Shown here: positions 1 to 40,271 of the stretch, piece after piece | Numbering within the stretch: the first letter of the stretch is position 1 | Layout: every line of letters begins with the position of its first letter | IMG/VR virus record: IMGVR_UViG_3300023083_000007 | Span: 1-40,271 of that record | Direction: 5' to 3' (one strand) | Length of the DNA stretch: 40,271 bases | Source: a virus | Made by a program: the position numbers and the translations under genes | The notes under the pieces: model-generated | Database searches by the model: none | The model's input: the letters and a program-made list of their open reading frames with translations, nothing else | What the model was told of the DNA's origin: nothing

Positions 1-135
1 AGTCTTACCCCAATGGTCAACTACCGATTGATATGTATCACCTGGCTTAGGAAAATACCCTTCTGGCTGCGGATCTTCTTTTTTGCATGAAGATAAACCA
101 AGTGCCAATGCTAAAAATAATGTTGCTGTTTTCAT
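1..135 (-). CDS. N-terminal part of the small lipoprotein (duplicate end copy)
   Basis: This is a partial copy of the gene that is complete at 39989-40246. It starts at ATG 135-133 and runs off the left edge after 45 codons. The encoded residues equal those of the complete copy despite one silent base change. Only here is the upstream region visible: the previous gene (191-574) ends 55 bp away, and no good TAnnTTTG promoter lies between, so the lipoprotein is probably read from the leftward early operon. It should be counted once when the genome is circularised. Confidence 0.85.
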   Translation of the reverse strand, partial: MKTATLFLALALGLSSCKKEDPQPEGYFPKPGDTYQSVVDHWGKT

Positions 136-160
136 GGATGTAAAATTAAATGGTTTTGTG
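1..160. repeat. Left copy of 160-bp terminal redundancy
   Basis: Bases 1-160 match 40112-40271 at 159 of 160 positions; the only difference is T at 34 against A at 40145. Such an overlap at the ends of a contig is what a circular assembly, or a circularly permuted phage genome, gives. The repeat ends exactly where the window ends, so it probably reflects how the contig was cut and not a packaged direct terminal repeat; sequence alone cannot decide. Confidence 0.9.
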
Positions 161-190
161 ATACGGTGTATGTAACAAGTTTGTATCATT

Positions 191-574
191 TCAATATTTA
201 ATCACCCTAACTTTAAGGTTTAAAAAGTGGGCGGTATCAACCATATTTTTTGTTCCCTTACTTTTACCATCCCAAAACGCAACAAGCGCATCGGAATACT
301 GTGCCATTTGTAAATTCCTGAATGGCCCTGCTTTTTTACCTAACGTGGCCCAATCAGCAGGGAATACTTTTAAAGCACAATGCCTTTGATTCTTTGCGTA
401 CTGTTCACCTAAATAATCAGCCCCATATTTTTCTCCTGTATTTGGATCAATAGTCACTTGCCCACCTGATATTATCTCCACTTCTTCTCCAGCATTAAAA
501 AGTATCTTATCGAGTTTGTCTGCCAACAACATGTAATCTTTAAAGTCTCTGCCTCCCGCTACTATTACTTTCAT
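191..574 (-). CDS. YspA / DUF2493-like SLOG-superfamily protein
   Basis: This 127-aa protein has the marks of the YspA/DUF2493 branch of the SLOG (Rossmann-like) superfamily: an N-terminal GGRDF near residues 7-11, a GG-then-GAD segment near 37-52, FPADW near 71, an AGPxRN loop near 82, and an FWDGxSxGT motif near 99-107. SLOG proteins are thought to bind nucleotides or nucleotide-derived ligands; this branch has no firm biochemical role, though it is common in phages. It is the last gene of the leftward early block and overlaps the upstream nuclease gene by 4 bp (ATGA), so the two are probably co-translated. Family assignment is firm; function in the phage is unknown. Confidence 0.8.
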   Translation of the reverse strand: MKVIVAGGRDFKDYMLLADKLDKILFNAGEEVEIISGGQVTIDPNTGEKYGADYLGEQYAKNQRHCALKVFPADWATLGKKAGPFRNLQMAQYSDALVAFWDGKSKGTKNMVDTAHFLNLKVRVIKY

Positions 575-1089
575 TTCATTAATCGTTTAATAGCTAAATT
601 CAATATCTCAGGTCTGCCAAATTTTTCACAATACCATTTAACAAAAGGAGTAAATTCTTTTGCAATAATGTATATACCTCCAGCTGATGTGACTTTCTCC
701 TGGTATTTTATTTGATCATCAGACTGACGGTCTTTTCCTATCTTAACTTCTATTTTAACAGACATACCATTTACTGTAGCTGATATGTCTCCAGTCCCCT
801 TAGTTCCGGTTCCTTTCTGCCATTCAATGGATCCAATTTTCTGACTATGCCCTAATACATTTTTAACTATTTTGGTTTTATCTACCATACGCCCCATGTT
901 GTTTATACGTTCAGCTTGCATACCTGTTAAGTTGATGAAAGTAATAATAGCCTTGGTAAGTCCGTTAGCCGTCTTGTCTGTAAACTTAGTTCCAACAATG
1001 TAGTTCGCGGGTATAGACGGAGCATCTAGCTCCCTTTTTATCTTCTCCATTTCAGATAAGCATTGTAAAGCTGTCATTTTCTTTGCCAT
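571..1089 (-). CDS. VRR-NUC / PD-(D/E)XK-like nuclease
   Basis: The 172-aa product carries a PD-(D/E)XK-type core: GxGD (Asp near residue 100) followed by beta-strand residues and E-V-K near 113-115, then a conserved Gln-rich helix (DDQIKYQEKV). This pattern fits VRR-NUC and related small phage nucleases, which cut structured or branched DNA in replication and recombination. The first 90 residues are not recognised. The gene sits directly after the toprim primase (2-bp gap) and before the SLOG gene (4-bp overlap), in the replication block, which fits a role in resolving replication intermediates. The exact substrate cannot be inferred. Confidence 0.7.
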   Translation of the reverse strand: MAKKMTALQCLSEMEKIKRELDAPSIPANYIVGTKFTDKTANGLTKAIITFINLTGMQAERINNMGRMVDKTKIVKNVLGHSQKIGSIEWQKGTGTKGTGDISATVNGMSVKIEVKIGKDRQSDDQIKYQEKVTSAGGIYIIAKEFTPFVKWYCEKFGRPEILNLAIKRLMK

Positions 1090-1091
1090 TT

Positions 1092-1958
1092 TTATCTTAA
1101 TAAATAATCCGCTAAATCCAGTCCATTTTTCCTGTCTTCTGCTGTAGCTAACTTTTCTATGTGATCAGAAATATTAAACCCAAATTCTGCAGCTTTTATT
1201 TTCCACTCTTTATAAGCACCTAAATCAGGGAATAGTGTAACTGATCTATTTTCCAAAACTTTGCATTTGTAATCAGCTAAGCCGCCTTTTTGACCGCAAC
1301 TAATCCAGATGTACTTATCAATAAAACAGCTCGCTATAATAGCTGTCTTTTCGCTTTCTACAATTGCAACCGGCATTGTTGGCTCTACTGTTAAAAGATG
1401 CTCACCAAAAAAGCATTGTTTTAAATTAAAATCCGGATAAGATGGTTTACCAAATATTCGCCTGGAATGTTCCCATGTTGTAGCTGAATCTTTATCCCTG
1501 TGCCCATCTTGTTTATATCTCAGGAACTTACCAGACCTGCAAAACCCTTTACTATCTACTTGCCAATAAATACACCAATCGTTTAATATACCTACGTTGT
1601 AAAGCCTAAATCTATTTTCTATTTCTGCAGCGTCAAATTTCTGAGATAAGAACTTAACAAGAGCATTGTTTTGATACCCTTGAAGACTAGGTATTACAAT
1701 TGAAGCATCGATGTAAGAAGTTGGTTTCTCTACTATTTCTCTTTTTTCAAATACCCAATTAGGATCCGGATTTTCTTTATTGTAACCATCATGATAAGGG
1801 CTGAGGAAATAAGTGCAGTTATCCTCTCTATCGCAACGGCCGTATTTATCAGGCAAATAATTGCCTTCCTGATCTATGAATCTTACAAATGTCTTTTTAT
1901 GACACATCGGGCAAATTGATTTTTTCTTTGCTTTTTCTAAGTTGAATCTATGTACCAT
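1092..1958 (-). CDS. Toprim primase-like protein (DUF6371-like) with zinc-binding N-terminus
   Basis: This 288-aa protein resembles primase/toprim proteins of Bacteroidota phages and mobile elements. The N-terminus has paired cysteines (CPMC near 16-19 and CDREDNC near 42-48), probably a zinc ribbon as in DnaG primases. A toprim-like segment follows: the conserved Glu in VESEKTA near 201-207, then a Gly-rich turn and FPDLG near 244. By family analogy it makes RNA primers or acts with a helicase to do so. It lies downstream of the RepA-like ATPase at 2331, separated by the repeat-rich interval, and its ATG overlaps the stop of the 1958-2320 frame (TAATG). Primase activity is inferred from the family. 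Confidence 0.75.
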   Translation of the reverse strand: MVHRFNLEKAKKKSICPMCHKKTFVRFIDQEGNYLPDKYGRCDREDNCTYFLSPYHDGYNKENPDPNWVFEKREIVEKPTSYIDASIVIPSLQGYQNNALVKFLSQKFDAAEIENRFRLYNVGILNDWCIYWQVDSKGFCRSGKFLRYKQDGHRDKDSATTWEHSRRIFGKPSYPDFNLKQCFFGEHLLTVEPTMPVAIVESEKTAIIASCFIDKYIWISCGQKGGLADYKCKVLENRSVTLFPDLGAYKEWKIKAAEFGFNISDHIEKLATAEDRKNGLDLADYLLR

Positions 1959-2320
1959 TATTTGACGGTTTTAAGGTTTAGAACAACAAGTTCGGTATAG
2001 GCACCCTTTATATATAAGGGTGCCCCTATACTATACCAAACATTTGAACGTCTGGTATACCCTTTGGTATGGGCATACTGTACCGGTAGAAATGCCTTTA
2101 AAGGCCGTTTTTTGGCAATGTTTAGAACAACTAATTTTAGTTGCCTATACCAAAGGTTCAGTATAGGTAGCCCATTCCAATCTTTTAGGTACTTAAAGAC
2201 GGTTTTTATACCGAAAACGATTTTGGTATAGTTGATTTTAATGTCTTTTATAAAAAAAATATGTGTTTTAATCCCGTTTTCATTTATAAGTGTCTGATTA
2301 TTAAATTTATAATAGGCCAT
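1958..2320 (-). CDS. Doubtful 120-aa frame over the repeat region
   Basis: An open frame begins at ATG 2320, 10 bp after the helicase stop, and ends by TAATG overlap with the primase start. Both arrangements are typical of coupled genes in this genome, which argues that it is translated. Against this, the interval is dominated by short repeats and a long hairpin, and the protein is low in acidic residues and itself repetitive (LVVLN occurs twice, mirroring a duplicated DNA segment). No domain was recognised. It may be a real small protein laid over a cis-acting region, or an open frame kept by chance. Confidence 0.35.
   Translation of the reverse strand: MAYYKFNNQTLINENGIKTHIFFIKDIKINYTKIVFGIKTVFKYLKDWNGLPILNLWYRQLKLVVLNIAKKRPLKAFLPVQYAHTKGYTRRSNVWYSIGAPLYIKGAYTELVVLNLKTVK
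1991..2231. repeat. Iteron-like array of TTTGGTATAG in both orientations
   Basis: The 10-mer TTTGGTATAG or its reverse complement occurs exactly at 2031-2040 (reverse), 2145-2154 (reverse) and 2222-2231 (forward). Near copies with one or two differences are at 1991-2000, 2051-2060, 2063-2072 and 2157-2166, and a weaker one (reverse) spans about 2206-2215. Some eight copies within 240 bp, between a RepA-like ATPase and a primase gene, look like initiator or regulator binding sites. Spacing is irregular, so this is not a classical equally phased iteron set. Confidence 0.6.
1995..2031. other. Long imperfect palindrome / hairpin in the repeat region
   Basis: The arms GGCACCCTT (2000-2008) and AAGGGTGCC (2016-2024) are perfectly complementary around a 7-base TATATAT loop. 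After a 2-nt bulge the stem continues with GTATA (1995-1999) against TATAC (2027-2031). The outer arms are themselves parts of the repeated 10-mer. No T-run follows on either strand, so it is unlikely to be a simple terminator. It could be a cruciform or unwinding element at an origin, or an RNA hairpin that affects primase expression. Confidence 0.6.
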
Positions 2321-2330
2321 ACTAAAGGTT

Positions 2331-3377
2331 TTACTTTAATTGATAAAATGTTTTATTGCTCTTTTTTTCTGACTTCTCTAAATATCCGTTTTGGGTATAC
2401 CAGGATATAAAAGTCTTGATTTTAACAACGCCCATAGTTGTTCCATACCCTGCAAATGCTGCAGCTAAATCATTCTGCAGATCAGAATAACTCATTTGTT
2501 CAATTCCTTTAAAAGTTATCTGCAATATTTCGTTATGTGTTTCCTTAGCTATGTCAACAGGTGTTGTTTTCCGGCTGTTACTTTCTCCAGAATCTATACG
2601 AGGCTTCACGGTAACTAAAATTGGGATACCATATGAATCTCGGTCAAAGGCAAATACTTCAAATGGCTTCCCGCGGGTAAACTCTGGCTCGCATACGGTA
2701 TAGTTATCTTCGCTTTTAGACACTTTTATAACTGTCTCTGCCTTATTTACAAGTTCACTACCTAAGTGACCTCTTGCGTGATCAGATCCTTTGTTCTGAT
2801 GAATAATAGAGAGTACATGACAATCGTAAACATCAGCCCAACGCATGAGGTCGCCAGTAATATTTGTGGCTTCTTCAGGGCTATTTATGTCAAACACCAA
2901 ATCTCTTATTCCATCTAAAATGACTATATCCGGCTTATAAGATAATAATAGATGTTCAACTATCTTAATCCTCACTGTTGGATTATAGATTTTTAGGTCA
3001 TAGAAGTTTAAGTATGGTGATTTAGGTGTTCCGGCGATAGACAAAACCCAATATTGGGTACGGGATCCATAATACAAACCCTGCTCTGTGTCAATCCATA
3101 ATACATTTAACTGGTTATTTATTGTTTGTGCTGTAATCCATGCCGTTACGGTTGTTTTACCGACTTTAGCTGGCCCTTTCAATACAGACAAAGATTTTTT
3201 AGTAAATAAAGGGATACCGTTTAAAGCAAATATCAATTCCGGTTCAGGAATAATTACGCCTTGTGGTATATGTGATTCTTCTGCTAACTCAGCTATTGTT
3301 TTAGTGGGTTCAGGCGCATCATTACTGATCTGGCTAGCTAAGTTTAATGCTATATTATTTTCATTCATAATTAGCAT
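2331..3377 (-). CDS. RepA-like AAA ATPase / putative replicative helicase
   Basis: This 348-aa protein is a RecA-fold ATPase of the RepA/DnaB-like type found in plasmids and phages. Walker A is GPAKVGKTT at about residues 68-76; Walker B is the hydrophobic strand ending in LD near 154-155; a sensor-like SIIHQNK lies near 190-196, followed by an RGHLGSE segment typical of these helicases. The C-terminal 80 residues look like a small winged or helical accessory domain. It would unwind DNA ahead of synthesis, probably with the toprim primase at 1092. The first ATG (3377) overlaps the HNH gene stop; a second ATG at 3368 lies just after that stop and is an equally good start. Confidence 0.8.
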   Translation of the reverse strand: MLIMNENNIALNLASQISNDAPEPTKTIAELAEESHIPQGVIIPEPELIFALNGIPLFTKKSLSVLKGPAKVGKTTVTAWITAQTINNQLNVLWIDTEQGLYYGSRTQYWVLSIAGTPKSPYLNFYDLKIYNPTVRIKIVEHLLLSYKPDIVILDGIRDLVFDINSPEEATNITGDLMRWADVYDCHVLSIIHQNKGSDHARGHLGSELVNKAETVIKVSKSEDNYTVCEPEFTRGKPFEVFAFDRDSYGIPILVTVKPRIDSGESNSRKTTPVDIAKETHNEILQITFKGIEQMSYSDLQNDLAAAFAGYGTTMGVVKIKTFISWYTQNGYLEKSEKKSNKTFYQLK

Positions 3378-3829
3378 TTATTTGATTTTTCGTAGTTACA
3401 TTTTTTGCATAATACTTGCAGGTTGTCTACTTCTGTCAATCCGCCTTTAGACCAGGGAAATATATGATCTATCTGTAAATGGTATTCACGTCCGCACTCA
3501 TTACATTTGTCATCATAACGATCCAAAACTATTTTTTTTAGTTTAGGAGATATGCTTCTGTAAAATTTTTCAGGATACTTAAATCCATAAAAACGATATC
3601 TCATGCACTTTTCTCCTTGGTGAAAATAAATACCTTCGCATTTAACGACGTTATGATCAATCAAGTCCATCAAAGTCTCATGCTTTATTTTCCGGTCATC
3701 ATACAATATAAGCCCTGTTTTAGCCATAAAATGTATGTAAATACTATAAACTGATGGTGGTATAAATTCATTCGAATCATCAAACTCCTGTTTGACTCTT
3801 TCTAATATTTGTTCGCTTTGTTCCAGCAT
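3371..3829 (-). CDS. HNH endonuclease
   Basis: The C-terminal third (about residues 105-150) is a clear HNH nuclease: a CNEC zinc knuckle (109-112), the catalytic IDH pair (120-122), an Asn in the DNLQVLC segment (near 136), and a second CKKC knuckle (141-144). The N-terminal 100 residues are unrecognised and may bind DNA or a partner. In this place, between a small HTH gene and the replicative ATPase, it could be a free-standing homing nuclease or a replication/recombination nuclease. It starts 35 bp downstream of the HTH gene and overlaps the ATPase start. Confidence 0.8.
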   Translation of the reverse strand: MLEQSEQILERVKQEFDDSNEFIPPSVYSIYIHFMAKTGLILYDDRKIKHETLMDLIDHNVVKCEGIYFHQGEKCMRYRFYGFKYPEKFYRSISPKLKKIVLDRYDDKCNECGREYHLQIDHIFPWSKGGLTEVDNLQVLCKKCNYEKSNKC

Positions 3830-3863
3830 GTTGTCAATTTGTAAAAAGTTAATAGCCTAAAAA

Positions 3864-4028
3864 TTATTTCTTTGTTGATTTATCCACAAAAGACTTACCA
3901 AGGAACGTTACCTGTCTGATCTTGCCCTCTTTTATCCAGTTATAAACCGATTGCCGACTTACGCACTCTTGTTTAGCATAATTTTCAACTGTCACCAAAT
4001 TAATTGGGTTTATTTTTTCTTTTTCCAT
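3864..4028 (-). CDS. Short HTH protein, excisionase/MerR-like
   Basis: A 54-aa protein whose central part (about residues 12-45) has the pattern of the excisionase/MerR-type helix-turn-helix (HTH_17): VTVENYAK, then SRQSVYNWI and KIRQV. Such proteins act as excisionases (Xis) or small regulators. No integrase accompanies it, so a regulatory role is more likely. The start (ATG 4028-4026) is set by a promoter-like TATATTTG only 3 nt upstream, with TTG 20 nt further up, predicting a leaderless mRNA. It is separated from the upstream gene by a terminator hairpin at 4074-4101. Confidence 0.75.
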   Translation of the reverse strand: MEKEKINPINLVTVENYAKQECVSRQSVYNWIKEGKIRQVTFLGKSFVDKSTKK

Positions 4029-4031
4029 ATA

Positions 4032-4062
4032 CAAATATACATTATGTTTTACACTTTGTCAA
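4032..4062 (-). promoter_or_regulatory. Promoter of the HTH gene, leaderless type
   Basis: On the minus strand TTG (4062-4060), 20 nt, TATATTTG (4039-4032) match the Bacteroidota -33/-7 consensus. The start codon of the HTH gene follows after 3 nt. The promoter lies just downstream of the 4074-4101 terminator, so a new transcription unit covering the HTH, HNH, helicase and primase genes starts here. Confidence 0.7.
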
Positions 4063-4073
4063 GTTACCTTTTC

Positions 4074-4101
4074 CAAAAATAAAAGGGGAATTTCACCCCT
4101 T
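4074..4101 (-). terminator. Rho-independent terminator after the NUMOD1-like gene
   Basis: On the minus strand AAGGGG (4101-4096) pairs with CCCCTT (4088-4083) around a 7-nt loop, followed by a T-rich tract. The stop codon of the 4093-4509 gene lies in the loop. Confidence 0.75.
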
Positions 4102-4509
4102 AAATTTAAACCTTAACTGTGCCTTAGTTGGATGGTGAGTGTACGTTTTGCATTTAGCAATTAGATCACTATAGGCAATTCCTGTCATTTCTGAGCATAC
4201 TCTTATTGAATTAAACTCTGCAACTTTTACACCTTTACGATTAAACACTTCAATTGGAAAATCTCCTTTATATTCTTTACAATAAGGGTCTTTATCTATC
4301 ATGACCTGCACTCGTAGCCCCAACCTTCCCATTCTGTATTTGCAGATAAAAGTGCCGTCAGGCAATTCTCTATAATCTTTGTTGTCATAAAAAAGATTAC
4401 CTTTTTTACCGTCGTAGTACTTATCAAAAACTTCTGACATTGATTCGTATGATCTTAAATATGAATAGTCTGCCGCGTATTGATATAATTTTAATTTTAG
4501 CCTTCCCAT
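4093..4509 (-). CDS. NUMOD1-like DNA-binding protein without a nuclease domain
   Basis: The last 50 or so of 138 residues resemble the NUMOD1 module of homing endonucleases: VFNRKGVKVAEF, then a helix with SIRVCSEMTGI, a second short helix, and a final LRFKF strand replacing the usual W-R-Y ending. NUMOD1 is a DNA-binding helix-turn-helix module normally joined to GIY-YIG or HNH nucleases; no nuclease motif is present here. The N-terminal 85 residues are unrecognised and rich in Tyr and Lys. It may be a degenerate homing nuclease or a domesticated regulator. It overlaps the preceding basic-protein gene by 1 bp and ends in a terminator hairpin. Confidence 0.55.
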   Translation of the reverse strand: MGRLKLKLYQYAADYSYLRSYESMSEVFDKYYDGKKGNLFYDNKDYRELPDGTFICKYRMGRLGLRVQVMIDKDPYCKEYKGDFPIEVFNRKGVKVAEFNSIRVCSEMTGIAYSDLIAKCKTYTHHPTKAQLRFKFKG

Positions 4510-5123
4510 TAAATTATTCCAAACTTCCTCCTTAAAGCGTTAATATCATACCCAGGTTTAGCCCATACCTCGGTCTTAGCGTTTAACCTGACCTTGACCT
4601 TTCCATCTTCATTCGATTTAATGACGATCACATCCGGCTGTTTGGCGTGATCTAATTTTACCGGCTTAATCACTTTTTCGCTGATCCTGTTTGCTGGTCT
4701 TGCTTTGAGTATTTTTTCCATTGGTTTAGTTTTATGTTCTTTGCTTCGTTTTTTTACTGGTACTTGCCTTACTTTTCCTTGCATAGCCAATTTCTTTTCG
4801 TATGATTTACGTGACCTTTCGTTAGCATTGAATCTCCTTTGTTCATCTGTTAGAGGTACTCTTTTGATCCTCAACAATCTTGCTTCATCCCTTTTACGTT
4901 TGGCATAAACACGCATACGCTCTTTGTCTCTTTCACTTAAAGGCTTCATTATAGGTTTAATGCCAAGCGACCTCAATTCTGCTATTCTTTTTTGCTTTGC
5001 ATCATTTGATCTTTTCTGGTTTGCTAATTGTCGCTGGTGAACATCATTATTAGCTAATTTATTACGTAGTTTGTTTTCTCGTGCTAACCTTTGAGTGCGT
5101 TGTCTTTCTTCTAGGGATTTCAT
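4509..5123 (-). CDS. Highly basic coiled-coil protein
   Basis: This 204-aa protein is not recognised. It is extremely rich in Arg and Lys, with long predicted charged helices over about residues 1-140 (for example SLEERQRTQRLARENKLRNK and DKERMRVYAKRKRDEARLL) and a compact C-terminal 50 residues with alternating strands. Such composition suggests binding of DNA or RNA, or of acidic partners. It overlaps its upstream neighbour by ATGA and touches the NUMOD1-like gene downstream. Nothing indicates a virion location; the position in the early block favours an intracellular nucleic-acid role. Confidence 0.65.
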   Translation of the reverse strand: MKSLEERQRTQRLARENKLRNKLANNDVHQRQLANQKRSNDAKQKRIAELRSLGIKPIMKPLSERDKERMRVYAKRKRDEARLLRIKRVPLTDEQRRFNANERSRKSYEKKLAMQGKVRQVPVKKRSKEHKTKPMEKILKARPANRISEKVIKPVKLDHAKQPDVIVIKSNEDGKVKVRLNAKTEVWAKPGYDINALRRKFGII

Positions 5124-5275
5124 AACTTCATTTCTAACTGTCCAAAATTAAAACCTTGCCTGCCTCTCATATCGTAATACTCGTCATTGCCTAGTGATAT
5201 GCGTAATGCTTCCTCTCGCCATTCGATCATCTCATCGGCATTGAGCATTAGCATCCATTCTTCATACTGGCTCAT
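5120..5275 (-). CDS. Small acidic protein, 51 aa
   Basis: A short gene from ATG 5275-5273 to TGA 5122-5120. Its start overlaps the stop of 5272-5463 by ATGA and its stop overlaps the start of the basic-protein gene by ATGA, so three successive genes are coupled without a gap. The product is acidic in its first half (MSQYEEWMLMLNADEMIEWR...) and unrecognised. Acidic small proteins with Met/Glu-rich helices are common among phage host-takeover factors, but no function can be assigned. Confidence 0.65.
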   Translation of the reverse strand: MSQYEEWMLMLNADEMIEWREEALRISLGNDEYYDMRGRQGFNFGQLEMKL

Positions 5276-5463
5276 ACCTTTAGTTTTACGACGAATGCGT
5301 TAAAATTAAATGCTATATAAGTCCCTTGAGTGATAGACAGACGATGTAACCTAAAATCATCCTTTTGAAGGAACGATATATATGTTTCGCTTATATCGCC
5401 TATGCCGCTACCATCTCTATTGATTTGACCAATAAATTTAAGTTCGTGACCTTTCTTTTTCAT
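5272..5463 (-). CDS. Hypothetical protein, 63 aa
   Basis: A small protein of unknown function, basic at the N-terminus (MKKKGHELKF) and predicted to be mostly beta strand. There is no signal peptide or membrane segment. It overlaps the upstream 112-aa gene and the downstream 51-aa gene by ATGA junctions. Confidence 0.6.
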   Translation of the reverse strand: MKKKGHELKFIGQINRDGSGIGDISETYISFLQKDDFRLHRLSITQGTYIAFNFNAFVVKLKV

Positions 5464-5798
5464 ACTTCTTTTAATTTTTCAACTCCATCCATAAATTCTC
5501 TAATCTGATCAGCAGACTTTTCAGAAAAATAATCAACCAATCTATGAAACTGCAGCACATAATCGTATGTCATCGCTTCGTAGTCTTTAACCTTGAATTG
5601 ATATGCCAAATCTTTTTGAATCGTTTCTGAGGCTTCTTTGATGCGTCTAACGTGATTATTTGTGTTGGGGTTCTTAAACTTGGTGTCAACTATGCGTTTT
5701 TGGTACTCTACATCAATAGCTTTTGCTAGCAAACCTATTACATGTGCCGATTTAAGTATTTCAAATACTGTTTCGGGTGTTGGGGCTGTCTTGATCAT
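5460..5798 (-). CDS. Hypothetical helical protein, 112 aa
   Basis: Mostly alpha-helical by residue pattern, with no motif recognised. It begins by ATGA overlap with the DnaA-like gene and ends by ATGA overlap with the 63-aa gene, placing it in the same translational chain. Its direct neighbour, the DnaA domain IV protein, suggests but does not prove a role in replication control. Confidence 0.65.
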   Translation of the reverse strand: MIKTAPTPETVFEILKSAHVIGLLAKAIDVEYQKRIVDTKFKNPNTNNHVRRIKEASETIQKDLAYQFKVKDYEAMTYDYVLQFHRLVDYFSEKSADQIREFMDGVEKLKEV

Positions 5799-6148
5799 AA
5801 TAGTGATTTGATATGCGCCACCCGTTTCTGAAATTGACGATCTGTTTTATACAGTGCTTCGTATGTTTGGATTGAAAAGATAACCGTTGAATGGTCTCTA
5901 CCCCCAAACATTCCTCCAATCTTCTTTAGACTTAAGGCAGGATTGTTATACCGTATAAACGCCATTGCAATTTGACGACCTTCTACTAAAGGCCTTTTCC
6001 TGGATGATCCGGTAAGCGTTTCAATCGACACGCCCAAATCAATACATATAGCCTCTATAATGTTTGATGGTGATGCAGGCTTAATCCCTTTTTTCATTAG
6101 CATTTTATTCTTGTCGGATAAACCGGCATAAATGTAAGGACTAACCAT
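5795..6148 (-). CDS. Stand-alone DnaA domain IV (DnaA-box-binding) protein
   Basis: Residues 50-100 of this 117-aa protein carry the DnaA domain IV signature: RPLVEGRQIAM (53-62), SLKKIGGMFG (73-82) and the diagnostic GGRDHSTV (82-89), which in DnaA contacts the DnaA box. The AAA+ ATPase domain is absent; the N-terminal 45 residues are unlike DnaA. It could therefore bind DnaA boxes without the ATP-driven oligomer, either to start phage replication with the host machinery or to compete at host oriC. It overlaps the next gene by ATGA and the previous gene (6141-6350) by 8 bp. Confidence 0.85.
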   Translation of the reverse strand: MVSPYIYAGLSDKNKMLMKKGIKPASPSNIIEAICIDLGVSIETLTGSSRKRPLVEGRQIAMAFIRYNNPALSLKKIGGMFGGRDHSTVIFSIQTYEALYKTDRQFQKRVAHIKSLL

Positions 6149-6350
6149 TAAACGCCCTCCCTTCTACTATTGAGTCGTGCAGTTCCTCCCAGTAATCCAT
6201 ACCAGGTTCATTATTCCAATTGACTGCTAAAAATATAGCATCATATGCTGTTTCTACTTTCATATCAAGCATAGTTATAAATGCCGCATTGATTGCATTC
6301 GTACGGTGTGGTTCCGGTAGTTCTGATAGGTGTTGTTTGATTGTTAGCAT
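6141..6350 (-). CDS. Hypothetical acidic protein, 69 aa
   Basis: A small acidic protein with two probable helices and a WNNEPGMDYWEELHDSI segment. It resembles no characterised family I can name. It overlaps the methyltransferase-like gene upstream (7 bp) and the DnaA-like gene downstream (8 bp). Confidence 0.65.
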   Translation of the reverse strand: MLTIKQHLSELPEPHRTNAINAAFITMLDMKVETAYDAIFLAVNWNNEPGMDYWEELHDSIVEGRAFNG

Positions 6351-7018
6351 GATTGTGAGATTAAAAATTCAACTGACTGTTTTGCTATGGCTTCGGCTAT
6401 TCCTTTGTATGTTTTACTTCTTAGTTCTGCTCTGTTTTTACTAGGTGGTAATAAGTGTAACGCTTGAACTCTACCTTCTACTATCTTTGTAGATTTAACA
6501 TTTGGAAACCCTTTATTCCATAAGCACGTAGCTTTTGTTTCTCCATGTCCAAACATCCAGGGTTGCAATACCTGATCTGGCTTTCTGAAACGGCTACTCA
6601 TGACGCATATTGGATTTTCTATTCTAATGTATGGTATGTCACAATTATAAAGATTCATAAAGAACTTAATAGCCTTCTCTCTGGCCTCTCTACGCCGGGC
6701 CCCAACTAATGTACCTGATTTTCTTTCTGGCTGATCTTTATACCATTTGTTGGCTGAAACAGTAAGATACGTACAATCAGGGTGAAACACAGCGGCGTTC
6801 CATTCTGGTATAATTACTTTACTTCCATCCTGAGTTTCAATATAAATGCTTCCAATTGCTTCAAACACATCCCCTTGTATATGCCATTCTGGATGCCCAC
6901 CGCTGCAAGGCTTAAGATCACAACTAAATGCGTTAACGCCTAACCTTCTAAGTTCAATAGTGATAGCCTGGCTTTCTTCGCAACCCACTAAGAAGTATAT
7001 GTCTTCTGGTCTTTCCAT
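6344..7018 (-). CDS. Phage cytosine-C5 DNA methyltransferase-like protein
   Basis: This 224-aa protein fits a phage family usually labelled DNA cytosine methyltransferase. An N-terminal SAM-fold segment VGCEESQAIT...D (11-34) is followed by FHPDCTYLT (78-86) in the place of the catalytic Pro-Pro-Cys loop, then IENPICVMSS (133-142) in the place of the ENPxG motif, and PDQVLQPWMFGHGETKATCLW (147-167) typical of the family. The Pro before the Cys is Asp and the first Pro is His, so activity is uncertain, although Cys82 is present. A working enzyme would modify phage DNA against host restriction. It overlaps its neighbours by TAATG and 7 bp. Confidence 0.65.
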   Translation of the reverse strand: MERPEDIYFLVGCEESQAITIELRRLGVNAFSCDLKPCSGGHPEWHIQGDVFEAIGSIYIETQDGSKVIIPEWNAAVFHPDCTYLTVSANKWYKDQPERKSGTLVGARRREAREKAIKFFMNLYNCDIPYIRIENPICVMSSRFRKPDQVLQPWMFGHGETKATCLWNKGFPNVKSTKIVEGRVQALHLLPPSKNRAELRSKTYKGIAEAIAKQSVEFLISQSC

Positions 7019-7182
7019 TACGCTGTCCTCCTTACTGTTAGTTGTCCCTTAGTTAATTTACTTTGCCATTCACCCTTGCCGTTGCGTTTCAAACGTGTTT
7101 TTGTCGTGATAAAGCTGTCGTAGTTGAAATGAGACTTATCAGCCATTTCTCCTACTTTCATTTTTAAAAGTTCTTCTGTCAT
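7018..7182 (-). CDS. Hypothetical basic protein, 54 aa
   Basis: I chose ATG 7182-7180 as start. A longer frame could begin with TTG at 7215, but those codons overlap the terminator hairpin at 7201-7231, which makes them unlikely. The product ends strongly basic (RLKRNGKGEWQSKLTKGQ) and is unrecognised. Its stop overlaps the methyltransferase start by TAATG. Confidence 0.5.
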   Translation of the reverse strand: MTEELLKMKVGEMADKSHFNYDSFITTKTRLKRNGKGEWQSKLTKGQLTVRRTA

Positions 7183-7200
7183 TTCGTTAATATTTTTCAC

Positions 7201-7231
7201 CCAAAAACCCCGCAACTTTCGAGTCGGGGCG
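7201..7231 (-). terminator. Intrinsic terminator or attenuator
   Basis: On the minus strand CCCCG...ACT pairs with AGT...CGGGG across a CGAA loop with a 2-nt bulge, followed by TTTTT (7207-7203). It lies between the 44-aa gene (7249-7383) and the 54-aa gene (7018-7182), so it may only partly stop transcription into the methyltransferase and DnaA-like genes. Confidence 0.65.
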
Positions 7232-7248
7232 GTTTGTAGGGAGGTCGC

Positions 7249-7383
7249 TTATTTAGCGTCTTTTAAATTAACCTCCGTTGGGAAAGCTATTTTATTTTCT
7301 TTTATATGGGTATCGGTAATATCCGTTTTTGTCCCGTCAGCATTTAATTGAAATGCTATTTCAAATTTTAATAAAGGTTCCAT
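7249..7383 (-). CDS. Hypothetical protein, 44 aa
   Basis: A short frame from ATG 7383 to TAA 7251-7249, just downstream of a 32-aa gene and just before a terminator. The sequence begins MEPLLKFEIAFQLNADGTK and looks like beta strands with polar turns; there is no membrane segment. It is supported by tight packing with its neighbours and a matching orientation, not by any recognised family. Confidence 0.55.
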   Translation of the reverse strand: MEPLLKFEIAFQLNADGTKTDITDTHIKENKIAFPTEVNLKDAK

Positions 7384-7387
7384 TTTA

Positions 7388-7486
7388 TTATTTAAAAAGT
7401 ACATAATATATTAACTCAAATCTATAAAAACCCAAATCTTCAGATTTATCCAGTAGTATATTGAATGCTCTATATACCCTGTTCAT
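7388..7486 (-). CDS. Putative microprotein, 32 aa
   Basis: ATG 7486-7484 lies 1 nt after the stop of the upstream gene, and the frame ends 5 bp before the next start. The product (MNRVYRAFNILLDKSEDLGF...) has an aromatic, hydrophobic C-terminus but no clear transmembrane span. Support is positional only. Confidence 0.4.
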   Translation of the reverse strand: MNRVYRAFNILLDKSEDLGFYRFELIYYVLFK

Positions 7487-7487
7487 T

Positions 7488-7649
7488 CTAAAACGATTGT
7501 AAATTTTCAAACCATCCTGGCCAAGCATTTTTTATTATTTCTCTGTTTTCGTAGTCGGCTATCAAAAATGCGCCAAATATTTTTACCGTGAAATTGTTAA
7601 GATTTTTTACTTCAGAATCGTACCACTGATCAAATAAGCATTTTTTCAT
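7488..7649 (-). CDS. Hypothetical protein, 53 aa
   Basis: I chose ATG 7649-7647. A longer frame extends to 7751, but it would cross a good promoter (TATATTTG at 7687-7680), so the extra residues are probably not translated. The short form starts MKKCLFDQWYDSEVKNLNNF and is unrecognised. It is the first gene of a transcription unit that continues through 7388-7486, 7249-7383 and, past an attenuator-like hairpin, the methyltransferase operon. Confidence 0.6.
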   Translation of the reverse strand: MKKCLFDQWYDSEVKNLNNFTVKIFGAFLIADYENREIIKNAWPGWFENLQSF

Positions 7650-7679
7650 AATCGTAAACCGTTTGTTTGTTTCGGTATT

Positions 7680-7710
7680 CAAATATACTAATAGCAAAAC
7701 AAACAACCAA
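7680..7710 (-). promoter_or_regulatory. Leftward promoter
   Basis: TTG (7710-7708), 20 nt, TATATTTG (7687-7680) on the minus strand match the Bacteroidota consensus. The first start codon is 30 nt downstream. A terminator (7748-7776) lies just upstream, so this promoter restarts transcription after the recombination genes. Confidence 0.7.
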
Positions 7711-7747
7711 ATTAAATCGTATTTATTTTTGTAACAAAATAATAGAC

Positions 7748-7776
7748 ACAAAAAAACCGGCTCATGACTTCCGGTT
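7748..7776 (-). terminator. Terminator after the exonuclease gene
   Basis: On the minus strand AACCGG (7776-7771) pairs with CCGGTT (7760-7755) around a 10-nt loop, followed by a run of T. It closes the leftward unit that starts near 10062. Confidence 0.75.
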
Positions 7777-7843
7777 AATTAGTAGGTAGAATATGTTTAA
7801 TTTAAATGTAATCCCAATCCTATCAAGCCGGATGGGTTAGGCT

Positions 7844-8734
7844 TTAATGCGTTAATAAATTGTATATATATTCTCTGCACATATAAGATCTTTGTTCTAT
7901 TAATTTCTGAGCAGGCTTGTCGACGTCAAAGTAAAAAGGTTTAATCCTATCATCTTCTGGTATTTCAATGAAGGTTTCCAGAGTGGAGCCAGGAAACAAA
8001 GCGGACTTAGCTAGTTCAAATTCAGGCTTAGTAAACACCATTCTTTCTGCAATTTTGTACTTTTCATTATCTCCACTAATCCATCTAACGGCGTCTTCAA
8101 CAGCTTCAAAACTTGAATTTATTAAAGTATAACACAAGCATAACTTATCTGCATCCCAAAGTGTTGAATAGTTTTGTAATTGCCACCAATATTTAGGATC
8201 TGGTATTTCAGTTTCAAACATCGGAAAAGTGTCGAGAGACCAACTGCATTTATTGTCATAAACAATACTATTGTGGTTTAAGTCACATTCTCCCTCCGAA
8301 AATTCATTACGTCTGCGCTCTGTATTCTTATAAACCATACCTAACTTTAACTGAACGGCCATTAAGGTAAATGCGTCTTCTTCTCCCTCATTACCTTTGT
8401 TTACATATTTATTTTTAAGTTGCTCACGTCTGCCATAAAGTGTTTGTTTAAGCCATTTTTTGCAATGCGTTTTTGCGCCTTCAGTCAATTCCGGGTTATC
8501 TCTTTTATGAATCAAATCTTTTAAATCAGCCTCTTGCAACAAACTAAGAGGTTTAGCTTTACTGACTAGTCCAGCATATACATTTTCAAAATAAAGTTTT
8601 TGCCTTTCTTCCAGTTGTTTAAGTTTAGATTCTTGGGCTACAGTCAACCCAACTGACCCCCCGCAAATTTCAATAGTTGCACTACCCCTAATACGGAATG
8701 AATCCGCTATTTCTCTGGCTGTAGACTGTTCCAT
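7844..8734 (-). CDS. PD-(D/E)XK recombination exonuclease, YqaJ/lambda-Exo-like
   Basis: The 296-aa protein has the layout of phage recombination exonucleases. A Glu in GNEGEED (about 115-120) precedes the nuclease core GECD (Asp151) and VYDNKC (Asp160-x-Lys162), followed by a YWWQLQNY helix (about 182-189) containing the conserved Gln of the YqaJ/lambda exonuclease group. Such enzymes chew 5' ends so that an annealing protein can pair the exposed strands. The upstream gene (8707-9387), overlapping by 28 bp, encodes a likely annealing partner, so the two form a Red-like pair. About 110 N-terminal residues are helical and unrecognised. Confidence 0.8.
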   Translation of the reverse strand: MEQSTAREIADSFRIRGSATIEICGGSVGLTVAQESKLKQLEERQKLYFENVYAGLVSKAKPLSLLQEADLKDLIHKRDNPELTEGAKTHCKKWLKQTLYGRREQLKNKYVNKGNEGEEDAFTLMAVQLKLGMVYKNTERRRNEFSEGECDLNHNSIVYDNKCSWSLDTFPMFETEIPDPKYWWQLQNYSTLWDADKLCLCYTLINSSFEAVEDAVRWISGDNEKYKIAERMVFTKPEFELAKSALFPGSTLETFIEIPEDDRIKPFYFDVDKPAQKLIEQRSYMCREYIYNLLTH

Positions 8735-9387
8735 TTTTCTTCAAATTGACTGGTTATAGATTCTGTTAAATGTGAACGGAGCGATTCTAGCACCTCTAAG
8801 CTATCAGATTTATCAATCAAGGTTAACATTCGTATTTCTTCTTTACTACGAACTACCTCCGCTAATTTAGCGTCCATTTGGAAGGCTAGTACATCCTTCC
8901 GGTTTAAGTTAGCTCCAAAGATATCACCTAACATGTCAGCGGCATCTTTTAGCGCAACTGTTTTCGCAAGCGGGAAAGCCATACTTAAAGCGCCGTTGTT
9001 AATGTTAGCTAAATCTGCAGGAGAAGTGCCTTTAGCTGTTTGCAATTGAACTGCGCCTATGCCGTCTTGACATTCCATTTCTCCTGTTACCAAATCTTGA
9101 TACCAGAGCCTTACCACAACATAAACACCATTAAAAGAAGTTCCCTCCCTAAGAATTTCAATTCTGTATTTTTTAAATATCTTTTTTAGCATAAACTCTA
9201 CCTTTTCAATAGGCAAGTATTTATATCCTTTAATATAAGGATGTTCTTTAACCCACGATTTAGGGGGCGACTGATTAAGGTAGTGCGATACCATGTCTTG
9301 CTTAAGTGCAATTTCTGGGTTTGCATATAATTCCTGCATTGACGGCACTTTTGATTCTGATATTGTTAAATCTGTAGTTTCTTTCAT
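8707..9387 (-). CDS. Single-strand annealing protein, Rad52/RecT-like
   Basis: This 226-aa protein resembles phage Rad52/22-RecT-like annealing proteins. A central beta-rich part (about 55-115) has YKYLPIEKVEFML and YVVVRLWYQDL strands, and a helical part (142-162) reads KTVALKDAADMLGDIFG, comparable to the AlKRA...FG helix of Rad52-type proteins. It would coat and anneal ssDNA made by the exonuclease encoded next to it (28-bp overlap). The pair probably serves recombination-dependent replication or repair. Which of the Rad52, RecT or Erf clans it belongs to cannot be settled by eye. Confidence 0.7.
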   Translation of the reverse strand: MKETTDLTISESKVPSMQELYANPEIALKQDMVSHYLNQSPPKSWVKEHPYIKGYKYLPIEKVEFMLKKIFKKYRIEILREGTSFNGVYVVVRLWYQDLVTGEMECQDGIGAVQLQTAKGTSPADLANINNGALSMAFPLAKTVALKDAADMLGDIFGANLNRKDVLAFQMDAKLAEVVRSKEEIRMLTLIDKSDSLEVLESLRSHLTESITSQFEEKWNSLQPEK

Positions 9388-9470
9388 TTATATAAATATT
9401 TAACTATTAAAAATACTCCGATAATACCCATTGTTATGGTTATCCGTAAAAACCAAGTGTATTTAAGCAT
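9384..9470 (-). CDS. Single-span membrane microprotein, 28 aa
   Basis: ATG 9470 to TGA 9386-9384. It overlaps the stop of the upstream gene by 8 bp and the annealing-protein start by ATGA. Nearly the whole peptide is one hydrophobic helix (residues 4-25) flanked by Lys, as in other tiny phage membrane peptides. Function is unknown. Confidence 0.55.
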   Translation of the reverse strand: MLKYTWFLRITITMGIIGVFLIVKYLYK

Positions 9471-9669
9471 GATCTTTGATGTGTTTTTCTAGCCATCCAA
9501 TCAATTCATCTAGCCTGTCGTAGGTGTAGATTGAATAGTTGTACTCATAATACTCAGGCTTTATCTTAAATATAGATATGGCTTGTGCTGATGGATGATA
9601 ATCAAAGTTAGCCCCTTCAATTTGTAATGCCAATTCCAGGCATTTTGAGATTTTTTGTTGAGTAGTCAT
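9463..9669 (-). CDS. Hypothetical protein, 68 aa
   Basis: An unrecognised small protein with mixed helix/strand character and many aromatic residues (PEYYEYNYSIYTYDRL). It begins by TAATG overlap with the 43-aa gene upstream and ends 8 bp into the membrane microprotein gene. Confidence 0.65.
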   Translation of the reverse strand: MTTQQKISKCLELALQIEGANFDYHPSAQAISIFKIKPEYYEYNYSIYTYDRLDELIGWLEKHIKDHA

Positions 9670-9800
9670 TATTTCGAAAGTTTAGAACGTAAAGCCATAG
9701 CGTTAAATTTAATCGTCTCAGCCATTAAAGCTGGTGATAACTTATACATCGTGCCTTTAAAGCTGATGTTTTTATGTAGTTGTTTTTGGTAAGGTGTCAT
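9669..9800 (-). CDS. Hypothetical basic protein, 43 aa
   Basis: ATG 9800 to TAA 9671-9669, 1 bp after the upstream stop and overlapping the next start by TAATG. The peptide is basic with two probable helices and no recognised domain. The gene-to-gene junctions are its main support. Confidence 0.55.
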   Translation of the reverse strand: MTPYQKQLHKNISFKGTMYKLSPALMAETIKFNAMALRSKLSK

Positions 9801-9801
9801 G

Positions 9802-10029
9802 TTATTCAGCGTTTAAAGCGTAAATTAATGCGTCGGCTTGATTTACTGCCCACCTGGCTATTTCTTCATGCGGCATTCCGCTATTACCTACGTGATCAGC
9901 CCCAGCATAAGCCTGCATAGCGGACATTGCAAATTGTTCACGTTTGGTTAACCCAAAGCCCCGTATGGCATAACCGTTATTGTCATACTCTGTAGTCGGG
10001 TAAGCAGGTTCATTCCCGTTTGTTTTCAT
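9802..10029 (-). CDS. Conserved phage protein with GLTKREQFA motif, 75 aa
   Basis: I chose ATG 10029. An upstream ATG at 10083 would lie inside the promoter and is unlikely. The motif GFGLTKREQFAMSAMQAYAG, followed by IARWAVNQADALIYAL, occurs in many small proteins of tailed phages of unknown function. It is the first gene of the leftward early unit, 32 nt downstream of a strong -7 box, so it is probably among the first proteins made. Confidence 0.7.
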   Translation of the reverse strand: MKTNGNEPAYPTTEYDNNGYAIRGFGLTKREQFAMSAMQAYAGADHVGNSGMPHEEIARWAVNQADALIYALNAE

Positions 10030-10061
10030 AATCCTAATGTCGTTTGATTGTTGCGACAGGA

Positions 10062-10091
10062 CAAATATAGTTATACTTTTCATATTGTCAA
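10062..10091 (-). promoter_or_regulatory. Leftward early promoter
   Basis: TTG (10091-10089), 19 nt, TATATTTG (10069-10062) on the minus strand. The -33 part lies within the palindrome TATTG-T-CAATA (10083-10093), a likely operator. It forms a divergent pair with the rightward promoter at 10131-10160. Confidence 0.75.
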
Positions 10092-10138
10092 TAGTTAAAT
10101 GATATTATTTCATAATTATTTTCATTGCTATTGCAATA
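10083..10138. promoter_or_regulatory. Divergent control region with paired palindromes
   Basis: Two similar palindromes, TATTG-T-CAATA (10083-10093) and TATTGCAATA (10129-10138), cover the -33 elements of the leftward and rightward promoters. Between them lie tandem ATTATTTCAT / ATTATTTTCAT repeats. This layout is what a two-operator switch would look like; the RHH-like protein encoded at 10166 is a plausible ligand. Confidence 0.5.
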
Positions 10139-10160
10139 TCGGATTATTTGATTACATTTG
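10131..10160 (+). promoter_or_regulatory. Rightward early promoter, leaderless type
   Basis: TTG (10131-10133), 19 nt, TACATTTG (10153-10160). The start codon of the first rightward gene is at 10166, only 5 nt after the box, so transcription should begin close to or at the ATG. Confidence 0.75.
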
Positions 10161-10165
10161 TTGCC

Positions 10166-10372
10166 ATGGAGACAGAAAAACCAAAATATAGAAAGTTTGT
10201 ACTAAGGATTAGTAACGAGCTAAAAGAGAAAGCAGAAGTTAAAGCAAAAGAAGATAATAGGTCTTTAAATAGCTATATACTTAGCCTTATATCTGCAGAT
10301 CAAAAGGGATTTATAGTTAAAGGAAGTGATTTAATAAATGTAATTAAAAGATCAGTAAACCCAAGATCATGA
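10166..10372 (+). CDS. Arc/ribbon-helix-helix-like DNA-binding protein
   Basis: A 68-aa protein with the ribbon-helix-helix look: a short strand KYRKFVLRIS, helix ELKEKAEVKAKED, then NRSLNSYILSLIS, where N-R-S-L-N-S-Y is the helix-B start of many Arc-like repressors. The start at ATG 10166 is preferred to TTG 10148 because the -7 box lies between them. RHH proteins bind short palindromes as dimers of dimers; the twin palindromes at 10083-10138 are obvious candidate sites for autoregulation and for control of the leftward operon. The next gene overlaps it by ATGA. Confidence 0.7.
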   Translation: METEKPKYRKFVLRISNELKEKAEVKAKEDNRSLNSYILSLISADQKGFIVKGSDLINVIKRSVNPRS

Positions 10373-10623
10373 CAAAAATACCAACAAAAGAAAATCCTAT
10401 ACCTTATAAATTTCCGTTTAGGGTTGGTCGTAAAAAATCAATAGCTATACTTGATGCTGATTCTTGTGAGATAGTTATATTTCCTCGTGGTAGTGAAGAA
10501 ATAGCCAGAATTACATGTATGCTTTGGAATAATTGGCATAAAGAATTAATAGAAGCATGTTCTTTTTCAGAACAACGCACTTATCAAAAAGTATCTTATA
10601 TAAAAGAAAAAAAAATAATATGA
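10369..10623 (+). CDS. Hypothetical protein, 84 aa
   Basis: An unrecognised small protein, basic at both ends with a beta-rich middle (SIAILDADSCEIVIFPRG) and a helix with LWNNWHKELIEA. It is joined by ATGA overlaps to the RHH-like gene and to the following microprotein. Confidence 0.65.
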   Translation: MTKIPTKENPIPYKFPFRVGRKKSIAILDADSCEIVIFPRGSEEIARITCMLWNNWHKELIEACSFSEQRTYQKVSYIKEKKII

Positions 10624-10718
10624 CCCCACTAGACTACACGTTTATTGCCTTTAAAGTATTGGTAATAGCAGTAATTGTATATTTTTTAATTTGCTCACGA
10701 GGCGTAAAACCGGAATAA
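10620..10718 (+). CDS. Single-span membrane microprotein, 32 aa
   Basis: ATG 10620 overlaps the previous stop by ATGA; TAA is at 10716-10718, 1 bp before the next start. A hydrophobic helix (about residues 8-25, FIAFKVLVIAVIVYFLI) is followed by a short basic tail. No family was recognised. Confidence 0.55.
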   Translation: MTPLDYTFIAFKVLVIAVIVYFLICSRGVKPE

Positions 10719-10719
10719 A

Positions 10720-10941
10720 ATGAATGCACAAGAAGCAAGACGTACGGCTAGTAAAATGCATAACAAAGCTGAAGAAATAATCCTTAAAATAAGAGAGGAA
10801 GCGATTAAAGGCAGATTTGAAACTTATTGGTATGAACAAATATCTGACTTTGATAGGTCTTCATTAACAAATTTAGGTTATACTGTAGGTCAAGAGCAAT
10901 CTGACGGAAGAAACGGAATATTAACAAAAATAAGCTGGTAA
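10720..10941 (+). CDS. Hypothetical protein, 73 aa
   Basis: The N-terminal half is a probable amphipathic helix (EARRTASKMHNKAEEIILKI); the C-terminal half is mixed. It is soluble and unrecognised, and lies between two membrane microprotein genes in the rightward string. Confidence 0.6.
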   Translation: MNAQEARRTASKMHNKAEEIILKIREEAIKGRFETYWYEQISDFDRSSLTNLGYTVGQEQSDGRNGILTKISW

Positions 10942-10944
10942 ACT

Positions 10945-11034
10945 ATGAACCTCCTAGCCAAACTAACCCCGCCAATATCCCTGCTAACAGTTGTTGCGGG
11001 TGTAATTTATTTGATTAATCATTTAGGAATATGA
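10945..11034 (+). CDS. Single-span membrane microprotein, 29 aa
   Basis: ATG 10945 to TGA 11032-11034, overlapping the next start at 11031 by ATGA. Residues about 8-27 are a hydrophobic helix (PPISLLTVVAGVIYLI). It may be a small holin-like or regulatory peptide; nothing decides this. Confidence 0.5.
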   Translation: MNLLAKLTPPISLLTVVAGVIYLINHLGI

Positions 11035-11249
11035 AAGATTTAATAGAATATTGCATTACATTAATATTTCAATTGGTATACTTAGCGTTTGCTATATTCA
11101 CTGCAATAGTAGGCAAGCATATAAACGGATCTGTATTTTGGGCAATAATAGACTTCTTTTTCGCTCCCTTTGTTTGGGTCAAGTGGATGCTGTGTGAACA
11201 AGTAAGTTTATCAATAATTAACCATTCGTTTGACTTTTTCTTTAAATAG
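11031..11249 (+). CDS. Membrane protein, 72 aa
   Basis: Two hydrophobic stretches are visible: about residues 5-28 (aliphatic) and 34-55 (aromatic, with WAIIDFFFAPFVWVKW). It probably lies in the inner membrane. It is unrecognised; it starts by ATGA overlap with the preceding microprotein. Confidence 0.6.
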   Translation: MKDLIEYCITLIFQLVYLAFAIFTAIVGKHINGSVFWAIIDFFFAPFVWVKWMLCEQVSLSIINHSFDFFFK

Positions 11250-11253
11250 AGAT

Positions 11254-11469
11254 ATGGAAAATCAAGAAATATGGAAGAAACAGGTTTTTGAACTTAATAC
11301 TAAGCTGTTTTGGGAGAGAAGAAGGTACGATAAGCTATACGCCTCTATACAATTTCAATTAAACAAAGCCATTGACCTAACCCTAAAAATGCACGATAAT
11401 TGCATTGAAGAAGGTCATATTATGGCTACCAAAGCAAAGATTTTAGAACAACTAACCAAATTAAAATGA
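11254..11469 (+). CDS. Hypothetical coiled-coil protein, 71 aa
   Basis: I chose ATG 11254 (MENQEIWKKQ). A TTG at 11230 would extend it by 8 residues into the upstream gene. The sequence is almost wholly helical and charged, with a probable coiled coil. It overlaps the next gene by ATGA. Function is unknown. Confidence 0.6.
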   Translation: MENQEIWKKQVFELNTKLFWERRRYDKLYASIQFQLNKAIDLTLKMHDNCIEEGHIMATKAKILEQLTKLK

Positions 11470-11705
11470 AAAAACACCCGATTGTTATGGCGATAGACAG
11501 GTATGTTGTCGCCTTGTTGACCGCTACGGCTTGCGTTATGGTTATGGAAGCATGCATGCCTACTGAAAGGGCTAAACCGCTATCATATACTGTTGCCAGG
11601 ATTCCGAGTGATAACCTTCAGGATAGTTTGCAACATGCCGCAATGGAGGCTGATAGAAAGGCAAGTATTGATAGGTTTAAGGAGCAAAGGAGGGTTAAGC
11701 CGTGA
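11466..11705 (+). CDS. Putative exported or lipid-anchored small protein, 79 aa
   Basis: The N-terminus has a basic start and a hydrophobic segment (about 12-29) ending in MEACMP, which loosely resembles a lipobox, followed by a soluble charged C-terminal part. It may be membrane-anchored. It is unrecognised and overlaps the next gene by 4 bp. Confidence 0.55.
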   Translation: MKKHPIVMAIDRYVVALLTATACVMVMEACMPTERAKPLSYTVARIPSDNLQDSLQHAAMEADRKASIDRFKEQRRVKP

Positions 11706-12208
11706 TTAGAAAAATCAAAACAGAAAAGTTCGAAGGGCTGGCAGTGCTCGTACCCGATGTAAAAATGTTTTTTAAAATCCATAACGAATACTTGGTAATG
11801 GGTGTGTCTAGCGAAGATGTGGGTGGCAAAATAAAGAAAATACAAAGAGGTGACAATAGAGGTTTTATTAGGTCAGAATTAATATATGGATGTGAAATAT
11901 TGGGGAAAGTAGAGGAATTGACAGAGGATCAATGTGCGGATATTGTTGAGCTTGGAGAAGCAGGTAGCTTTTATGGATATAATTTTACTGTTTATAAAAA
12001 TTACAAGAATTCAGAAGATAAAGGAGATTGGTTTTTTAAATCTACAATATCATTCGCCTCCCTCATGCAATCAATGGAATGTTATTCGGTAAATCCATAC
12101 GGGGAAAGACCAAAGGCTGATATATTCATTGATAATACTATACGCTGGAAGATATGGGACTACGCACAGAAAAAAGTCGGCACGTGGTTAATACTTAAAA
12201 AGGTATAA
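11702..12208 (+). CDS. Hypothetical protein, 168 aa, GTG start
   Basis: The last gene of the rightward string begins with GTG overlapping the previous stop (GTGA). The protein is soluble and mixed alpha/beta, with no motif I recognise. It ends 1 bp before the stop of the convergent spanin-like gene; its terminator hairpin (12274-12305) lies inside that opposing gene. Confidence 0.65.
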   Translation: MIRKIKTEKFEGLAVLVPDVKMFFKIHNEYLVMGVSSEDVGGKIKKIQRGDNRGFIRSELIYGCEILGKVEELTEDQCADIVELGEAGSFYGYNFTVYKNYKNSEDKGDWFFKSTISFASLMQSMECYSVNPYGERPKADIFIDNTIRWKIWDYAQKKVGTWLILKKV

Positions 12209-12709
12209 CTATCTCACCCACTTCAACCAAGCCAGAACTCCCAAAATAAGAAATCCAAATCCACCAAGTACGTAAAGTCCATTTCTCGACGAGGTGGACT
12301 TTTTACTTTTATATACAGTCAGCGTATTCGTCACTACCTTGTTTTTAATCTTCCACTTTTCTACATCATGCGTAATCGTGTTGGTTACAGTTTTCTTAAT
12401 GGTAATCTGCGTATTGGTATAATCACCTGTTTTAGTAGATTTAACGACCTTAGTAGGTTTTCCTGTAACTTTATCTAGGTATGTAGTTTCGCTTATCTCA
12501 GTCGTCTTATTTGTGGTCGTATTTGTGCTTAAGGCCTTATCCTGGGTAGTGATAGCAGATGACTTATCAGACTGACCTTCATTTGATGATTCGTTAAGTG
12601 TACTGTTCTCTGTACGTATCTTTTCAGATTCAACCTTCCTAGTTCCGCAACTAATTATAAACATAGCAATGCAAGCGTATAGCAGTATTCTAATTGATAG
12701 GTTTTTCAT
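12209..12709 (-). CDS. Putative unimolecular spanin (u-spanin)
   Basis: The 166-aa protein has a lipoprotein signal (hydrophobic residues 7-20, then FIISC with Cys21) and a C-terminal transmembrane segment (about 145-162) ending in KWVR. In between is a Thr/Ser/Lys-rich extended region. An outer-membrane lipid anchor plus an inner-membrane C-terminal span in one chain is the topology of unimolecular spanins such as phage T1 gp11, which fuse the two membranes in the last lysis step. Position after holin-like and amidase genes supports this. No sequence homology is claimed; the call rests on topology and context. Confidence 0.75.
   Translation of the reverse strand: MKNLSIRILLYACIAMFIISCGTRKVESEKIRTENSTLNESSNEGQSDKSSAITTQDKALSTNTTTNKTTEISETTYLDKVTGKPTKVVKSTKTGDYTNTQITIKKTVTNTITHDVEKWKIKNKVVTNTLTVYKSKKSTSSRNGLYVLGGFGFLILGVLAWLKWVR
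12274..12305 (+). terminator. Terminator of the rightward string, inside the opposing gene
   Basis: AAAGTCCA (12274-12281) pairs with TGGACTTT (12295-12302) around a 13-nt loop and is followed by further T. It lies within the 3' part of the minus-strand spanin-like gene, so rightward transcripts end with about 65 nt antisense to that gene. Confidence 0.65.
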
Positions 12710-12968
12710 TTTGAGTTATGTTTATGTCGCCTGTATTGGTCGTTGCTGGAGGATTAGAAGTAAGTTTGGCAATCGTGTCATCCTTAGACGAGCTGCTTTT
12801 AGATCCGCCAAAGTAAAACGTAGCAGTAAGCAGTGCAATATCCAATATCCGGTTATTTATCCCTTCTGTAAGCCCTCCAAATTTAAGCAATGCACCAACA
12901 CCTATAATAACTATAAAAGCCAAAATAGCTTGTGTTTTGGTTGCGTGAATGAAGTCTAGGAGTTTCAT
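12690..12968 (-). CDS. Putative holin
   Basis: A 92-aa protein with one clear transmembrane segment (about 12-32) and a second, weaker one (39-55), then a polar Ser/Asn/Thr-rich tail. Size and placement, between amidase and spanin-like genes with overlaps of 4 and 20 bp, fit a holin that makes holes in the inner membrane to release the amidase. No specific holin family was recognised. Confidence 0.65.
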   Translation of the reverse strand: MKLLDFIHATKTQAILAFIVIIGVGALLKFGGLTEGINNRILDIALLTATFYFGGSKSSSSKDDTIAKLTSNPPATTNTGDINITQNEKPIN

Positions 12969-13663
12969 ACTAAATATTTAGAACTAACCCACCCTATCAG
13001 CTTACTTTTGCATACAAATACATTACTCCATCCATCCGATTCCGACAATACATTCACCTTTGTACCCTTTGGTAGCGTAGAAAGTAATTTACCTGTAGCT
13101 TTTCCGGTTTCCCGTATATTTAAATCAGAGGTAGTATGTTTAGTAGTCACTAAGTTAACTTTAGGCTGAACATTAAACACCTGTTTACGCAGCCATTCCA
13201 TAGGAAACTGTTTGCCTGGATCTGTTTTTCTACCAGGTGCTATATCTGAATGTCCTAATATTTCTTTAATGGGGTATACCTCAACAATAGCTTTACAGGC
13301 CAACACCAACGCGTCCAACTGAACTTGTGGATATTCTTGTGTACCTGTATTTTGACATTCAATACCAATAGAATGTGAATTTAGCCCTATAATCCCTTTC
13401 CATTCAGATTTGCCAGCATGCCAAGCAACTTTATTAAAAGGCACCAATTGAAAGAATATTCCGGCACCTCTATCTAAATGCAAATGTGCTGACACTTTAG
13501 ACTGAGGACTAAGCATCCACGATATTGCACCATCAGCGTTACTAGAAGCTGTGTAATGAATAATTATATATTCCGGATTAAGAACGCCTCCTATGTTTGG
13601 TGACTGTCTGAACGGTACTGGTTTACCGTCATTATCTAATAGTCTGTTATTTGCTATTTTCAT
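12965..13663 (-). CDS. Endolysin: N-acetylmuramoyl-L-alanine amidase with SH3b domain
   Basis: Residues 25-160 are an Amidase_2 (T7-lysozyme/PGRP-like) domain: IIIHYTAS with zinc ligand His36, WHAGKSEW (81-88), SIGIEC with a conserved Glu (98-103), and GHSDIAPGRKTDPG with His138 and Asp148. Residues 178-232 look like a bacterial SH3 domain (LNIRETG...KGTKVNVLSE...GWV), which would bind the cell wall. It cuts the amide bond between MurNAc and L-Ala. There is no signal peptide, so release depends on the holin encoded next. A weak -7-like TAACTTTA lies 4 nt upstream of the ATG. Confidence 0.9.
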   Translation of the reverse strand: MKIANNRLLDNDGKPVPFRQSPNIGGVLNPEYIIIHYTASSNADGAISWMLSPQSKVSAHLHLDRGAGIFFQLVPFNKVAWHAGKSEWKGIIGLNSHSIGIECQNTGTQEYPQVQLDALVLACKAIVEVYPIKEILGHSDIAPGRKTDPGKQFPMEWLRKQVFNVQPKVNLVTTKHTTSDLNIRETGKATGKLLSTLPKGTKVNVLSESDGWSNVFVCKSKLIGWVSSKYLV

Positions 13664-13690
13664 AATATAAAGTTACAAATTATTTGAAAC

Positions 13691-13736
13691 AAAAAAGCCA
13701 CCCTGAGCGCGCTGATCTCAGGGAAGCGGGGTGGCT
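13691..13736 (-). terminator. Strong nested terminator between HNH and amidase genes
   Basis: On the minus strand the outer stem AGCCACC/GGTGGCT (13736-13730 with 13702-13696) encloses an inner stem CCCTGAG/CTCAGGG, and TTTTTT follows (13696-13691). It separates the AP2/HNH nuclease gene from the lysis cassette. Confidence 0.8.
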
Positions 13737-13771
13737 ATATTTAATCTGACGGAATTTAACTTGTAAAAGTG

Positions 13772-14392
13772 CTAAATGAATTCTGATATTGATTTTAATT
13801 CATATTTTATAGCCTTATGGAGTTTTCTGTAGTCTATTCCCAATTTTTCAGACCACTGTTTCATAGTTAATCTGACACCGTTGTGTTCCAATATTACGTT
13901 AGATTTCCTATTGTTATTTTGTTCCTTACTATTTGACCATTTACAATTGCCGGGTTCATAATTGCCAAAAACATTTATCCTATCAATACTATGATTAGGC
14001 GTTGGCGCTCTGCCTATGTCACTTAAGAAATCTTCATATGAATTTAACCATCTGTCGCATACAGTGATGCCTTTCCCTCCATAATCTTTGTAACTAATAT
14101 TGTTAGGATTATAACAGCGTTGTTTTATGGAGAACCAAAGTTTGTTTTCTTTTGTTTTATTAGCCTCCCCGTGTCTTTTGTTTATGCTGCCAACTTTTTC
14201 CTTTTGATAACACCCACAGCTCTTAGTTGTTCCTATAGCCCCAGACGCTAATTTAATTTCGTTCCCACATTCACATTTACAAAGCCAAAAAATAACTTTC
14301 TTTTTCCCCGAATAAAACGAACCTATCTCGTTTATTACCGTAAGTCTACCTGAATTAAATCCTGTTTTGTCTATTTTATTTGTTAATCCCAT
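13772..14392 (-). CDS. Free-standing AP2/HNH-type homing endonuclease
   Basis: This 206-aa protein belongs to a common phage family of HNH/AP2-type nucleases. An N-terminal LTVI strand is followed by zinc-binding cysteines CKCECG (38-43) and SCGC (58-61), then RCYNPNNISYKDYGGKGI (92-109) and the nuclease core SIDRINVFGNYEPGNCKW (135-152). The C-terminus (165-206) has a helix-turn-helix-like ending (MKQWSEKLGIDYRKLHKAI). Such genes spread by cutting related phages at intergenic sites. A TATCTTTG box 4 nt before the ATG and the terminator behind it make it its own transcription unit. Confidence 0.85.
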   Translation of the reverse strand: MGLTNKIDKTGFNSGRLTVINEIGSFYSGKKKVIFWLCKCECGNEIKLASGAIGTTKSCGCYQKEKVGSINKRHGEANKTKENKLWFSIKQRCYNPNNISYKDYGGKGITVCDRWLNSYEDFLSDIGRAPTPNHSIDRINVFGNYEPGNCKWSNSKEQNNNRKSNVILEHNGVRLTMKQWSEKLGIDYRKLHKAIKYELKSISEFI

Positions 14393-14396
14393 AACT

Positions 14397-14404
14397 CAAA
14401 GATA
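14397..14404 (-). promoter_or_regulatory. -7 box of the AP2/HNH gene, leaderless type
   Basis: TATCTTTG on the minus strand lies 4 nt before the ATG. A TTG 15 nt upstream (14422-14420) is closer than usual, so the -33 part is weak. Confidence 0.5.
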
Positions 14405-14429
14405 CACATATAACCAGAACAATATTTAA

Positions 14430-14786
14430 TTAATTATGAAGTCTATCAAAAAACCATTTATAGGTCTTTAAAATCGCAAGCCAAAGCACTATATTTATAA
14501 ATATACTAGCTTCAGGTCTGATGAACATTTTATTTTGCCTAAACGGTTCAATTAATAGCAATATCATAGGTATTAAAGCTATGATAAGCAACATAACCCA
14601 ATGATATACTTTATTATCTCGTAGCCAACAGCGATACTCATAATGGCCTCTAAACCATGCGTTGATAGTAAGGAAATATATTCCCCTGCCTTTGTATTGC
14701 GCTCTTGCGACAAACCTAGTGGCTAAGTAAACAATGCCGATCATAAGGCAAATTAATATAAATCCGGCTAGCTGTGCTAAGTTCAT
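14430..14786 (-). CDS. Membrane protein, 118 aa (cassette member 3)
   Basis: Three hydrophobic segments are visible (about 5-24, 63-82 and 93-111), with a basic loop (RGIYFLTINAWFRGHYEYR) between the first two. No family was recognised. It overlaps the previous membrane gene by ATGA. With the next two genes it forms a cassette of membrane proteins between the tail and lysis modules. Confidence 0.65.
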   Translation of the reverse strand: MNLAQLAGFILICLMIGIVYLATRFVARAQYKGRGIYFLTINAWFRGHYEYRCWLRDNKVYHWVMLLIIALIPMILLLIEPFRQNKMFIRPEASIFINIVLWLAILKTYKWFFDRLHN

Positions 14787-15196
14787 GGTTTTTCCTCCTG
14801 TTTTTCATTAGCAAGAAACGTGCTTAGTTTTAATCTTAACCACTGTTTGATACCGCTTTTACCTACTTCTTCAAATTGACTAACTAAAAATGTCGCGAAG
14901 AGTGAATTGACGAATAAATATATCTCAAAACCTTTTTTAGCGTCAATGAAGAAATAATTCCACACCAGAACCGAAAAGAAAGTCCACGAAATAGTACATA
15001 TGGACTGATATAGTAAGGCCGCTCCTGTCAGCCTGTGTTTATTGTGTTCCATTCCTACCCTAAGCACGAACGCCAATCCGACACAAAGCGAATACCATAC
15101 GATAGTTAAGGGATTACCAAGCGCGAAAGGTAACGCGATGATGTTAATTACAAGAAATTCATAACCCGCTCTAGCTATTGTATTCACGATGTTCAT
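14783..15196 (-). CDS. Membrane protein, 137 aa (cassette member 2)
   Basis: About four hydrophobic segments (roughly 14-27, 30-46, 60-82 and 88-106) are followed by a charged cytoplasmic-type tail (KQWLRLKLSTFLANEKQEEKP). It is unrecognised; a holin role is possible given size and neighbourhood, but a separate holin-like gene exists at 12690. ATGA junctions join it to both neighbours. Confidence 0.65.
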   Translation of the reverse strand: MNIVNTIARAGYEFLVINIIALPFALGNPLTIVWYSLCVGLAFVLRVGMEHNKHRLTGAALLYQSICTISWTFFSVLVWNYFFIDAKKGFEIYLFVNSLFATFLVSQFEEVGKSGIKQWLRLKLSTFLANEKQEEKP

Positions 15197-15534
15197 TTAA
15201 ATTTGTCCTTATTATACGCAATATGTCCCAATAAGACCACGATACTAACAGCTATAATGTACGCAAACACATTTGTATTATATATAGCAAAATCCTTGCC
15301 TCTAAACATGCACACAAACGTATATGCCGAATCAGCTATTGCAATCCAAGCAATGAATTTAAACAACAAGCGTTCGTGTTCCAATATTGATTTGCGGGTA
15401 GACAGCGTATAGCATAAAAAAGCTACCATTAAAGCCTGTGCCTGCAAATAAATATCATTCCAATAGCCCCCGAAATCAAACGCGAAATACAGGAATAGAG
15501 CCGTAATATATAGAACACAAACGCCTGCTTTCAT
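15193..15534 (-). CDS. Membrane protein, 113 aa (cassette member 1)
   Basis: Four hydrophobic segments (about 3-20, 29-45, 58-76 and 86-105) and short loops predict an inner-membrane protein. No motif was recognised. It starts directly after the stop of a 23-aa Pro/Asp-rich peptide gene (TAAATG) and overlaps the next membrane gene by ATGA. Confidence 0.65.
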   Translation of the reverse strand: MKAGVCVLYITALFLYFAFDFGGYWNDIYLQAQALMVAFLCYTLSTRKSILEHERLLFKFIAWIAIADSAYTFVCMFRGKDFAIYNTNVFAYIIAVSIVVLLGHIAYNKDKFK

Positions 15535-15606
15535 TTAAGGTTTTTTAGGGTCTTCTGGATGTGTGCCGCCATCATCTGGCAAGTCTACTGGTTTAGGATC
15601 TGGCAT
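15535..15606 (-). CDS. Putative Pro/Asp-rich peptide, 23 aa
   Basis: ATG 15606-15604 to TAA 15537-15535, immediately before the membrane-protein cassette. The peptide (MPDPKPVDLPDDGGTHPEDP...) is rich in Pro and Asp, with no hydrophobic segment. It may act as a leader peptide or a small secreted/virion-associated peptide. Support comes from the TAAATG junction and the promoter-like TATCTTTA 24 nt upstream. Confidence 0.4.
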   Translation of the reverse strand: MPDPKPVDLPDDGGTHPEDPKKP

Positions 15607-15630
15607 AATGCTATATAATTAAGTGTAACG

Positions 15631-15638
15631 TAAAGATA
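15631..15638 (-). promoter_or_regulatory. Possible -7 box of the membrane-protein cassette
   Basis: TATCTTTACGT on the minus strand is shared with the promoter at 31695-31725. No TTG is found at the right distance, so this is tentative. Confidence 0.35.
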
Positions 15639-15690
15639 GCAATTATTGTAACATTATAGATACCTGTATAAAAATTCGAGATCGTGTGTT

Positions 15691-15698
15691 TATATTTG
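15691..15698 (+). promoter_or_regulatory. -7 box of the 15703 island, leaderless type
   Basis: TATATTTG ends 4 nt before ATG 15703. No clear TTG lies 18-20 nt upstream. It is divergent from the possible leftward box at 15631-15638. Confidence 0.55.
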
Positions 15699-15702
15699 GT
15701 GT

Positions 15703-16083
15703 ATGGAAATGACAACGGAAAATAAAGCAAAGTTTTTTGCACAGTATTGGGGAAAAAGCTTCATTAATGGGATTAATGGTGAATCAGTACTTTCGTTTAT
15801 TGATATAAATGATATATCCTTAGGAAGGATAACAGGGAAATTAATGTTAAAACCACTTTCATCTATCAGCGATGAAGATGCTGATGAATACCTCAGGTTA
15901 ACAGGAATCCAAGAATTTCATAGGACGATATATTTAGATTCATGTAAGAAGCTATTGCAGGATGATTATGACGATATATTCAGAACTGATTTTCTTCGCT
16001 CAAAAGGCTATGCATTGCCTTGGATGGGTTTATCAGTAGATCAAATGGTAGAAGCGGGTTGGATTAAATTACAGGAGGCATAG
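15703..16083 (+). CDS. Conserved phage hypothetical protein, 126 aa
   Basis: Soluble and mostly helical. The ending DFLRSKGYALPWMGLSVDQM...AGWIKL is a pattern seen in many Bacteroidota phage proteins of unknown function. It opens a five-gene plus-strand island lying between the membrane cassette and the tail-tip genes, antisense to both neighbours. A TATATTTG box 4 nt before the ATG predicts a leaderless mRNA. Confidence 0.7.
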   Translation: MEMTTENKAKFFAQYWGKSFINGINGESVLSFIDINDISLGRITGKLMLKPLSSISDEDADEYLRLTGIQEFHRTIYLDSCKKLLQDDYDDIFRTDFLRSKGYALPWMGLSVDQMVEAGWIKLQEA

Positions 16084-16086
16084 ATA

Positions 16087-16275
16087 ATGGAGATTTACAA
16101 AATATACTGTAGTGATGAAATGAGCAAGAGCGGAATAACCGAGCTGAACGTTTTAGGCTATTGCAAGGAATCAATCATTAAGTGGTGGAATGAATCGGGT
16201 AGAAACAGGATATTGCCGATTAAGTCAATTAAGGCCGTAGGAGGTAATATTAATGAGTGGGAGTCTTATGATTAA
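16087..16275 (+). CDS. Hypothetical protein, 62 aa
   Basis: An unrecognised small protein with beta-rich ends and a helix containing ESIIKWWNESG. It lies 3 bp after the previous stop and overlaps the next gene by 23 bp. Confidence 0.6.
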   Translation: MEIYKIYCSDEMSKSGITELNVLGYCKESIIKWWNESGRNRILPIKSIKAVGGNINEWESYD

Positions 16276-16438
16276 GCTGCAATTCAAAGAGCCCCTAAAC
16301 GGCTTCAAATCTATGGTATGCAAAGGTATATCATCAGATCCTATGAATGAGCGTATGTTCATCATTCAGTTCGCTAACAATGAAGTGTTGTCTGTTAAAG
16401 TGACCAATATTAAACACATATCTAATTATGAAAAATAG
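16253..16438 (+). CDS. Hypothetical protein, 61 aa
   Basis: Predicted to be mostly beta strand and unrecognised. ATG 16253 has a Shine-Dalgarno-like GGAGGT about 9 nt upstream, unusual for this genome and the reason for preferring it to ATG 16268. The gene overlaps its neighbours at both ends. Confidence 0.55.
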   Translation: MSGSLMIKLQFKEPLNGFKSMVCKGISSDPMNERMFIIQFANNEVLSVKVTNIKHISNYEK

Positions 16439-16592
16439 AAACATCATCTTTGCTTGGATATTCGTTGTATCCTTAGCATACGGTTGTCATAAAGCACTTG
16501 ACAAAGCGCAAGAATGGAGTGATAACCAGCCTACATCAACAAGTGCATCGGGTTATAGCTCAGTTGGATACCCTTATCATCCTAAGCCATGA
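16428..16592 (+). CDS. Small lipoprotein, 54 aa
   Basis: Basic N-terminus (MKNRN), a hydrophobic run (6-17) and a lipobox-like LAYGC with Cys20, then a short Ser/Tyr/Pro-rich mature part of 35 residues. It is probably exported and lipid-anchored, so it could act in superinfection exclusion or change the envelope; this is inference. Its frame overlaps the preceding gene by 11 bp and the next by ATGA. Confidence 0.6.
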   Translation: MKNRNIIFAWIFVVSLAYGCHKALDKAQEWSDNQPTSTSASGYSSVGYPYHPKP

Positions 16593-16768
16593 AAAAATAC
16601 CTAATCACCGCAATGGCTAATAATGTAGTGTTCGAACAGACGCTTTATGCCAAATCAGAGGAAGATGTTCACGCCCGTATAGGTGAAAACTTAATGCTAT
16701 TAAACGTAAAAAGCCATCCGGTTAAAGATGGCTTAATTAAACGTTTATTTCTTAGTGTCGTTTTATAA
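16589..16768 (+). CDS. Hypothetical protein, 59 aa, overlapping the convergent tail gene
   Basis: ATG 16589 overlaps the lipoprotein stop by ATGA; TAA is at 16766-16768, so its last 17 bp overlap the 3' end of the minus-strand SGNH gene. The protein is unrecognised, with a hydrophobic C-terminal stretch. The terminator of the opposing gene lies inside this frame and contributes codons for SHPVKDGL. Confidence 0.5.
   Translation: MKKYLITAMANNVVFEQTLYAKSEEDVHARIGENLMLLNVKSHPVKDGLIKRLFLSVVL
16709..16734 (-). terminator. Terminator of the tail operon, inside the opposing gene
   Basis: AAGCCATC (16711-16718) pairs with GATGGCTT (16727-16734) around 8 nt. On the minus strand the stem is followed by TTTTT-rich sequence. 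It ends the leftward tail transcription unit within a plus-strand gene. Confidence 0.7.
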
Positions 16769-18320
16769 ACTCGGTATCCATCCTGCCTAACATTTCGTAA
16801 GTTTTAGGTGTAGGGTGTATAGTGTCTCTTAACCTAACGGTATAGTTATATATGCCAATGCCACTATCTTGAAATTTATCCAAAACAGGCACTGAATACA
16901 TTTCGCATATCTCTTTAATGGCATTGGCAAATAACTTTCTACCATTAAATACATCTACATCAGACGTAGTCCCACCCGGGCCTTCAACTGTGCCGTTATT
17001 ACCGTATAATGGGGTTGAGACCAATATAGGAATGTTTGGATTGTTAGCGACTAACGAGTAAATCAATTCTTTATAGGCCCCGTAAAACGTTGTATGACCG
17101 GGATCGAAAATAGTTCCTAATGGCACCTCGTACCCAAAGTCGTTTGTGCCTCCGTTCAAGTAAATCAAGTCAGGATTACTAGCGTTAATCAGCGCAACTC
17201 GCTCTAAGGTAGAAACGCCACCGCCTGGATTAGAACCGTACCCCGGGGTTATAGTTGAGCCGGCAACAGCTAAATTTGTACTAATGATGCCTAGTGTATC
17301 TATAACTACCTGTTGGGATTGATCTTCTGCAAAGATACTGTCACCGCACCATGTCACCCGCTTGCCTTCCCAAAACGAATCGGATGAAGAAGACGTAAGA
17401 CCTTCATAAATCGCATAAGGCAAAACGTCAAAATCTTCGTTTATCTCTACAAAGCCTCCGAATACATATTTTTTACCAGCAACAGCCCCTAATACGAAAA
17501 AGTTATGCCCATAGTAAACTGCGACGCCTATTGATGATAATGGCGTAATTACTATTTTAATGAAACTAAAACTGCCGTTAACGGCCTTGGTTGAAATATT
17601 GAGTTGACCTGTAGTTCTCTGAAAGTTAATGGTCTGCATTTCGCCCTTACTGATATTTATCGTTTGTGGGCTACCTAAATCATTCATGGATATACCATAG
17701 AACGTTAAGCCGAAATTAATACCTCCAGATTCTATCAACGCGGTGTTAACCCAAAAACCAACAGAGCTTTTTTTGCTGTAGTTTATAGTACCTAATGCAT
17801 TGGTATAAAACTGCTGATTGCCCCCTGATGATGGAGTATAAGCTAGGCTATCTGGGTAATTGGAAACAGTTTCATTTGGCAATAACTGCAACACTCCAGA
17901 TGTACTGCCTACGCCTAACAACGTAGTGTTCATGTGTTGTAGCTTATTGGGCAACGTAGTGCCCGATATAGTTTTATATATTTCTGGTTTCCCTAACGAT
18001 ATCCCAACTGTCAACACCCATGCGCCACTGACATATGACCATAAATTCAGTTCACTAGTTGCCGTTTGCCCGCTAAAAGTGCCATCACTTGTTAAAGTAT
18101 AGTAATTACCAGGAACAGCTAGCGTAGGTAACGTATTGCCGGTAGTTTGCAAATATCCGCTAGAGCCAATTGACGAAAGATATGGCGCTAAAAATGCTGT
18201 CAATTCTGACATGGTAAACTTACCAGAAAACCCATTCGGACTTGCGCCCTCTAAAAAAGACGTAATAGCCAAGGTAAGGTCTGGCAGTTCAGGTATAGTT
18301 ATCGTTTCAAATTCAGGCAT
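16752..18320 (-). CDS. Tail-tip or fibre protein with SGNH esterase domain
   Basis: The 522-aa protein has an N-terminal 300 residues of beta-rich, Ser/Thr/Gly-rich sequence typical of tail fibres and a C-terminal SGNH hydrolase (about 320-522). GDS places the nucleophile at Ser328, an Asn/Gly block II lies near 349-354, GGTND (390-394) is block III, and DTIHP supplies Asp499 and His502. SGNH enzymes on phage tails usually remove acetyl or other acyl groups from surface polysaccharide, aiding adsorption. It is the last gene of the leftward tail unit and overlaps the tail-tube paralogue gene upstream by 8 bp. Confidence 0.85.
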   Translation of the reverse strand: MPEFETITIPELPDLTLAITSFLEGASPNGFSGKFTMSELTAFLAPYLSSIGSSGYLQTTGNTLPTLAVPGNYYTLTSDGTFSGQTATSELNLWSYVSGAWVLTVGISLGKPEIYKTISGTTLPNKLQHMNTTLLGVGSTSGVLQLLPNETVSNYPDSLAYTPSSGGNQQFYTNALGTINYSKKSSVGFWVNTALIESGGINFGLTFYGISMNDLGSPQTINISKGEMQTINFQRTTGQLNISTKAVNGSFSFIKIVITPLSSIGVAVYYGHNFFVLGAVAGKKYVFGGFVEINEDFDVLPYAIYEGLTSSSSDSFWEGKRVTWCGDSIFAEDQSQQVVIDTLGIISTNLAVAGSTITPGYGSNPGGGVSTLERVALINASNPDLIYLNGGTNDFGYEVPLGTIFDPGHTTFYGAYKELIYSLVANNPNIPILVSTPLYGNNGTVEGPGGTTSDVDVFNGRKLFANAIKEICEMYSVPVLDKFQDSGIGIYNYTVRLRDTIHPTPKTYEMLGRMDTEFIKRH

Positions 18321-18849
18321 TTTTTATTTCGATTAAATTGTTGTTTCCGTCTTGTCTTATTTCGTCACCATATGGCGTTGTTGCTCTTAATAGCTTGATT
18401 ACATCGCCCGTTAGGGTCGTCGGCCTACCAATCCCCACAAATGAAGCGGTAAAGGTATAAAGGCTGTTCATTTGCGCTGTCTCTCTGTACGACCCAATCC
18501 TACACCATATTTCGCGGACAATAGTCATGTCGGCATCTGCTTGCATAATCCAAAATTCGCGCTTGTCATAGAACAGTTCGGCTAGTTCTTGAAAGTTAGC
18601 CTTTATCAGCTTCTCCGCCATTCTTAACCCTATTGCCTGCCCGTCCATATCAAAATTGGTAGATATATACCCTGTAGTGCTTTGATCATATCCTCCGTCC
18701 ATTTTATTATGCAGGGATATACCTTCAGCATCGCCACCCCAATTGTTGGATGTGCCACAAGCAACCGGCCGGTAATCAGCACCATGCCCCGCTGAACGAG
18801 GGGTATCTGTATCAATTAAGATCACGTAAGAATCGCCTGTGATTGCCAT
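18313..18849 (-). CDS. Second tail-tube-like protein (paralogue of the major tail protein)
   Basis: This 178-aa protein shares the plan of the tail-tube protein at 24571-25053: an opening strand with IDTDT, then RPVxCxxSN, an NK-G-S-x-G segment, a central GQAI, ANFxELxEL, and an ending TF...GIG. These matches run in order along the two chains, so they are probably paralogues. The tube fold also occurs in distal tail and baseplate-hub proteins, and the position beyond the tape measure fits a tail-tip ring or a minor tube subunit. It lies 18 bp after the small tail gene and overlaps the SGNH gene. Confidence 0.7.
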   Translation of the reverse strand: MAITGDSYVILIDTDTPRSAGHGADYRPVACGTSNNWGGDAEGISLHNKMDGGYDQSTTGYISTNFDMDGQAIGLRMAEKLIKANFQELAELFYDKREFWIMQADADMTIVREIWCRIGSYRETAQMNSLYTFTASFVGIGRPTTLTGDVIKLLRATTPYGDEIRQDGNNNLIEIKNA

Positions 18850-18867
18850 AGTTCAAATATAATCAAT

Positions 18868-19158
18868 TTATCTTATCCTAAACCAACCGTTTGCATTTAA
18901 CGAATACACCCACGTTACATATCCTCCGGCAAGTAGTGTAGCTAGGGAAGTAATCAATGTGCCGCCTGTCAAAGTAAACAGCGTAATGCCATTCTTTGTA
19001 GCAAATGTTACGATTTGACCGTTAACAGGCGTAGTAGGTAATGTAAAAGACAAAACAGCTACTAGAGCGGTTGCATTGTGTAGGACTATTAAATCCTGTT
19101 GTGTGTTATTAGCTACAATAGTTCCCGAGGTAGCGGTAGCATATTGAATTACGTTCAT
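18868..19158 (-). CDS. Small tail-tip protein, 96 aa
   Basis: I chose ATG 19158, 5 nt after the stop of the large tail gene; a frame start at 19188 would lie inside that gene. The sequence (LSFTLPTTPVNGQIVTFATK...) resembles the C-terminal 90 residues of the upstream 817-aa protein (LTLPTAIGITGRIIRIKNSG): both have a TLPT turn, a G-x-I strand, a T-rich loop and W near the end. It may be a small beta-sandwich module that arose by duplication and forms part of the tail tip. Confidence 0.6.
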   Translation of the reverse strand: MNVIQYATATSGTIVANNTQQDLIVLHNATALVAVLSFTLPTTPVNGQIVTFATKNGITLFTLTGGTLITSLATLLAGGYVTWVYSLNANGWFRIR

Positions 19159-19163
19159 AGGTT

Positions 19164-21617
19164 TTACATTTGTGCTATAATGATCCAATTTGCCCCTGTA
19201 CTTTGTAGGCCAAACAATGAATATTGCGTGTTAATTACTTTAGTTAAAGTCCCATCTATCAACTGACTACTAGTTGTGTTTATTGTTACCGTGCCCGTAC
19301 CGCTGTTCTTGATGCGGATAATCCTGCCCGTTATGCCTATCGCTGTAGGTAATGTTAAAGTTGGTGAATTTGCCGTAACGTTTACAGTATTATCAGTTGC
19401 TATAAGGGCATAGTTCGCATTTACCTCTCTGTAATTTGGGTTAATCAGCGTTATAGCGTCCATCACAAACTTAGTGCTTGCAATTTGTTGCGTGCTTGTA
19501 CCTGCCGCTGCGTTAGGTACCGACCAGATACCCGTAATTGTAAATGCTAATCCCCGAACATAAGCCCACCAATTGGCTAGTGTAGATGGCGAAACATACT
19601 TATTCGCTACCGTGCCGGCCTGAGTTTCTACATTCGTAGCGGCAGTAGGCACATCTGTTATTTTCGCATAACCGGATAAGTCAACATAAGAACTCCCTGG
19701 CTGATCACCTACGCCTTGCGGGCTACCTACTGATATACCGTTTTTATCCGTTTCAGTGCCATAATCTAATTTTTGTACCTCTATATAGCTAGGATCATCG
19801 ATTAATGCCTCAGCCCACCGTAAAGTATGTACATCAGTCCTGAGATTAAATGTGCCGGACATAAATATGAACGAACCGGGATTTAAGTCAATTGTAATTA
19901 GGCTATTCGGATTGATATCTCCATAACCTATAAAATCACCTTCGAATATTTTGTATGGCCTTGCGTGTAATCGCAATTGACTGTTGGCAATAGTATGCAG
20001 TAAGCTTACCGATTCAGTTATTCCGGCTCTAGTCCATGTCGCTGTCGGTAATCCGTTAACGAGTATTGGTGATAATCTTTGCGTACTGTCATCATCACTA
20101 TTCAATATCAATATCGGATCTGGCTGAAACGTTTGGTTGCTCGTTTGCGTTTGCTTATTGTAAGAACCAATTGCAGCCTTTGAAGCACCGTCTGTATTTG
20201 CCGATACCGTAACATTGTTCACGTAAGTTTCGTAATGCGTACCATCAGCACGTCCCGCAACTAAGAAAGCAACAGTTATTTTAAAATCATTTGCTTGCGC
20301 GCCTAGATTAAAGTTTACCGTAGCTTGGTTTATCGTTACATCTCTTGCGCTGTCGTATCTAACGGTATAAGTTCCGTATGCTGTTTGCCAGCCCCCGTTC
20401 GTGTAGTACTTGCCTGCATCATCCTGAACTATAACCGAAAAGTAGATAGGTGACATTACGGGCACAACGTCATAGCGCAATAGCAAATCCATCGATACAC
20501 TTGCGATTTGATTTGCGCGTATCTGAACTTCATTCGCGTTCTTTACGTACCCTTGCCCGCTCCCATATACACTGATATAATAATCTGTTGTATCTACCCC
20601 CGCCGATTGCCTGATCTTAGTCGTGGCAGTAATCGTTCCTGTAGTCTGCACTACAAACCAACCATCGGGTAGTCCTGCAGGTTTTAACGACCATGTATCC
20701 ATATTACCATTAATCAAACTGTTTGGTGGGTATCCAAACTGATAATATGCAGTACTTGAAAGATAAGCCTTAGCAAATGAGCTTGTAGCGTTCGTTGGTA
20801 TGTTATCCCTGGTAAAGTTTCCGGTAGCTAATGTATTGACGATATTAGGATAAGTAGCCGTCTGGCTTCCGTTTATATCAAACTCCCACGCATACACCGT
20901 ACCGCGTGAATACTCCAGTACATTCACGATTTGCCATTTACCGTTAAACTGGAATAACCGACATCCATAACGTGCTAATATGGAACGGATCACCTCTGAA
21001 CATGCAAATGATGATTGATCTGAATCTATGAACGTTTGCGCCTGAATGAAGGATTGTTTCATCGGACATACACCTGCAGTCATTTGCGCCTCATAAGTAG
21101 AAACGCCAATCAATAAAGGTATTTGAAGCCCTGTTTTATTCAGTGCAATCCTTAATATATCATGATCTGAAAATGACCCTTTGATCTTAGTTAGATCTGC
21201 ATTCTGAAATGGCAAATCATCTAACGTCCCTAGCGCGTCCGTAGCTTGAACCGAAACGTCATAAGGCTTGTTCTCATATGGTTCACTTGAGTTATCTGGC
21301 AACATCCAGCCAATCCAATTCCATGCCCCCGATATAACGATACGCCAATACTTATCATTCTCAGTATATAGTGATGATAACTCAAAGCCTTCTACTGCCT
21401 TTATATTGACAGTGCATTGTGATTTGTTGATCGGGTTATCTTTGTTGTTGCCATCTTCGCTATACTCAATAATTACGGGTTCATTGTCCTCACCTGCAAA
21501 GATTATCTCCTGCGGAATGATTTCTTCGCCCCCAATAAAGTCACGCTGAAACTGTACAATAACATCATCACCCGATTTATTGCAAAAAGAACCCTGAAAT
21601 ACTGTTTTAAATGCCAT
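19164..21617 (-). CDS. Large tail-tip / baseplate protein (Tal-like position)
   Basis: An 817-aa protein directly after the tape measure, the usual place of distal tail and tail-lysin-type baseplate proteins. The first 250 residues are beta-rich with a hub-like look; about 290-480 resembles a carbohydrate-binding or jelly-roll segment (LINGNMDTWSLKPAGLPDGW); the C-terminal 90 residues contain a repeated module common in Bacteroidota phage fibres (TLPTAIGITGRIIRIKNSG). No catalytic motif was seen. Its start codon overlaps the tape-measure stop by 1 bp. Confidence 0.65.
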   Translation of the reverse strand: MAFKTVFQGSFCNKSGDDVIVQFQRDFIGGEEIIPQEIIFAGEDNEPVIIEYSEDGNNKDNPINKSQCTVNIKAVEGFELSSLYTENDKYWRIVISGAWNWIGWMLPDNSSEPYENKPYDVSVQATDALGTLDDLPFQNADLTKIKGSFSDHDILRIALNKTGLQIPLLIGVSTYEAQMTAGVCPMKQSFIQAQTFIDSDQSSFACSEVIRSILARYGCRLFQFNGKWQIVNVLEYSRGTVYAWEFDINGSQTATYPNIVNTLATGNFTRDNIPTNATSSFAKAYLSSTAYYQFGYPPNSLINGNMDTWSLKPAGLPDGWFVVQTTGTITATTKIRQSAGVDTTDYYISVYGSGQGYVKNANEVQIRANQIASVSMDLLLRYDVVPVMSPIYFSVIVQDDAGKYYTNGGWQTAYGTYTVRYDSARDVTINQATVNFNLGAQANDFKITVAFLVAGRADGTHYETYVNNVTVSANTDGASKAAIGSYNKQTQTSNQTFQPDPILILNSDDDSTQRLSPILVNGLPTATWTRAGITESVSLLHTIANSQLRLHARPYKIFEGDFIGYGDINPNSLITIDLNPGSFIFMSGTFNLRTDVHTLRWAEALIDDPSYIEVQKLDYGTETDKNGISVGSPQGVGDQPGSSYVDLSGYAKITDVPTAATNVETQAGTVANKYVSPSTLANWWAYVRGLAFTITGIWSVPNAAAGTSTQQIASTKFVMDAITLINPNYREVNANYALIATDNTVNVTANSPTLTLPTAIGITGRIIRIKNSGTGTVTINTTSSQLIDGTLTKVINTQYSLFGLQSTGANWIIIAQM

Positions 21618-23860
21618 TATTTACGCTTGTTGTTCTCCCTGTTTATCACCCTTACTAGCTTATCGCCTTCAATCTCAAATCTACCACTTACATCTATATT
21701 ATTCCTACGTATAGGATTATCTGAACTGCCCTTGCCTATAATGGATTTAAGTTTGCTCAATGGTGCCACAACCTCTGGATCTGCCTTTGCTCCTGCATAC
21801 TCACCTATCAACGCCTTTGTAGGGCCGTATACAATACCGCCGTCTGCAAAGGCAGTAACACCGTTACCTGTACTGTTTGAGTTTTGTTTTCCTTTACCAG
21901 AAGCAAAAGCACCTATCGCAGCCCCGGCGGCTTGCAAGGCTATACCCGCAGCAATCGCTAGTGGACCTGTTACAAGTCCGGCTCCTGGAATTAAACTCGC
22001 TGCATCTAATTTACCTTTAACCAACGCAGCTACCCCATAAGCGGTAAGCAATCGTCCGTATTCAGACAAGAAGCCACCAAATGAAGTTAATAAAGACTTG
22101 CCTACCGCATCAATCACGCTACCTCCGTTTGCTAAAGCTTCTCCAATAGCACCTGCAAAATTACCAATACCGCTTGTTATGCTTTCTACAACTAAGCTAG
22201 AGAAATCAGCGTTTAACTGTGTGCGTTTTTTATTTAATTCGACTAAGCCTTTCTCAGCAAGCTTGTAGGCGTTCAAAGTATCATCTTGAACCTTTATACC
22301 GTTCAATCCGGTTTGGCCTGTAGAGTTTTTTTGTTTACCAAAATCACCACTATTAACGGCATCCAATAAGCTTCTGTTTTGCTTTATAGCATCAAAATAT
22401 TTTGTTTGGGTTCTTATCAATTCAGATAAAGCCTCATCATTTGGTTTATAGCCTAACGTCGTTAAATCGTCTATAGCCTTTTGATATGCGTTGACTTGCG
22501 CGACTTTTCTTTCATCTATGCCCAATGTCTGCTTGTTGGCTATTTGATCTAAATCGACATTAAGCTCTTTAAGCACATCAGAAAGCGTTTTTGCCTCTTT
22601 AACCCTTGCTTTTCCTGTTCCTGGCAAATCCCCAACCTTACCCGCTAAATCTGCACCCGTTTTAACCTGATTAGTAATTTCCTTTGTTAAGTCAAGATTG
22701 CGCTTATCAAGTATATTGGTATCAGATTTCAGATTCCTAATGGTGGTAGACGATTCAATCAGATCCTCTTGAGCCTTAGCTAGTGCCTTAGCTATCGGTG
22801 CTGTTGCTCCGGAAAGTTCTGCCGTACCGCCGGCCGCGCCTAATGCTGAACGCTTTTTATTTAACGCGTCAATCTTTCGGGCTGCTGCATCATAAACAAT
22901 TAAAGCGTCATTGATCTTTTGCTGATTCTCTAATTGTCTGGAGCTGTTTTTTGTGATAATATCCTGCGCCGCCCTTGCCCTTGCTGTTGCAATGATTGAG
23001 GTAGTGAGTCTATCATAAGAATCTTTTGCCGCTCCATTCAGGAAATTTTCATCCTTAATGTTTTTGAAGTATTCAGGATATTTCTTTTGCAGTTCATCAA
23101 CCGCTTGCCCTCTTTGACGGGTTGATATGGTTGTATCTTGAGTGATCGCATACAACGTACGTAGCTCCGTTAACTCCTTTTGCGCATTGATTGACCCTAC
23201 TAATCTAGCTTGCGAAACAGCATCTAAGGTTAAGGCATATTCTTCTGCCGACTTCTTAGCGTTTTTCATTGCCGAAGCCGCAGCGGCAGTTTCCCGATTT
23301 GCGCGTTGTTGGTATTGTTGGTAAAGTAAAACACCTGCACTAACCAAAGATAATGCAATGCCTATACCAGCCGGCCCCATTAAAGAACTTGTCAATGCTT
23401 TAAAAGCCGCGCCATTGCTACCTGTTTCAGCGCGTAATCTTTGGAATGACTCTAATAGTGGATTTAAGTTGTTTTGAATGCCAATAAACCCGAAAGGCGC
23501 ATCTTGTGCTACCCTGCCTAAATTAGTTAACGCAAACGCAGCCTGATTCGAACCAGCGGCCATTGCCCTACCGGATGTTGCGCTTGCTTGTGCTGCCTGT
23601 GCTAAACTACGGGTTACCGTACTTGATGCCGCAGCCGTTTGTGTACCTAAAGTAACAGCACTTGCCCCCGCTGTACGTAATGAAGCTACGAAAGCTGTTA
23701 AGCCTGTATTGTTGATAGCCGCTATGTTTCGGCTGACATTTACCGATAGCGAAGAAACTGAACTTCCTGTCTGATCGGCAACCGTAGAAGCCGCTTGCAT
23801 GTTCCGGACAAATCCGGCTATATCCGCTTGTAATGATACGCTTAACTGACCGTCTGCCAT
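21617..23860 (-). CDS. Tail tape measure protein
   Basis: This 747-aa protein has the composition of tape measures: long Ala/Ser/Gln-rich helices (about 1-110 and 190-560), a hydrophobic segment near 165-185, a second Gly/Ala-rich hydrophobic region (about 615-670), and an ending with FADGGIVYGPTKALIGEYAG common to these proteins. It sets tail length and may help DNA cross the envelope. It follows the two chaperone frames (19-bp overlap), the conserved order in siphophages. The moderate length predicts a tail of roughly one hundred nanometres by the usual proportionality; that is inference. Confidence 0.9.
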   Translation of the reverse strand: MADGQLSVSLQADIAGFVRNMQAASTVADQTGSSVSSLSVNVSRNIAAINNTGLTAFVASLRTAGASAVTLGTQTAAASSTVTRSLAQAAQASATSGRAMAAGSNQAAFALTNLGRVAQDAPFGFIGIQNNLNPLLESFQRLRAETGSNGAAFKALTSSLMGPAGIGIALSLVSAGVLLYQQYQQRANRETAAAASAMKNAKKSAEEYALTLDAVSQARLVGSINAQKELTELRTLYAITQDTTISTRQRGQAVDELQKKYPEYFKNIKDENFLNGAAKDSYDRLTTSIIATARARAAQDIITKNSSRQLENQQKINDALIVYDAAARKIDALNKKRSALGAAGGTAELSGATAPIAKALAKAQEDLIESSTTIRNLKSDTNILDKRNLDLTKEITNQVKTGADLAGKVGDLPGTGKARVKEAKTLSDVLKELNVDLDQIANKQTLGIDERKVAQVNAYQKAIDDLTTLGYKPNDEALSELIRTQTKYFDAIKQNRSLLDAVNSGDFGKQKNSTGQTGLNGIKVQDDTLNAYKLAEKGLVELNKKRTQLNADFSSLVVESITSGIGNFAGAIGEALANGGSVIDAVGKSLLTSFGGFLSEYGRLLTAYGVAALVKGKLDAASLIPGAGLVTGPLAIAAGIALQAAGAAIGAFASGKGKQNSNSTGNGVTAFADGGIVYGPTKALIGEYAGAKADPEVVAPLSKLKSIIGKGSSDNPIRRNNIDVSGRFEIEGDKLVRVINRENNKRK

Positions 23861-24216
23861 GATTTCTTTTGTTCTGCTAACCTGTCCATCATTTGGGCTA
23901 TTTTAGCTTTACTCTGAACGGCTTGTGTACGGTATTTATTCTTTTCGTCAACATTCAATATAGGCCATTTCTCAATGATGTCGAACTTTGCTTTTTTATC
24001 CAGGTGAACTGATACGAGGAATCCAGTCATTCGCCTTGCAATAACCTCTAGCCTATCGTTACCCCTAGCAAAGCCCTTGCATTTAGCCTCAAATTGAGCA
24101 ACCGTGTAAGCCTCTAATTCATGTGGCAATAACCCCATTTCACCAAAAGCCAAACACATGATTTCTTCATTTGTCGCTTTGTTCGCTATAATATCGGCTT
24201 CGATTTCCTCGTCACT
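23842..24216 (-). CDS. Tail assembly chaperone, C-terminal frame (T part, by -1 frameshift)
   Basis: Read after a -1 slip on the A9 tract, this frame adds 124 residues to the upstream chaperone without a stop, giving a fusion of about 242 aa. An internal ATG at 24159 could start a separate 105-aa protein, but it lacks a ribosome-binding site and the junction frame SDEEIEADIIANKATNEEIM is fully open. In lambda (G/GT) and many other siphophages the fusion carries the tape measure and recruits tail-tube subunits. The frame overlaps the tape-measure start by 19 bp. Confidence 0.75.
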   Translation of the reverse strand, partial: SDEEIEADIIANKATNEEIMCLAFGEMGLLPHELEAYTVAQFEAKCKGFARGNDRLEVIARRMTGFLVSVHLDKKAKFDIIEKWPILNVDEKNKYRTQAVQSKAKIAQMMDRLAEQKKSWQTVS

Positions 24217-24569
24217 TTTTTTTTATCTTCTTCCTTAGCAGCCGGATTTCTTGCAGCAATAATAGGTAACACACTTTCATTGAATGCCGCCCATATAGCC
24301 GTTAACTGCTCGTTGTAATCTTCCTCTAATGATAATTCATCATACAAGTCTGAAGCATCAGCGTAACTGATAATCGGTTGTTCTAAACGGATATTCGAAC
24401 CGACTAATCCGGCATAGAAAACATTGATAGAGGCGGTAATCACATTGATATTGTCATCATCAGATACGGTTGATTTCTTACCACGTTCCTCATATCGCAT
24501 CAATGCCTGAACCCCAAATTTCAACGGGTATTCCTTGCCTTTAATGGTAACTTTTGCTACTCCGTTCAT
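24186..24569 (-). CDS. Tail assembly chaperone, N-terminal frame (G part)
   Basis: The 127-aa product starts with a beta hairpin (VAKVTIKGKEYPLKFG), followed by helical segments, as in phage tail assembly chaperones. It lies between the tail tube and tape-measure genes, the standard position. Near its end, codons AAA-AAA-AAA (24224-24216) form a slippery tract. Normal reading gives this product; a -1 slip gives the longer fusion. The gene begins 1 bp after the tube gene stop. Confidence 0.8.
   Translation of the reverse strand: MNGVAKVTIKGKEYPLKFGVQALMRYEERGKKSTVSDDDNINVITASINVFYAGLVGSNIRLEQPIISYADASDLYDELSLEEDYNEQLTAIWAAFNESVLPIIAARNPAAKEEDKKKVTRKSKPIL
24216..24224 (-). other. Programmed -1 frameshift slippery tract (A9)
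   Basis: Nine A residues on the minus strand are in phase as AAA AAA AAA followed by GTG. A -1 slip re-reads the last A and continues AGT GAC GAG GAA, opening directly into the downstream frame. Location near the end of the first chaperone gene and just before the tape measure is exactly where such a slip is expected. Confidence 0.8.
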
Positions 24570-24570
24570 A

Positions 24571-25053
24571 CTATACGGTTGGAGGTGATAAGAATAATTC
24601 GCCTATTCCAGTTAAGGTAATATCAAAAGTAATCGCCTCTTGGTTTGGCTGGCCTTCTGATTGAGACGAGTTATATACTAACCCTTCACGGTAATATAGA
24701 GTGGAAGCGGTATTGGTGATACGAGCAAAGAACGCTGTACCCGATTTCCAAAGCTCCATCAGCTCGTTGAAGTTCGCATAATCAGCTTCCGGTGCCTGAG
24801 CTGCTGAGATAGCCTGTCCGTTACCTGTGATATTCCACGACTTAACACCTGACTGAGAAGTTTTAAAGCCTCCAGAGCATTTATTAGTCGTTTCCTGATC
24901 GGCAGCAGTAGCATCCACGCCATTACTGACTAAACATACTACAGGTCTGAAATTAGCGTCTACACCCCTCACTGCGGTAGGAGTAGTTGTTCGGGTTTCA
25001 GTGTCTATCTCAATAATAAACTCTGTACCTAAAATTGGGTCAAATACTGGCAT
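24571..25053 (-). CDS. Major tail tube protein
   Basis: A 160-aa protein of the TP901-1-like tail tube type: EFIIEIDTET near the start, a beta-rich core, SWNITGNGQAIS, ANFNELMELW, and a closing ITFDITLTGIGEL strand. It polymerises into the tail tube around the tape measure. It heads the tail unit: a TACTTTTG box with TTG 20 nt upstream lies 23 nt before the ATG. A paralogue is encoded at 18313-18849. The tail terminator gene, usually its neighbour, is separated by the inserted plus-strand island. Confidence 0.85.
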   Translation of the reverse strand: MPVFDPILGTEFIIEIDTETRTTTPTAVRGVDANFRPVVCLVSNGVDATAADQETTNKCSGGFKTSQSGVKSWNITGNGQAISAAQAPEADYANFNELMELWKSGTAFFARITNTASTLYYREGLVYNSSQSEGQPNQEAITFDITLTGIGELFLSPPTV

Positions 25054-25076
25054 GGCTTTAATTTAAAGTTGTTTAC

Positions 25077-25107
25077 CAAAAGTACAACAAGATTGTTACA
25101 ATTGCAA
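25077..25107 (-). promoter_or_regulatory. Promoter of the tail module
   Basis: TTG (25107-25105), 20 nt, TACTTTTG (25084-25077) on the minus strand. The leader is 23 nt. The region also carries a direct repeat, GATTGTTACA, at 25091-25100 and 25111-25120, flanking the -33 element, which suggests regulator binding. Confidence 0.65.
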
Positions 25108-25120
25108 TATGATTGTTACA
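25091..25120. repeat. Direct repeat GATTGTTACA at the tail-module promoter
   Basis: Two exact 10-bp copies (25091-25100 and 25111-25120), with starts 20 bp apart (about two helical turns), flank ATTGCAAT. A dimeric regulator could sit on one face of the DNA here and affect both the leftward tail promoter and the rightward island promoter. Confidence 0.5.
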
Positions 25121-25142
25121 TAAGGAATTGATGGATAGTTAG

Positions 25143-25150
25143 TATGTTTG
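25143..25150 (+). promoter_or_regulatory. -7 box of the RNA-ligase island, leaderless type
   Basis: TATGTTTG ends 3 nt before ATG 25154. The -33 element is not clear. It is divergent from the tail-module promoter at 25077-25107. Confidence 0.55.
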
Positions 25151-25153
25151 GGT

Positions 25154-25567
25154 ATGGAAAATAGAAAAACACCCATAGTCACCATTGACCTTGAAGAATA
25201 CAAAGCGTTACTGAGAACAAGAGATATATATGACAGAATGATGTCTCTTAGAGTTGGAGGCAAAGCGTTTGCTATATATATGAAATCTAGCCCGAATGGT
25301 TTCGCTTGGGAGTTCGATAGAACGTACGTTGTGTATAACGAGAATGAATATATTTCTGAGATGCAATCTGCATTAAAAGTTGCTGAAAAGGAAATGAAAG
25401 GTATGTATGATTTGAAATCTCACAACGAATCTCTTATGTCAATAGCAAAAGATCAATCAGACTTGCTTACGTTCATTAAAAATAAATGGTGGTATAGGCT
25501 GTTCACTAAATTCATCTCAATTGAGGAAGAATTTCATTACCTTAAAAGTAGGCGCACCAAGTATTAA
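25154..25567 (+). CDS. Hypothetical protein, 137 aa
   Basis: I chose ATG 25154 over the TTG at 25148, which overlaps the -7 box. The N-terminus has a TPIVTIDLEEYKALLRTRD segment common in small Bacteroidota phage proteins, and the rest is helical with a possible coiled coil. Function is unknown. It is the first gene of the plus-strand island that includes the RNA ligase. Confidence 0.65.
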   Translation: MENRKTPIVTIDLEEYKALLRTRDIYDRMMSLRVGGKAFAIYMKSSPNGFAWEFDRTYVVYNENEYISEMQSALKVAEKEMKGMYDLKSHNESLMSIAKDQSDLLTFIKNKWWYRLFTKFISIEEEFHYLKSRRTKY

Positions 25568-25577
25568 CCTGTAATGT

Positions 25578-25823
25578 ATGATCCGAACCGAAAACGCATG
25601 CTTAGGCAAAATATCCTATGATACAGCAGAACAGGCAAATTCATCTGTAGCGAATATCAACAAGGGGTGTAAAAAGAAAAGGATGGTTAGTTATAAGTGT
25701 CCGCATTGCAAGAAATTTCACAATGGACATCAAAACAAAGGTAAAACAATGAAACACGACCAGAAGATGAAGCCGATTAATTACGTGCATATTCCTGGAA
25801 TACATAAATTAGAAGAAGAATAG
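25578..25823 (+). CDS. Small zinc-ribbon protein, 81 aa
   Basis: A YKCPHCKKFHNGH segment (about 39-51) with two Cys and two His suggests a zinc knuckle; the N-terminal part has KISYDTAEQANSSVAN, a pattern seen in small phage proteins that accompany translation- or RNA-related genes. It is very basic throughout and may bind RNA or DNA. It ends 2 bp before the RNA ligase gene, so the two are probably expressed together. Confidence 0.6.
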   Translation: MIRTENACLGKISYDTAEQANSSVANINKGCKKKRMVSYKCPHCKKFHNGHQNKGKTMKHDQKMKPINYVHIPGIHKLEEE

Positions 25824-25825
25824 AT

Positions 25826-26407
25826 ATGAAAAAGATTAGTACGTTATTTAAAAAAGATCCTAATGATTTGGGGAGAGTCATTAACGAAATAAATCCTGAA
25901 AACAATTGGATATTTGACAAGGGCGTAACCGCTACCCGTAAATGGGATGGAACCTCTTGTGCCATTATTAATGGCGAACTATACAAACGTTACGACGTAA
26001 AGAAAGGTAAGTCGATACCTGAAAATGCAATACCCTGCCAAGAGCCTGATGAAATAACAGGACATTGGCCTCATTGGGTTAAATGTGATAGGTCGAATAA
26101 TGGCGATCAATGGCACTTTAAAGCATTTGATGAAGCGCCTAAATTAGAAGACGGAACTTATGAACTTTGTGGGCCAAAAATACAAGGCAACCCAGAAGAT
26201 TTAAAGTTTCATTATTTAGTTAAACATGGTAAGCATGAGGTTGCTATGGGAGGCATGCCGGCAATGAAGTATGCGTCTAGCTTAATATTTGTCTATTTTG
26301 AAAAGTTTCTATCAGACGTTAATAACAATATAGAAGGTATTGTATTTCATCATCCTGACGGACGTATGTGTAAATTAAGAAAATCAGATTACGGAATTAA
26401 AAGATAA
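25826..26407 (+). CDS. RNA ligase (DUF5565-like, covalent nucleotidyltransferase)
   Basis: The 193-aa protein has the ordered motifs of ATP-dependent RNA ligases: motif I KWDG with the AMP-accepting Lys39, a motif III-like YELCGPK (112-118), motif IV EGIVFHH (170-176) and motif V KLRK (183-186). TGHWPHWVKC (78-87) and DGRM are typical of the phage DUF5565 group. It would seal RNA nicks or repair cleaved tRNA, a known phage answer to host anticodon nucleases. No polynucleotide kinase gene was recognised nearby. The gene is in a plus-strand island within the tail module, a moron-like position. Confidence 0.85.
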   Translation: MKKISTLFKKDPNDLGRVINEINPENNWIFDKGVTATRKWDGTSCAIINGELYKRYDVKKGKSIPENAIPCQEPDEITGHWPHWVKCDRSNNGDQWHFKAFDEAPKLEDGTYELCGPKIQGNPEDLKFHYLVKHGKHEVAMGGMPAMKYASSLIFVYFEKFLSDVNNNIEGIVFHHPDGRMCKLRKSDYGIKR

Positions 26408-26409
26408 TT

Positions 26410-26598
26410 ATGACACAAAAAGAACAAATAAGCTCCCTAGAACAACGCGTTCAGGTTTTAGAGCAAAAGATAAGTAAATTAGTAAGGACTGAACGAAATG
26501 AACAGTCTAGTAGTGACGCTAAGCCTTTACCGAATAGGAGGCAAGAAAGGTTGGCTAAGTTGAGTGAGGAAGGAGGTGAAGGTGACGGACAGCTATAA
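26410..26598 (+). CDS. Small coiled-coil protein, 62 aa
   Basis: Residues 1-28 (KEQISSLEQRVQVLEQKISK) are a strong heptad coiled coil; the rest is polar and basic. It is probably an oligomeric small protein of unknown role. It lies 2 bp after the RNA ligase and overlaps the next gene by 17 bp. Confidence 0.6.
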   Translation: MTQKEQISSLEQRVQVLEQKISKLVRTERNEQSSSDAKPLPNRRQERLAKLSEEGGEGDGQL

Positions 26599-26857
26599 AT
26601 TGATGATGTTTTTTGTGGTTGGGACTATACACTTCTATAGAGGCAACATAAAACCAGCCACTTCAGCTGAAGATTTTCGAAAAAAGAACTCTAAACTAGT
26701 ACAGAGAATATTTGACGAAGGGCTGACTACCTTCAAATACGAACTTAGTTATAATCAAGTGAATTCAGGTATAGCCGCTTATTTAGGGAATCCTTTAGAT
26801 GTAGAAAACACCCCTATTTGGACGCCTTCTCCACCCACTTCATCCGAAGCCAAATAA
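26582..26857 (+). CDS. Hypothetical protein, 91 aa, GTG start
   Basis: I chose GTG 26582 because a strong Shine-Dalgarno sequence, AAGGAGGTG (26570-26578), lies just upstream; this is exceptional in a genome with few such sites. The start codon is inside the preceding gene. The protein has a hydrophobic segment near its N-terminus (LMMFFVVGTIHFY) and is otherwise soluble; it is unrecognised. Confidence 0.6.
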   Translation: MTDSYKLMMFFVVGTIHFYRGNIKPATSAEDFRKKNSKLVQRIFDEGLTTFKYELSYNQVNSGIAAYLGNPLDVENTPIWTPSPPTSSEAK

Positions 26858-26884
26858 TCTTTTTCCGCTTCCAATCACAACACC

Positions 26885-26918
26885 GCTCAGGCATTGGATA
26901 TAAAACCTCTGCCTGAGC
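26885..26918. terminator. Hairpin between convergent genes
   Basis: GCTCAGGCA (26885-26893) pairs with TGCCTGAGC (26910-26918) around 16 nt. It lies between the ends of the plus island (26857) and the minus tail-terminator gene (26926). No good T-run follows on either strand, so termination is possible but not certain. Confidence 0.5.
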
Positions 26919-26925
26919 TTCTAAA

Positions 26926-27396
26926 TCACTGCGCAACATAGCAAAGAAATGTCATTTGATGCACCCATACGCGGTTAGTTTCAGTGTCATATGGTATATT
27001 GCGCCCCGATTCATAGTTACATTTCCAAAGTTTGAATGCCGGATCTAATTGTAGAGCGTTCGTATTTGCTGATGGAAATATCTTAGCCTTAATCAAGTCG
27101 CCTATCAATTCGGCAAGTTCAGAGCCGCCAGATCCCGATGGGAATTGCGTAGTTACCTGTACCTGTATAGAGGATTGGTCATTTCTAATGCACTTCAATA
27201 CCGGATCAAAGTTGCTAGTTTGGTTAAGCAATATCACATAAGCCTTTACCGTTTGATTGTTGAAAGTCAATACTGCAGGTTTAGCAGCGGCCGGCATATA
27301 CTCCTCGTATACCGGAATAGTCACGTTTTGGTATTTCAGGTCTTGCTTCACGGTGTTGTAGAAGGCGGTTCTTACTGGTCTTAGTACGTCTTTCAT
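26926..27396 (-). CDS. Putative tail terminator protein
   Basis: A 156-aa mixed alpha/beta protein between the tail-completion protein and the tail tube, the normal place of the tail terminator (lambda gpU or SPP1 gp17-like). An N-terminal helix (VLRPVRTAFYNTV), a strand/turn region with YVILLNQTSN, and an SIQVQVTTQFP strand support the family fold loosely. It would cap the tail tube and join it to the head. Its start is joined to the upstream gene by a 1-bp overlap. Confidence 0.6.
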   Translation of the reverse strand: MKDVLRPVRTAFYNTVKQDLKYQNVTIPVYEEYMPAAAKPAVLTFNNQTVKAYVILLNQTSNFDPVLKCIRNDQSSIQVQVTTQFPSGSGGSELAELIGDLIKAKIFPSANTNALQLDPAFKLWKCNYESGRNIPYDTETNRVWVHQMTFLCYVAQ

Positions 27397-27905
27397 TAGA
27401 ATGATATGTTTTTAACGGCCTCAGCCATTTCTTTTTTAAATTGGACACTGTACTTGAAAAATGCGGGTAGTAGATACGCCTGCTCCCTAATCGTCCCGCG
27501 TCCCGTGAGGTAAAAGCGTTTCGCGATCGCTTGAAATTCTGGAGGTAATGAATTCACATAGTACGCCGCGCTTTGTCCTGTGCCAAATTCTGTCCAGGCT
27601 GCAATAGGCCCCGCCGCAATATCTACGAATACAGTTCCTTTTAAGCCCTTACTTGGCACATCTAAGTAGTATCCGATAGCCTGACTAATGGGCACCCAAT
27701 TGCGCCCTCTAGCGATGTCTGATTGCGATTCAGGCCCGTGAGTAGTTTCTATCGGCTCGGAAGGCCCTGGAGCGTCACGAATTGCTTGCAACTCCATATC
27801 GCCTAAATTTATTTCCACGATTCCCCGCGCATCCTTAGTAAAGTCCTCAGTAACCTTTTTAAGTGCAGCAGACATTTCCATGAAATTCCTAAATACTTTT
27901 GCCAT
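27396..27905 (-). CDS. HK97 gp10-like tail completion protein
   Basis: I chose ATG 27905 (MAKVFRNFMEM), 4 nt after the previous stop; a longer frame to 27941 would lie inside the upstream gene. The 169-aa protein resembles HK97-gp10/neck-type proteins: an N-terminal helix with ALKKVTEDFTKDAR, a central VFVDIAAGPIAAWTEFGTG segment, and a C-terminal helix. It takes part in joining tail and head. Confidence 0.7.
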   Translation of the reverse strand: MAKVFRNFMEMSAALKKVTEDFTKDARGIVEINLGDMELQAIRDAPGPSEPIETTHGPESQSDIARGRNWVPISQAIGYYLDVPSKGLKGTVFVDIAAGPIAAWTEFGTGQSAAYYVNSLPPEFQAIAKRFYLTGRGTIREQAYLLPAFFKYSVQFKKEMAEAVKNISF

Positions 27906-27909
27906 ATAT

Positions 27910-28260
27910 CTACCTCTCCGGCAAAGCTTCAGCCTTACCAATAATAACCAGCCATTCCTTCGCTACGAAATCAACCTCAGCCGTAATAACTGTAAAATAT
28001 TGCCCCCTCCATTTAATACGCATATCAGGCGTTACAAACTTATCTTGCCTATAGCGTACTGTAAACGTTACAGCGGGAGTTAGTATGTCTTGTAAAGCTT
28101 GTAACGTCCTGTCTGCTCTAATCTGGTCGGTCATAGCTGAGGTAGCCCAATATAGAACGTCTAAGGGGTAAGTGCCACCGCTGCCATCTTCGACAAGTGA
28201 CTGCTTATATATCTCAATACTCTGGTTTAAATCGCCAGATGTGATTAGCTTTTTTTTCAT
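27910..28260 (-). CDS. Head-tail joining / head closure protein
   Basis: This 116-aa protein has the pattern of the phage head-tail adaptor family (SPP1 gp16 / HK97 gp7-like): SGDLNQSIEIYK at the start, a beta-rich middle with WATSAMTDQIRAD, VTFTVRYRQ, and MRIKWRGQYFTV near the end. It forms the ring that closes the connector after packaging. It overlaps the connector gene upstream by ATGA. Confidence 0.8.
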   Translation of the reverse strand: MKKKLITSGDLNQSIEIYKQSLVEDGSGGTYPLDVLYWATSAMTDQIRADRTLQALQDILTPAVTFTVRYRQDKFVTPDMRIKWRGQYFTVITAEVDFVAKEWLVIIGKAEALPER

Positions 28261-28805
28261 ATCACCAAATTCCTAGAGTACCGACTTGCCATATTCAAAG
28301 CGGTCTGACTAACCATTGGCCCCTCTGGCTGTCCACGTAACTTATACATGTGGTCAATTTGTGCTAACAAAGCTAATTTAAGCGTCTGTGGCAATACTTC
28401 ATAGCCCGTTTGATAGATACACTTGTACAACGGTTCGTCTCCTACACGGCCAAATGGCGTGTATTCAGCATAACCTCCAGATATAGAATAAAACCATTGC
28501 CCATCAGTATTACCGTTCCAATTTACCCATATAGATTTAGCTTGATAACCATCAGTCGAATATTCCACGTCTTCCCCTTCGCTATCTTTCACGCTGACAA
28601 TAGCAATAGTAGGGCTTAACGGTAATTCTTGCTTACACCCGTTCCATTGAAACTCTAATTCCATCGGCACAAGTCCTATGTTCAATTCATCCTGCATAAT
28701 CTGTCTTGCCGCACCCGCAGTAAGTTCCAGGAAACTATCCTCAGCCACATAGTCAGCGTCAATGCGTAGGAATGCTTTTATCTCTTGTAAGGTTACTGGT
28801 TCCAT
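28257..28805 (-). CDS. Head-tail connector protein (gp6-like)
   Basis: A 182-aa protein of the HK97 gp6/phage gp15 adaptor type. It starts with VTLQEIKAFLRIDADY, then ELTAGAARQIMQDEL, a strand-rich middle with LPLSPTIAIVSV, and a C-terminal helical part. It docks on the portal. A TATATTTG box (28835-28828) lies 22 nt upstream of the ATG and is divergent from the plus-strand gene at 28859. Confidence 0.8.
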   Translation of the reverse strand: MEPVTLQEIKAFLRIDADYVAEDSFLELTAGAARQIMQDELNIGLVPMELEFQWNGCKQELPLSPTIAIVSVKDSEGEDVEYSTDGYQAKSIWVNWNGNTDGQWFYSISGGYAEYTPFGRVGDEPLYKCIYQTGYEVLPQTLKLALLAQIDHMYKLRGQPEGPMVSQTALNMASRYSRNLVI

Positions 28806-28827
28806 AATGTAACAATAATGTTATAAG

Positions 28828-28835
28828 CAAATATA
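28828..28835 (-). promoter_or_regulatory. -7 box upstream of the connector gene
   Basis: TATATTTG on the minus strand, 22 nt before the connector ATG. No TTG lies 18-20 nt upstream. It is 12 bp from the opposing TACATTTG box at 28848-28855. Confidence 0.45.
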
Positions 28836-28847
28836 GTTAATTGGGCT

Positions 28848-28855
28848 TACATTTG
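28848..28855 (+). promoter_or_regulatory. -7 box of the 28859 gene, leaderless type
   Basis: TACATTTG ends 3 nt before ATG 28859. The -33 element is not clear. It faces away from the connector -7 box. Confidence 0.5.
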
Positions 28856-28858
28856 GGA

Positions 28859-29332
28859 ATGGAAGCGAATGAATTAAAAATAGGAAATTTAGTATACACC
28901 AAGACTGTATCTATGGATATGAATGGTACTAAGTTTGGTCAAGCCGAAACGGTAGTAAAAGGAATAACCGAAACTGGTATAACCCCTTACCTGTTTAAAG
29001 GCGCTTATGTTACTGAAATGCGAGACGAGCACTTATTATCGAACTTAGAACCTATCCCTTTAACTGATGAATGGTTGCATAAATTAGGCTTTGAACATCC
29101 GAAAGGAGATACAAACACCGAGAATGCGTTCGTCAAAAATGATGTGATAATATACAAGTCTATTGATCAATACCGTTTAGGTGTTTTCCAAAACGCAATT
29201 TATGACGATACTGTTGGGCCGAAATATTATGAGCCCACTCCTTTTATTATTTTAACAGTTCATGGGCTTCAAAATATGTTTCACTCTTTAACAGGGTTGG
29301 AATTAATCCAATTGTCTGGCGCTCACGTATAG
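28859..29332 (+). CDS. Conserved Bacteroidota phage protein, 157 aa
   Basis: I chose ATG 28859; the TTG at 28841 lies upstream of the -7 box. The protein starts NELKIGNLVYTK and contains PIPLTDEWLHKLGFE and an ending VHGLQNMFHSLTGLEL, a pattern I associate with a frequent unnamed protein family in Bacteroidota phages and prophages. It is soluble and mixed alpha/beta; function is unknown. It stands alone on the plus strand between the fibre and connector genes and ends in a bidirectional terminator. Confidence 0.75.
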   Translation: MEANELKIGNLVYTKTVSMDMNGTKFGQAETVVKGITETGITPYLFKGAYVTEMRDEHLLSNLEPIPLTDEWLHKLGFEHPKGDTNTENAFVKNDVIIYKSIDQYRLGVFQNAIYDDTVGPKYYEPTPFIILTVHGLQNMFHSLTGLELIQLSGAHV

Positions 29333-29333
29333 A

Positions 29334-29369
29334 AAACCCTATCCAATTGTTATAAGGGATAGGGTTTTT
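29334..29369. terminator. Bidirectional terminator
   Basis: AAACCCTATCC (29334-29344) pairs perfectly with GGATAGGGTTT (29357-29367) around 12 nt. TTTTT follows on the plus strand and TTTT on the minus strand, so it can end both the plus gene at 29332 and the leftward fibre gene at 29382. Confidence 0.85.
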
Positions 29370-29381
29370 GAGGTGGGGTGT

Positions 29382-31553
29382 TTAGGCTATGTTTACTTGT
29401 ACTTTTATCACCTGTGAAGCTGGATCAATTGCGCCTGTACTAATATTTGTAGCCCTAACTACTATTGTATCATCAGCACTTACATAAGCTGAATAGGTTA
29501 TACCTGCTGTCGGAGTTAAAGGTGTGGCAGTTGCGTTCATTCCAGCTTTTGCCCCATAACATAGAGCTGTGGCAGAATCCAAGAATGAATCAGCAGCGAT
29601 AGAAGCAAAATCTATAGTTAACGACCTCGATACAAATCCTTTTAATGCTTGCGTAATTACCTTTGAAGTAAGTAAGTGCCCTGCATCATTTAAGTGTAGC
29701 GTATCTGCCAAGTACGAATTTGGTGCACCCGTATCAACCATTGGACTGTATGTATCAACGAATAGAACATTTTTGTTTTTTGCGGCAAGTGCTGCTCTTG
29801 CTATATAAGCTAACTGTTTAGTCGTATTTCGGCCATCATTCGCATATGGAGGCGATAAAACCACCACCCTTGAACCAGCGTTTAAATAACCCTGAATAAC
29901 CGCCTCCAGTTGCACTCCATAATCAGAAATGATAGTCGCATCCCCGTTAGTAGTCGCATCCGCAATGCCCTCGTCATTAGTCCCCGACATTATGAACTGA
30001 ACATGGGCAAATAAGGCTAATATAGAATCTGAATACCGCTGAACTAATCCTGCTCCAAAATTACCTTGCTGTCTTGTTTGCGTCCCAGGAGCACCTATGT
30101 TGACCTCAACAGCCCCCATTTCTACACTTGTTAAGTAGCTAAACCTTTTTAATGGCGTAGTAGCTCCTTGTCCAGTGGGAATTGAATCACCTCCCCATCT
30201 GTAAATTGTCCCGTCTAACTTTACTCTACCCACTTTTTGGTATAGCCTATACAATGATTTAGATAAACTAGAAGACTGCGCTTTAGTCATTCCTGATGTA
30301 ACAATGAAACAACCAATATTCCCTGTTGCGTAACTAGCATTGGTGTTAATTGTATCCTTAAATATGGTAAGTTCTGTGTCTATAGATCCCGCAGTAATAG
30401 GAAGTATTGTGGTGTTATCAATAACTAATGCCCCATTAATATACGATTGGTATGTGGTTAAGGAAGACACATTGAACATCCTAAAACCCTTGCCCCCTAT
30501 TGATGTAGTCCCCATATATCTACCCCGAAAACTAACATCCTGAGCAGGATTTAGCACGTATATGTTTGGCAGTCCTGTAGTGGGGTTGTCCCCAAACAAA
30601 TGCCCTGCACCCCCATAATTATCCGCAACAAGGTAGGCTAATCCGAAATTCCCAGAATTTAACCCTTGAACTGATGGAATAATCCCTGTTCTAATTTGCT
30701 TCGCAACTGTCGTATTGTTCACGTTAACATAAAAACCGATACCTTTTACGTAGTCTGTTTCAGCTAGACCTACATTTATCATTGAGGGGACACCTCCTGT
30801 CTCAATTATCAATTTGACTAACGCGCCCGCCAAATTATTGCCTAACATTGGCGCAAACCCTTTGATAAAAGAAAAGGTACCTTCTGATTTAGTTTCAACA
30901 ATAAAATCATCAATAGCGTTAACGTGCAACGTAGGTATTGTTGAATTTACAGCTATTATGTTTTTAACGTAAGCATAAGTTTCTGCTTGTAAAACAGATG
31001 CGCTTAAAATAGCAGCATCCGTAGTAGCTTTATTAGCATTATATACCGACTGATCAACCTTTAAGGCAATAGCAGCGTCTGTATTCGTTTTATTCGTAGT
31101 GTAAGTAGTAGTATCTACCTTACTCGAAATAGCCGTATTATAAGCCGAAACGAACGTATCATATACCGATTGTGCTACCTTACTTGCAACCGCGCTGTTA
31201 TTTGACGCTACGTATGCGTTATAAGCCGTTTGCAGGTTATTGAAGTCGGTTTGGCTTGCTTTACCTGCCAATGCGCTGATAATGGCCGTCAAGTCCTGAT
31301 CTCCGGTATTTACGCCAGAAATGTCACTAATGCCCAACTTCAGTAAAATGCTTTCCCTCGTTTCAGAACCTCCACCGCCTCCACCAGAAGCATCAATCAA
31401 GGCTTGTACCTGTGCTGCATTTAGCTTTGTACTCATGGTAGATATCAACTCTGCTATTGACAGCGCTGAATTATCCCCCTGTACGCCTATTGTATTGATG
31501 ATTGCTACCATTTGAGCAACAGTCATGCCGTTAGTTACTGGTGTATTCGCCAT
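29382..31553 (-). CDS. Tail fibre with coiled coils and SGNH esterase domain
   Basis: The 723-aa protein begins with a conserved fibre segment, a poly-Gly linker (57-62) and SGVNTGDQDLT (79-89), then coiled-coil-like repeats built on SKVDxxxYxT (about 95-190). A beta region (200-440) leads to an SGNH hydrolase (about 445-640): GDS with Ser457, SGTND (523-527), and DTLH giving Asp617 and His620. A C-terminal beta domain (645-723) may bind sugar or close the trimer. It probably deacylates surface glycan on adsorption. Unusually, it sits within the head module, with its own promoter and flanking terminators. Confidence 0.85.
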   Translation of the reverse strand: MANTPVTNGMTVAQMVAIINTIGVQGDNSALSIAELISTMSTKLNAAQVQALIDASGGGGGGSETRESILLKLGISDISGVNTGDQDLTAIISALAGKASQTDFNNLQTAYNAYVASNNSAVASKVAQSVYDTFVSAYNTAISSKVDTTTYTTNKTNTDAAIALKVDQSVYNANKATTDAAILSASVLQAETYAYVKNIIAVNSTIPTLHVNAIDDFIVETKSEGTFSFIKGFAPMLGNNLAGALVKLIIETGGVPSMINVGLAETDYVKGIGFYVNVNNTTVAKQIRTGIIPSVQGLNSGNFGLAYLVADNYGGAGHLFGDNPTTGLPNIYVLNPAQDVSFRGRYMGTTSIGGKGFRMFNVSSLTTYQSYINGALVIDNTTILPITAGSIDTELTIFKDTINTNASYATGNIGCFIVTSGMTKAQSSSLSKSLYRLYQKVGRVKLDGTIYRWGGDSIPTGQGATTPLKRFSYLTSVEMGAVEVNIGAPGTQTRQQGNFGAGLVQRYSDSILALFAHVQFIMSGTNDEGIADATTNGDATIISDYGVQLEAVIQGYLNAGSRVVVLSPPYANDGRNTTKQLAYIARAALAAKNKNVLFVDTYSPMVDTGAPNSYLADTLHLNDAGHLLTSKVITQALKGFVSRSLTIDFASIAADSFLDSATALCYGAKAGMNATATPLTPTAGITYSAYVSADDTIVVRATNISTGAIDPASQVIKVQVNIA

Positions 31554-31675
31554 TATGTAAAGTTTACTATTTTTGTGAAATCCAATGTTAAAGCAAAATC
31601 AACCAAACCACCAGGGAATTGATCGGTCTCTGAGTCATTAAGCAGCCGGATAAACCTGATTTGAAAGCCTGACAT
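31553..31675 (-). CDS. Hypothetical 40-aa protein coupled to the tail fibre
   Basis: ATG 31675 to TAA 31555-31553, the stop overlapping the fibre start by TAATG. The peptide (MSGFQIRFIRLLNDSETDQF...) is predicted to be beta-rich and is unrecognised. It lies directly behind the promoter at 31695-31725, so it is the first gene of the fibre unit, perhaps serving to couple fibre translation. Confidence 0.55.
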   Translation of the reverse strand: MSGFQIRFIRLLNDSETDQFPGGLVDFALTLDFTKIVNFT

Positions 31676-31694
31676 TTGTATTATTTTAGTTACG

Positions 31695-31725
31695 TAAAGA
31701 TATATAATAAAAAAGCCCCTACCAA
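31695..31725 (-). promoter_or_regulatory. Promoter of the tail-fibre unit, overlapping a terminator
   Basis: TTG (31725-31723), 20 nt, TATCTTTA (31702-31695) on the minus strand. The last base of the -7 box differs from consensus. The -33 part lies in the loop of the terminator at 31708-31741, so upstream transcription ends and new transcription begins within about 45 bp. The extended motif TATCTTTACGT also occurs at 15631-15638. Confidence 0.55.
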
Positions 31726-31741
31726 ATTAATGATAAGGGCT
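31708..31741 (-). terminator. Terminator after the capsid genes
   Basis: On the minus strand AGCCCTTA (31741-31734) pairs with TAGGGGCT (31721-31714) with one mismatch, followed by TTTTTT. It ends the capsid unit just below the 73-aa gene. Confidence 0.75.
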
Positions 31742-31756
31742 AATATGGATAAGTTA

Positions 31757-31978
31757 CTAATCTTCTTTTTTGGTGTACTTCTTAGCGATTTTCTGATCAA
31801 TCAAAGCCTGGCCTTTTATTTTATGAGGGCTTATAATGTCGCCTTTATTGTAAAACTTTGTGGCTTCAATGATTTCGACAGTCATCCTATCGTTGTAATT
31901 GATCTTAGTTTCTTTCTCAGCGTGTTCAGCGATCATCTTTCGTGAATCAAACGCCTTAACTTTTGCTTCTTCTGGCAT
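31757..31978 (-). CDS. Hypothetical protein downstream of the major capsid, 73 aa
   Basis: A small, highly charged protein (MPEEAKVKAFDSRKMIAEHA...) rich in Lys and Glu, ending KKYTKKED. In this position some phages encode small capsid or head-completion proteins; a decoration or packaging-related role is possible but not shown. It is separated from the capsid gene by a hairpin (32005-32024) and followed by the 31708-31741 terminator. Confidence 0.6.
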   Translation of the reverse strand: MPEEAKVKAFDSRKMIAEHAEKETKINYNDRMTVEIIEATKFYNKGDIISPHKIKGQALIDQKIAKKYTKKED

Positions 31979-32004
31979 GTTAATATTATAATGGTTATTT
32001 ATTT

Positions 32005-32024
32005 AGCCCCCGGTTAAAGGGGCT
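32005..32024 (-). other. Hairpin between capsid and 73-aa genes
   Basis: AGCCCC pairs with GGGGCT around an 8-nt loop just after the capsid stop. No T-run follows on the minus strand, so it may stabilise the capsid mRNA or act as an attenuator that lowers expression of the next gene. Confidence 0.5.
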
Positions 32025-32029
32025 GTTAA

Positions 32030-33415
32030 TTATACGGCTGCAATGTCGGTTAAAACGTCAGCAATCGTGTCGTAAAGGATTGCGCCTCTATCAGACTGCT
32101 TGATGTAACCCTGTGCAAATGTTTCGATCTTCTTAGAAACTAAGTTCCTTGAAAAATCGTCATTCTCATAACCTTCGTTATAAATTGCATTCTCAGAGAT
32201 AACCAATCTATATTTTTTCAGATCACCAACCAAAATAGCGGTAGCTGGAATTTTATTGGTAAACTCTACTTCAACATCACCAATTGTTTTTCCGTTAGGT
32301 GCAACGAATGGAGCAATCACATAACGACCTTCGCCGTCTTTGATGCCAGCCATTTGAGCCATCCAAACAGTATTGAGAACTGCGGTTATTTTGCCGTTAT
32401 AGTTAGCTAAACGAATAGCTGTAGCCATGGCCATAACAACATCCCAAATATTAGCTTCTGCATAATAAGCAGCCAATTGAGCCGGAACAACAAAGGCTGA
32501 TGCCTGAGCAACAATACCATTCAGGTTATTGCCGGTGTTATCGCCTGTTAATACAGCAGTATCTAAAACTTGCTCGATCAACTCGTTTGCATGCTCCCTA
32601 AAGTCAGTAACAACAGCAGGGGCGTGGTACATTAGGCGTGTAGTCATTTTCCAACGTTCTGCAAGCTCTTTTGTTTGCAGTGAAGTAGTTTTATACTCTA
32701 CATCAATTAAAGGTTTTAATGCGCCCTCTGCTATAAACTGAGCTGTACCTTCTTCATTGATACGGTCAGTATAATAAATGTTCTCAGTTCCCGGCTGATA
32801 AGTAACCGTAACTAAACGCATAAAAATAGGAGCCGGCTTTGGAACGTGACCGATTTCATTGTCTATATAGTTGCCAAATAATGGTGAAAATCCACCCACT
32901 ACGTTAGGCACAACGTTGGCAGTAGTCATTAAAGCAGGCGCTTTAAACTCGAAAGTTTCGTTATACTTCGCGTTACCTTTGTCGGTTCCAGTTTTAAAGC
33001 CGTTATCGGTAATGTTTTTCTCAACAAACTCAACAAAAATACCTTTTTTATTAGCCTCAGATCCTTTGTTTTTGAATGCCAGTGCAAGCGCATCATGCTG
33101 CTTTTGCATTTCTTTAACGATTTCAGTAACCGTTTTTTCAGTACCGTCAAAATCTTCAACCTTTGCCACTTTAAAGGCTGCATTTACAGCATTGGAGATA
33201 ACAGTTTTAGCCTCTTCAGAAGTTAACCCTTTAGTCAATAGATCTGGTAAAATAGCCGTTACTTCTTCTTTTGCCGCTTGTTTAACTGCCGCAAGTGCTG
33301 CAACTTTCTTTTGTTCGTCTGTCAAACCGTTACCTTCACCCCCGTCTGGAGATAAATTAGCGCGGAAAAATGCAGAACCAAGCCCTGACATTGCAGGAAT
33401 AAATACTTTTTTCAT
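32030..33415 (-). CDS. Major capsid protein, HK97 fold
   Basis: A 461-aa protein whose layout fits HK97-type capsid proteins. Residues 1-120 form an Ala/Lys/Glu-rich helical segment (DEQKKVAALAAVKQAAKEEV), probably a scaffolding delta domain removed on maturation. The rest is the shell domain, with VPNVVGGFSPLFGN near the mature N-terminus, EGALKPLIDVEY, KTTSLQTKELAERWKMT, and QGYIKQSDRGAIL near the end, all common in this family. It follows a putative protease gene by 8 bp. It forms the icosahedral head. Confidence 0.85.
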   Translation of the reverse strand: MKKVFIPAMSGLGSAFFRANLSPDGGEGNGLTDEQKKVAALAAVKQAAKEEVTAILPDLLTKGLTSEEAKTVISNAVNAAFKVAKVEDFDGTEKTVTEIVKEMQKQHDALALAFKNKGSEANKKGIFVEFVEKNITDNGFKTGTDKGNAKYNETFEFKAPALMTTANVVPNVVGGFSPLFGNYIDNEIGHVPKPAPIFMRLVTVTYQPGTENIYYTDRINEEGTAQFIAEGALKPLIDVEYKTTSLQTKELAERWKMTTRLMYHAPAVVTDFREHANELIEQVLDTAVLTGDNTGNNLNGIVAQASAFVVPAQLAAYYAEANIWDVVMAMATAIRLANYNGKITAVLNTVWMAQMAGIKDGEGRYVIAPFVAPNGKTIGDVEVEFTNKIPATAILVGDLKKYRLVISENAIYNEGYENDDFSRNLVSKKIETFAQGYIKQSDRGAILYDTIADVLTDIAAV

Positions 33416-33422
33416 GTTATTG

Positions 33423-34229
33423 TTAATTTAAATAAATGTCCCAATAGGACTTAGTCGACTGCTCTAAACGCGGGTCTGGTGTTGCTTGACTGTCTTCGGA
33501 CGGGTCAATATTTTTGTTAGGCAAAGTGCCTGTTAATTCATTGCTACCTGCAATTACGCAGGATATTTCAATCAGCTTAGCTTCTTTTACAAAGAAACAG
33601 TATCCTAATTGTTCAGCCTTAGCATAGTTTCCCAATTTAGGCGCGTATTGACTCCAAATGCCGTATTCTTCTTTACGTTCAGGGTCATTAATACCTAGCA
33701 TGATATTAACGTATTGCATCCCCACTGAGTGCTGATTAATCAACCCATCTTTGTATTGCTCGAATATTGAAGGGTTCATAGATCTCTTAATTAGGGAATC
33801 CATAAACAAAGCCATTGTCTGCCCACTTTTATTAACCCCTAAATCAGTCCAATTTATATATTTCTCATATACTGCCTGAGGTATACCCACTTTAGCCATT
33901 AACTGAGCAACATGGTCATGGAAGTGATTAATGTTTTTTGCCCCCTTTTGCTCTATGCTATTTGCAAATACATTGTCTAAATGTGAATCTTCATGAGAGT
34001 CCATCCAGTTATAAGTATTCCCTATAACAGTCCTTTTAATTTGAGAATCTGTATCCTGGTTGTTTGTTTCGTTAAGAGACTTAATTACGCTTTCCTCGAA
34101 TTTAGATGTACCGAAAGGGTCTACCAACTTAATAGCTGATTTCTTAAGGTTAACTAAATCCTTTTTGTTCTCCACTAGGTAGTCAAACTTTTCGGACTTA
34201 TTCGTAAACTCTGGAAGGATTATTTTCAT
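33423..34229 (-). CDS. Putative prohead protease-like head protein
   Basis: This 268-aa protein lies between MuF and major capsid genes, where the maturation protease is expected. Candidate elements are WMDSHEDSHLDNVFANSI (about 75-92), NHFHDHVAQL (101-110) and INQHSVGMQYV (164-174); the His-Ser pair and following strand recall the HK97-type protease core. The C-terminal 40 residues are polar and probably disordered. The N-terminal segment of the capsid protein would be the substrate. Assignment rests mainly on gene order and these partial motifs. Confidence 0.5.
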   Translation of the reverse strand: MKIILPEFTNKSEKFDYLVENKKDLVNLKKSAIKLVDPFGTSKFEESVIKSLNETNNQDTDSQIKRTVIGNTYNWMDSHEDSHLDNVFANSIEQKGAKNINHFHDHVAQLMAKVGIPQAVYEKYINWTDLGVNKSGQTMALFMDSLIKRSMNPSIFEQYKDGLINQHSVGMQYVNIMLGINDPERKEEYGIWSQYAPKLGNYAKAEQLGYCFFVKEAKLIEISCVIAGSNELTGTLPNKNIDPSEDSQATPDPRLEQSTKSYWDIYLN

Positions 34230-34321
34230 TTTCTAACGATTACCTGCTCTTTTACTTTTTTAACCTTATCCGCTTTAAGCTTTTTAATTTCCTCGTCGGT
34301 CAATTTTTTCTTATCGCTCAT
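34226..34321 (-). CDS. Lys-rich microprotein, 31 aa
   Basis: ATG 34321 to TGA 34228-34226, overlapping the next gene by ATGA. The peptide (MSDKKKLTDEEIKKLKADKV...) is a charged, probable single helix. A promoter (TATATTTG at 34354-34347) lies 25 nt upstream, so it opens the protease/capsid unit. It may serve chiefly for translational coupling. Confidence 0.55.
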   Translation of the reverse strand: MSDKKKLTDEEIKKLKADKVKKVKEQVIVRK

Positions 34322-34346
34322 CTCATTCACTTGTTTGTTACAATAG

Positions 34347-34375
34347 CAAATATACATAATAATCCGAAATAGCAA
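34347..34375 (-). promoter_or_regulatory. Promoter of the protease/capsid unit
   Basis: TTG (34375-34373), 18 nt, TATATTTG (34354-34347) on the minus strand. The leader to ATG 34321 is 25 nt and contains TGTTACA (34336-34342). Confidence 0.6.
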
Positions 34376-34383
34376 ATAAATAA

Positions 34384-35220
34384 TTAACTCGCCCCAGAAA
34401 GCTTGCCGTTAACAATTCTGCCACGTTTGACATATTGCTGATATCTTGCCTCACCCATTAAACTTTGAGTGCAGCGACAATTTAGGCGGTTTTTCGCTTC
34501 CAACTCCACATCGCCAGGCCTATCGCAGAGATCGCCTCTAAGGGAATATCTATCTCCCATCGGGATGATAGTGTCATTCGTTTCTAAATGCGTGTCGCGT
34601 TCGCCCTTTATACGGCCTAACCAAACTTTATACCCTTCACCATTTCCCTGCTGTTCAATCCAAGATTTAGCGGCTATTTCTTTGCCTAGGTTCGCAATTG
34701 TGCTGGTTTCGGTTCTCGATATAGTCAGTCCTCTACCTTTGTTGATGTCAAATATTTCTCTGTTGAATATCCTAATCCTACCTAATCGATCTAGCCCGAT
34801 CTCGTAACCATTCGTCAAAGCGCGTCTGACATTCTCTATAGTTGTTTGATTGAGTAAGTCTTCAATGCCGGTTATATATTCTATTGCTGCGCGCCTAAGT
34901 TTGCCGCTCCAGATGTCTTTCAGGAAGTCAATTGCTGATGCCTTATTTGCAACCCCATCTAGTCTACGTTGCCTGTAGTATTCTAGCCTAGCCATGCTCA
35001 TGCCGAACTGCTCATACAATTGAGGGTACATATTACGCCATACAGAACGATCGATAAGCATTTCTACAGGGACATTCTCAACGCCATTGTTTTCAACCCA
35101 CGCTATCACATTTTCAACCTGCTTGTTTAATGCTCTCCTAACAATAGGCAACATCTGTTTCTCCGCGTTCTTGTGGAACCTGGCAAATTCTAATCGTTCC
35201 TGTTTGAATTCATTAAGCAT
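34384..35220 (-). CDS. MuF / SPP1 gp7-like head morphogenesis protein
   Basis: This 278-aa protein has the MuF layout: long N-terminal helices (1-130), a middle region with ISRTETSTIANLGKEIAAKS (about 169-188), and a C-terminal RDTHLETNDTIIPMGD...NRLNCRC segment (about 210-255) with paired cysteines, typical of the family. MuF proteins are minor head proteins associated with the portal and DNA ejection. It follows the portal and a short GTG-start gene, and overlaps that gene by 8 bp. Confidence 0.8.
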   Translation of the reverse strand: MLNEFKQERLEFARFHKNAEKQMLPIVRRALNKQVENVIAWVENNGVENVPVEMLIDRSVWRNMYPQLYEQFGMSMARLEYYRQRRLDGVANKASAIDFLKDIWSGKLRRAAIEYITGIEDLLNQTTIENVRRALTNGYEIGLDRLGRIRIFNREIFDINKGRGLTISRTETSTIANLGKEIAAKSWIEQQGNGEGYKVWLGRIKGERDTHLETNDTIIPMGDRYSLRGDLCDRPGDVELEAKNRLNCRCTQSLMGEARYQQYVKRGRIVNGKLSGAS

Positions 35221-35368
35221 CGTCTTCTGTTGTGATATTGTTAATGTTTAGCGTTTCGTCTAAATCAGTACTATCATTTATCAGCAGAAAAGCGTCTTCA
35301 AACCCGCGCTTGTATGCTTTCATGATTAACGACACGTCAGCAATAAGGGTATATTCAAGTTTTGCCAC
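35213..35368 (-). CDS. Small protein between portal and MuF, 51 aa, GTG start
   Basis: GTG 35368 lies 2 nt after the portal stop and the frame closes at TAA 35215-35213, 8 bp into the MuF gene. The product (V/MAKLEYTLIADVSLIMKAYK...) starts with a hydrophobic strand/helix and ends acidic (NITTEDDA). An ATG at codon 16 is an alternative start. It fills the only gap between portal and MuF; no family was recognised. Confidence 0.5.
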   Translation of the reverse strand: MAKLEYTLIADVSLIMKAYKRGFEDAFLLINDSTDLDETLNINNITTEDDA

Positions 35369-35370
35369 AT

Positions 35371-36750
35371 CTACAAGTTTTGAGGTGCGTTAGGATCGTT
35401 AGCATTTGGCGTGTCGGCAAATTCGTCATTGATCAAATCTTCGAATTTCATTAAGCCAGTAGCAATCAAATAATTTTTACCTAATCCGTCACGCATTTCA
35501 TCAAACCCGAATATAGCCCTGCGTTCATCTTCATCTAACGTAGGCTGTCCGTATATTTCACGCATCAGTTTTAAATCCGGTGCAAGTTCTGTAAACTCGG
35601 TTAAATCGTGGCAAGCAATAATATCCGGCCACCATTGAAAGGTGCGCTGTGTTAGTTTCTGATCGAATTTACGTAGGATAGAAACGATTGTATTAGTAAC
35701 TAATGACTTATACCCGGCAATGATTGAATTTTCGCTTACCGATGACGCGGCAGGAGATAAAACGAATGGTACGCCACAAATCGTATATATATTCTTCCAA
35801 TGTGAATCTTCGGCATTTATAGCATCGGTTTCCACCATCGTATCGCCAAATGTCTCAGCTTTAACGTAACCGTTAGTGAAATGTAGCTTTTTGTAATTCT
35901 CTATGCCAGCGTAATCAGATTTAATGGTTGATTTCAGTGCATCCATTTGAGCAGCCGTCATCTTCTCTGTCACCTCCCCATCAGTTCCGACAAGGATATC
36001 AGAGCTGAACATCGTCCCGCGCCCCCCGTTCTTAAATGCGGCCCCTTGCATGGCGTTATTAGCATTGTTCAATGAAATATCCATCGAAGCAATTTGGTCA
36101 ACCCCTAAGCCCTTTAATTCGCCTATATTAGGATTCCAGTGCTTTAGGTGTAATACTCTGTCTTTTGGTATTTCTATCTGAGTTCCGTTAATCCCTGAAT
36201 AGATGTATTTTGCTATCCCATCAAACGCCAAATTAGACTGAACAACTTCTACCCTATCACGCCTTAATGAATGTACGGCGATAGGCTGCTTATTCCTGGA
36301 AGATTCATCACCTAACGACTCGAAATACAGAAAACCGTCCCCATAACCATAGTTAAACCAGAAATCTTCCATCATTTCAATACCTGACTGATACTCATTT
36401 GGAGAATCAAATAACGCATTTAAGGGGTGATTTTCTTGCTCATCTAATGATTGAGCCTTTATTCTTTGCCTATCTTCGTTAGAGATAGCCTTAGAATAAT
36501 ACTTTCTTAGCTTCTGTTCGCCTCCTTTTTTACGTTTAGAAAACATAATAGGGGCTTCCGTTAGCTTATTTACAAGAATGTTTTGTGCTGAGTAGAATAT
36601 TTTATTATTATAGGCCGACATGCCATTGAGTGACCATCTGAACGTGTTGCCAAATACTAACGGTAGTGCCGCGCCTAAATTGGGATAGGCCTTACTAATG
36701 GTATCAACTGATTTGCCGAACATTACTTTCAGCCCTTCCTTTATCTGCAT
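35371..36750 (-). CDS. Portal protein
   Basis: The 459-aa protein fits phage portal proteins of the HK97/SPP1-like class: KSVDTISKAYPNLGAAL near the start, a middle with GDGFLYFESLGDESS, RVLHLKHWNPN (about 199-209), and a wing/clip-like PLGVDQI-type segment (LKGLGVDQIASMDISLNNAN), then GVPFVLSP and DEDERRAIFGFDEM. It forms the dodecameric gate for DNA packaging and exit. A promoter with TACATTTG only 4 nt before the ATG predicts its own leaderless mRNA. It lies 44 bp after the large terminase gene. Confidence 0.85.
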   Translation of the reverse strand: MQIKEGLKVMFGKSVDTISKAYPNLGAALPLVFGNTFRWSLNGMSAYNNKIFYSAQNILVNKLTEAPIMFSKRKKGGEQKLRKYYSKAISNEDRQRIKAQSLDEQENHPLNALFDSPNEYQSGIEMMEDFWFNYGYGDGFLYFESLGDESSRNKQPIAVHSLRRDRVEVVQSNLAFDGIAKYIYSGINGTQIEIPKDRVLHLKHWNPNIGELKGLGVDQIASMDISLNNANNAMQGAAFKNGGRGTMFSSDILVGTDGEVTEKMTAAQMDALKSTIKSDYAGIENYKKLHFTNGYVKAETFGDTMVETDAINAEDSHWKNIYTICGVPFVLSPAASSVSENSIIAGYKSLVTNTIVSILRKFDQKLTQRTFQWWPDIIACHDLTEFTELAPDLKLMREIYGQPTLDEDERRAIFGFDEMRDGLGKNYLIATGLMKFEDLINDEFADTPNANDPNAPQNL

Positions 36751-36754
36751 ACTA

Positions 36755-36785
36755 CAAATGTAACATTATGGATATGTATTTGCAA
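36755..36785 (-). promoter_or_regulatory. Portal promoter, leaderless type
   Basis: TTG (36785-36783), 20 nt, TACATTTG (36762-36755) on the minus strand, 4 nt before the portal ATG. TGTAACA (36759-36765) overlaps the -7 box. Confidence 0.7.
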
Positions 36786-36794
36786 TATATGAAT

Positions 36795-38120
36795 TTAGCT
36801 TGATTGCATTACTGTTCTTTCTTTTTTGGGAGCTTTAATTATTGGCCACGCTACATATCTGATTGGATCTATATAGTGATTCCACAAATCTACAGGCACA
36901 CCCGCTTTCTTGTCTGACCACACGTAATTGTTCAGTTCTTTGATTATCGGGATGCTTTCATTACCCGGGTCTACTATTATCTCGTAGCCTTGCATGTCTT
37001 TTATCGAGGCAGTTACCGACCCCGGCCCTTTAATTGCGCCCTTTATTTTAAGTTCACGCTTGCTTAACTCAGATATTAACCTTGGCTCTGCGCTATCGCC
37101 TGTTATCTCGCTGTTTAACCCACAATGGAATAGGTTAGCCAAATAAATATCATTGGTAGACATGCCGGCTTTACCAAAGCAGCCCTTAACGTATATTTTC
37201 TTGTGCTTAATGCTAACAGCTACCTTAACAAGGGTCGTAGGATCAGCCGAGAAGCCATAATCCTGACCAAATGCGTAAGGTAAACTGTCATCAAACGCTC
37301 CAATAGACCAATTGTCAAATACTACCCCTTCAGCATTTTCTAGCCAACCCCCTGCAATCACATGAATATAGTAATTAGCTTTTTTAATGATTTTCTTATC
37401 AAGATATTCGCGCTTATCCTTATCAGTAGCCATATACAGCTCATAGGCTATGCGCTTATCTTCAAAGTCAAGGTAAATAGAGTCTGGTATAAATTCGCGC
37501 TTTAAATCCCTGTAATCAGTATGGATGTATAAAACATTATCTTTAATCCCATTAAAACCTTCTTGCACACCCCTATCCTCAAACAATTCTTCATATATCC
37601 AGTGTGTTTTTACGGCAGGGTTAAGTATCAGTATTGATAAGTTACGCACATCTAGTGCCCTAATAGACTTCTTAATCTTATCCCATTGATCAAATGAAGG
37701 TAATTCTTCGGCTTCTTCAACTATGAATACTGAGAATCCTTTTAATGATTTCAGGTTGGCAGTTTGATTACCCGATCCGGTTTTTATACCTTTAAACACA
37801 ATCTTACTGGCATTAAAATTACCTACAATACGATCCCTGGTAACTGTAAAATCTTCATGAACGCCAAGAATATCTATCTTCTCTGAAAACTCAGGAATGA
37901 TTGAATCAGAGGCAGAAACTAGTGTGTAACGGGTGTATAATATCCTATGCACAAAGTCTTTAGCGGCTATGCATGACCATGTACCTACCGCGAATGACTT
38001 CTGGCTATACCTGCCTCCAGTGCAAACAACAGTATCCACTTTAGCTAACTCATCGGTATCTAAACAAGAAAGCCACTTAAAAAGTGGCGCGTATTTCTTG
38101 GATAATATCAGTTCGTCCAT
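36795..38120 (-). CDS. terL: Terminase large subunit (TerL)
   Basis: A 441-aa PBSX-type large terminase. The ATPase half has Walker A GGRYSQKS (35-42) and Walker B VFIVEEAEE (131-139) with a coupling segment ILILNPAV (162-169). The RNase-H-like nuclease half has GQDYGF with Asp287, GDSAEP with Asp342, and a C-terminal YIDPIRY with Asp418. It powers DNA packaging and cuts concatemers. Its start immediately follows the small-subunit stop. Nearest known types use headful (pac) or cos mechanisms; the sequence here does not decide which. Confidence 0.9.
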   Translation of the reverse strand: MDELILSKKYAPLFKWLSCLDTDELAKVDTVVCTGGRYSQKSFAVGTWSCIAAKDFVHRILYTRYTLVSASDSIIPEFSEKIDILGVHEDFTVTRDRIVGNFNASKIVFKGIKTGSGNQTANLKSLKGFSVFIVEEAEELPSFDQWDKIKKSIRALDVRNLSILILNPAVKTHWIYEELFEDRGVQEGFNGIKDNVLYIHTDYRDLKREFIPDSIYLDFEDKRIAYELYMATDKDKREYLDKKIIKKANYYIHVIAGGWLENAEGVVFDNWSIGAFDDSLPYAFGQDYGFSADPTTLVKVAVSIKHKKIYVKGCFGKAGMSTNDIYLANLFHCGLNSEITGDSAEPRLISELSKRELKIKGAIKGPGSVTASIKDMQGYEIIVDPGNESIPIIKELNNYVWSDKKAGVPVDLWNHYIDPIRYVAWPIIKAPKKERTVMQSS

Positions 38121-38552
38121 TTACTCGAATTTGATAGTCGTTTTAGGTGTCATTGTGCCGTCAGTAGATGAGTGGTCTATTTCTTGTTTGTCTCTCCACT
38201 GTTTAGATTGCCTGTTCTTAAGCCAAAATATAGCTGCAGTTGTGTCAGGCGCATAATGTTTTATAAGGTCAGTCTTTATGATTTGACCTTCATACATTTT
38301 AATATCCACTTCGGGATGCTCATAGCCGGTAGCTCTTTTAAAGAGCTTATGCGCAACTTCACTGTCTGCTTGTTTCTTACCTCTTTTTATGGAATCGGAA
38401 AATTCTTCATGAACTTTCTTCCATTCTTGAACTGTATCAACGTTTACTTCGAAAAAATCAGCTAATTCCTGGTCTGTAGCGCCTAACAAGCATAACTTAT
38501 AAGCCTGCTTAGGATACTTATCGCTGTATTTTGTTGGTCGTCCTAAATCCAT
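38121..38552 (-). CDS. terS: Terminase small subunit (TerS)
   Basis: This 143-aa protein opens with a helix-turn-helix typical of small terminases: GRPTKYSDKYPKQAYKLCLLG, ATDQELADFFEVNVDTVQEWK (about 29-49), followed by coiled-coil-like helices (HEEFSDSIKRGKKQADSEV) and a C-terminal region that would contact TerL (FWLKNRQSKQWRDK). It recognises the packaging start site. A strong promoter lies directly upstream with its -7 box 4 nt before the ATG, so the late head operon seems to begin with a leaderless mRNA. Confidence 0.85.
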   Translation of the reverse strand: MDLGRPTKYSDKYPKQAYKLCLLGATDQELADFFEVNVDTVQEWKKVHEEFSDSIKRGKKQADSEVAHKLFKRATGYEHPEVDIKMYEGQIIKTDLIKHYAPDTTAAIFWLKNRQSKQWRDKQEIDHSSTDGTMTPKTTIKFE

Positions 38553-38556
38553 AATT

Positions 38557-38586
38557 CAAATATACGACATTAACGCTTGAATACAA
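38557..38586 (-). promoter_or_regulatory. Late promoter at the terminase genes, leaderless type
   Basis: TTG (38586-38584), 19 nt, TATATTTG (38564-38557) on the minus strand match the consensus, and the TerS ATG follows after 4 nt. The promoter overlaps the 3' end of the preceding small gene. Confidence 0.75.
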
Positions 38587-38785
38587 TATTAGTTTGCTTT
38601 TTACAGAAGTCCGATATTTCTGTTAAGCATAAGTGATCGAACAGCATACCCTCATTAGGATAGAAGCAATACTTCCTCCATCTTCCAAAGAATGATATCG
38701 TACCTAATTTTAATTCTCCTGAATTTACAGCGTAAACATTTGTCTTGCCTGATGATGATGTGCCTGTTTGAGTTATATTTAACAT
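38570..38785 (-). CDS. Conserved small phage protein, 71 aa
   Basis: I chose ATG 38785, 4 nt after the stop of the 51-aa gene; an ATG at 38809 would overlap that gene more. The sequence LGTISFFGRWRKYCFYP, then FDHLCLTEISDFC, is a pattern common in small phage proteins of Gram-negative hosts. It is probably an intracellular protein of unknown role. It ends 18 bp before the TerS start, and the terminase promoter overlaps its end. Confidence 0.65.
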   Translation of the reverse strand: MLNITQTGTSSSGKTNVYAVNSGELKLGTISFFGRWRKYCFYPNEGMLFDHLCLTEISDFCKKQTNIVFKR

Positions 38786-38789
38786 ACGA

Positions 38790-38945
38790 CTATTTTTTAA
38801 ACCTATCACTAAATATTGTGCCAGTGACAGTAGGTTTGCAATTTAAGGCTATGGTATTATCTATAGCACATTGCAATAACCTACATCCCTGCCTATCATA
38901 CTGACTGGCCAAATGGGGTTTCATCTTTTCGTGTCTGCGGGTCAT
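38790..38945 (-). CDS. Hypothetical basic protein, 51 aa
   Basis: ATG 38945 overlaps the preceding stop by ATGA; TAG is at 38792-38790. The product is basic with three cysteines (MTRRHEKMKPHLASQYDRQG, then CRLLQC). A metal site is possible but incomplete. It is supported by the continuous chain of overlapping genes. Confidence 0.55.
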   Translation of the reverse strand: MTRRHEKMKPHLASQYDRQGCRLLQCAIDNTIALNCKPTVTGTIFSDRFKK

Positions 38946-39562
38946 GGTTGCTGGTTTAATTGTTCACGATACCATTTAGCGCCAGTAACGAACCCGTAAA
39001 TTTCTGCGTCTTGAATATCTTCATGTGGTTCATCAGGACTATCTATATTAAATGAATTTTTCTCAATCTCATGATCAGTGATCACCTTTGCGGGGGTTGC
39101 TTTGAATTGATTAGCGTACATTTCTGCCGCAATGTCTAAAATATAAGGTCTATTAACTCTGAAAACGCTATCACAAGGGAGGTTAAACTCGTTTCTAGCC
39201 ACTTCATCCTTACACTCTTGCAATGTCTTCACTTCCTTCCCGGCACTTGAGACGGTTGATTCTCCGGGGGCGGTTAATTCATCTGTTTCGTTACGCACTC
39301 TATCAATCCATTCAATATAAAAGTCTGATAAATCAGCGTGGCTTCTAATATTGGTTAACAACCCGTCCAGTTTTTGTGAAGCTTCTTTCAAGGATTCATA
39401 ATCCTGAGCCTCAAACACCTTCCCCTGATCGATCATTGACTGAAGGAATTTTGGTAATATATCCGTCAACTGTACCACTTCTTCAGTTGTGCTAACTGCG
39501 TACTCTATATTTTCAGCCTCGCAAAACTCCTTTGCTGCTTGCTGTAATTGTTCTTTTTTCAT
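38942..39562 (-). CDS. Hypothetical helical acidic protein, 206 aa
   Basis: An acidic, mostly helical protein that starts MKKEQLQQAAKEFCEAEN and ends with a DAEIYGFVTGAKWYREQ motif seen at the C-terminus of many small phage proteins. No enzymatic motif was found. It overlaps both neighbours by 4 bp. Confidence 0.65.
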   Translation of the reverse strand: MKKEQLQQAAKEFCEAENIEYAVSTTEEVVQLTDILPKFLQSMIDQGKVFEAQDYESLKEASQKLDGLLTNIRSHADLSDFYIEWIDRVRNETDELTAPGESTVSSAGKEVKTLQECKDEVARNEFNLPCDSVFRVNRPYILDIAAEMYANQFKATPAKVITDHEIEKNSFNIDSPDEPHEDIQDAEIYGFVTGAKWYREQLNQQP

Positions 39563-39741
39563 AATTTATCACCGTTAAGTATCTGTTTAATGTGTTCACT
39601 TTGATTTTTACCATCTTTCATAACAGTTTCCCCTGTTTTTTGGTTGGTATAAACCCTGTAACTTTCTACTCCCGCATTGAATGCCGTTGTCATTCGCCAG
39701 TATTTGGCCTCTTCTGCTGCTATTTCTTTTTCTTTATCCAT
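39559..39741 (-). CDS. Hypothetical protein, 60 aa
   Basis: I chose ATG 39741 (MDKEKEIAAEEAKYWRM), which overlaps the preceding stop by 8 bp; a longer frame to 39771 would overlap more. It is helical and charged, unrecognised, and joined to the 206-aa gene by ATGA overlap. Confidence 0.55.
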   Translation of the reverse strand: MDKEKEIAAEEAKYWRMTTAFNAGVESYRVYTNQKTGETVMKDGKNQSEHIKQILNGDKL

Positions 39742-39910
39742 TATCAAATTCCTCCAACAATTTTTCTGCAAACTCTTGAACTTTAGGTAATAAATGGGGT
39801 AGTGTAAACATCACTATAAATTTATCCTTACCATATTCTTCTACAACAGTAACATTTAACGGTTTGTCTTTTTTTAGTATTTCAACTAATTTGTCTGTAT
39901 TTATTTCCAT
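39734..39910 (-). CDS. Hypothetical protein, 58 aa
   Basis: ATG 39910 to TAA 39736-39734. The product (MEINTDKLVEILKKDKPLNV...) has alternating helix and strand and an acidic end. No motif was recognised. The gap of 78 bp to the lipoprotein gene upstream is the largest in this block, but no consensus promoter was found in it. Confidence 0.55.
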   Translation of the reverse strand: MEINTDKLVEILKKDKPLNVTVVEEYGKDKFIVMFTLPHLLPKVQEFAEKLLEEFDNG

Positions 39911-39988
39911 TTTTAAGCGTTTTAAATCAATTTAAATTATTTACCTAACCATTTACACCAATAGCCAGAGATAATGTGTCCTGTGTCT

Positions 39989-40246
39989 TTATTTTGCGTC
40001 TGGTGTGATTTTAATCACTATCATTTGTGATACCCGTAAACTAACCTTATGATCGACATAGTAATAATCAGCATCACTATTGAAAGAAGGCGTAAGATAC
40101 AAAATGGTCTTAGTCTTACCCCAATGGTCAACTACCGATTGATAAGTATCACCTGGCTTAGGAAAATACCCTTCTGGCTGCGGATCTTCTTTTTTGCATG
40201 AAGATAAACCAAGTGCCAATGCTAAAAATAATGTTGCTGTTTTCAT
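39989..40246 (-). CDS. Small outer-envelope lipoprotein, 85 aa
   Basis: The protein has a lipoprotein signal: MKTATLFLALALGLSSC with Cys17, followed by KKEDPQP. Charged residues right after the Cys are found in many Bacteroidota surface lipoproteins, so surface exposure is possible. The mature part (about 68 aa) contains KPGDTYQSVVDHWGK, as in some SmpA/BamE-like small lipoproteins, but the match is weak. Phage lipoproteins often block superinfection. Its 5' part is repeated at 1-135 because the contig ends overlap. Confidence 0.7.
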   Translation of the reverse strand: MKTATLFLALALGLSSCKKEDPQPEGYFPKPGDTYQSVVDHWGKTKTILYLTPSFNSDADYYYVDHKVSLRVSQMIVIKITPDAK

Positions 40247-40271
40247 GGATGTAAAATTAAATGGTTTTGTG
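40112..40271. repeat. Right copy of 160-bp terminal redundancy
   Basis: This is the second copy of the sequence at 1-160. It holds the first 45 codons of the lipoprotein gene plus 25 bases upstream. The single mismatch (40145) changes a threonine codon from ACT here to ACA in the left copy, so it is silent. Collapsing the overlap gives a circle of about 40,111 bp. Confidence 0.9.

Follow-up and report, generated by a model that had tools for sequence, protein, structure and literature searches.

The helicases SaPI Rep and SCCmec Cch2 have a helicase core of the AAA+ type. The repeats on which each of them acts lie immediately downstream of the helicase gene itself, and the C-terminal domains are implicated in binding (PMC7581432, citing Ubeda et al. 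2007). In pRN1, a stem-loop downstream of the replication gene is required, works when moved, and is kept in structure over sequence (PMC4234260). For RSF1010 (IncQ), the same source describes RepA, a primase, iterons, ssi hairpins and a separate iteron-binding protein, RepC (PMC4234260). The replication of excised integrative mobilizable elements (IMEs) has, according to a review, never been studied (PMC5704250), and the cargo listed for NBU2 consists of lnu(AN2) and mef(En2).

The locus described here lies in a virus record of IMG/VR that is 40,271 bases long, the whole of which we call the window. Its genes for terminase, portal and major head proteins show that it is a tailed phage; a search for phage integrase domains gave no match. 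Between its repA gene and its primase gene lies a block of repeats and palindromes (1973-2326, on neither strand in particular) that is a candidate replication origin.

A cluster of two-way repeats between repA and a primase gene

The RepA-like ATPase (AAA_25) is encoded at 2331-3377 on the minus strand and combines a RecA-fold core with a predicted C-terminal winged helix (residues 268-348, encoded at 2334-2576). On the same strand, the gene at 1092-1958 encodes a primase-like protein in which a domain search found a zinc ribbon and DUF6371; in annotated relatives the gene in this position is named 'toprim domain-containing'. The preliminary description of this DNA had placed its repeats between a RepA-like ATPase and a primase, and these assignments agree with it. 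The block sits downstream of repA, not before it, and inside the repA-primase operon.

Exact copies of the repeat TTTGGTATAG stand at 2031-2040 (-), 2145-2154 (-) and 2222-2231 (+), and copies with one mismatch at 1991-2000 (+) and 2063-2072 (+). Copies with two mismatches lie in or beside the block at 2026-2035, 2051-2060 (+), 2157-2166 (+), 2206-2215 (-) and 2317-2326 (-); the copy at 2051-2060 overlaps the palindrome GGTATACC (2054-2061), and the one at 2317-2326 marks the block edge. Both orientations are represented and the spacing is irregular. Reading along the operon strand and allowing two mismatches, one finds CTATACCAAA nine times in the gap, five times in one orientation and four in the opposite one. 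The repeats first reported for 1991-2231, three exact and several near copies in both orientations, are real. The block as a whole is larger (about 1973-2326); it includes a palindrome at 2000-2024 and is crossed by an open frame, both of which the preliminary description had overlooked.

Outside the block, the record contains a single exact copy of TTTGGTATAG (30236-30245) and only one copy with one mismatch. At up to two mismatches, 10 matches fall within about 336 bp, compared with 74 in the remaining 39.9 kb or so. The count for the whole window at up to one mismatch is unremarkable (7 found, 4.2 expected, reached by 8 of 100 shuffles); the exceptional feature of the repeat is its clustering. 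When every 280-bp stretch of the record was scored for 8-mers repeated on either strand, 1961-2240 ranked first with a score of 30, the next cluster scoring 10 and the mean being 1.9 (sd 2.2). The 7-mer repeat score of the gap was 50, against a mean of 10.7 and a maximum of 23 in 100 dinucleotide shuffles. The 10-mer, whose frequency in the rest of the record the preliminary description had left to be counted, is thus not equally frequent elsewhere.

Besides the iterons, the block contains a second direct repeat of 20 nt, AAGGTTTAGAACAACAAGTT, at 1973-1992 and 2117-2136 (85%). About 1.6 kb from the repeat block, TTATCCACA at 3880-3888 (+) is a perfect DnaA-box consensus, possibly by chance; it lies near a short HTH-like frame upstream of an HNH gene.

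Palindromes within the block

The palindrome GGCACCCTTTATATATAAGGGTGCC at 2000-2024 has a TATATA core with G/C clamps and counterparts in relatives. It is flanked on both sides by repeat copies, with those at 1991-2000 and 2031-2040 as its opposite outer arms. Two short palindromes, GCCTTTAAAGGC (2094-2105) and CAACTAATTTTAGTTG (2128-2143), are also found in the block. Within the window the score of the palindrome at 2000-2024 was not significant (15 of 100 shuffles), and it matters because relatives share the plan. GC skew tracked gene direction only and was uninformative on an origin.

Repeats and palindromes in relatives

In L001, the nearest relative, whose RepA is 65-66% and whose primase is 57% identical, the same gap contains four copies of CCATACCAAAGG and the palindrome GGTACACCCTTATATATATAAAGGGTGTACC, and L016 (RepA 58%) has CATACCAGAC repeats around CCCCCTTTATATAAGGGGG. 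RepA-profile searches yielded 27 loci from 400 Sphingobacteriales genomes and 8 further loci from 395 Bacteroidota genomes, and plasmid and IME records were also searched for RepA relatives. In viral contigs, a single RepA sequence used as query found no match and an alignment was needed. Relatives of the primase (L002-L005 and L018) were tried as comparators and set aside, being distant and having a different gene upstream.

At every RepA-profile locus except three (L023, L024 and L025), short two-way repeats follow directly after RepA. These blocks usually include an A/T palindrome with G/C clamps, the outer arms of which are similar to the repeat; only a weak palindrome was seen in L065, L081, L082 and L031. 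The repeat is specific to the lineage (TTAACCCATG, TTGAACCATGA, TAACAAACCG, TTGACCCACC, TAAACCAGTA, ACTAAACTAAACC, AACTGTCCTGA and others), and it was two-way in all 22 of the lineages tabulated, several loci being near-identical copies. The downstream gene varies among relatives while the block accompanies RepA, a constancy that is partly by construction because all relatives were found through RepA. What is conserved is the plan of two-way repeats, usually with a palindrome, and not the sequence itself.

The palindrome pattern, searched at up to two mismatches, gave one site each in G000 and G001; in two Arcticibacter genomes it was found at the RepA locus together with a few weaker sites. 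When viral contigs were scanned for the palindrome as a DNA pattern, the L001 record was the only true relative recovered.

To assess these features across lineages, repeat and palindrome scores were compared with those of shuffled sequences. For 20 of 25 blocks, none of 100 shuffles reached the repeat score, and for the other five it was reached by 1, 2, 6, 7 and 10 of 100. The palindrome score alone was modest in several blocks; an ungapped palindrome score by itself is a weak discriminator in AT-rich DNA. We also compared the arms of each palindrome with their own partners and with the partners from other lineages, with the same freedom to shift the register, by three bases at most, for every pairing. 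Own partners matched at 0.69 and those of other lineages at 0.50 (0 of 2000 permutations), and with clamp and core excluded the outer arms still gave 0.63 and 0.49 (0 of 2000 permutations). The arm boundaries were picked by eye from printed sequences, and this may bias the comparison towards matching. Paired arms change together between lineages.

Blocks displaced from RepA

In four phages (L051, L052, L053 and G003, the first three being the 20-kb contexts of L023, L024 and L025), the gap after RepA is short or free of repeats. The strongest repeat cluster in each of them lies 2-5 kb further on and has the same plan, for example with GTGTTAATAAGCCCCTATAAGGGGGCTTTTAACTTAACAC in G003 and TTTAGTTTAACACCCCCTTATATAGTAAGGGGTGTATTAAACC in L052. 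These blocks away from RepA were missed by the palindrome scan and detected by the repeat-cluster scan. In L051 and L052 the block comes after one gene, the L051 copy of which weakly matches VRR-NUC, and shortly before the terminase genes. The position relative to genes therefore differs while the plan is kept, as expected of a cis-acting DNA locus. Conservation of the repeats in related phages, a check suggested in the preliminary description, is found in this form: RepA relatives carry the cluster at the same place or, in these four, a few kb away. At 1141-1420, L052 also has clustered repeats of the TTCGTAATTACGAA type ahead of a small gene; these repeats are probably operators of a repressor.

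Phages and mobilizable islands carry the block

The carriers of the block are Bacteroidota phages, prophages and IMEs, an example of the last being L062, which has an integrase, MobC and a relaxase. Islands of Bacteroides and Parabacteroides carry two repeat/palindrome units in tandem. In the NBU2-like element L083, two repeat/TATATA units at 6476-6598 lie between RepA and a toprim gene. The L065 and L083 records (NZ_OY725932.1 and NZ_OY725908.1) are Bacteroides 'plasmid' records with chromosome-like genes (dnaK, mutS-like) beside the IME, and may be pieces of chromosome labelled as plasmids. In the IMEs, a second strong palindrome precedes the RepA stop codon by about 1.47 kb (L034 833-880, L039 835-878, L043 952-992 and L046 956-987); its sequences differ, and it is possibly a terminator of the upstream gene.

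We then considered which function could be common to all of these carriers. Neither a relaxase (PF03432) nor a protelomerase (PF16684) was found in four phage records, and therefore oriT and telomere sites are unlikely to be that function; on this ground we rejected both an oriT, though IMEs such as L062 have a relaxase, and a protelomerase (telRL) site. IMEs need no packaging site, so packaging is also unlikely to be what the carriers share. The best reading of the comparison is that the common function would be replication by RepA.

RepA as the candidate initiator

The model of RepA (pLDDT 74.5) has a RecA-fold core, which matched RadA with a VIA Z of 20.6, DnaB-type helicases with about 19 and RSF1010 RepA with 18.6 (structures 1olo and 1g8y, Z 18.6 and 18.5). 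When the C-terminal domain was modelled alone (pLDDT 83), it matched almost exclusively winged helices, including Fur, MarR-like proteins, ORC, MukF and cullin WHB; these matches are low-scoring, the best reaching a VIA Z of 8.7 and a Foldseek E of 3e-3. The models suggest that RepA itself may bind the repeats via its predicted C-terminal winged helix.

A probable origin of replication and its alternatives

Relatives of this helicase in phages and in mobile islands share the plan, and the block is therefore probably a replication start site. We consider it likely that the block at 1973-2326 acts in cis as the replication origin of the phage and belongs to a RepA-primase module that Bacteroidota phages share with IMEs. 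The candidate origin of the preliminary description is supported by the comparison and, on sequence evidence, remains a candidate. We infer RepA binding, melting, priming and origin activity in the following order. RepA, a RecA-fold ring helicase, would use its C-terminal winged helix to bind the short two-way repeats; its binding on both flanks of the G/C-clamped TATATA palindrome would open the palindrome; RepA would then load onto the exposed strands, and the neighbouring primase would synthesise the first primers.

Many of the same features would be expected of an operator of repA that has been conserved together with the gene. The block could be an operator or copy-control site at which RepA or a small HTH protein represses or tunes the repA-primase operon, or pairs origins as plasmid iterons do, and not a start of replication. 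We regard this as unlikely. The position inside the operon would suit it, as would the short HTH genes that precede repA in some relatives. However, position is the sole positive support for promoter control, since a promoter scan was not above chance (1 match, 3.5 expected); the block is downstream of repA and can be 2-5 kb away after another gene, the downstream gene varies, and up to ten two-way copies around an A/T palindrome exceed what an operator needs. The regulatory role that the preliminary description gave as its alternative is weakened accordingly, as the block follows RepA while the gene after it changes, and its position is not confined to the RepA-primase junction; the lack of a terminator-like site and of a consistent RNA-strand preference weakens it further. 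There is a slim chance that the block is a site for partition, recombination or packaging instead of an origin. A palindrome flanked by repeats would suit a protein that binds as a dimer, and the blocks of L051 and L052 lie close to terminase genes. Against this, virion-less IMEs carry the same plan beside RepA, four phage records have neither relaxase nor protelomerase, and in most lineages the block and repA remain together.

The messenger and the protein that could be read from this DNA provide two further explanations, each of which we consider very improbable. The region folds strongly compared with shuffles (z -4.95 as RNA, minus strand), which would be consistent with an attenuator or other structured RNA in the messenger of repA and the primase gene, but folding as DNA is equally strong (-5.2, plus strand), and neither strand was consistently better when both were compared across 17 regions. 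We gave an RNA hairpin low weight because of this lack of a consistent strand preference. An Rfam search of the region found no match, an intrinsic terminator was rejected as no G/C-rich stem followed by a T run is present in 1700-2600, the block lies elsewhere in four phages, and the variation of the gene after it argues against a primase attenuator. The repeats might otherwise belong to a small repetitive protein, as a 120-aa open frame of doubtful coding status crosses the block (1958-2320, minus strand). None of 1000 shuffles has so long an open run, the TAA of the frame overlaps the primase ATG (TAATG) as in coupled genes, and a comparable gap-filling frame is present in L001, where 2 of 1000 shuffles reached it. 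On the other hand, the L016 gap has no such frame, the L001 repeats (positions 51, 87, 145 and 220) are split over two reading frames, and Pfam and PHROG searches with the frame at 1958-2320 found no match. Translational coupling may be what keeps the frame open; this does not fully account for how far its length exceeds chance.

Returning to the replication origin, we lean towards a broader interpretation with some reserve: that these loci form an apparently undescribed, widespread class of Bacteroidota origins, in which lineage-specific two-way iterons around a G/C-clamped TATATA palindrome are recognised by a RecA-fold winged-helix helicase, and which is common to phages and IMEs, including an NBU2-like member that would replicate after excision. 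A search of open-access papers found no published description of this element, and this absence is weak evidence of novelty. If the interpretation is correct, a recognisable replication origin would be available for a set of phages and mobilizable elements of Bacteroidota, the replication of excised NBU-like elements, some of them with resistance genes, would become directly testable, and candidate origins would be at hand for vectors in Bacteroidota. It would also mean that a helicase of the DnaB/RepA type can locate its own origin, which is better known of initiators of the SaPI Rep kind.

Comparison with known systems

The element resembles the origins of SaPI/SCCmec, pRN1 and RSF1010 and, by the features tested, fits none of them; its mode of action would be like that of the SaPI and pRN1 origins. 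It is like the SaPI and SCCmec elements in being a mobile-element module with short iterons directly downstream of a helicase gene; their helicases have a C-terminal DNA-binding domain, for which the counterpart here is a predicted winged helix (RepA 268-348). Unlike theirs, the helicase has a RecA-fold core (AAA_25, DnaB/RepA-like), and its two-way repeats surround a G/C-clamped TATATA palindrome. The preliminary description had likened the locus to the classical iteron layout. This holds for the several short repeat copies beside an initiator gene, as at the iteron origins of Rep_3 plasmids, but not for their arrangement, since the copies run in both orientations at irregular spacing, and Rep_3 (PF01051) had no match in the window record or in three relatives.

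With pRN1 and BIP-1 (PMC4234260) the element shares a structure downstream of the replication gene that is kept while the sequence varies, here seen in arms that match their own partners and in repeats that differ, and a winged-helix domain in the replication protein, here predicted in RepA. In contrast to the fused primase-helicase and the one long stem-loop (about 100 bp) of pRN1 (PMC4234260), there are separate helicase and primase genes and many repeats around a short palindrome. The oriV of RSF1010 is similar in having a RecA-fold RepA helicase, a dedicated primase, and iterons with hairpins; it differs in that RSF1010 has a separate RepC while RepA itself carries the predicted winged helix here, and in that the palindrome of our element lies inside the repeat cluster. 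Finally, the NBU2-like L083 is like NBU2 in its cargo, lnu(AN2) and mef(En2), and has RepA, two repeat units and a toprim gene, so that a member of the 'nonreplicating Bacteroides units' carries a candidate origin.

Follow-up and report, generated by a model that had tools for sequence, protein, structure and literature searches.

Bacteroidota lack Shine-Dalgarno sequences, and the way in which their start codons are chosen is still debated. The closest described promoters are those of the sigma-ABfr type, which combine TTTG at -33 with TAnnTTTG at -7; F. johnsoniae itself shows little -33 signal (PMC6847099). Leaderless mRNAs, or mRNAs with very short leaders, make up about 4-13% of those mapped in F. 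johnsoniae, F. psychrophilum and B. thetaiotaomicron, according to three experimental studies that use differing cut-offs (PMC7366714, PMC9723704, PMC6847099). Among phages, lambda expresses its cI gene from a leaderless mRNA (PMC4965119).

The DNA analyzed here is a viral stretch of 40,271 nt (IMG/VR record IMGVR_UViG_3300023083_000007, positions 1 to 40,271; hereafter the window). It shares the -7 box of sigma-ABfr promoters and has a TTG 19-20 nt upstream of the box in four of nine cases, and 22 nt upstream in a fifth. Unlike those promoters, however, the phage boxes lie 3-5 nt from the ATG, and in part of the set the -33 region is taken up by a palindrome. The predicted geometry equals that of the leaderless mRNAs of the three Bacteroidota; in the clade to which the window belongs, 66 of 113 boxes at gaps of 3-5 or 15-26 nt lie at 3-5 nt, although the published percentages are based on every leader that was mapped and are thus not strictly comparable. 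Whereas lambda offers a single regulator gene, many structural and accessory genes would be concerned here, under another sigma type. What is new is a clade palindrome at fixed distances from the boxes; the leaderless promoter geometry itself is not unique to the clade.

Boxes beside the start codons of the window

We define the gap as the number of nucleotides between the TAnnTTTG box and the start codon. Open reading frames were collected mechanically (longest non-overlapping ATG frames) and are not curated genes; the window contributed 73 ATG starts of frames of at least 50 aa. An ATG at 135 (45 aa, at the window edge) and a palindrome match at ATG 40246, an artefact of the sequence end, were left out. 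Nine of the 73 starts have the box at a gap of 3-5 nt, whereas dinucleotide shuffling of the 60 nt before each start gave a mean of 0.19 and never more than 2 in 300 rounds; the -7 TAnnTTTG is present at 9/9 of these starts, a set chosen by that very box. Eight of the boxes, before the ATGs at 4028, 14392, 36750, 38552, 10166, 15703, 25154 and 28859, had been listed in an earlier note on this DNA, and their gaps are as it described them (Table 1). It overlooked a ninth, TATATTTG, before the tail protein ATG at 18849. Its observation that a boxed start heads all four plus-strand islands (10166, 15703, 25154, 28859) holds as well; the third of these islands includes an RNA ligase gene (25826-26407). 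The note's term "genome-wide" amounts to nine of 73 starts, and three further starts (5123, 25053 and 28805) have boxes at leadered-type gaps.

Table 1. TAnnTTTG boxes and palindrome sites in the window; gap, nucleotides between box and ATG; distance, from the start of the palindrome to the start of the box.
Feature	Position	Strand	Gap or distance	Start codon and gene	Remarks
TATATTTG box	38557..38564	-	gap 4	ATG 38552, terminase small subunit gene 38121-38552 (phrog_309)	TTG 19 nt upstream
TACATTTG box	36755..36762	-	gap 4	ATG 36750, portal gene 35371-36750 (phrog_12)	TTG 20 nt upstream
TATATTTG box (ninth)	18854..18861	-	gap 4	ATG 18849, tail protein gene 18313-18849 (phrog_1407)	
TATCTTTG box	14397..14404	-	gap 4	ATG 14392, HNH endonuclease gene 13772-14392 (phrog_374)	
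TATATTTG box	4032..4039	-	gap 3	ATG 4028, 54-aa excisionase/AlpA-like HTH gene 3864-4028	TTG 20 nt upstream
TACATTTG box	10153..10160	+	gap 5	ATG 10166, Arc/HicB-like ribbon-helix-helix gene 10166-10372	head of island 1; TTG 19 nt upstream
TATATTTG box	15691..15698	+	gap 4	ATG 15703	head of island 2
TATGTTTG box	25143..25150	+	gap 3	ATG 25154	head of island 3
TACATTTG box	28848..28855	+	gap 3	ATG 28859	head of island 4
TACTTTTG leadered-type box	25077..25084	-	gap 23	ATG 25053, major tail protein gene 24571-25053	
TATATTTG leadered-type box	28828..28835	-	gap 22	ATG 28805, head-tail adaptor gene 28257-28805	
TAATTTTG box	5143..5150	-	gap 19	ATG 5123, gene 4509-5123	possible third leadered promoter
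Palindrome, 2 mismatches	15647..15664	+	44 bp upstream of 15691 box		
Palindrome, 2 mismatches	25103..25120	+	40 bp upstream of 25143 box		
Second palindrome, 2 mismatches	25083..25100	+	60 bp upstream of 25143 box		overlaps end of leadered minus-strand box 25077-25084
Palindrome, 1 mismatch	28808..28825	+	40 bp upstream of 28848 box		just downstream of opposing minus-strand box 28828-28835
Degenerate palindrome, 3 mismatches	36759..36776	-	offset -14		overlaps portal -7 box

In favor of chance matches of an AT-rich motif, the box is only mildly enriched over the whole window (68 against 51 expected); the extreme part is its position beside the ATG. When 30 letter arrangements of the motif were compared in the window, TA..TTTG gave nine such starts and each of the other 29 at most two. 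With these arrangements, the shuffle counts for window and clade (66 against 2.3 in the latter) and the conservation at the portal gene described below, chance is refuted, and we give it practically no weight. The shuffled-control count proposed in the earlier note thus places the geometry far above chance.

The geometry in related phages and hosts

The clade set comprises 31 related phage contigs (720 kb, 926 deduplicated starts), many of them fragments; its members are not independent, so p-values serve as a guide only. Sixty-six starts have a gap of 3-5 nt, against a mean of 2.27 and a maximum of 5 in 60 shuffles, and divide into 22, 39 and 5 at gaps 3, 4 and 5. Gaps 6-14 account for five starts and gaps 15-26 for 47, so that the clade also employs putative leadered promoters, while the near-empty interval suggests avoidance of very short leaders. 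A phage lineage in which more than half of the near-start promoters are seemingly leaderless could supply convenient messages on which to study leaderless initiation in Bacteroidota.

At the portal gene, 24 of 26 related loci, representing 13 distinct upstream sequences, have a box 3-5 nt before the ATG (TAnnTTTG in 19, TAnnTTTA in 5) at a distance constant within 2 nt. The two loci that depart from this (L008, L154) both have another N-terminus, and among 12 longer contigs the geometry is absent at 2 of 13 portal genes (G001, G015). In the tblastn comparison of relatives, rows beginning after residue 12 were passed over. The closest relatives of the tail gene at 18849 in G012 and in G001 share the geometry, which is also retained for the 4028 gene in G006. 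It is absent in both relatives found of the HNH gene at 14392 (33-35% identity), in two of four relative rows of the terminase small subunit (G004, G006), in G008 for the 15703 gene and in G006 for the 28859 gene, whose family lacks it in 9 of 11 members. No relatives of the genes at 10166 and 25154 were found among the related contigs.

A smaller peak at the same gaps exists elsewhere: 22 of 1173 starts in other phages with related TerL, to which hosts are not assigned, and 5 of 652 and 8 of 480 starts in Dyadobacter and Sphingobacterium (shuffle means 0.9 and 1.0). The clade therefore makes more use of gaps 3-5 than the other TerL-related phages and the two sampled host genera. The "phage strategy" of the earlier note is borne out as a difference in frequency but not as something peculiar to these phages: since hosts and phages share the smaller peak and the clade has 47 starts at leadered gaps, we see an expanded use of an existing option and no separate rule.

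The shared peak also speaks for ordinary host-like promoter use, in which Bacteroidota with a few per cent of leaderless genes would include a lineage using more, mirrored by its phage. Published values are 5.5% leaderless genes in F. psychrophilum (PMC9723704) and about 3.7% of 5' UTRs below 10 nt in B. thetaiotaomicron (PMC7366714), and the density of gap-4 sites differs strongly among 148 Bacteroidota genomes. Yet the highest density read by eye among these genomes (G070) is about 49 per Mb, while the clade has 84 per Mb and the window, with its 5 sites, 124; in 41 genomes of the Dyadobacter family the highest value by eye is about 25 per Mb; an unselected 200-kb sample of G070 has the geometry at 3 of 149 starts. 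Stretches of G144, picked partly near known matches, were excluded from every gene-start fraction. Moreover, a T before and a G after the ATG were not seen in the other sets, although the host sets are small (5 and 8 starts). We regard host mirroring as rather unlikely.

Space saving, by which short intergenic regions would push promoter and start codon together, could explain a portal box set within 44 bp of intergenic space, and at the lower quartile gap 3-5 starts have 43 nt of upstream space, compared with 55 nt for gap 15-26 starts. The medians, however, are alike (66.5 nt, n=92, against 72 nt, n=67; p 0.26), which weakens this explanation and leaves it a slender chance.

Start codon and predicted transcription start

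The excess at gaps 3-5 is confined to ATG, with 61 starts against 7.8 expected, compared with 1 (2.3) for GTG and 1 (3.6) for TTG. Leaderless initiation depends on AUG (PMC4965119), and the ATG-only excess fits this dependence. The base before the codon is T or C in 62 of the 66 clade starts but in only 421 of the remaining 857 (p 4e-14), resembling pyrimidine-purine start sites. In published maps of transcription starts the box occupies -12 to -5 (PMC9723704) or lies 4-5 nt upstream of the start (PMC6847099); by this distance, gap 4 puts the predicted +1 on the A of AUG.

These positions could also be read as promoters whose transcription starts elsewhere, or whose genes are translated from a downstream codon, so that the mRNAs are not leaderless. 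Gap 3 (22 of the 66 clade starts; 4028, 25154 and 28859 in the window) is one base short of the mapped distance, so that either transcription starts one base closer to the box than is usual in the maps, or the message lacks the A of AUG. In the putative leadered promoters of the clade a pyrimidine-purine step falls at the sixth base after the box in 18 of 35 cases and at the fifth in 11 of 35; a +1 at that sixth position, as this hints, would match gap 5, which is the least common. Against such a reading, the portal box tracks the ATG within 2 nt over 24 loci, protein similarity begins at residue 1 in most of these, neither GTG nor TTG is in excess, and gaps 6-14 are nearly empty. We judge it improbable.

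Leaderless mRNA is, in our estimation, the best reading of the near-start boxes and a likely one, although gap 3, the sixth-base hint and the relatives that lack the geometry weigh against it. The boxes would be -7 elements of host sigma-A (sigma-ABfr-type) promoters, from which RNA polymerase would start on the A of the start codon or about 1 nt from it. To this extent the reading in the earlier note is supported: the boxes look like Bacteroidota sigma-A-type promoters with a predicted +1 on or beside this A, and both the 24 of 26 portal loci and the shuffles speak for the geometry. The genes directly behind the boxes (terminase small subunit, portal, tail protein, HNH nuclease, small regulators and the heads of the four plus-strand islands) would then be made from leaderless messages, presumably by the ordinary 5'-AUG/70S route, and genes further down each unit from internal sites. 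The 70S step is an analogy with E. coli work (PMC4965119). As to the altered host initiation that the note also suggested, this analysis of boxes and starts turned up no sequence sign of it, and nothing points to altered ribosomes. What the sequence itself shows is where the boxes lie, that they are conserved at the portal, that gaps fall into a 3-5 and a 15-26 class, that the effect is limited to ATG, and that a pyrimidine precedes this codon; from these we infer promoter activity, the exact +1 and leaderless translation, as well as any advantage that they may confer.

A palindrome at fixed distances from the boxes

The palindrome TGTAAC-N6-GTTACA (site TGTAACAATATTGTTACA) is enriched in the clade relative to other spacers; merging was limited to identical sites, which means that homologous ones from related contigs are counted repeatedly, for this spacer and the controls alike. 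In the window alone, allowing up to 3 mismatches gives 26 matches where 22.6 are expected, a number reached in 30 of 100 shuffles; allowing up to 2 gives five, equal to the count at one other spacer. The case for the palindrome rests on the clade and on position, not on the window number. Relative to the boxes of the 66 clade promoters it lies at -39 in 17, at -40 in 4, at -44 in 4 and at -14 in 10, while the reversed motif gives 11 matches scattered over all 75 offsets; as the palindrome was discovered in the same data, these offsets serve as a description, for which the reversed motif and alternative spacers are the controls. Such fixed distances support the view that the boxes are real promoters. 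No palindrome lies near the box at 10153..10160. TTG at -33 occurs in 2 of 39 promoters with an upstream palindrome, 10 of 15 with one at -14 and 17 of 58 with none; since an upstream palindrome takes up the position of the TTG, its rarity in the first group adds no independent support.

The fixed distances suggest one putative regulator, which would activate some promoters by binding at about -42.5 and repress others whose palindrome overlaps the -7 box. Lambda CI acts as both activator and repressor, and the palindrome-to-promoter distances here recall it. The UmuDAb operator of Acinetobacter contains a TGTAAC string but has outer palindromic arms around one GTnAC core, unlike the phage site (PMC11332147). 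In the literature searched, we found no description of control by this palindrome.

We tentatively propose, as a possibility somewhat short of an even chance, that leaderless transcription has become the predominant mode at the near-start promoters of this lineage and that many of these promoters form one regulon. Its regulator, encoded by the phage and binding the palindrome, would activate the opposite-strand islands and other promoters from about -42.5; at late promoters of the portal type it would act on the -7 box as a repressor. The mRNAs would start with AUG, so that their translation would rely on the start codon alone. The palindrome offers a handle on phage gene control.

A host-borne palindrome was considered and rejected: 65 of 148 Bacteroidota genomes match TTGTAAC-N6-GTTACAA with at most 1 mismatch, and the reversed motif behaves similarly. 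Sites read by eye number 0-3 per genome, except in three with 5, 6 and 9. With so few host sites and the reversed motif alike, a phage regulator is more likely than a host one, although an unsampled host may carry it. None of three window candidates is general across the clade: the AlpA-like (4028), Arc-like (10166) and DnaA_C-like (5795) proteins occur by tblastn in 2, 1 and 2 of the 31 contigs, window included and many of them fragments. By blastp clustering, the AlpA-like family is present in 5 of the 12 longer contigs. The 28859 family was likewise set aside as a regulator candidate, its window member having no Pfam match; the alignment of this protein to phrog_10066 begins at residue 1.

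Predicted promoter boxes adjacent to start codons

The earlier note had placed TAnnTTTG 3-5 nt before the start codons of eight or more genes, eight of them listed; the box is taken here as the -7 element of a Bacteroidota sigma-A-type promoter. All eight listed boxes were recovered in the window at those positions and gaps, together with a ninth before a tail gene (see table). As proposed, box-preceded starts head 4/4 plus-strand islands, and PHROGs matches identify the terminase, portal and nuclease among the genes concerned.

Predicted promoter boxes, associated genes and palindromes of the window
Feature	Position	Gap (nt)	Assignment
Box-preceded start	4028 (minus)	3	Excisionase/AlpA-like protein (PHROGs)
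Box-preceded start, island 1	10166 (plus)	5	Arc-like protein (PHROGs)
Box-preceded start	14392 (minus)	4	HNH endonuclease (PHROGs)
Box-preceded start, island 2	15703 (plus)	4	No PHROGs match
Box-preceded start	18849		Tail protein (PHROGs)
Box-preceded start, island 3	25154 (plus)	3	No PHROGs match
Box-preceded start, island 4	28859 (plus)	3	PHROGs family of unknown function, aligned from residue 1
Box-preceded start	36750 (minus)	4	Portal (PHROGs)
Box-preceded start	38552 (minus)	4	Terminase small subunit (PHROGs)
Start at leadered distance	5123	19	
Start at leadered distance	25053	23	
Start at leadered distance	28805	22	
Palindrome, <=2 mismatches	171-188		
Palindrome, <=2 mismatches	15647-15664		
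Palindrome, <=2 mismatches	25083-25100		
Palindrome, <=2 mismatches	25103-25120		
Palindrome, <=2 mismatches	28808-28825		

Nine of the 73 ATG starts of the window carry the box at a gap of 3-5 nt; dinucleotide shuffling of their upstream regions, repeated 300 times, averaged 0.19 such starts and never exceeded 2. Among 30 arrangements of the motif letters compared in the window, the true order gave 9 and the remaining 29 at most 2 each. The clade, formed by the window and related contigs that are not independent of one another (31 contigs totalling 720 kb, with 926 ATG starts after deduplication), holds 66 such starts (22 at gap 3, 39 at gap 4, 5 at gap 5), where 60 shuffles of upstream regions gave a mean of 2.27 and a maximum of 5; at least one occurs in 27 of the 31 contigs. 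The box observation is right, and stronger than first stated, standing far above shuffled controls in both sets. Clade gaps form two classes, with 66 at 3-5 nt (predicted leaderless), 5 at 6-14 and 47 at 15-26 (leadered). TAnnTTTA likewise peaks in the clade at gaps 4-5 (21 + 7 of 926 starts). A variant box, TAACTTTA, lies 4 nt upstream of the ATG of the endolysin/amidase gene (12965-13663, start 13663, minus strand).

Relatives were collected by TerL and portal searches of IMG/VR (26 loci per search). The portal gene has TAnnTTTG (19) or TAnnTTTA (5) 3-5 nt before its ATG in 24/26 loci, representing 13 distinct upstream sequences; no box precedes the portal start of L008 and L154, the two loci with another N-terminus. 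Within 12 longer contigs the geometry is present at 11/13 portal genes (G001 and G015 being without it), at 3/5 members of the AlpA-like family and at 2/11 of the 28859 family. Among individual related contigs, G012 and G001 keep it at the 18849 tail gene, G006 keeps it at the 4028 gene, and G012 and G002 keep it at the terminase small subunit gene, where G004 and G006 lack it. It is absent from both HNH endonuclease relatives (2/2), from the 15703 relative in G008 and from the 28859 relative in G006, and no relatives of the 10166 and 25154 genes were found among clade contigs. Two portal matches each occur in records of 59 kb (G012: L037-L039) and 77 kb (L164, L166), which appear to carry two related phage structural modules each and are possibly joined assemblies.

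Predicted leaderless starts beyond the clade

Gaps of 3-5 nt were found at 22/1173 starts of other phages with related TerL (82 loci, hosts unassigned; clade odds ratio 4.0, p 2e-9), 5/652 in Dyadobacter (9.9, p 5e-11), 8/480 in Sphingobacterium (4.5, p 4e-6) and 1/232 in prophage loci (17.7, p 6e-6). The ratio of gaps 3-5 to gaps 15-26, 66:47 in the clade, was 22:34 (p 0.02), 5:27 (p 2e-5), 8:25 (p 7e-4) and 1:5 (p 0.09), respectively. Since short gaps still exceed shuffles in other phages (22 vs 2.5), Dyadobacter (5 vs 0.9) and Sphingobacterium (8 vs 1.0), the short-gap class is wider than the clade and enlarged there. The phage strategy suggested in the earlier note thus stands as enlarged use (66/926) but not as a phage-only trait, and altered ribosomes are unsupported. 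Peculiar to this phage group are the extent of predicted leaderless use and the accompanying palindrome described below.

Four isolates gave 1/61 (B124-14), 1/48 (P12024S), 0/52 (phi18:1) and 0/74 (RAP44), and 50 kb of Pedobacter 0/37. Raw densities of the box 4 nt before ATG, per Mb, were 124 in the window (5 sites), 84 in the clade, 41 in other phages, 14 in Dyadobacter, 13 in Sphingobacterium and 6 in prophage loci; the densest of 148 Bacteroidota genomes, judged by eye, reached ~49. Named genomes that hold the nearest relatives are, among others, those of Dyadobacter (TerL identity 61%), Sphingobacterium (53%) and Chryseobacterium (50%). In four Bacteroidota genomes (G070, G144, G074, G173) the 4-nt spacing exceeds an 11-nt spacing 3- to 12-fold, and leaderless use may therefore differ strongly between host lineages.

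Published work puts leaderless mRNAs of the phylum at a few per cent: they make up 5.5% in F. psychrophilum (PMC9723704), while 5' UTRs <10 nt account for ~3.7% in B. thetaiotaomicron (PMC7366714) and leaders <=10 nt for 13% in the F. johnsoniae promoter set (PMC6847099). A genome survey detected leaderless genes in 1/37 Bacteroidetes/Chlorobi genomes (PMC3160421). The lambda cI message is a phage message that is naturally leaderless (PMC4965119). Judged by their listing, none of the literature matches listed describes leaderless transcription in Bacteroidota phages.

Predicted start of transcription

Mapped transcription starts in F. psychrophilum place the box at -12 to -5 (PMC9723704), and RNA-seq in F. 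johnsoniae gives a box-to-start distance of 4 or 5 nt (PMC6847099); with gap 4, the commonest, the predicted +1 is therefore the A of AUG. In the clade, T or C directly precedes the ATG at 62/66 gap 3-5 starts vs 421/857 others (p 4e-14), and G directly follows it at 35/66 vs 249/857 (p 1e-4). The geometry is seen with ATG (61 cases, expected 7.8) and not in excess with GTG (1; expected 2.3) or TTG (1; expected 3.6). Against a +1 exactly at this A, gap 3 requires a start one base closer to the box, and the pyrimidine-purine step of leadered promoters is commonest at position 6 past the box (18/35; position 5, 11/35). Leaderless messages, predicted from the geometry, are the best reading of the gap 3-5 boxes.

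A palindrome at the predicted promoters

With <=2 mismatches, the palindrome TGTAAC-N6-GTTACA occurs at 160 sites in the first 582-kb clade set (identical sites merged, homologous ones counted separately). Fifteen other spacers gave 22-53 sites, and the everted arrangement gave 21-52. Intergenic DNA holds 105/160, though ORFs make up 92% of the sequence (control spacers 2/42 to 11/53). Nine whole records, partly overlapping that set, carry 47 sites with <=1 mismatch vs 5 for the reversed motif. No comparable excess was found in other phages, Sphingobacterium or Dyadobacter, nor in the window alone (26 sites with <=3 mismatches vs 22.6 expected; 5 sites with <=2).

Offsets, from palindrome start to box start, cluster at the 66 clade gap 3-5 promoters at -39 (17), -40 (4), -44 (4) and -14 (10), with 40/66 having a copy anywhere from -70 to +4. 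The 45 leadered promoters show the same positions (8, 2, 2 and 4; anywhere 19/45), and matches of the reversed motif, 11 and 2 respectively, were scattered. Being common to both classes, the palindrome is read as a regulatory layer and not as the cause of leaderlessness. If the box spans -12 to -5, an offset of -39 centres the palindrome on -42.5, a class II activator position; at -14 it overlaps the -7 box, a putative repressor position. In a deduplicated set of 113 starts at gap 3-5 (final box base G or A), those with offset -14 all lie on the structural-gene strand (17/17), those with offsets -39 to -49 lie opposite to it (19) or on it (16), and 61/113 have neither. A regulator was sought among phage proteins (window candidates and clade contigs) and not found. 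Judged by their listing, no literature match listed describes the palindrome; the top match deals with another operator (PMC11332147).

In the window, palindromes lie at offsets -44 (island 2), -40 (island 3) and -40 (island 4), with none at the island 1 box, and a copy with 3 mismatches overlaps the portal box. The 28808-28825 copy lies 40 bp upstream of the predicted leaderless box on the plus strand, and on the minus strand it comes shortly after the head-tail adaptor box. This placement makes 28808-28855 a possible divergent switch, at which one bound protein could favour one strand at the expense of the other. A TAATTTTA box lies 5 nt upstream of an internal ATG at 135 (minus strand), with a palindrome at offset -40, and on these grounds the gene cut by the edge of the window may start at 135, not 189. 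The gene at 5795-6148 (minus strand) encodes the C-terminal DNA-binding domain of DnaA as a stand-alone protein (E 1e-18 to Pfam Bac_DnaA_C), and its counterpart in the related contig G001 is 91% identical.

Follow-up and report, generated by a model that had tools for sequence, protein, structure and literature searches.

The domain IV gene and its neighbourhood

The stretch analysed here, hereafter the window, spans positions 1 to 40,271 (40,271 nucleotides) of the IMG/VR virus record IMGVR_UViG_3300023083_000007. A gene encoding a DnaA domain IV without the AAA+ part is located at 5795-6148, within a leftward early operon that includes exonuclease, methyltransferase-like, HNH, AAA_25 helicase and Zn-ribbon/DUF6371 primase-like genes. 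The closest relatives of the TerL protein of the window are found in Nonlabens, Riemerella and Olleya phages, and the DNA is therefore likely to derive from a flavobacterial tailed phage. A sister phage, IMGVR_UViG_3300023082_000005 (G001; loci L002, L115 and L116), was used for comparison. The relevant genes are:

1092..1958, minus strand: Zn-ribbon/DUF6371 protein (Pfam PF19898, PF21957), probable primase, without homolog in the sister phage
2331..3377, minus strand: RecA/DnaB-type AAA_25 ATPase (Pfam AAA_25, phrog_19), probable replicative helicase, without homolog in the sister phage
5460..5798, minus strand: 112-aa helical ORF overlapping the domain IV stop by 4 nt; cassette member, 93% aa identity in the sister phage
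5795..6148, minus strand: stand-alone DnaA domain IV gene (ATG at 6148, stop ending at 5795), 117 aa
6141..6350, minus strand: 69-aa ORF overlapping the domain IV start; cassette member, 93% aa identity and same order in the sister phage
6344..7018, minus strand: DNA methyltransferase-like protein (phrog_757, E 1e-54), upstream in the operon, without homolog in the sister phage
7844..8734, minus strand: phage exonuclease (phrog_5715, E 3.7e-36), recombination module

Residues 28-94 of the 117-aa protein match the Pfam family Bac_DnaA_C (PF08299) with 67.4 bits (cut-off 31.5, E 1.2e-18), covering positions 2-67 of the 69 of the model. No second Pfam family was detected in the protein by the Pfam scan, and a profile search of the whole record revealed no further Bac_DnaA_C match. 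The protein aligns to the last ~98 of the 437 positions of the NCBIfam DnaA model TIGR00362, scoring 73 bits against a cut-off of 343.9; it has neither the AAA+ domain III with Walker motifs nor the full-model match that define a full-length DnaA initiator. A search of PDB sequences returned DnaA matches only. The preliminary description of an orphan domain IV is borne out, and the two motifs on which it relied, RQIAM (residues 58-62) and GGRDHSTV (residues 82-89), are both intact.

The protein is 91% identical to the sister-phage copy, with dN 0.047 and dS 0.95 (dN/dS about 0.05). The gene is thus under strong purifying selection, and is not a chance ORF. The flanking 69- and 112-aa ORFs match no family of known function in the profile libraries searched; a homolog of the former weakly matches PHROG 25460, which has no assigned function. 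The predicted structure of the 112-aa product, an all-helical model, was set aside because confidence was too low; this product is a possible partner of the domain IV protein. The homolog of the 1092..1958 protein in csAssE is annotated as DNA primase/helicase.

Predicted fold and DNA-contact residues

An AlphaFold model built from a 20-sequence alignment has a mean pLDDT of 85, exceeding 90 over residues ~30-117, that is, most of the domain; residues 1-10 are disordered, and are followed by a lower-confidence helix at 12-19. The best solved structures retrieved by Foldseek are DnaA DNA-binding domains (3pvp, 8btg, 1j1v), and nothing else scored a probability above 0.25. TMt values to isolated, box-bound domains are 0.86 (1j1v) and 0.86-0.87 (3pvp), while 8btg is a cryo-EM DnaA complex. 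The structural check proposed earlier hence agrees with a domain IV fold. Residue equivalences were taken from an alignment anchored to E. coli DnaA, and two DNA-contacting elements were located:

5843..5893, minus strand: predicted recognition helix, residues 86-102 (HSTV...), from the E. coli alignment and DSSP of the model
5972..6007, minus strand: basic loop, residues 48-59 (SSRKRPLVEGRQ), in which R50 corresponds to R399 and R58 to R407, from the alignment

In E. coli DnaA, R399 reads the TTA half of the box via the minor groove, helix 434-451 reads TNCACA in the major groove, and both R399A and T435M are defective in DnaA-box binding (PMC5742627). The phage protein retains R399 (R50), R407 (R58), Q408, G426, R432, D433 (D85), H434 (H86) and T436 (T88), and has substitutions at T435 (Ser), P423 (Lys), K443 (Thr) and R405 (Glu); H86, S87 and T88 are the equivalents of H434, T435 and T436. 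Loss of the box contacts would have spoken against the preliminary description: the basic-loop arginine R399 and the recognition-helix readers are all present, with T435 as Ser. Serine is found at this position in 17 of 89 phage orphans, and also in GafA (S43) (PMC9638019). Since the base-reading residues are kept, and Ser is seen elsewhere at the T435 position, binding of DnaA-box-type DNA by the phage protein is plausible.

Residues 5-10 (6119-6136) form a short Y-I/V-x-x-P/A-G-like stretch. Similar stretches were noticed at the C-terminus (NYVHIPGIHKLEEE) of an unrelated small phage protein encoded at 25578-25823 of the window, and at the N-terminus of another domain IV orphan (MNYIAVPGMK; L018:1329-1673). 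They are possibly a shared short linear motif.

The same cassette beside different replication genes

The 69-aa ORF, the domain IV gene and the 112-aa ORF lie in an 890-bp block that is 88% identical at the nucleotide level in the window and the sister phage, whereas identity across structural genes is for the most part 65-80%. At the protein level, the sister phage lacks homologs of the window's primase, helicase, HNH, HTH and methyltransferase genes, and carries instead a gene for a 759-aa Prim-Pol/DUF3987 protein with a C-terminal HTH, followed by an iteron array at 33.43-33.70 kb (L116:13528-13800). The array, likely the replication origin, is made of GTGTAAACC inverted repeats/palindromes and four 12-bp direct repeats (TTTGGTTTACAC); GTGTAAACC is absent from the window. 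The two genomes thus differ in primase-helicase and putative origin, and keep the same cassette. For these two phages, no other observation argues as strongly against the cassette being part of one dedicated origin; judging from the sequences, the cassette seems portable and separate from the type of primase-helicase of the phage. Tiny membrane-peptide ORFs at 9382-9455 and 10620-10707 of the window also have 85-97% nucleotide identity to the sister phage, in an early region that is otherwise diverged.

DnaA boxes and other candidate target words

The genome scan for DnaA boxes suggested in the preliminary description found two exact TTATNCACA matches in the window, against 2.5 expected:

3880..3888, plus strand: single perfect consensus DnaA box TTATCCACA, inside a 56-aa HTH ORF (box scan)
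25330..25338, minus strand: sole other TTATNCACA match (TTATACACA), not above chance (box scan)

Neither is syntenic in the sister phage, and TTATCCACA at 3880 was rejected as a functional site for this reason and because the count is at chance. Near-boxes (at most one mismatch) are mildly depleted. Thirty were found in the window, against 57 expected from a Markov model and 58 from dinucleotide shuffles, and only 0.7% of 300 permuted patterns were as low; 34 were found in the sister phage against 58 expected, with 3.3% of permuted patterns as low. Shuffling synonymous codons shrinks the deficit (29 vs 42.4 +/- 5.0 in the window, 28 vs 38.2 +/- 5.9 in the sister phage), which is thus explained partly, not wholly, by codon usage. 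Near-boxes are not depleted in the flavophages RAP44 and Harreka, and avoidance of box-like words in the two related phages is at best weak. In alignable regions, 1 of 13 near-boxes is conserved between them.

The scan was extended to 70 non-redundant loci hosting an orphan domain IV (962 kb). Exact boxes were 21 against 12.8 +/- 2.8 expected, scattered singly; near-boxes were as numerous as expected; and none of the 70 loci contained three exact boxes within 500 bp. An array of DnaA boxes like that of oriC was accordingly found neither in the window, nor in the sister phage, nor in the related loci.

These data bear on the idea, put forward in the preliminary description, that the protein marks the phage origin, binding boxes there and recruiting host DnaA, the helicase or the phage primase-helicase. 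The gene does share an early operon with genes for recombination and replication; its counterpart in Tenacibaculum phage Gundel_1 lies between NinB and two replication proteins; replication-initiation or primosomal neighbours are frequent in alphaproteobacterial-type phages; and one pelagiphage annotation reads 'DNA replication initiation'. Boxes are however neither in excess, nor clustered, nor conserved, and the cassette has outlasted a change of primase, helicase and putative origin. Marking of an origin through DnaA boxes is consequently disfavoured, and we regard it as unlikely.

The word TGTTACA was also considered as a target. Seven of its ten copies in the window fall in intergenic promoter regions (at 171, 15647, 25094, 25114, 28808, 34336 and 36759; binomial p about 1e-7), and their placement with respect to Bacteroidota TAnnTTTG elements varies. 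A promoter word common to window and sister phage did not emerge: TGTTACA shows no enrichment in the latter, although the domain IV proteins are 91% identical; it was rejected as target of the domain IV protein, and is more likely the word of another regulator, of which the copies look like operators.

Spread of orphan domain IV genes among phages

Profile scans of IMG/VR identified about 89 distinct AAA+-less domain IV ORFs shorter than 340 aa, mostly of 100-280 aa. Many annotated domain IV proteins were found in viral structure and genome libraries, including those of cultured Cellulophaga, Tenacibaculum, Olleya, Flavobacterium, Pelagibacter, Rhizobium, Aurantimonas and Synechococcus phages. 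Carriers include Olleya phage Harreka_1 (gp24), Tenacibaculum phage Gundel_1 (gene 36), Cellulophaga phages phi46:1, phi19:1 and phi19:3, pelagiphages (HTVC203P) and Rhizobium phage RHph_TM3_3_3. Two fecal 'Bacteriophage sp.' entries retrieved by tblastn and opened (L004, MT839132.1; L005, MT835965.1) are fragments of bacterial chromosomes with full-length dnaA, and were for this reason left out of the orphan count. Of the bacterial contig matches, L087 and L088 are full-length DnaA and L089 is a chance match, so that no chromosomal orphan is found among these.

The largest cluster of neighbours of phage orphans (19 members) consists of replication-initiation/primosomal-type proteins, and NusG-type antiterminators are neighbours at seven orphan loci. 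Two domain IV genes per locus were observed in L017:7363-8273, L064:6851-8210 and L030, in near-tandem in the first two.

In a tree of 105 sequences and 99 columns, many forks of which are unresolved, the window protein groups with L002 (the sister phage) and L003, outside the clade of Bacteroidota chromosomal DnaAs; direct descent from a host dnaA was on this ground discarded. L102 and L098 fall within that clade, and the end of dnaA has therefore probably been captured by phages more than once.

The position in the tree matters for the proposal that the protein aids host take-over. A motor-less competitor could occupy host DnaA boxes, at oriC or at DnaA-controlled promoters, slow host initiation and free replication proteins for the phage. 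Such a role would fit with the retention of R399, R407, D433, H434 and T436, with the independence of the cassette from the phage's own type of replication, and with the scarcity of box-like words in the window and sister phage, not seen in RAP44 and Harreka. The depletion is nonetheless weak, in two phages that are not independent of each other, and the protein falls outside the Bacteroidota chromosomal clade. The recognition helix reads RDHST versus KDHAT in the Bacteroidota chromosomal DnaAs seen, so that the phage protein may not read host boxes; moreover, the literature searched yielded no phage factor of this type. Host take-over is in our opinion improbable, and it is a shade more doubtful still that decoys which sit on host DnaA boxes and turn off initiation of the host chromosome, encoded by box-poor genomes, are a strategy common to flavophages, pelagiphages and rhizobial phages.

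That the gene is a relic, the truncated end of a captured dnaA with no present function, would account for the loss of the AAA+ part and has precedents in the recent captures L102 and L098, but is largely refuted by the dN/dS value and hard to reconcile with contact residues that are intact, a cassette that is conserved and the occurrence of such genes in many phage lineages, and can be given very little credit.

A putative regulator or adaptor

The domain IV protein is best seen, with a probability of about 0.45, as a regulator or adaptor that binds DNA at specific sequences, the best guess being that it acts on phage DNA in the manner of GafY. This reading is favoured by the analogy to GafA and GafY, by the portability of the cassette and by the lack of a box array. 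Domain IV alone, free of DnaA domains I-III, cannot act as initiator. The free-standing domain would grip double-stranded DnaA-box-like DNA with R50 reaching into the minor groove and helix 86-102 lying in the major one. The 117-aa protein cannot bind ATP, assemble into a DnaA filament, separate DNA strands or load a helicase, because the parts needed for these activities are missing. As part of a portable three-gene early cassette, in an operon for recombination and replication, it may hold a partner at a small number of sites, rather than labelling an origin built from DnaA boxes; the partner could be RNA polymerase, the one used by GafY, or a replication protein of phage or host. Several observations count against regulation: no target site was found for the domain IV protein, no GafZ/sigma-like gene adjoins it, the analogy to GafA is not close, and the neighbours of orphans across phages point to replication as much as to transcription.

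Short domain IV proteins occur in unrelated phages, marine ones included. Annotations routinely name them 'replication initiator DnaA', a function that they cannot perform on their own. Settling whether they serve phage gene regulation, replication or a block of host initiation would put many annotations right and could reveal a general phage route to interference with DnaA. The sister-phage pair, with one cassette and two replication machineries, is a ready test case.

Comparison with known systems

The phage protein shares with DnaA domain IV (1J1V, 3PVP) the fold and the groove readers R399, R407, D433, H434 and T436, and differs from DnaA in lacking domains I-III, and from domain IV in having 26 additional N-terminal residues, among them a YIYAGL stretch. 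Phage proteins annotated as 'DnaA C-terminal' are similarly short and AAA+-less, are often encoded in replication/recombination regions, and are about 18-38% identical to the window protein over the aligned part; no functional test of them was found in the literature searched. Stand-alone domain IV is therefore not special to this phage, being widespread and already annotated. The preliminary view of these proteins as little studied holds for their function; it does not hold for the kind, which also has characterised relatives in function.

The latter are GafA of Rhodobacter and GafY (= HdaB) of Caulobacter, AAA+-less domain IV-type transcription activators of gene transfer agents that contact RNA polymerase (PMC6363796, PMC9638019, PMC11150451, PMC9632790). 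Both turn on phage-derived gene clusters via RpoD or the omega subunit (PMC11150451, PMC9638019, PMC9632790), and the over-replication effects of GafY/HdaB have been reinterpreted as a result of gene-transfer-agent induction (PMC9632790). Like the window protein, GafA, in its N-terminal domain, and GafY feature a domain IV DNA-binding domain without AAA+ motor in phage-derived elements, the likeness to GafY being one of described domain make-up. GafA has lost the equivalent of R399 (E8), which the window protein keeps (PMC9638019), and the analogy to GafA is hence not close. GafA is moreover fused to a sigma-like GafZ part, and GafY is paired with one, whereas no such part, adjacent or fused, accompanies the domain IV gene of the window.
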